Shown here in pieces: positions 1-20,274 of a DNA stretch of 20,274 bases (positions within the stretch are counted from its first letter, which is position 1; each line of letters starts with the position of its first letter). A program made the translations under genes and the position numbers. Under the pieces are notes generated by a model. It saw only the letters and a list, made by a program, of their open reading frames with translations, searched no databases and was not told where the DNA came from. Source of the DNA: a virus; IMG/VR virus record IMGVR_UViG_3300009175_001437, positions 1 through 20,274 of that record. One strand, given 5' to 3'.

Positions 1-41
1 GCCTTTGGGTCTTATTTGGGTATCAAGCTCACCCGGTTTGA

Positions 42-242
42 TTAGTAAATGATTAGTTCAGGGTAATTGTGTTCCAGTTCTTTGGGCATTTTGTAGTATA
101 ATTCGTTGTAACACTCGCCAAGTTCGAACAAAAGCGGATGGTCGCTCAGTGGATCATCAGATTCCAGGTATGGACCAAGTACCCATAACAGGGCATCCAT
201 TAAGCGCTGATATTCATCCATTGTCAATTCAACTGTATTCAT
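42..242 (-). CDS. Small acidic protein of unknown function (66 aa)
   Basis: I do not recognise this protein. It is short, rich in acidic and aromatic residues, and predicted to be soluble, with no signal peptide or membrane segment. It starts at ATG 242. A short upstream frame ending TTATGA overlaps this ATG, so translation could be coupled to a 10-codon leader (MSLKGMSIYL), although that leader is weak evidence. It follows the DUF6573 gene by about 60 nt in the same direction, and both genes carry the same 18-bp repeat 31 nt upstream of the ATG, which suggests shared control. It lies left of the late-operon terminator, so it belongs to a separate accessory or early module, not to the virion genes. 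Small acidic proteins of mobile elements are sometimes anti-restriction or DNA-mimic proteins, but nothing here proves that. Confidence 0.6.
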   Translation of the reverse strand: MNTVELTMDEYQRLMDALLWVLGPYLESDDPLSDHPLLFELGECYNELYYKMPKELEHNYPELIIY

Positions 243-272
243 AAGTAAATGCTCATGCCCTTGAGACTCATT

Positions 273-290
273 TTGGCATCTGGCACGCCT
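273..290 (-). repeat. 18-bp leader repeat, copy 1
   Basis: On the minus strand this reads AGGCGTGCCAGATGCCAA. It differs at one base from 773-790. Both copies end exactly 31 nt before an ATG (242 and 742). Possible roles are a regulatory leader element or a remnant of a duplicated gene junction. Confidence 0.6.
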
Positions 291-301
291 TTTTTGTTTG
301 A

Positions 302-742
302 TTAATCCTCGTTTGGTTTCATGATAAAAATGGCTGGTGACGGATCGTCAAAGTCCTGTGCCTGAATGACCGATTTGAGAGTCACTAAGCGCATACTGCG
401 GTTACCATCCAAGTCAGGATCCAGTTTCTCGTTTGGTTCCCAATCGCCTTTGTCAGCAAGCACCACATTCAGCTTATACATTAATGTTGACTGTGGACAT
501 ACGCGAGCGGCAAACATGAACATGAAAAGTATGTCCCAAAGCCGTCCATCCACGTCCTGTACGTTTTCAAAACCTTCCGGCAATTCCACATATTTATCCC
601 AAACAGCGCGGGTCAGGTAAACCGGATACTTGATACCAGCCTCTTTTGAAATCTTTTGATCGACACGGACTAAGAATCCATCTTCCACAGCCTGTTTGGT
701 GCTGTAAGTGTCAATTACTTCCCAATCTGAAAAATCACTCAT
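302..742 (-). CDS. DUF6573 family protein
   Basis: A 146-residue soluble protein. The pattern matches the DUF6573 family as I remember it: an N-terminal segment with W8 and 'IDTYSTKQAVEDGFLVRV', a central 'KYPVYLTRAVW', then 'GRLWDILFMFMFA', and a C-terminal end 'IFIMKPNED', equivalent to the usual family ending of hydrophobic residues followed by 'PNED'. The length is typical, so the gene looks complete. Members occur on plasmids, conjugative elements and phages, often near anti-restriction genes; the biochemical role is unknown. It lies beyond the late-operon terminator and is followed by the 66-residue gene. The start ATG at 742 is supported by the family's N-terminus beginning just ahead of the conserved tryptophan. 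The family assignment is from memory and was not checked by search. Confidence 0.8.
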   Translation of the reverse strand: MSDFSDWEVIDTYSTKQAVEDGFLVRVDQKISKEAGIKYPVYLTRAVWDKYVELPEGFENVQDVDGRLWDILFMFMFAARVCPQSTLMYKLNVVLADKGDWEPNEKLDPDLDGNRSMRLVTLKSVIQAQDFDDPSPAIFIMKPNED

Positions 743-772
743 TTTGTTTCACTGTTGCCCTACAGATTTTTA

Positions 773-790
773 TTGGCATCTGGCTCGCCT
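773..790 (-). repeat. 18-bp leader repeat, copy 2
   Basis: On the minus strand this reads AGGCGAGCCAGATGCCAA, matching copy 1 at 17 of 18 positions and sitting at the same 31-nt distance from the DUF6573 start codon. A weaker third copy may lie at 16-33 (minus strand GGTGAGCTTGATACCCAA), where it would precede a gene lying outside the window. Confidence 0.6.
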
Positions 791-1017
791 GTTAATTTGA
801 ACCCAACTCAGATTGAGCAGACCGGATTCTTGTCAATGGGCGAATGTCAGTTTTGAAGTGAAGCGAGAAAGTGACCGAGTGCAGAGCAAGCTTTTCATTT
901 CCCTTCAGGAAGGAGAAAAGCTCCCTTGACTTTTCCGGGATACGCAAATAACTTTGGTGAAAAATTGATAGAAGAAAAGCTCTCTATGTGATTTGTTAAA
1001 CCTAAAAACCAAAAGGA

Positions 1018-1059
1018 AAGAAAAGAAAAAACCCGAAAGCTACTGGTAGGTTTCGGGTT
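1018..1059 (-). terminator. Rho-independent terminator of the late operon
   Basis: On the minus strand a perfect 9-bp stem (AACCCGAAA with TTTCGGGTT, positions 1059-1051 and 1038-1030) encloses a 12-nt loop and is followed by TTTTTCTTTTC. It lies about 50 nt after the last lysis gene and ends the late transcription unit, separating it from the DUF6573 module. Confidence 0.9.
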
Positions 1060-1065
1060 CAAATT

Positions 1066-1089
1066 CAATCAACCAATCAATCAATCAAA
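1066..1089. repeat. AATC microsatellite
   Basis: About five or six tetranucleotide units (CAATCAACCAATCAATCAAT and on), with one interruption, between the last lysis gene and the terminator. Probably a slippage-generated spacer. Confidence 0.7.
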
Positions 1090-1108
1090 TTATAAGGGAA
1101 GAATTACC

Positions 1109-1423
1109 TCAGGGACTTTTAAGTTTCTCTTCCTCCTGCTGATTTCTCCTTTCTTGACGCAACTCACGTCTTGCGGCTCTTCGGGCAAGTCGTTTTTCTT
1201 TTCGGGTTGGGATCTGAGTAGGCAGGGAAATATCCTGCAAATTTCCATCACCTCTTTGTTTTAGTTTCCCGATTTGCTGGGTTTGCTCTGCCACAAATGT
1301 ATCAGCAGCAACATTTAGTACTGTTGGCTTTTCGATCAACTTAATGGCTGCAACCATTCCGGCAATGATTCCTGCAAAAAGCAGAGCCAGGTATTTCCAG
1401 ATATTTAAAAAGAATATTTTCAT
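1109..1423 (-). CDS. Membrane protein of lysis cassette, spanin-like candidate
   Basis: A 104-residue protein with one hydrophobic segment at about residues 8-30 (WKYLALLFAGIIAGMVAAI), then a polar region and a highly charged, Arg/Lys/Glu-rich C-terminal tail (about residues 73-102) that is probably helical. This layout, an N-terminal anchor plus a long charged helix, is compatible with an inner-membrane spanin, but there is no sequence match I can name and no embedded outer-membrane lipoprotein partner was seen. Its ATG overlaps the stop of the M15 peptidase gene (ATGA, 1420-1423), so the two are translationally coupled. It is the last gene before the strong terminator. Role in lysis is inferred from position only. 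Confidence 0.6.
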   Translation of the reverse strand: MKIFFLNIWKYLALLFAGIIAGMVAAIKLIEKPTVLNVAADTFVAEQTQQIGKLKQRGDGNLQDISLPTQIPTRKEKRLARRAARRELRQERRNQQEEEKLKSP

Positions 1424-1842
1424 GGCTGCACGATTAATAATTCATTACCTGACCAGTTTCTTACATCCGAATGCACCCAGCTGACATTATCCTCGACGCA
1501 AGTAATCCCAAGTTCGCGCCAATGCTCCCGGATGTATTGCCTGACTTCGGCTGCTGACACCGTGAATAGTTTGTCGGATGCCCTTCCATGTGCATGTTGA
1601 GAAGTGAAACTGAATAAAGTTGTTTCCGGAGTCCTGATTCCAGACCAGTTCCGGGTTCCTCCATCCCACCAGTTATTGATTGTGACTGGGCCAAACTGAT
1701 CCCTGAGCTTTTGATCAGCTGTGATCAGCCGTTTGTCCAATAGTCCAATAAGGATATGAGGGGTTGACTCAAATTTCAAATACAACTCTTTGGGAATGTA
1801 TTCATCCAAATTGAGGTTAGTCGAAAGTTTAATTCTTTGCAT
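1420..1842 (-). CDS. M15-family peptidase, probable endolysin
   Basis: A 140-residue protein with both signature motifs of zinc-dependent M15 (D,D- or L,D-) peptidases of the PF08291 type. SQHAHGRASD at residues 81-90 supplies His83 and Asp90, and SWVHSDVR at 121-128 supplies His124 as third zinc ligand; Glu117 is a candidate general base. These enzymes cut peptide cross-links of peptidoglycan. There is no signal peptide, as expected for an endolysin released by a holin. It overlaps the upstream holin-like gene by 14 nt and shares ATGA with the downstream membrane protein gene, forming a compact lysis cassette. It is a stand-alone catalytic domain without a wall-binding domain. The exact bond cleaved cannot be told from the sequence. 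Confidence 0.88.
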   Translation of the reverse strand: MQRIKLSTNLNLDEYIPKELYLKFESTPHILIGLLDKRLITADQKLRDQFGPVTINNWWDGGTRNWSGIRTPETTLFSFTSQHAHGRASDKLFTVSAAEVRQYIREHWRELGITCVEDNVSWVHSDVRNWSGNELLIVQP

Positions 1843-2029
1843 CTTTTTGCCTGATTTTGCGGATTGAAATAAAAATGGTCAGTATACCAACGATTAATGA
1901 AATAACAAAGGCGGCAGTTTGCAGCCAAAAAGTTATTTCATCCTGTATGGCTTTATCCAGGTGAAGCATCGAGCCAAACAGAAAGGTTGCGATTGTGCCA
2001 AAGGCACCAGCATTAGGAGTTTCTTTCAT
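1829..2029 (-). CDS. Holin-like small membrane protein
   Basis: A 66-residue protein with a strong hydrophobic segment at residues 34-56 (FWLQTAAFVISLIVGILTIF and on) followed by a basic, cytoplasmic-looking tail (IRKIRQKDAKN). An earlier, weaker hydrophobic stretch lies at about 10-22. Size, charge pattern and position directly before the M15 peptidase suit a phage holin, which forms pores in the inner membrane to trigger lysis. It is first in the lysis unit, immediately behind a late promoter whose predicted start point (about 2037) gives a leader of only some 8 nt, so the mRNA may be almost leaderless. No family could be named; the holin call is from topology and context. Confidence 0.7.
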   Translation of the reverse strand: MKETPNAGAFGTIATFLFGSMLHLDKAIQDEITFWLQTAAFVISLIVGILTIFISIRKIRQKDAKN

Positions 2030-2043
2030 TGCGTTTTTGATTT

Positions 2044-2080
2044 CAAACCTAGGTGAATGAGATATCCAACCAAAGGACAG
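2044..2080 (-). promoter_or_regulatory. Late promoter P5 (lysis unit)
   Basis: On the minus strand: CCTGTCCTTTG, then 19 nt, then TAGGTTTG. This is the best match of the five to the Bacteroidetes consensus (TTTG at -33 and TAnnTTTG at -7). The predicted start is about 2037, just upstream of the holin-like ATG at 2029. Confidence 0.85.
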
Positions 2081-2085
2081 GTTTA

Positions 2086-3987
2086 CTACACTTTGAACCC
2101 TTTTACCTGTGTAGTTCCAATCCTATCTATAAAGAGTTCGCAGCTCATTTCTTCAATCAGGAATTCACCCTCACGGGTCCGGTACTTACTGCAAATATTG
2201 TAGATCACATGCCGAAGCACATTAACCGGCAGATCGAAATCTCCAGAAACAGCCAGCCGGTTCGACCAGAAACGATTCCAGTTTTTCCAGTAAAGAGGGA
2301 GAATCCCGGTATCTGCTTTTTCATATTCGAAGCAGAAATTTGCATTTTGGACTCCACCGGAATTGTTAGCCTTATTAATCATCAGGCGTGGCGAAAAGGC
2401 CTGTGTTTTTGCCTTCCAGGTGTTCATGTTACCCTGTTGGTTAACCAGTGTGAGCTGATCGTTACCATAGCAGCTGGACCACGAAGTTTTGATTTCTTCC
2501 ACTTCTTCCCGGCCAAACTCGTGCCAGCCGTTTTGAAGGCCGATTGAGATCTCCTCCCAGCCTAACACATCGGTGGTGTCTGAGGCCATAGTCGATCCAT
2601 TAACTTTCTCCTGGGTAATCCATTTATACTGATAGAAAGTATTGTTCGAACTCATGAGCCGGATTTCACCTTCTACCGGACTTGCTATTGCCCATATTCC
2701 CGGCCAGTCGGCAACCGGAGCCTTGATATCTACTCTTCGGTCACTCAGATCATTAAAACGTTCAGAAAAAACCAGATCATTCGAGTCATGCTCCCTGCTA
2801 AATTTTAAGGCTACACTTTTTTGCTCCCCTATTTCCCATACACCTAAGAAATACTCATCCAGATCAATTGCGGGACCAGTTAATAGCTTTTCCCTGGAAA
2901 GGATATTAACGGTATTATCGGGTAAAAAGTGAAAGCAAACGTTGGTCAGGTTTTGGGTGGATAGGATCAAATCGCCAACCTTCATCTTTGGAAGGTGGTT
3001 TATGGGTGTGACAATATAGTCATAAGACCTAGAGTAACTGTACAGTTTCACCCCTACTGAATGAGGCATATTGACCAGTATTATATTTCCTGATTCACTG
3101 ATTCCGACAACCTGATCCTGATACAATAATTCTCCGGTTTGCAGGTACTGGGTCAGGGTGATGTCAAAATTGTTGTAAATACAAAGGTTCCGAAGCTGGG
3201 CATCTTCATTCAGAAAATTAATGCCGATATGAAAGTTGGTATCTTTCAAGGCCTCCCTTATCACATAGTTTAGGAAAAGGAAAGGAGTAACAACAGTCAC
3301 TTTACCCGAGTCATAAGTGTTGTGTTTCTCTGTCAAAACTTGTAAGTCTATCTGAGATTCTTCCATCTTGATGTAAGTTCCCAGAAACAGCTGATTGACC
3401 TTACAACCAGTTGTCTTATTAAACAGGTAGCTCATCACCTGCGTGTCATAAGTTTCTCCCGTTGCCTGTAATCCCTTACCTGGAACATTATCCCAAACAG
3501 TACGCTTGATGATTAATCCTTTATCGGTAAAAAAGCCGTGGTTCACAATCGGGAATGCACAATAACAATGCTGATCTGGATTGTAATTTGGACTGCCCAC
3601 CCAATCTATCTCCTGGGAGAATACCGGGATATCCAGCAGATCGCGCTGCTGTTCCAGTTCGCCCAGTACCCCGACCTGGTCAATCAGGGAGGCTTCGTAA
3701 CTGGTAGCTGAAGCATTGGTAATAGTAAGAGTCCCGGCCATGAGAAGCACACCACCAAAACGGATTTCAAAGCCCGGGAATTTCTGGTTGGAGTTTCTTC
3801 TGTATTTTGCAAAGCGCTCCACAAAGCCAAATAAGGCACGGGTGTATTCATTAATTTGAAAGGTAATCCCAAGACCAAAGCTTCCTGGTATCTTATCAAA
3901 AGCACAAACCGGACTTTTCCATGTCAATTGCATGGAAAAGTCCACAGTCAGAGGTATGTTATTTCCGTTTAGGGTAAGGGTCAACAT
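2086..3987 (-). CDS. Tail protein, possible baseplate or tail-tip component (633 aa)
   Basis: A 633-residue soluble, beta-rich protein starting 'MLTLTLNGNNIPLTVDFSMQ' and containing the block 'KIPGSFGLGITFQINEYTRA' near residues 32-51. I associate this N-terminal pattern with uncharacterised structural proteins of Bacteroidetes phages, but I cannot name a family. There is no signal peptide or membrane segment. It lies after the fibre genes and directly before the lysis cassette, with 50 nt to the preceding 154-residue gene. Size, composition and location favour a tail-tip, hub or baseplate part. An alternative is a minor appendage protein. The ATG at 3987 is the natural start. Confidence 0.6.
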   Translation of the reverse strand: MLTLTLNGNNIPLTVDFSMQLTWKSPVCAFDKIPGSFGLGITFQINEYTRALFGFVERFAKYRRNSNQKFPGFEIRFGGVLLMAGTLTITNASATSYEASLIDQVGVLGELEQQRDLLDIPVFSQEIDWVGSPNYNPDQHCYCAFPIVNHGFFTDKGLIIKRTVWDNVPGKGLQATGETYDTQVMSYLFNKTTGCKVNQLFLGTYIKMEESQIDLQVLTEKHNTYDSGKVTVVTPFLFLNYVIREALKDTNFHIGINFLNEDAQLRNLCIYNNFDITLTQYLQTGELLYQDQVVGISESGNIILVNMPHSVGVKLYSYSRSYDYIVTPINHLPKMKVGDLILSTQNLTNVCFHFLPDNTVNILSREKLLTGPAIDLDEYFLGVWEIGEQKSVALKFSREHDSNDLVFSERFNDLSDRRVDIKAPVADWPGIWAIASPVEGEIRLMSSNNTFYQYKWITQEKVNGSTMASDTTDVLGWEEISIGLQNGWHEFGREEVEEIKTSWSSCYGNDQLTLVNQQGNMNTWKAKTQAFSPRLMINKANNSGGVQNANFCFEYEKADTGILPLYWKNWNRFWSNRLAVSGDFDLPVNVLRHVIYNICSKYRTREGEFLIEEMSCELFIDRIGTTQVKGFKV

Positions 3988-4037
3988 AGTTCCAAATTCC
4001 AGGTTTCAAATTCCACGCAACTCTCACTCACCTTTAC

Positions 4038-4502
4038 CTAAACAAAATAGCTCAGCACTTCGCCGGTGGAGACATCTGTTGGTTTCTTTTCAAAGTCTTT
4101 TTCCTCAATCTTCTCGGTATGAAACTCCACCTCGATTTCTTCATTCTGAATGGCCTCGTACCTTTGGTTGTAATCCATGTTAGCTTTTGTCCAGGCAGCT
4201 GCTTTGGGCCATAAAAGAAGCACATGATTACCAATGGCCACGTCGTTGAGAACTTCTCCGTCTTTTAGCTCAAACTCCTTTGCCTTCTTTTGCTTGAGCT
4301 CACGAAACTCTTCGGCTAGTTCATCAATGTTTTCCGGTTTGCAGAATTTCAGGGCTTCTTCGGTCTTTTCCTGGATGCTTTTCAAGAGGCGAACATCACG
4401 GCCCAGGGTAATTGACTTTTTAAAGTCTTTGATCCCTTTCAGTTGTGATAAACCATTGGCGATAAGGATAACTTCCTTTCGCCTGATCGATAGTTTTTTC
4501 AT
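4038..4502 (-). CDS. Helical charged protein of unknown function (154 aa)
   Basis: A soluble, strongly charged protein (Lys/Glu rich), probably mostly alpha-helical, beginning 'MKKLSIRRKEVILIANGLSQ'. The opening is reminiscent of small helical phage proteins that sit near tail genes, but no family can be assigned with confidence. The central part (about residues 45-80) has coiled-coil-like heptad character. It follows the 92-residue gene by 14 nt and precedes the 633-residue tail protein, all in the unit expressed from late promoter P4. It may be an assembly factor or chaperone for the large downstream protein; this is inference from size and position. Confidence 0.6.
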   Translation of the reverse strand: MKKLSIRRKEVILIANGLSQLKGIKDFKKSITLGRDVRLLKSIQEKTEEALKFCKPENIDELAEEFRELKQKKAKEFELKDGEVLNDVAIGNHVLLLWPKAAAWTKANMDYNQRYEAIQNEEIEVEFHTEKIEEKDFEKKPTDVSTGEVLSYFV

Positions 4503-4516
4503 CTGGGTTCTTGCTA

Positions 4517-4795
4517 TTAAAGGGTTTCAATTTCAGAAAGAATGGCTTTGAGTTTGGTCGTTACTGCTGTAACAAGAGTTGTTGTAGCAGCAATCGATTC
4601 CACATTGTTGAAATTGACATTGTTACGCCCGCTCTGGCGGTCAATTGAGATACTTACCGATGAATCACCGTTTTCTGATATTGGAACATGACAGCTGATA
4701 TCGCTGTTGGATACTGATACATTGATGTTCTTTTCAGAAACAACACACACACCAGATAAGCTGTTTGGCGTGAAGGTTTTTAAGCTACTAAACAT
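4517..4795 (-). CDS. Small protein of unknown function (92 aa)
   Basis: First gene of the P4 unit. It is rich in Ser, Asn, Val and Thr, with a predicted beta-strand N-terminal two thirds (containing 'NINVSVSNSDISCHVPIS') and an amphipathic C-terminal helix ('LVTAVTTKLKAILSEIETL'). No signal peptide or membrane segment. I do not recognise it. It lies just after the fibre-tip gene and before the 154-residue gene, so a small structural or fibre-associated role is plausible. The start ATG 4795 lies about 24 nt from the predicted transcription start. The conspicuous late promoter in front of it supports a real gene. Confidence 0.6.
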   Translation of the reverse strand: MFSSLKTFTPNSLSGVCVVSEKNINVSVSNSDISCHVPISENGDSSVSISIDRQSGRNNVNFNNVESIAATTTLVTAVTTKLKAILSEIETL

Positions 4796-4825
4796 GATTT
4801 TTACTTTTTAGAATTAAACATGGAT

Positions 4826-4862
4826 CAAAAATGTGGCTTTACCTCAAGGGCAGAAAGGACAG
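4826..4862 (-). promoter_or_regulatory. Late promoter P4
   Basis: On the minus strand: CTGTCCTTTC, 19 nt, CATTTTTG (first base of TAnnTTTG replaced by C). The predicted start is near 4819, ahead of the ATG at 4795. The upstream box begins immediately at the stop codon of the FISUMP-like gene. Confidence 0.78.
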
Positions 4863-4864
4863 TA

Positions 4865-5551
4865 TTAAAAGGAACGGATTGCACGAACGTTACGGATAAA
4901 AGTGTACCTGCTTTCATTTGCTCCAGTCTGAACACCGGTTGATAAATTTTGAGTCCAGGCTTCTGATGCGCTATATTCTGTTGATGACCAGTAGGCAATC
5001 GTGCTGCCAAATCCCGCATTAATGGTCACCCTGTTCAGATACAGCTTGTTTAATTCATCTTTACTGGGAAGATACCAACCGGAATATCCACCTGAAGAAT
5101 AACTCGCACATAACTTTGCAGCATAGGTTCCTGCTCCATATTTGGTCGTAATTATGCTTGTGTTTGAACTTCCTGCTCCCATTACGGATGAAGTTCCCAA
5201 ATTCTGAGTGGTGGGTGAATTTTGCCAATATGTAGACCCCTGATCACTTGTTGCAACGATCAGTCCATGAGTTTGTCCGGCAACATAACCGGAATCCCCA
5301 CTTACAAAAATATAGGCGATTACGCCTCCCTGGTAACTGCTTCCTACTGCCAGAGCATTACTTACTAATTCATTCTGCGAAGGGCACCTGGTACTACCGG
5401 TTGTTGATCCGGATATCGTAACCTGGTACCTTGCCAAAATCTGTGTACAATCCATTGTTAAAAAATCATTGGTACCGGGAGTGATCCCTGATTTTGGGGT
5501 AAAGTTCAAACGCAAAAAATTCTCAGTTACTAATCTGTAATCACCTGCCAT
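4865..5551 (-). CDS. FISUMP/DUF1566 (C-type-lectin-like) fibre-tip protein
   Basis: A 228-residue protein whose C-terminal half carries the hallmarks of the FISUMP/DUF1566 (Lcl_C) fold: 'GGVIAYIF' at 75-82, 'HGLIVA' at 105-110 region (residues 95-100), 'GWYLPSKDELNKLYLN' at 158-173, 'YWSSTEY' at 187-193, 'AW' at 198-199 and the closing 'NVRAIRSF' at 221-228. This fold is a C-type-lectin-like binding domain and in other systems is a target of diversity-generating retroelements. Its ATG overlaps the stop of the 816-residue fibre gene by 11 nt, so the two are coupled, and it is probably a receptor-binding tip or adhesin mounted on the fibre. No reverse transcriptase or template repeat is in the window, so active diversification is not shown. 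Confidence 0.85.
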   Translation of the reverse strand: MAGDYRLVTENFLRLNFTPKSGITPGTNDFLTMDCTQILARYQVTISGSTTGSTRCPSQNELVSNALAVGSSYQGGVIAYIFVSGDSGYVAGQTHGLIVATSDQGSTYWQNSPTTQNLGTSSVMGAGSSNTSIITTKYGAGTYAAKLCASYSSGGYSGWYLPSKDELNKLYLNRVTINAGFGSTIAYWSSTEYSASEAWTQNLSTGVQTGANESRYTFIRNVRAIRSF

Positions 5552-7991
5552 TTGATCGTGCTATTTCGAGTTCCTTAATCCGTGCTTTCAAATCCATTAT
5601 CTCCATTTTCATTGCTACAACTTTTTCGTCTTCCTGCTGAATGGCTTTGGTCAGCAATCCCAGATGATTACCGAAGTTGTGCGATTTCTGATCGATGCCT
5701 GAAAGCCAGGGATGGGTATCCTCAGCAATAAACCCGATGCCAAATGACCCATTGGATTTTAGATTATACCGCTTAATATCAACATTACAAAGAAACCCCA
5801 ACGCATCGATATTAAAGTCTGTGATATTATTCTTTAATGCTCTTGATGAACCGCGGTAAACTTCTGATCCTGTTATTGTGGATGATGCATTGATTGTTCC
5901 TGTAACAGTCAGAGCTGCGGTGGCAAAGGCGTTTGATGAACTTCCGTTAATGGGTGCATACGAATGTGTGTGGGTCGTGATAAGTCCTGTGAGAACATAT
6001 TCAACAACTGCTTTTGTCATGGATACGTAAGGACTTTCATTGTACAGAGAAACTGGAAGACATCCGGCGGCAGGAGTCGTACCATTAATCTGTATTCCTC
6101 CTCTTACTGCGGATCCTGCCAAGGGTAATGTATAAACTCCACCCATAGCTACCCAAGACCTAACTCCGGCTGACGTTGATGATAACACGTAACCGCTGGT
6201 TCCGGGATTTCCAAGCGTTGGTTCGTAGCTGTGTGTATGCGAGCTGATCGTTCCGGTCAGCACCGCTTCGACCTGCGCTTTTGTGATCGAAGTGAGATAT
6301 CCCGCACTTGTCCATGGTGTACCAATTCCCCAGTTGGAACCTGTCCAGTATAGGCTTCTGCCCGAATAACTTCCATCCAGAGAAACGGGTATATATACAT
6401 CGGAATGACTCTGTATCGTATGTGAGAAAGTTCCAAGGGTTAAATCACCTCTCAGATATTGCTGATTTGTTCCTGTTGTTATAGCAGCTTGAATCCCTGA
6501 ATCAACAAGTGTTTTATTTGACCAATATCCGCTCCAGTAAAGTAGTATCTGACCATTACTTAGTCCTGAGAGAAAGGTATCTGAGTGCGTTCCTATGGAA
6601 TGTGACGGCAAGGATGTCAGATAACCCATCCCTGTCCAGGGTGTCCCGGTCACATAGGTATTGGTATCGTAACTAATCACCCCTGCTGTTGACTTTACCA
6701 GTCCTGTGCCTGATAGGGTTGCCTGGTATCCGGAATGGGTATGACTGGTCAGCGAATACAGTCCTGCATGGTTTCCCCACCCAAAAGCTGTATTCCAGTT
6801 GGAGGAGTTATCTGAAAGTATTGTGTAAACTCCCGAAGAAGCCCCACGCAGCATGATTCCCTGGCTTGTAAAGTCTCCATCGACCAAAACATCAGCATGC
6901 GATGTTTGTGAGGTCAGGTAACCCATCGAAGTCCAGGGTGTTCCGGTTACATATCCCATGCCTGTCCATGGAGTTCCTGATACGTAAGTTGTGGTATCTA
7001 ATGTCCAGGTATCGGCTGCCGTTTTCTTCAGCAAACCGGAGGTTCCGGCCAGCGCTGCGATAGCCGTTAGATCTGCATCCAATGGCTGATAAACTCCCAA
7101 GTGGTTATGACTCGTTAAGGAATAACCTGAAAGATCGTGGGAATGAGTACTGATCACACCAGTCAGAACGGCTTCCACCATTGGTTTTGTGATTCCAGTC
7201 AGATACCCCATACCAGTCCATGGTGTCCCGGTCACATAGGTATTTGTATCGTAACTTATCACCCCTGCTGTTGATTTTACCAGTCCGGTGCCGGATAGTG
7301 TTGACTGGTATCCTGAATGGGTATGACTAGTCAGCGAATATAGTCCGGCATGGTTTCCCCAGCCAAAAGCTGTATTCCAGTTAGCTGAGTTATCTGAAAG
7401 TATTGAGTAAACACCGGAAGTGGCCCCACGGAGCATGATTCCCTGGCTTGTAAAGTCTCCATCAACCAATACATCTGCATGTGATGTTTGGGAGGTCAGA
7501 TAACCCATACTCGTCCATGGTGTACCGGTTACATATCCCATGCCCGTCCATGGTGTTCCTGATACATATGTTGTGGTGTCTAATGCCCAGGTATCGGCTG
7601 CAGTTTTCTTCAGCAAACCGGAGGTTCCGGCCAGCGCTGCGATAGCCGTGAGATCAGCATCCAATGGCTGATATACTCCCGAGTGGTTATGCACAGCTGT
7701 AGCATAATAACTACCATGTTGTCCGTCCAAAAGATCAGCATTAAGATTGGTTACTACGTTCGTGTTACTCATAACACCTCCCGATAACAATAGATAAGGA
7801 TGCGAATGGTTATAGGCAGCCACATTAACACCGATATCAACCGCTGTTAATAGTCTTGTATCTGCTGTAGCACCTATTTTCTGATACAAACCATCCATCT
7901 TAGCGGAGAAACCAACGAATCCGGACCCCGGATCATTAAGGTTTATTACCGCTAAGATGTCAAGTTGTGCAAGCTGTTTTCTTGAAGCCAT
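5541..7991 (-). CDS. Tail fibre with internal duplication and S74 chaperone domain
   Basis: An 816-residue trimeric-fibre-like protein. The N-terminus (about 1-60) probably attaches to the tail. The shaft has short repeats of the type GTPWT[GS]MGY[LV]T and eight HxH motifs (His pairs at 62/64, 101/103, 223/225, 283/285, 295/297, 417/419, 585/587, 674/676), as in metal-binding phage fibres. Residues 105-265 and 299-459 are a near-identical duplication. The C-terminus (about 714-810), with 'SSRALKNNI' at 715-723, 'GFIAEDTHPWL' and a final coiled coil, is an S74 intramolecular chaperone, which in the family directs trimerisation and then cuts itself off at a Ser in that first motif. It follows the 360-residue fibre gene by 10 nt and is coupled to the FISUMP gene. 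It is likely a host-recognition fibre. Confidence 0.92.
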   Translation of the reverse strand: MASRKQLAQLDILAVINLNDPGSGFVGFSAKMDGLYQKIGATADTRLLTAVDIGVNVAAYNHSHPYLLLSGGVMSNTNVVTNLNADLLDGQHGSYYATAVHNHSGVYQPLDADLTAIAALAGTSGLLKKTAADTWALDTTTYVSGTPWTGMGYVTGTPWTSMGYLTSQTSHADVLVDGDFTSQGIMLRGATSGVYSILSDNSANWNTAFGWGNHAGLYSLTSHTHSGYQSTLSGTGLVKSTAGVISYDTNTYVTGTPWTGMGYLTGITKPMVEAVLTGVISTHSHDLSGYSLTSHNHLGVYQPLDADLTAIAALAGTSGLLKKTAADTWTLDTTTYVSGTPWTGMGYVTGTPWTSMGYLTSQTSHADVLVDGDFTSQGIMLRGASSGVYTILSDNSSNWNTAFGWGNHAGLYSLTSHTHSGYQATLSGTGLVKSTAGVISYDTNTYVTGTPWTGMGYLTSLPSHSIGTHSDTFLSGLSNGQILLYWSGYWSNKTLVDSGIQAAITTGTNQQYLRGDLTLGTFSHTIQSHSDVYIPVSLDGSYSGRSLYWTGSNWGIGTPWTSAGYLTSITKAQVEAVLTGTISSHTHSYEPTLGNPGTSGYVLSSTSAGVRSWVAMGGVYTLPLAGSAVRGGIQINGTTPAAGCLPVSLYNESPYVSMTKAVVEYVLTGLITTHTHSYAPINGSSSNAFATAALTVTGTINASSTITGSEVYRGSSRALKNNITDFNIDALGFLCNVDIKRYNLKSNGSFGIGFIAEDTHPWLSGIDQKSHNFGNHLGLLTKAIQQEDEKVVAMKMEIMDLKARIKELEIARSNGR
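6615..7097 (-). repeat. Long direct repeat, copy 2, in tail fibre gene
   Basis: Encodes residues 299-459 of the fibre and matches copy 1. Differences in the encoded protein are A/T, T/S, S/T, A/S and S/A at equivalent positions. This points to a recent duplication or ongoing gene conversion lengthening the shaft. Confidence 0.9.
7197..7679 (-). repeat. Long direct repeat, copy 1, in tail fibre gene
   Basis: Encodes residues 105-265 of the 816-residue fibre. Repeated 582 nt later at 6615-7097 with very high nucleotide identity, including silent positions, with only about five amino-acid differences in 161. Confidence 0.9.
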
Positions 7992-8001
7992 AATCTTTAT
8001 T

Positions 8002-9084
8002 TTAGCCCATGATTACTACCGTGTATTGACCGGCCGTAGGGGCCACATTGAAGTTGAAAGTGGTGACGTTAACACTGGTGTCTATAATCTCACATTCCAC
8101 GGCATCAAATGGAGCTGCAGTTCTTGATATGACCGCAATTGTGGCCATTGTATTAAGTCCATGCGTAACCGGATAAGTCAAAGCTGCACCGTCACCAATT
8201 GTCTGAGTGAATTTACGAACCAGGGATAAGGTTCCGGTCGTACCTAATGCCTGTTTTAATTTCAACGGGGTAACCGCTCTTAAATCATCAGTTCCTGCAG
8301 CAACTTCAGCCGTTGTCGCAATTTCAATGATTCCCTGAGCGGTTTCTGAAGCTGAAATAATGTCTGGTATGTTTTTATTGACAGTTGTCCAGTGCGCTGC
8401 CAGAGTTGGATTATCCTGTTTGGCAATAACCATATCACCAATCTGAACATCTTCAGCAAAGAATGTTCCGGCAGTGGTAACCACATAAGTCCAACCTGTT
8501 TTAATCCCTCCAATAGGAGTTGCATCCAAAAGTGGAGCGTTGGCTGCTGCATCATAACCACCTTTGTAGATTAAACTTCCGGAAATCGTTGTATTGATGG
8601 CATTAATCAATTGCAAGACCTTATCCGCAGAGAATAATTCAGTAGTTGCCCCCAGAATAGCAGCATCGTTAATTACCCGATGTTTGGTGGCATCGGCAAT
8701 GTGGGTATCAATCTGGGCATGTGTATTTGTCCCAACTCCGGAAAGATCAGTATGCGCGAGCTGTTGAAAGTTTGCCGCCGCGGCTCCTGAAGCCCGAAGG
8801 ACCTGACCGGCTGCCGCTCCGGAGATGGTGTGTTCCGCCCCCAAAGCCAGATTGGTTGCGATTACGTGCGAAGTTGGAGTTCGGGCGTTAGTCATTCTTG
8901 TGTCGGAACTGATTACAAGTGCTTGCCAGGTTGTTCCGTCATAGAAATAAACCAACTTGTCGGTAGTGTTCCAGTAAACTCTACCAGGTGACGGGGTTGG
9001 AGCTGTTGCTAAATTTTCAAGCCTTGCCTGAAGGAGCTGATTTAGAGCCAGGTCTAAATCAATTAAAAACGTCTTTTTTGCCAT
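8002..9084 (-). CDS. Tail fibre/appendage protein (360 aa)
   Basis: A low-complexity, Ala/Thr-rich fibre-like protein. Residues 31-55 ('PSPGRVYWNTTDKLVYFYDG') resemble the short repeats of phage appendage proteins that describe a bound stalk. Residues 246-280 ('SETAQGIIEIATTAEVAAGT' followed by a 'VTPLKLKQAL' end) match the common phage tail-fibre repeat. The C-terminal 75 residues ('YPVTHGLNTMATIAVI' and on) form a predicted beta domain, possibly the binding or trimerising end. It is separated by 6 nt from the 242-residue gene upstream and by 10 nt from the 816-residue fibre downstream, so all are one unit. It may be a connector or fibre subunit between tail tip and the long fibre. Confidence 0.85.
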   Translation of the reverse strand: MAKKTFLIDLDLALNQLLQARLENLATAPTPSPGRVYWNTTDKLVYFYDGTTWQALVISSDTRMTNARTPTSHVIATNLALGAEHTISGAAAGQVLRASGAAAANFQQLAHTDLSGVGTNTHAQIDTHIADATKHRVINDAAILGATTELFSADKVLQLINAINTTISGSLIYKGGYDAAANAPLLDATPIGGIKTGWTYVVTTAGTFFAEDVQIGDMVIAKQDNPTLAAHWTTVNKNIPDIISASETAQGIIEIATTAEVAAGTDDLRAVTPLKLKQALGTTGTLSLVRKFTQTIGDGAALTYPVTHGLNTMATIAVISRTAAPFDAVECEIIDTSVNVTTFNFNVAPTAGQYTVVIMG

Positions 9085-9090
9085 TTGATT

Positions 9091-9819
9091 TTAGTTTAAA
9101 TCGGCAAAACCCGCCAGGGCAGCCGAAAAGGTTAATACAATCATATTCTCATCTATTTGTTTTACATCTCCTTCGTACTCATTGCCGGAAACGTCTGTAA
9201 TTGTTACTGATGGGTATTTGGCCAGATTATGGGTGATTTCCCATACTCTGGAAGGATTTACCTGTTCATGGTGATAGTGTTTATCCCCAACCTTATTCCA
9301 TTTATTGTTTTCCCTAAGTTCGAGACCTTTCTCGGGTGTAAACTGGATCGTTCCATCCTTGGGTTCTATAAGCTCACCCTGCGCTGTTCTGTGATCGTAC
9401 TTTTTAATCTGGATGCCATTAAAGAGTTCAAGCAATCCTGACTTAAAAAGAATAAGTGCATCTTCACGGTTGGAATCATTGATTCCTTTTCCAACTGTTA
9501 TTAGCCTATCGATTGCTTTCCACTGATCAGGGTTTGCCAAAGGATCTTCGGTAGCATAACTTCCCAATACCAATTCCCTAAAGGCCCTTGTAATAGCTCC
9601 AATGCCAATGGCTGTTGACTCATTCCCATTAATGGAATGATCCTGACCCAACGCCTGACCATATTCTACATCCTGACCTAAAATATTAAGGAGCCATTTC
9701 TCAGGATCACGATCATACTTTTCATTGTAAAGACCGGGATACTCTCTCCAAAGCGAGTCGATCAGCTCCTTCATATTGGGATCTTTCCAAATATCTTTTA
9801 GTTGCACTCTGCCTTTCAT
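9091..9819 (-). CDS. Tail appendage protein with YadA-head-like repeats (242 aa)
   Basis: An N-terminal helical part (about 1-60) is followed by a region with 'AIGIGAITRAFRELVLGSYA' (70-89) and 'RLITVGKGIND' (105-115), a pattern seen in YadA-head-like or phage appendage stalks. 'DGTIQFTPEKGLELRENNKW' (155-174) is another stalk-type segment, and the C-terminal 'VWEITHNLAKYPSVTITDVS' (192-211) through the final 'FADLN' matches a beta domain common at the end of phage fibre/appendage proteins. Its ATG overlaps the stop of the preceding gene (ATGA, 9816-9819). It is probably a trimeric base or collar for the fibres downstream. The role is inferred. Confidence 0.8.
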   Translation of the reverse strand: MKGRVQLKDIWKDPNMKELIDSLWREYPGLYNEKYDRDPEKWLLNILGQDVEYGQALGQDHSINGNESTAIGIGAITRAFRELVLGSYATEDPLANPDQWKAIDRLITVGKGINDSNREDALILFKSGLLELFNGIQIKKYDHRTAQGELIEPKDGTIQFTPEKGLELRENNKWNKVGDKHYHHEQVNPSRVWEITHNLAKYPSVTITDVSGNEYEGDVKQIDENMIVLTFSAALAGFADLN

Positions 9820-10979
9820 CGGTGAGCCTCCAGAATTTTGATGTCCAGGTTCTGAATATCTTCCCCGCTATCAAAAAGTTTGTTATCACCAGGTTCAATG
9901 TTTACCGGAATAAGTTTTTCCGGATTCTGAGGATCCACCATCCAACACTGTTTTGAACTGAGAAAATCCCGCAAAGCGAGTATTTCAATTTGTGATTTTG
10001 GACCCGTGTTCAGTTCCCAGGTTCGTTGTGAGCTGGACGAAATAGTTTTTTGACTGGCAACTTTGGATCCGGCCAGCACAGGAACTGCCCGGTATGCAAT
10101 TTCGGATTCGGTTTTAAGGCCTTCGGAGTATGGACCGGTAAGCCATATACAATCAATACCAGAGAGAGGATTAACGTAAATGAAGGTAAAGGCTTTTTCG
10201 TAATAGGCATTATCAACGATATAGGTACGCCGCTCTGAAATTTCGTTTTCCGAGTCATAAAGCCAAAAGGTATAGCTGAGTATTATTTCTCCAGGCTTAA
10301 GATCAAAACCTACAAAAGCAGGATTAAACGAGAACTCAAGTAATCCACTTACAGGGTCCAGTACGCAGGTGCCTGAAGGCTTGTAAAGACGAGCAATTTT
10401 CAGGTCTGTTTTTACTGAAAGTATCCAGTTCGCATTATGGATGTTGGTCCATCGGGAGAGATACCAGAGCTTAACGATCTGTGTTGGAGAAACAACCTGG
10501 TTATTTGGAAGGTGAGTCAGGAATTTACCACCTTCAATGTATTCACTGGCAAAGCTTTTGCCCGAGTCATTCAGAATACCCAGTTCATAAGGCCGCAGTT
10601 TGCCTTTGATGACCGTGAGTGAATTATTTGTGGACAGGTTGTTCCATGACACCTGACGATTGCCAGCCGTATCTGTCCATACCTCACCGATATCGAGAGT
10701 AACCGAAAAAGCTAATTTCGGATGAGCAGTAACAACGCCAACAGCAGGGAAATCGAAGTCGTAGTTCACCGGTTGATCGATGAATCCGGAGATATCGAAA
10801 ACGGATATTAAGTTCTTTGGTGCAATTTCTTCCACAAAGGGAGATCCCATCAAGGCATCACAAGTAACCTTAACCGTTAGTTTGTGATTTGGCTTTACTC
10901 CACTTGCAGTAACAGTTATTTGAATGGGATTGCCTGATAAATGCACCAGCCCCCCTGTTATTTCATGCGTAACTAACAT
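9816..10979 (-). CDS. Distal tail/tail-tip protein (387 aa)
   Basis: A 387-residue soluble beta-rich protein without signal peptide or membrane segments. It lies directly after the tape measure gene, where siphophage distal tail or tail-hub proteins are found. Its C-terminal part ('VASQKTISSSSQRTWELNTG', then 'LRDFLSSKQCWMVDPQNPEK') resembles structural proteins I have seen in Bacteroidetes prophages, but no named family can be given. It is the first gene of the P3 unit, with a leader of about 57 nt, and is coupled to the 242-residue appendage gene by an ATGA overlap. The tail-tip assignment rests on position and size. Confidence 0.7.
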   Translation of the reverse strand: MLVTHEITGGLVHLSGNPIQITVTASGVKPNHKLTVKVTCDALMGSPFVEEIAPKNLISVFDISGFIDQPVNYDFDFPAVGVVTAHPKLAFSVTLDIGEVWTDTAGNRQVSWNNLSTNNSLTVIKGKLRPYELGILNDSGKSFASEYIEGGKFLTHLPNNQVVSPTQIVKLWYLSRWTNIHNANWILSVKTDLKIARLYKPSGTCVLDPVSGLLEFSFNPAFVGFDLKPGEIILSYTFWLYDSENEISERRTYIVDNAYYEKAFTFIYVNPLSGIDCIWLTGPYSEGLKTESEIAYRAVPVLAGSKVASQKTISSSSQRTWELNTGPKSQIEILALRDFLSSKQCWMVDPQNPEKLIPVNIEPGDNKLFDSGEDIQNLDIKILEAHR

Positions 10980-11042
10980 TGAAAAGGTGTTTTAAGCGTA
11001 AAAACAGAAATGAGAAATCAATAAATCCATTAATATCTAAAT

Positions 11043-11079
11043 CAAATGTATGAGGATAGGGAAAGGCAGGAAAGGACAA
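11043..11079 (-). promoter_or_regulatory. Late promoter P3 (tail tip and fibre unit)
   Basis: On the minus strand: TTGTCCTTTC, 19 nt, TACATTTG. The -7 element is a perfect match to TAnnTTTG. The flank upstream (CCTGTCGAAC) resembles that of P1 (CCAGTCGAAA). The predicted start is near 11036, ahead of ATG 10979. It sits about 20 nt after the tape measure stop codon. Confidence 0.85.
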
Positions 11080-11101
11080 GTTCGACAGGCTCTATTACCA
11101 C

Positions 11102-14100
11102 CTATCTTTTCAATCCGCTGTTGGTAGTTTTCTGGTATTGTTCCCGTTTGCGCTCATAAGCTTCGATAGAAATAGATGGGTTCCAATTTTTCAGATCAGA
11201 CACAGCCAAAGCCAAGGCTGATAAAATCTCATTTTGGTTTTGGTCGGTTGGATTCACACCGGATAGTTTACTAAGCAAACTGTTTAGTGCTGAACTGGAA
11301 ATAGAATTTGCATCAGTGGTGTAACCACCCGAAGAAAAACCTTTGGATTTACTGGCCTGATATGCTCCCGGAGTAATGGTATATCTGGTTTGCCTCATGT
11401 TCTCCAACCCAGCCACCATCATGGCTATCTGCGGATTGCGAAGCATATCGGCAGGGATAACATATTCCCCTTTGTGAACTATGCCGGCAGGTTCATTCTT
11501 TCCTCCCGCGCCTGTATATCCACCAGCGGCATAACCTTTGGGTTGTGAGAAATTGGCAATTGACTGAGCCACGATCGAAGCGATACTGCCAATGGCAGAA
11601 GCGGTATTAATGGCTACCCAAGGCATCCCCAGTGTTAATGGAAATGTGGCTACTGCTTTGGCGTTGGCAATGGCGGTATTAAAGATGACCTGGCCTATTG
11701 CAGCTGCTTGCTGAAAAAGGAACATTGCTTTTCCCATAGCGGTTTCTTTTCCAGCCAGTTCAGCCAAACCACCAAACAATGAATTTGCAGCAGAGAAAAC
11801 AGCATCACCAATTTCCTGTTTCTTGGCCAGTTCATCAAGTTTGATTTGAACAAGTTTATCCGAAAGACTGCGCTCAGCCACAGCAATTTTAGCGGCATTA
11901 TCATTGGCATCAATCAAATCCTGCTGATATTCTGCCTGGGCCATATCACGCTTTGCTGCAAACTCTTCCTCGTCCGTTTTCGCTTTCGCCTGACGAATAA
12001 GTGCTGCATCCATGATCCGTTGCTCATTTTCTGCCTTTTCCAGGTCAGACATTATTTTCAGGTGAGCGGTTGTCTTTTCCTGGATGGTTTTGTTGATGGT
12101 ATCATTAAGGGCTACTTCCTGATCTTTCAGATCCGTTTTATCCAACAGTTGTTTTTTTAGTCCAGCCAGTTCATCTGCCCAACGGTTTTCCTCAATGGCC
12201 TTCTGCTTTTTGATGCCCTCTGCAAGGTTTTCCACCTTGGCATCGGCCAGTTCTTTATCTGTCTTTTCCAACAGGTCTTTGACTGTTTTTTCAGCATCTA
12301 CCTGCAATTGCAAAGACTGGGAATAAGCCGCTTCATATTCTTTGCTTCCCTTCTCATAGATAGCCATTTTAGCCTGCTGAAAATTGATCTCTTCAATCAG
12401 CATGTCGGCTTTGAACTGATCTTCTGATCCTTTTGTTTCTAAATGGCTTTTCTTGATCATTGCCATTTTTGCCTCATGCTGCGCTGTGGCATTATCAATG
12501 AGCGTTTTCAGCCTTTCTTTTTCCTTCTTTTCAGCTTCTGAATCCTGTTTGTCATCCGCTTTTCCTTCTTTTTTTGTTCCAAGTTCATTGAGCCGATCAA
12601 TTTCCTTTTGGATAGATTCAATCGATTTATTACGGGCGGTTATCTCAGCTTCAGTCGATCGTGGCATTTTGTTGGCCGTTTCCAGCTCCAGCTCTTTTGC
12701 CCGGACAAGGTCAAGAATAACACCAGTACCAGCGCCTCCGTCCACTCCGGATTTGGAATCTTCTTCCTTTTGTTTCCTGGTTACCGATAGCAGTTTTTCT
12801 TTCTGCAGTATGAGGGCTTTCTGCTGCTCAGTCATATTTGAAAAAGCTGTATTGGCATTGCGTCCCTGGGCTACAGCAGCATTTCCAAAGGATAGCAGGC
12901 TGTTGCCCAGAGCTTGCCAAAAGGTTACATCGGCACCTTTCCCGGATGACAGATCAAGAAGCTCTTTTTCGATATCGATCAGTTTCTCTGATGCTGCCTG
13001 AACAAATGCTTTTCTTTCCAGTGCCTTGATATAAATATTAATGGAATCGGTAGCCTCTTTGGTATAGACATTTTCCAACTGGATATTTCCAAGGGTAACA
13101 GGCGAAAGTTTATGCATTTCTGCAATGGCTTGAAGACGCTCTGCATCTGAAAGTTTCTTGTTTCGTGCAGTAGCCAGTAAATCTTCGATGGCCAGCTTTT
13201 CCTCCACGATCCTTTTTTTAGCCTCCAGATTCAGTTCGTTCATCATTAACTGCGTTTTTTGTGCAGCTGTCATCTGCCCGGAATAAAAGTAGAGCGCGGT
13301 ACCTGCTGCAACGACTAACCCGACAAACAGGCCTATCGGGTTTGCAGCCATGGCAGCGCTGAAGGCCCGGAACTGGATCGAAGCCACGGTCAGGTTACCA
13401 GATAGCAGGGCAACACCTGCATTATAAAGTGAAATAGCAGCAAACTGGGCGGTAAAGGCAGCTGATTGAAGCCACCCTGCGACAATACCTAAGAGTGTTT
13501 CTTTATTCTTCCTCGCTTCCCACATGGTTGCCAGTTTGGCTGCAATGGTATAGGCAGTAAGCGAATAAATGAGTGATAGGATCAAAACCTTATGCCGGGA
13601 TATAAAATCAATGGAGATGGTTAATGCCTTAATGAAATAGGTCAATCCACTGGTACTTACCTGGAGCGCCGGAGCCAGTTTTTCACCCAGTTCAATACTC
13701 ATTACATTAAGCCGGTTTTTGGCCTGGGCAAGTTTTGCATTATTATTACCGGTATTAATGATTGCCTGTTCAATGGCCACATTGGTCCCTGTTACTGCCT
13801 TCTCATATTGCCTGAATTCTTTCACATTCTGAATCAAGGTATTGGCAACGTTGATGTTCTCAAGGCCAAACATTTTAAGTTGTTCCTGTGGGGTAAGAAC
13901 TTTTTTAGCCAGATTCTCCAAGGCTGTTCCCATCCCAACAATGGCCGGGTTGGTATCATCAGCCCCCAGTTGCAGATGGAGTAACATTCCACGTAGTCCT
14001 CGACCTGCAATTTCTGGTTGTGAAAATCGGGGTGCAAGGGTTTCCAGTGTTGCTGTAAGGGTTTCAATGGAGAGTCCGGCCATGGAAGCAGTGGTTCCTG

Positions 14101-14841
14101 CTTTTTCAAACCCTATGGTCAGGTATGGTATTTCTCCGGCTCCTTCCTTTGAACCAGCTCCCAGAACATTAATGATCCGGCGGGCCTGGTCTGCTGACAC
14201 ATTATACTGGTTCATCACCATAGTAAGCCCTGAAATGGCAGGTTGCAGTTCAATCTTAGCTGCGTTAGCCAGTATGATAGCTTCCTTGGTAACATCGACC
14301 AGGGCCTCTTTATTCTTAAGTAGTTCAGGCCGGGCTGAACCTACCTTGGTAAAAGCATCAACGATTTGCTGAGCCGATTGGGTAACACGTATTCCCCCTT
14401 CCAGGGTGTCTGTTGACATCTTCTTGGCCGTTTCTCCCAGCCATTCCAAATCTTTTCCTGCCAGACCGGTCAAAGCAGACAAGTTATCCAGACGCTCTTC
14501 AAAATCATTATAGGTTTGAATAATTTGTTTGACTCCCATCACCAGAGCTACCGAAGAAGCCAAAAATGCGGTAACCATCGAGAAATAGTCATTAAACATC
14601 CTGCCGATGTTACGCATCGACCATTTGCTTTCAATCTGCCCAATGTCTGCCCGGTGCTGATCGATGATGGTTTTAAGCTGTTTGATTTTGGATGCTTCGG
14701 CTACATATTCTTTGGACCCGATGGTCATTCGTGCCTGGGTGTTGATGGTTTTGTTCATTTCGGCACGGATGCTTGCAATGTCATTGGTGACTGCTGTCCG
14801 TTGATGTAAAGGTTGATTCGCCTGTTGTAGGAGGTTGCCAT
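11102..14841 (-). CDS. Tail tape measure protein, TP901 family, with N-terminal frameshift
   Basis: The main frame gives about 1250 residues: a helical start, the TP901-type tape measure core (including 'FEERLDNLSALTGLAGKDLE' and 'RFSQPEIAGRGLRGMLLHLQ'), hydrophobic segments in the middle (about 415-530), long Glu/Lys-rich coiled coils (about 720-1010) and the common C-terminal motif 'GGKNEPAGIVHKGEYVIPA'. It sets tail length and threads the tail tube. The natural N-terminus starts at ATG 14841 (MATSYNRRINLYINGQQ), but that frame continues to a stop at 14755; the main frame takes over at 14791 (VTNDIASIRAEMNK). One base is missing between 14792 and 14791. The open frame itself can be extended to a TTG at 14866, but that start yields an implausible N-terminus. 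It may be a real mutation or a sequencing error. Confidence 0.9.
14755..14841 (-). pseudogene. Out-of-frame N-terminal codons of the tape measure gene
   Basis: A 28-codon frame (ATG 14841 to TGA 14757-14755) whose first 17 residues, MATSYNRRINLYINGQQ, are a natural-looking tape measure N-terminus. After that it runs out of frame. Joining it to the main frame at 14791 restores a continuous 'INGQQ-VTNDIASIRAEM'. A -1 shift is required and no slippery heptamer is present at the junction. Confidence 0.75.
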
Positions 14842-14853
14842 GGTTGAAGATTA

Positions 14854-14889
14854 AAGCCCCACCCAAACCCTCCCCATAAGGGAGGGCTT
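14854..14889. repeat. REP-like GC-rich palindrome
   Basis: Two overlapping inverted repeats. CCCTCCC at 14868-14874 pairs with GGGAGGG at 14880-14886 (7 bp, loop CATAA), and AAGCCC at 14854-14859 pairs with GGGCTT at 14884-14889. The composition resembles a palindrome I recall as scattered in intergenic regions of Bacteroidetes genomes. It lies in the leader of the tape measure mRNA, between P2 and ATG 14841. Confidence 0.6.
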
Positions 14890-14916
14890 AAAGAATGGCT
14901 GCGATTGTTTAGGCTT

Positions 14917-14953
14917 CAAATATCAGGTTGGCTAACAGTAGTGGAAAGGACAG
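14917..14953 (-). promoter_or_regulatory. Late promoter P2 (tape measure)
   Basis: On the minus strand: CTGTCCTTTC, 19 nt, GATATTTG (first base of TAnnTTTG replaced by G). The predicted start is near 14910, about 70 nt before ATG 14841, with the REP-like palindrome inside the leader. Confidence 0.78.
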
Positions 14954-15017
14954 GAAAAAGTGGATTTTCTTTACATGTTCATATAACTTGTAAGAAGAAG
15001 GGCAAAATGTTTACAGA

Positions 15018-15551
15018 TTATTTGATTCTCATTCGGGTGGCATTTACCGCAGCATCAGCATTAATATTGGCCAGTTCATCGGCCAGGACAGGAACATTTC
15101 TATCCAGTACAGGATTGAACCATTCAACTGCCACACGTTCGCGAATTCTGGCAGGATACCTGGCGGTTCGGGTAACTAATCCATTTCCGTTTGATTGATA
15201 TCCACGACCAACACCTTTATGAACAAATACTCCATGACGTTCAAAGGAGAATCCAACGTAATTGGCCAAACCAAATTCTTTCCCAACTTTGCTCATGATA
15301 CTGGCTGCTAATTTCTTTTCGGTTTGTTTGCCACCATCGCGTAAAACAAATGATTCTGTTTTCCCATCTGAGAACCATCTGGCACTTCCTCGAAGAGAGC
15401 TGCGAACCATTGGAGCCCACTTCTGGACCAGTGCATTCTGCTCTTGAATGGTTTGGGGATCAGGTTGGCTACCGGTTGATTGGGAAACGTATCTTGATGC
15501 TTTTCCTTTAAAGTTTCCGTTGGTTCCGTAATTGTTCTTAAGATATCCCAT
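15018..15551 (-). CDS. Probable tail-completion/neck protein (177 aa)
   Basis: A basic, soluble 177-residue protein with 'YVGFSFERHGVFVHKGVGRG' near the middle and 'EWFNPVLDRNVPVLADELAN' near the C-terminus. I associate this pattern with uncharacterised proteins lying just before the tape measure gene in Bacteroidetes prophages, but cannot name a family. Position between the 168-residue protein and the tape measure gene suggests a head-tail joining, tail-completion or tail-tube-associated part. It starts at ATG 15551, 10 nt after the preceding stop. Late promoter P2 lies about 65 nt beyond its stop codon. Confidence 0.65.
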   Translation of the reverse strand: MGYLKNNYGTNGNFKGKASRYVSQSTGSQPDPQTIQEQNALVQKWAPMVRSSLRGSARWFSDGKTESFVLRDGGKQTEKKLAASIMSKVGKEFGLANYVGFSFERHGVFVHKGVGRGYQSNGNGLVTRTARYPARIRERVAVEWFNPVLDRNVPVLADELANINADAAVNATRMRIK

Positions 15552-15561
15552 TCTGTTCGAT

Positions 15562-16068
15562 TTACAGGATTAACCATTTATCCGGGTTCACTTCATTACT
15601 GCGTGGTGAAGTGAGAACATAAGTGTATCGGATTCCGTAGTTTCCATCAGATTCATTAACCAGGAGTGATGCTTCAACGCTTGAGAAATCAAAATCACGA
15701 ATAGCCGGAGCCAGTGGATTTCGTTTATCAGCTTTCATCCGGACCAGAAGTTCATCCCCGATTTCTTCCATGTTTTCCCAGGCTGATTGGATGGCATCAA
15801 AGTCAGTCTGATCGGAAACATGATCGATCAGCATAAAAGCGCCACGACGGTTTTTAAGCAGATTATCACTTTTATCATCGGTGAAGTCATAGCCATACCC
15901 TTCAAGAATGAGAAAAGGGTGCTTCACATCCGTCCGGTTAATACCACCCAGCACTTCATCGACTTCCATCCGGAAGAAATGTTTTTCGCTGTCCGTGTGA
16001 CCGATATCCTTATGCAACCTTGCAAGGTTTTCGAAATAAGAAACGAGCTGAGAGAATTTTGCTGCCAT
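15562..16068 (-). CDS. Probable neck/tail-terminator protein (168 aa)
   Basis: A soluble mixed alpha/beta protein with a conserved-looking core: 'HPFLILEGYGYDFTDDKSDN', 'RRGAFMLIDHVSDQTDFDAI', 'RMKADK', 'FDFSSVEASLLVNESDGNYG' and a final 'NPDKWLIL'. I associate this type of protein with the head-tail connection of Bacteroidetes phages, although its function is not established. Size and location between the connector-type genes and the tape measure would fit a tail terminator. It lies 26 nt after the 267-residue gene and 10 nt before the 177-residue gene. No signal peptide or membrane segment. Start ATG 16068. Confidence 0.65.
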   Translation of the reverse strand: MAAKFSQLVSYFENLARLHKDIGHTDSEKHFFRMEVDEVLGGINRTDVKHPFLILEGYGYDFTDDKSDNLLKNRRGAFMLIDHVSDQTDFDAIQSAWENMEEIGDELLVRMKADKRNPLAPAIRDFDFSSVEASLLVNESDGNYGIRYTYVLTSPRSNEVNPDKWLIL

Positions 16069-16094
16069 AACTTGGAGTGATAAATGGGTGTTTA

Positions 16095-16898
16095 CTATTT
16101 ATGGGAACGGGCATTTTCTTTGTATTTTCGGGTCATATAGGCAAAGATTGTATTGACCGGCTTTGCCGCCCAAATTTCATCATGAATGATATCATCACCC
16201 ACGAAATTTTGAAAAACCTTGATCCAGATATTGGGATCTCTTTTGATTTCTTGTTGAGCGATATCCCCATCTGAAACTGTCGGAATGGTTGTCAATTCTA
16301 CAATGGAGTGAAAAATCAGGGGATAAGCCATTGCTAGCCACTCATGCATTAACTGGTAATTCAGAACAATAGCCTCGCGGATATTCTTATCAATTATTCC
16401 AATTTGAGGATGGCGGCTTTGTATAAGCTTTTCATCAAAATGTTCATCTTTTCTCAAGTAAAGGGAAGCGATGAATTTATTCAAATCCGTTTCATCGCCT
16501 GACTGCTGGTAATTGGCAAAATAAGTATCTGCAAAAATGAACTGGCCGAAGGTAATTCCTTTAAGTTTGCCTTCCGGAGCACACAAAATCATTCCCTTTC
16601 GATAGATGGTAATCTTGCTGATTATAAATTCATGAAAAGGAGACTGATCGCCAATAAACTCAAATACTTCCATGAGTTTGTATCGTTCAAAATCCGACAA
16701 TTTATTGAGGATCCCTTTTCCCAATCCTAACATTGCTTTCAGAAAATTTATGTCTGAGATTGCCGATTTGTAAAGGCAAGCAATTGCAATCAGTTGCTTT
16801 TGTGTCACATCACCCCAATTTTGTGGTACGTTACTGTCAACCTTTCGAGTGAATTGCAGCCAACCAATAGGACGATAATTTACTTCAATTTTTAACAT
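16095..16898 (-). CDS. Phage protein of unknown function in head-neck module (267 aa)
   Basis: A soluble, mainly helical protein beginning 'MLKIEVNYRPIGWLQFTRKV' and ending with a basic 'MTRKYKENARSHK' tail. The 'NWGDVTQKQLIAIACL' segment (about residues 27-42) and the C-terminal 'VNTIFAYMTRKYKE' recall a type found between connector and tail genes in Bacteroidetes prophages, but no family name can be given. Its ATG overlaps the end of the DUF6712-type gene (7 nt), indicating tight coupling. It is not a convincing major capsid protein. A connector, assembly-chaperone or tail-assembly role is possible. Confidence 0.6.
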   Translation of the reverse strand: MLKIEVNYRPIGWLQFTRKVDSNVPQNWGDVTQKQLIAIACLYKSAISDINFLKAMLGLGKGILNKLSDFERYKLMEVFEFIGDQSPFHEFIISKITIYRKGMILCAPEGKLKGITFGQFIFADTYFANYQQSGDETDLNKFIASLYLRKDEHFDEKLIQSRHPQIGIIDKNIREAIVLNYQLMHEWLAMAYPLIFHSIVELTTIPTVSDGDIAQQEIKRDPNIWIKVFQNFVGDDIIHDEIWAAKPVNTIFAYMTRKYKENARSHK

Positions 16899-17899
16899 GC
16901 CCAGAATGTTTTTTTGTCTGTATTGGTCCGTCGCAGTATATTCCCTGTTTGTCCGCAGTAGGCTGGCCAGTCATTTGCATTTACAATGAGGTAACTTTTT
17001 AGCTGCTCCTGATAATTTTGTCCAATGCCTTTGTTGCGTTTAGCAAGAAAATTAATCCGTTCGCTTTCTGAAGGCTGTTTGTTTGTCAATAGATTATTAT
17101 AGGCGTCAATACTTTCGAAGTATAAGCCTTTCTCCGTAAGATCTGCTCCGCTTTCTTCCATTAAAAGCGCCGTTGCCAGATAGGCTGTGGTTTTTTGAAT
17201 ATATGGAAGGATTGCTGTCACTTTTGTTGATGGTATTTTCTTCACCATTTCCAATTTTATTTCATTGAAGATAGCTTCGCCCAGAACCGGTTTGATGTCC
17301 AGATCTTCAACCAGTTGCATGGGGGATTTCAGCCGAAGGAAAGTCAGCCGACTGTGATTAATGAAAATGATTGCGTTGAAAGTACTGGTATCCGGGATAA
17401 AGGATGATTTCAATAAGGTCCATCCATCTGAATCAATAAATGATTTGAAATTGACCGGTTCTGCTTCGGACTTCTTGATTTCCATCTCGAGATAAAAAAG
17501 GATTTCATCCAATCCATTGAACCCAGTTGTCTTGAAATACTCTTTCAATTCAACTTCCTGGTATTTAAAAAGGCTTTTTACCTTTTCGTTTTCGGTTCGT
17601 TTGAACCCTCCATCGGAGATGGTGGCATTCAATACCTGAAACCCGGACCAATAGGTCAGGTGAATCAGTGTCCGTTGCACCAGTGACAAAAGCTCGCTGA
17701 AAAGAATATTCTGCCCTACCATTGGAGTTTCTGACGGACTATCATAGAAATCCTGCAATTCTTTGAATAATCCGGGTCCAAGCAATGGTCTCAAGTAAGC
17801 AGTTTCTGCATTCTGGATATGGGGTTTTAGCCTGTTAAAGTCGGTACCTGCACCAACTGCCAGATATTGTTTGATTTCTTCGATGGTTTTGAATAGCAT
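16892..17899 (-). CDS. DUF6712-type protein, probable head-tail connector
   Basis: A 335-residue helical protein that begins 'MLFKTIEEIKQYLAVGAGTD' followed by 'ETAYLRPLLGPGLFKEL', a pattern I associate with DUF6712, seen in Bacteroidetes phages and prophages next to portal genes. A second related-looking segment from about residue 160 on ('GWTLLKSSFIPDTSTFNAII', then 'PVLGEAIFNEI') suggests two tandem helical domains. Its ATG shares a base with the stop of the portal-like gene (TAATG at 17901-17897), so translation is coupled. Head-tail connector is the likely role, inferred from position and helical architecture. DUF6712 membership is by recall, not by search. Confidence 0.72.
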   Translation of the reverse strand: MLFKTIEEIKQYLAVGAGTDFNRLKPHIQNAETAYLRPLLGPGLFKELQDFYDSPSETPMVGQNILFSELLSLVQRTLIHLTYWSGFQVLNATISDGGFKRTENEKVKSLFKYQEVELKEYFKTTGFNGLDEILFYLEMEIKKSEAEPVNFKSFIDSDGWTLLKSSFIPDTSTFNAIIFINHSRLTFLRLKSPMQLVEDLDIKPVLGEAIFNEIKLEMVKKIPSTKVTAILPYIQKTTAYLATALLMEESGADLTEKGLYFESIDAYNNLLTNKQPSESERINFLAKRNKGIGQNYQEQLKSYLIVNANDWPAYCGQTGNILRRTNTDKKTFWAC

Positions 17900-19260
17900 T
17901 ACGATAAGGTTTTAGTTGTTCCGGCACCAGAATCGAGGGTCGTTAGAACGGTATTTCTGAAACGCCATTCTATATTTTCATCTCCACCATTGTATCGGTG
18001 TACAATTTCGATAGGATCAAGCATGGTTTGTCGGTCAAGCCAGGCATTTGCTACGTTGATAAGGTAAGCTTCCCTGATATTGCTTCCTCCTGAGTTTCCA
18101 GCATAGGCTCCACCGGGCATCCCCGCTCCCATCACATTTGGATTAACCATGATGGCAAACATGATTTCAGAATTTGCTGCAGCTGAAGTAACCAGGTTCT
18201 GTTCGCTGTTGAGCTTGTTGTTTAGCGGTTCGATAATCCATTTCTCCTCTGCCTTGCCATTCATTGGATTAATCTCGAAGAAAGTAAAGATTGGCTTATC
18301 AGCGTTATCCACCCCGCAAAGATTGGTTTCCACATCATCCATATAATCCTCAATGGCTTTCTTGCGCAGATCGATTGTTGCGAATTCGTTGGCAGGGAAT
18401 TGACGATCCCAGAAAGCATATGGAATCTGGATATGCCATTTCCAGGTAATTTGATTGGTGTACGCTTTTTTCAGGAAAGCCGGTACCATACTTGCAATAT
18501 CTATCCATCCGGCCAGGTAGGCTGCAAACCAAAGGGGCGCGGAATAATACTCGTTATTGCTCCAGGAATCACGAATACACATCACCAGTGATTTTCCGTT
18601 TGTTTTTCCAGCCCAACGGCGACGTTCCAGATCAGCGTAAGGATCATATTCATCCAGAACATCATACACGGTATATTCACCTTCTGATGGTGTATCAGGG
18701 AACCTACCGGATACGATACAATTTTCAACTACTCCATCTTTATTGGCCACGGTCAACCGGCAGTATTTTGAATTGATGGCATTTACTCCAACAATCTGAC
18801 TTCCATCAGAATTGAACAGGAACTCCACAAAAGCAACTCCGAGCTTCAGGTAATCGCGGATTGCTTTTTCCATATATCGTCGCATCACGCGGCTGTTGGC
18901 AAAAATGGTTAATGAAGGATCTTTGGGAGCTTTTAGAAGTTCATTGCCTTTATCATCATAGCCGGTAACAATACAGGGATAAATACCTTGGCCCAAGGTA
19001 AAATTCCGGGTAAAGCGCAAGCCAGTGTTCAGTGTTCCTACCTTGTTGATTATCTCTTCCGCTTTTGAAGGCCAATCGTTGTTTGATCCCCAGCTGGCAA
19101 TTTCGTAATTGCCAATAGTGGTGCGATTCAAATCGATTTTCGCAGGTTTAGGATTCGCTGAGTTTGGCTTATCAGCCGGAACCCCGGTCGTTGCTCCCAT
19201 ATAGCTTCGTCCAGAAGCAAGCAGTGGCACACCTTTAGCATTAAAAATAATATCTGCCAT
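17899..19260 (-). CDS. Phage portal-like protein
   Basis: A 453-residue protein. The segment 'GNYEIASWGSNNDWPSKAEE' (about 49-68) and following 'LNTGLRFTRNFTLGQGIYP' match the N-terminal part of portal proteins found in Bacteroidetes phages, and the C-terminal 'GGSNIREAYLINVANAWLD' resembles the portal region before the barrel. A portal forms the dodecameric DNA-entry vertex that connects to neck proteins. It lies second in the P1 unit and is coupled directly to the DUF6712-type connector gene. The size is at the small end for portals. No adjacent terminase is seen, which is unusual, but the connector next door fits. Start ATG 19260; one nt separates it from the 96-residue gene. Confidence 0.75.
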   Translation of the reverse strand: MADIIFNAKGVPLLASGRSYMGATTGVPADKPNSANPKPAKIDLNRTTIGNYEIASWGSNNDWPSKAEEIINKVGTLNTGLRFTRNFTLGQGIYPCIVTGYDDKGNELLKAPKDPSLTIFANSRVMRRYMEKAIRDYLKLGVAFVEFLFNSDGSQIVGVNAINSKYCRLTVANKDGVVENCIVSGRFPDTPSEGEYTVYDVLDEYDPYADLERRRWAGKTNGKSLVMCIRDSWSNNEYYSAPLWFAAYLAGWIDIASMVPAFLKKAYTNQITWKWHIQIPYAFWDRQFPANEFATIDLRKKAIEDYMDDVETNLCGVDNADKPIFTFFEINPMNGKAEEKWIIEPLNNKLNSEQNLVTSAAANSEIMFAIMVNPNVMGAGMPGGAYAGNSGGSNIREAYLINVANAWLDRQTMLDPIEIVHRYNGGDENIEWRFRNTVLTTLDSGAGTTKTLS

Positions 19261-19261
19261 C

Positions 19262-19552
19262 TTACATTTTTACCTTTATCCCATTATACTCGATCAATGA
19301 ATCAATACTTACAGGAGTGACATGACCACAGGCGTTTCCGTTTTCATCCACCGGAAGAACTCCACGCATCCGGTTTTCTTTCATATTCATTTTTAGTCCG
19401 GTAGCCACTGCCCGGGGTATAAAAACCAGTTCTCCATCTTTCTTTACAAACTTGATTGAAAAGACAATTTGTTTTCCCTGCGGAGTTTCCCTAATCTCCA
19501 GTTCTTTTAGAACAAGGTTTCGGCGTATTGATTCTACTTTTGGTTGAGCCAT
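19262..19552 (-). CDS. Small protein of unknown function ahead of portal gene (96 aa)
   Basis: A soluble basic, beta-rich protein (for example 'GKQIVFSIKFVKKDGELVF' at about 26-44, then 'PRAVATGLKMNMKENRMRGV'). It is the first gene of the P1 unit and is separated from the portal-like gene by a single nt. I do not recognise a family. It could be a small head or packaging-associated factor. The start ATG 19552 follows a leader of about 40 nt from the predicted promoter start. Upstream, a minus-strand terminator separates it from what precedes, so it opens the structural operon. Confidence 0.7.
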   Translation of the reverse strand: MAQPKVESIRRNLVLKELEIRETPQGKQIVFSIKFVKKDGELVFIPRAVATGLKMNMKENRMRGVLPVDENGNACGHVTPVSIDSLIEYNGIKVKM

Positions 19553-19598
19553 TTGATTTTTGATTTATCCGTCAGTTGGCGGATGATGATTAATGAAT

Positions 19599-19635
19599 CA
19601 AATGTAAGTTGCAGGATTATGGGGAGAAAGGACAG
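19599..19635 (-). promoter_or_regulatory. Late promoter P1 (head/neck unit)
   Basis: On the minus strand: CTGTCCTTTC, 19 nt, TACATTTG. The -7 element is a perfect TAnnTTTG. The predicted start is near 19592, about 40 nt before ATG 19552. The upstream flank CCAGTCGAAA resembles that of P3. It lies just behind the terminator at 19676-19704. Confidence 0.88.
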
Positions 19636-19675
19636 TTTCGACTGGTTTGATAAGCTTAGACAATTGGTCATTCAA

Positions 19676-19704
19676 TAAAAAAAGCCCTGCATTTCTGCAG
19701 AGCT
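19676..19704 (-). terminator. Rho-independent terminator
   Basis: On the minus strand an 8-bp stem (AGCTCTGC with GCAGGGCT, one G-U pair; positions 19704-19697 and 19690-19683) with a 6-nt loop is followed by a run of seven T. It ends any transcript coming from the right before promoter P1. Confidence 0.88.
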
Positions 19705-19780
19705 ATGCGGGTTAATTTTGAAATACTCTTTTAGACAACGTTCTTGTCCCCATCGCCCGCGAGGTGTTGGCTCAAACTTA
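19683..19780 (-). ncRNA. Possible small RNA between two terminators
   Basis: A minus-strand TAAGTTTG (19780-19773, a perfect TAnnTTTG) lies 21 nt from TTTA at 19805-19802 and would start a transcript near 19766 that ends at the terminator stem, about 85 nt long. It contains a small inverted repeat (GACAA/TTGTC, 19734-19748). A very short frame (18 codons, MLVSLSQHLAGDGDKNVV) starts at about 19787. The promoter -33 is weak, so this is a low-confidence candidate. Confidence 0.3.
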
Positions 19781-19868
19781 CCAGCATTTCAAAACTTAAG
19801 TTAAAGGTATAAACAATCTTTTAACTATTAATTTCCCAATTCAGAATCTATGTCAAACCTGAGCGAAC

Positions 19869-19892
19869 AAAAAAATGGAGGCGAAGCCTCCA
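19869..19892 (-). terminator. Rho-independent terminator of the 124-aa gene
   Basis: On the minus strand a perfect 7-bp stem (TGGAGGC with GCCTCCA) closed by a TTC loop is followed by seven T. It begins only 8 nt after the stop codon of the 124-residue gene. Confidence 0.92.
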
Positions 19893-19899
19893 CTCTTGG

Positions 19900-20274
19900 T
19901 TAAAGGTTAATTTGCTCTTCAACATCTTTGATTTTCACATCCAGGGTTCGTTTCATTTCGTCGATAACAGAGGTGATCACTGCTGAGTTGGAAGTTTTGA
20001 ACTCATTTCCATTTGAATCTCGCAAACTGATCACAGAACTGAGAGAATCAGCTCCGATCTGGAAGGTTTGCAACTTGCGCCGTGAATCATTCAAGGTCTT
20101 CCAACGGTCGATCAGTAAAGATAGATCTTCAACTCTTTGAATCCTTTCATCCAGAGTCAGCTTCCGCGGTGCTTCGACTTCGTCTTTCACAATGGTCAAA
20201 ACCGGAGCAACTTCTACTACTTCAACTACTTCAGCAATTGTGGCTGTTTTTTCTGCAACATTTGATTTACCCAT
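19900..20274 (-). CDS. Helical protein of unknown function (124 aa)
   Basis: A soluble charged protein: a Val/Glu/Ala-rich N-terminal tail (about 1-36) followed by a helical body with 'KLTLDERIQRVEDLSLLIDR' at 38-57, 'IGADSLSSVISLRDSNGNEF' at 73-92 and a C-terminal helix ending 'DVKIKDVEEQINL'. I recall similar short proteins in Bacteroidetes mobile elements but cannot name a family or function. The ATG is the last three bases of the window, so its promoter and possible upstream extension are not visible. It has its own terminator right after the stop and a second one further on, so it is not part of the structural operon. Confidence 0.72.
   Translation of the reverse strand: MGKSNVAEKTATIAEVVEVVEVAPVLTIVKDEVEAPRKLTLDERIQRVEDLSLLIDRWKTLNDSRRKLQTFQIGADSLSSVISLRDSNGNEFKTSNSAVITSVIDEMKRTLDVKIKDVEEQINL

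Follow-up and report, generated by a model that had tools for sequence, protein, structure and literature searches.

How might the late genes of a tailed phage, dispersed over several operons, be made to fire together? The question is raised by five near-identical sites in a 20,274-base viral record (IMGVR_UViG_3300009175_001437, positions 1 to 20,274; hereafter "the window," meaning this whole stretch), which is probably a fragment and whose gene content, with portal, tape measure, endolysin, a DUF6712 protein, and genes for tail and fibres, is that of the late half of a tailed phage. At all five sites, a 9-nt box stands exactly 19 nt from an 8-nt -7 element, and the pattern TGTCCTTTS-N19-nAnnTTTG occurred five times in the window, always on the minus strand, versus 0.01 expected from dinucleotide shuffles. 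The original prediction, made from the letters of this stretch, had described these five sites and their fixed spacing, and had read TTTC in four of them and TTTG in the one at 2044; both descriptions were correct. A CC that it had noted upstream is present in four window copies (at -11/-10 of the box), but it was found in only 10% of 144 sites of the wider family.

Every copy lies in a short intergenic gap ahead of a gene block, as had also been proposed. Putative late promoter 1 (19599..19634, minus strand; box TGTCCTTTC at 19626-19634, -7 element TACATTTG at 19599-19606) sits in the gap between 19552 and 19900 and heads the head/portal block, consisting of 19262-19552, the portal gene (17899..19260, minus strand), the DUF6712 gene (16892-17899), 16095-16898, 15562-16068, and 15018-15551; in many relatives, orthologous sites precede the same 96-aa gene. 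The 453-aa portal protein served as our query for the lineage, and its name rests on an annotated homologue in Polaribacter phage Leef_1. Putative promoter 2 (14917..14952, minus; box TGTCCTTTC at 14944-14952, -7 element GATATTTG at 14917-14924) occupies the gap between 14866 and 15018, and the first gene behind it encodes the tail tape-measure protein (11102..14866, minus; PHROG tape-measure families, E down to 7e-29). Putative promoter 3 (11043..11078, minus; box TGTCCTTTC at 11070-11078, -7 element TACATTTG at 11043-11050), between 10979 and 11102, heads the tail/fibre block that runs from 10979 down to 4865. In this region, an 816-aa fibre protein (5541-7991, minus) has long, near-identical internal repeats (DLTAIAALAGTSGLLKKTAADTW...), and a tail-region protein (4865-5551, minus; phrog_4245) has a C-terminus that resembles a lectin-type receptor-binding domain. 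Putative promoter 4 (4826..4861, minus; box TGTCCTTTC at 4853-4861, -7 element CATTTTTG at 4826-4833) falls between 4795 and 4865 ahead of 4517-4795, 4038-4502, and 2086-3987, and putative promoter 5 (2044..2079, minus; box TGTCCTTTG at 2071-2079, -7 element TAGGTTTG at 2044-2051) falls between 2029 and 2086 ahead of the lysis block, with 1829-2029, an endolysin-like gene (1420..1842, minus; phrog_894, E 1e-13), and 1109-1423. On the lysis side, the gene at 302-742 (minus) matches DUF6573 (PF20213, E 2e-17).

Using the portal gene as a query, we retrieved 65 viral contigs (29-98% identity), 43 bacterial-genome loci, and six phage records. In the portal-bearing viral contigs, we counted 40 distinct instances of TGTCC lying 28 nt ahead of TAnnTTTG, versus a background of ~1 per offset, and in whole records the exact motif was confined to one strand per record, with no control matches. 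When the records were oriented, TGTCC-N23-TAnnTTTG was found 67 times on the late strand versus once on the opposite strand; a spacing longer by 1 nt gave 10 matches, a spacing shorter by 1 nt gave 0, and a reversed box gave 1. A matrix scan of 80 phage and prophage records yielded 176 late-strand, 3 opposite-strand, and 3 reversed-control sites at score 15, and 146, 0, and 0 at score 19, counts that are not independent, as the matrix was built from strict sites, the training records were included, and close relatives were counted apart. The box-to--7 offset was 28 in ~90% of sites or more, 29 being the next most common. For 147 distinct sites, the median distance from the -7 element to the start codon was 24 nt, and the genes most often behind them were the tape measure (24 sites) and the 96-aa gene before the portal (24 sites), others being tail, terminase-block, lysis, and protease genes. 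The relatives' sites thus precede the same late blocks, almost solely on the late strand and at a fixed spacing, which supports the late-promoter reading of the original prediction. We consider it highly probable that these sites form a class of late promoters with a phage-specific box, at which, judging from their sequence, transcription would start.

Two other origins of the motif were rejected. Chance or general viral noise does not account for it: in an unbiased scan of viral contigs, none of the stretches fetched, among at least 120 listed, had a second matrix site on one strand, and lone sites of this kind are what is expected of chance hits. Nor is the box a piece of the terminator before it. 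Upstream of 48% of the boxes there was a T tract, with at least 5 T among the 8 nt directly before the box, and upstream of 35% a hairpin below -8 kcal/mol, versus 12% in shuffled sequence; together they are probably the terminator of the preceding operon. TGTCC is, however, kept where the T tract, which precedes about half of the boxes, is missing. Beside these results, we observed that assemblies labelled Sulfuricurvum and Candidatus Falkowbacteria (L271 and L293) contained portal genes of the lineage that matched the query at 97% and 60% identity, respectively; these are probably misbinned phage contigs. One metagenome-assembled genome (G047) contained an identical TGTCCTTTGCTTATTTTTATATTATCAATATATTTG four times (C2:76, C3:5, C3:4184, and C5:69681), two of them near contig ends, and these copies probably lie within a repeated mobile element.

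The motif is conserved deep into the lineage. Polaribacter phage Leef_1, a member of the Helgolandviridae with a flavobacterial host (PMC8776804), resembles the window's lineage in its portal (29% identity) and in the order of its head genes, and it has six boxes and a homologue (gp39) of the candidate regulator c15 described below; it differs in its flavobacterial host and in its weaker -7 elements (CATCTTGC, GATATTGC). The six Leef_1 copies of TGTCCTTTT are all forward and all intergenic, in a genome that is only 8.7% intergenic, and the opposite strand has none. Each lies directly ahead of a late gene, several of them immediately after a hairpin and a T run. We found no transcription work on Leef_1 in the literature. 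The spacing also held in a set of 13 loci that were not in the matrix, collected through the portal genes of Leef_1 and gut phage MT835542 with two Leef_1 copies excluded: of the 41 forward TGTCCTT[TA] boxes, 34 were followed at offset 28 by a -7-like element, and within the range of 20 to 39 no other offset had one. The box is unchanged in this branch, whose -7 element is often weak (CAATTTAG, GACTTTTA, GATCTTAG). Reverse-strand boxes in the same set carried a -7-like element at offset 28 in 7 of 12 cases, and from their sequence part of these are probably real reverse-facing promoters. An example is the record of locus L384 (G075), where two boxes lie back to back on opposite strands within one short stretch (18875-18955), an arrangement that suggests divergent late promoters. 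Microcystis phage Mea-Yong924-1 (L376; MZ447863) has the lineage's late boxes with Bacteroidota-like -7 elements at 13088-28730. Its five boxes are accompanied by an extra conserved TTAACACGC-like stretch upstream, and the true host of this phage may be a Bacteroidota that lives alongside the cyanobacterium. Relatives without the box, or without both box and c15, were sought as a negative control, and none were found.

The layout of these sites was compared with that of host promoters. Promoters of the primary sigma factor of Bacteroidota (sigma-ABfr) have TTTG at -33 and TAnnTTTG at -7 (PMC7366714, PMC6847099), and the phage sites resemble them in the -7 element and its register. Across 165 sites anchored on the box alone, with the -7 element disregarded, the -7 register read T.72, A.85, n, n, T.90, T.95, T.75, G.73, that is, the TAnnTTTG of the primary sigma factor, which was present in full in 55 of the 165. 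Unlike sigma-ABfr promoters, the phage sites have lost the -33 TTTG: the tetranucleotide in this register was TTTC at 85 of the 165 sites, TTTT at 29, TTTA at 16, and TTTG at 6, and what they have instead is an invariant TGTCC box at a fixed offset, ahead of late phage genes only. The TGTCC half is more conserved than the TTT and sits upstream of the -33 register, and the box has no obvious palindrome. Elsewhere between the genes of these phages, TAnnTTTG sites had TTG peaks at -23 and -22 (18 each, over a background of ~4), which is the normal -33. From these TTG peaks and the loss of the -33 at box sites, it follows that the same genomes have ordinary promoters elsewhere and a design with the box in place of the -33 at late operons. 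A conserved non-sigma box, at a fixed spacing from the -7 element and ahead of late operons, is the layout of an activator-dependent promoter, and this reading fits because the box occupies the -33 register, in which the host TTTG is nearly absent. Dependence of the box promoters on a phage activator thus appears distinctly likely.

Abundance of the motif in host DNA had been named in advance as an observation that would count against this reading. In 18 prophage-carrying bacterial genomes, TGTCC-N23-TAnnTTTG occurred 89 times and its reversed control 88 times, with many of the former inside prophages of the lineage. Because host genomes show no excess, the box is a phage feature, and a host promoter type was rejected. 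The same result bears on the possibility that the host primary sigma reads the box as a strong -33 element of another kind, with a phage protein being unnecessary. Here, the TTT of the box lies within the -33 register, a full TAnnTTTG accompanies it at the 55 sites mentioned, and the phylum has a loosely defined -33 consensus (PMC7366714). We nonetheless find it quite unlikely, as the pair of box and -7 element is not enriched in the host genomes, these phages have TTG at -22/-23 at their remaining intergenic TAnnTTTG sites, and TGTCC is the better conserved part, kept even where the -7 element has decayed (Leef-type CAnnTTAG, CATCTTGC). Recognition of the box by a host regulator or a host alternative (ECF) sigma factor is highly improbable: while the phages span several Bacteroidota families and their hosts have many ECF sigma factors (PMC7366714), the host genomes lack an excess, the -7 half is of the primary-sigma type, and the box is constant across Bacteroidales hosts and Polaribacter, for which a constant partner is more easily a phage protein.

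The box might instead be the operator of a phage repressor that silences late genes in lysogens. A temperate lifestyle is evident from integrases in many of the records and from prophages in host genomes, and a repressor bound at a box that overlaps the -33 register could exclude polymerase there. Yet a repressor would have no need of a fixed offset to the -7 element, which is 28 in ~90% of sites or more, and it should leave intact the -33 consensus that is lost here, which makes this reading very unlikely. We therefore favor activator-dependent late promoters with c15 as the best candidate activator, an explanation that, taken as a whole, we hold to be fairly likely. Each site would be a late promoter read by host RNA polymerase with the primary Bacteroidota sigma factor, which would keep its -7 contact through TAnnTTTG or a weaker form of it, while the usual -33 TTTG would be replaced by the invariant TGTCC-[TC][TA][TC] box (TGTCCTTT), in and just upstream of that register, at about -38 to -30. 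A phage activator, made before the late genes, would bind the box and recruit or stabilise the holoenzyme, whereby the dispersed late operons would fire together. Where the -7 element is good, there could be some basal activity without the activator.

Which protein might act as this activator? Among 16 box-bearing records, none had a Mor-domain protein (PF08765), none had a match over cut-off to a single-subunit phage RNA polymerase (PF00940), and one had a match to Sigma70 region 4, which overlapped a LuxR match. LuxR-type (GerE) genes of 130-203 aa were found in 7 of the 16 (G005, G012, G019, G023, G028, G030, and G070) and were missing from the other 9, including records of 65-69 kb. On these searches, Mor, LuxR, a sigma factor, and a single-subunit RNA polymerase were all rejected as the regulator.

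Clustering the proteins of full records brought up a family that we call c15, a protein of ~190 aa (about 157-200 aa across the family) that matched no Pfam, PHROG, or NCBIfam family. It is encoded outside the window, where the original prediction had placed a possible phage-encoded activator; the nearest relative has it, as does nearly every box-bearing record covering the region. At first pass it was present in 21 records, essentially all of those holding the whole head module. The gene order is c15-c13a-box-protease, followed by the capsid gene: c15 nearly always lies directly before c13a and is usually the last-but-one gene ahead of the first box, at the early/late border. In most c15 records, the c13a/protease junction has a box, often with a weak -7 element. 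No box was detected in front of c15 itself, and several copies have an ordinary -7 element there instead. Near the small terminase, another conserved gene of ~200 aa (cluster c12; L192 2839-3435) reads like a phospholipase-D-type (HKD) protein; it had no Pfam match, and the Microcystis record names its homologue polyphosphate kinase.

Profile searches found c15 homologues in Leef_1 (gp39, E 1e-10), in Mea-Yong924-1 (E 3e-11), and in two further records (G026; G038, E 8e-16). The copy in MT835542 is weak (E 3e-5), outscores all 2000 shuffles, and has the same gene order. In Mea-Yong924-1, c15 adjoins the primase, far from the head module, and c15 and the five boxes are both retained. A search seeded with c15 only returned 25 loci, and 11 of the 14 new records had the motif, with no control match. 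If the weak MT835542 copy is counted, just three non-structural families of the 31 tested extended across the outgroups: primase, integrase, and c15. A clear c15 was not seen in two box-bearing records, G018 and G029, perhaps because they are fragments, and one query found no c15 in plasmids.

The structural model of c15 (mean pLDDT 87) comprises strand-helix-helix, strand-helix, a long helix, and then helices at 115-125 and 135-145, the invariant residues W133, I138, and R144 lying within or beside these last two. In the model, the C-terminal helices at 115-145 look like a helix-turn-helix. Compared with solved structures in the PDB, c15 gave no significant match (Foldseek E of 0.7 or more, VIA Z under 5), and its N-terminal part modelled alone gave weak KH-like rows with Z of 3.6 or less. 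In a viral structure library, the best match was an uncharacterised 157-aa protein of Leef_1 (E 8e-7), and homology between the two is supported because the model retrieves the Leef_1 protein independently. No structural neighbour of known function is significant, and DNA binding of c15 at the box is inferred. Co-occurrence alone cannot single out c15 among core genes because a box-less relative was not found, and the case for it rests on its early position, its non-structural nature, and its helix-turn-helix-like part. On these grounds, we give c15 a somewhat better than even chance of being the activator of the box promoters; in the model, strands and helices make up its N-terminal part, and its C-terminal part looks like a helix-turn-helix. 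That the activator is phage-encoded but another protein, either a LuxR-type regulator or an unrecognised small early protein, we consider unlikely. A LuxR-type gene is annotated in Leef_1, in addition to the 7 of 16 records above, but more than half of those records have boxes and no such gene, the searches yielded no Mor protein or single-subunit RNA polymerase and only the one sigma match that overlaps LuxR, and c15 alone among the tested non-structural families shares the outgroup distribution of primase and integrase.

By analogy, the replacement of the -33 by a box resembles the T4 MotA box and the Mu C site. The Mu late promoters (lys, I, P, and mom) are under the activator C, whose site adjoins or overlaps a non-consensus -35 (PMC4461284). 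Dispersed late promoters, a single phage activator (here proposed), and a site at a non-consensus -35 are common to both, while the phages studied here differ from Mu in that no Mor/C-family protein was found in the 16 records and c15 falls in no Pfam, PHROG, or NCBIfam family. The box of the Mu C site differs from the TGTCC box. In T4 middle promoters, the MotA box replaces the -35 and the -10 is kept, a mechanism known as sigma appropriation (PMC6755090). The box promoters are alike in having a proposed activator box in place of the -35 with the -10/-7 kept, and unlike in box, phylum, and sigma factor, in serving late rather than middle genes, and in that c15 has no Pfam family match. The literature that we searched contained no description of late gene control for any Bacteroidota phage. 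That c15 founds a new family of late activators, which in a manner like sigma appropriation would take the upstream contact of the primary sigma at the TGTCC box and control the whole virion regulon of the lineage, is a tentative proposal to which we assign slightly less than an even chance.

In the gut and the sea, Bacteroidota phages are abundant, and the sigma factor of their hosts is an unusual one. Gut and marine members seem to turn on their virion genes through matching box promoters and, if true, the c15 reading covers a phage lineage that spans gut, freshwater, and marine hosts. The late regulon and its named candidate activator are directly testable in cultured Leef_1 and in the type-strain prophage of Bacteroides stercorirosoris DSM 26884. 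The box is a marker for late operons and for members of the lineage in fragments, and a promoter/activator pair of their own would serve Bacteroides genetics.
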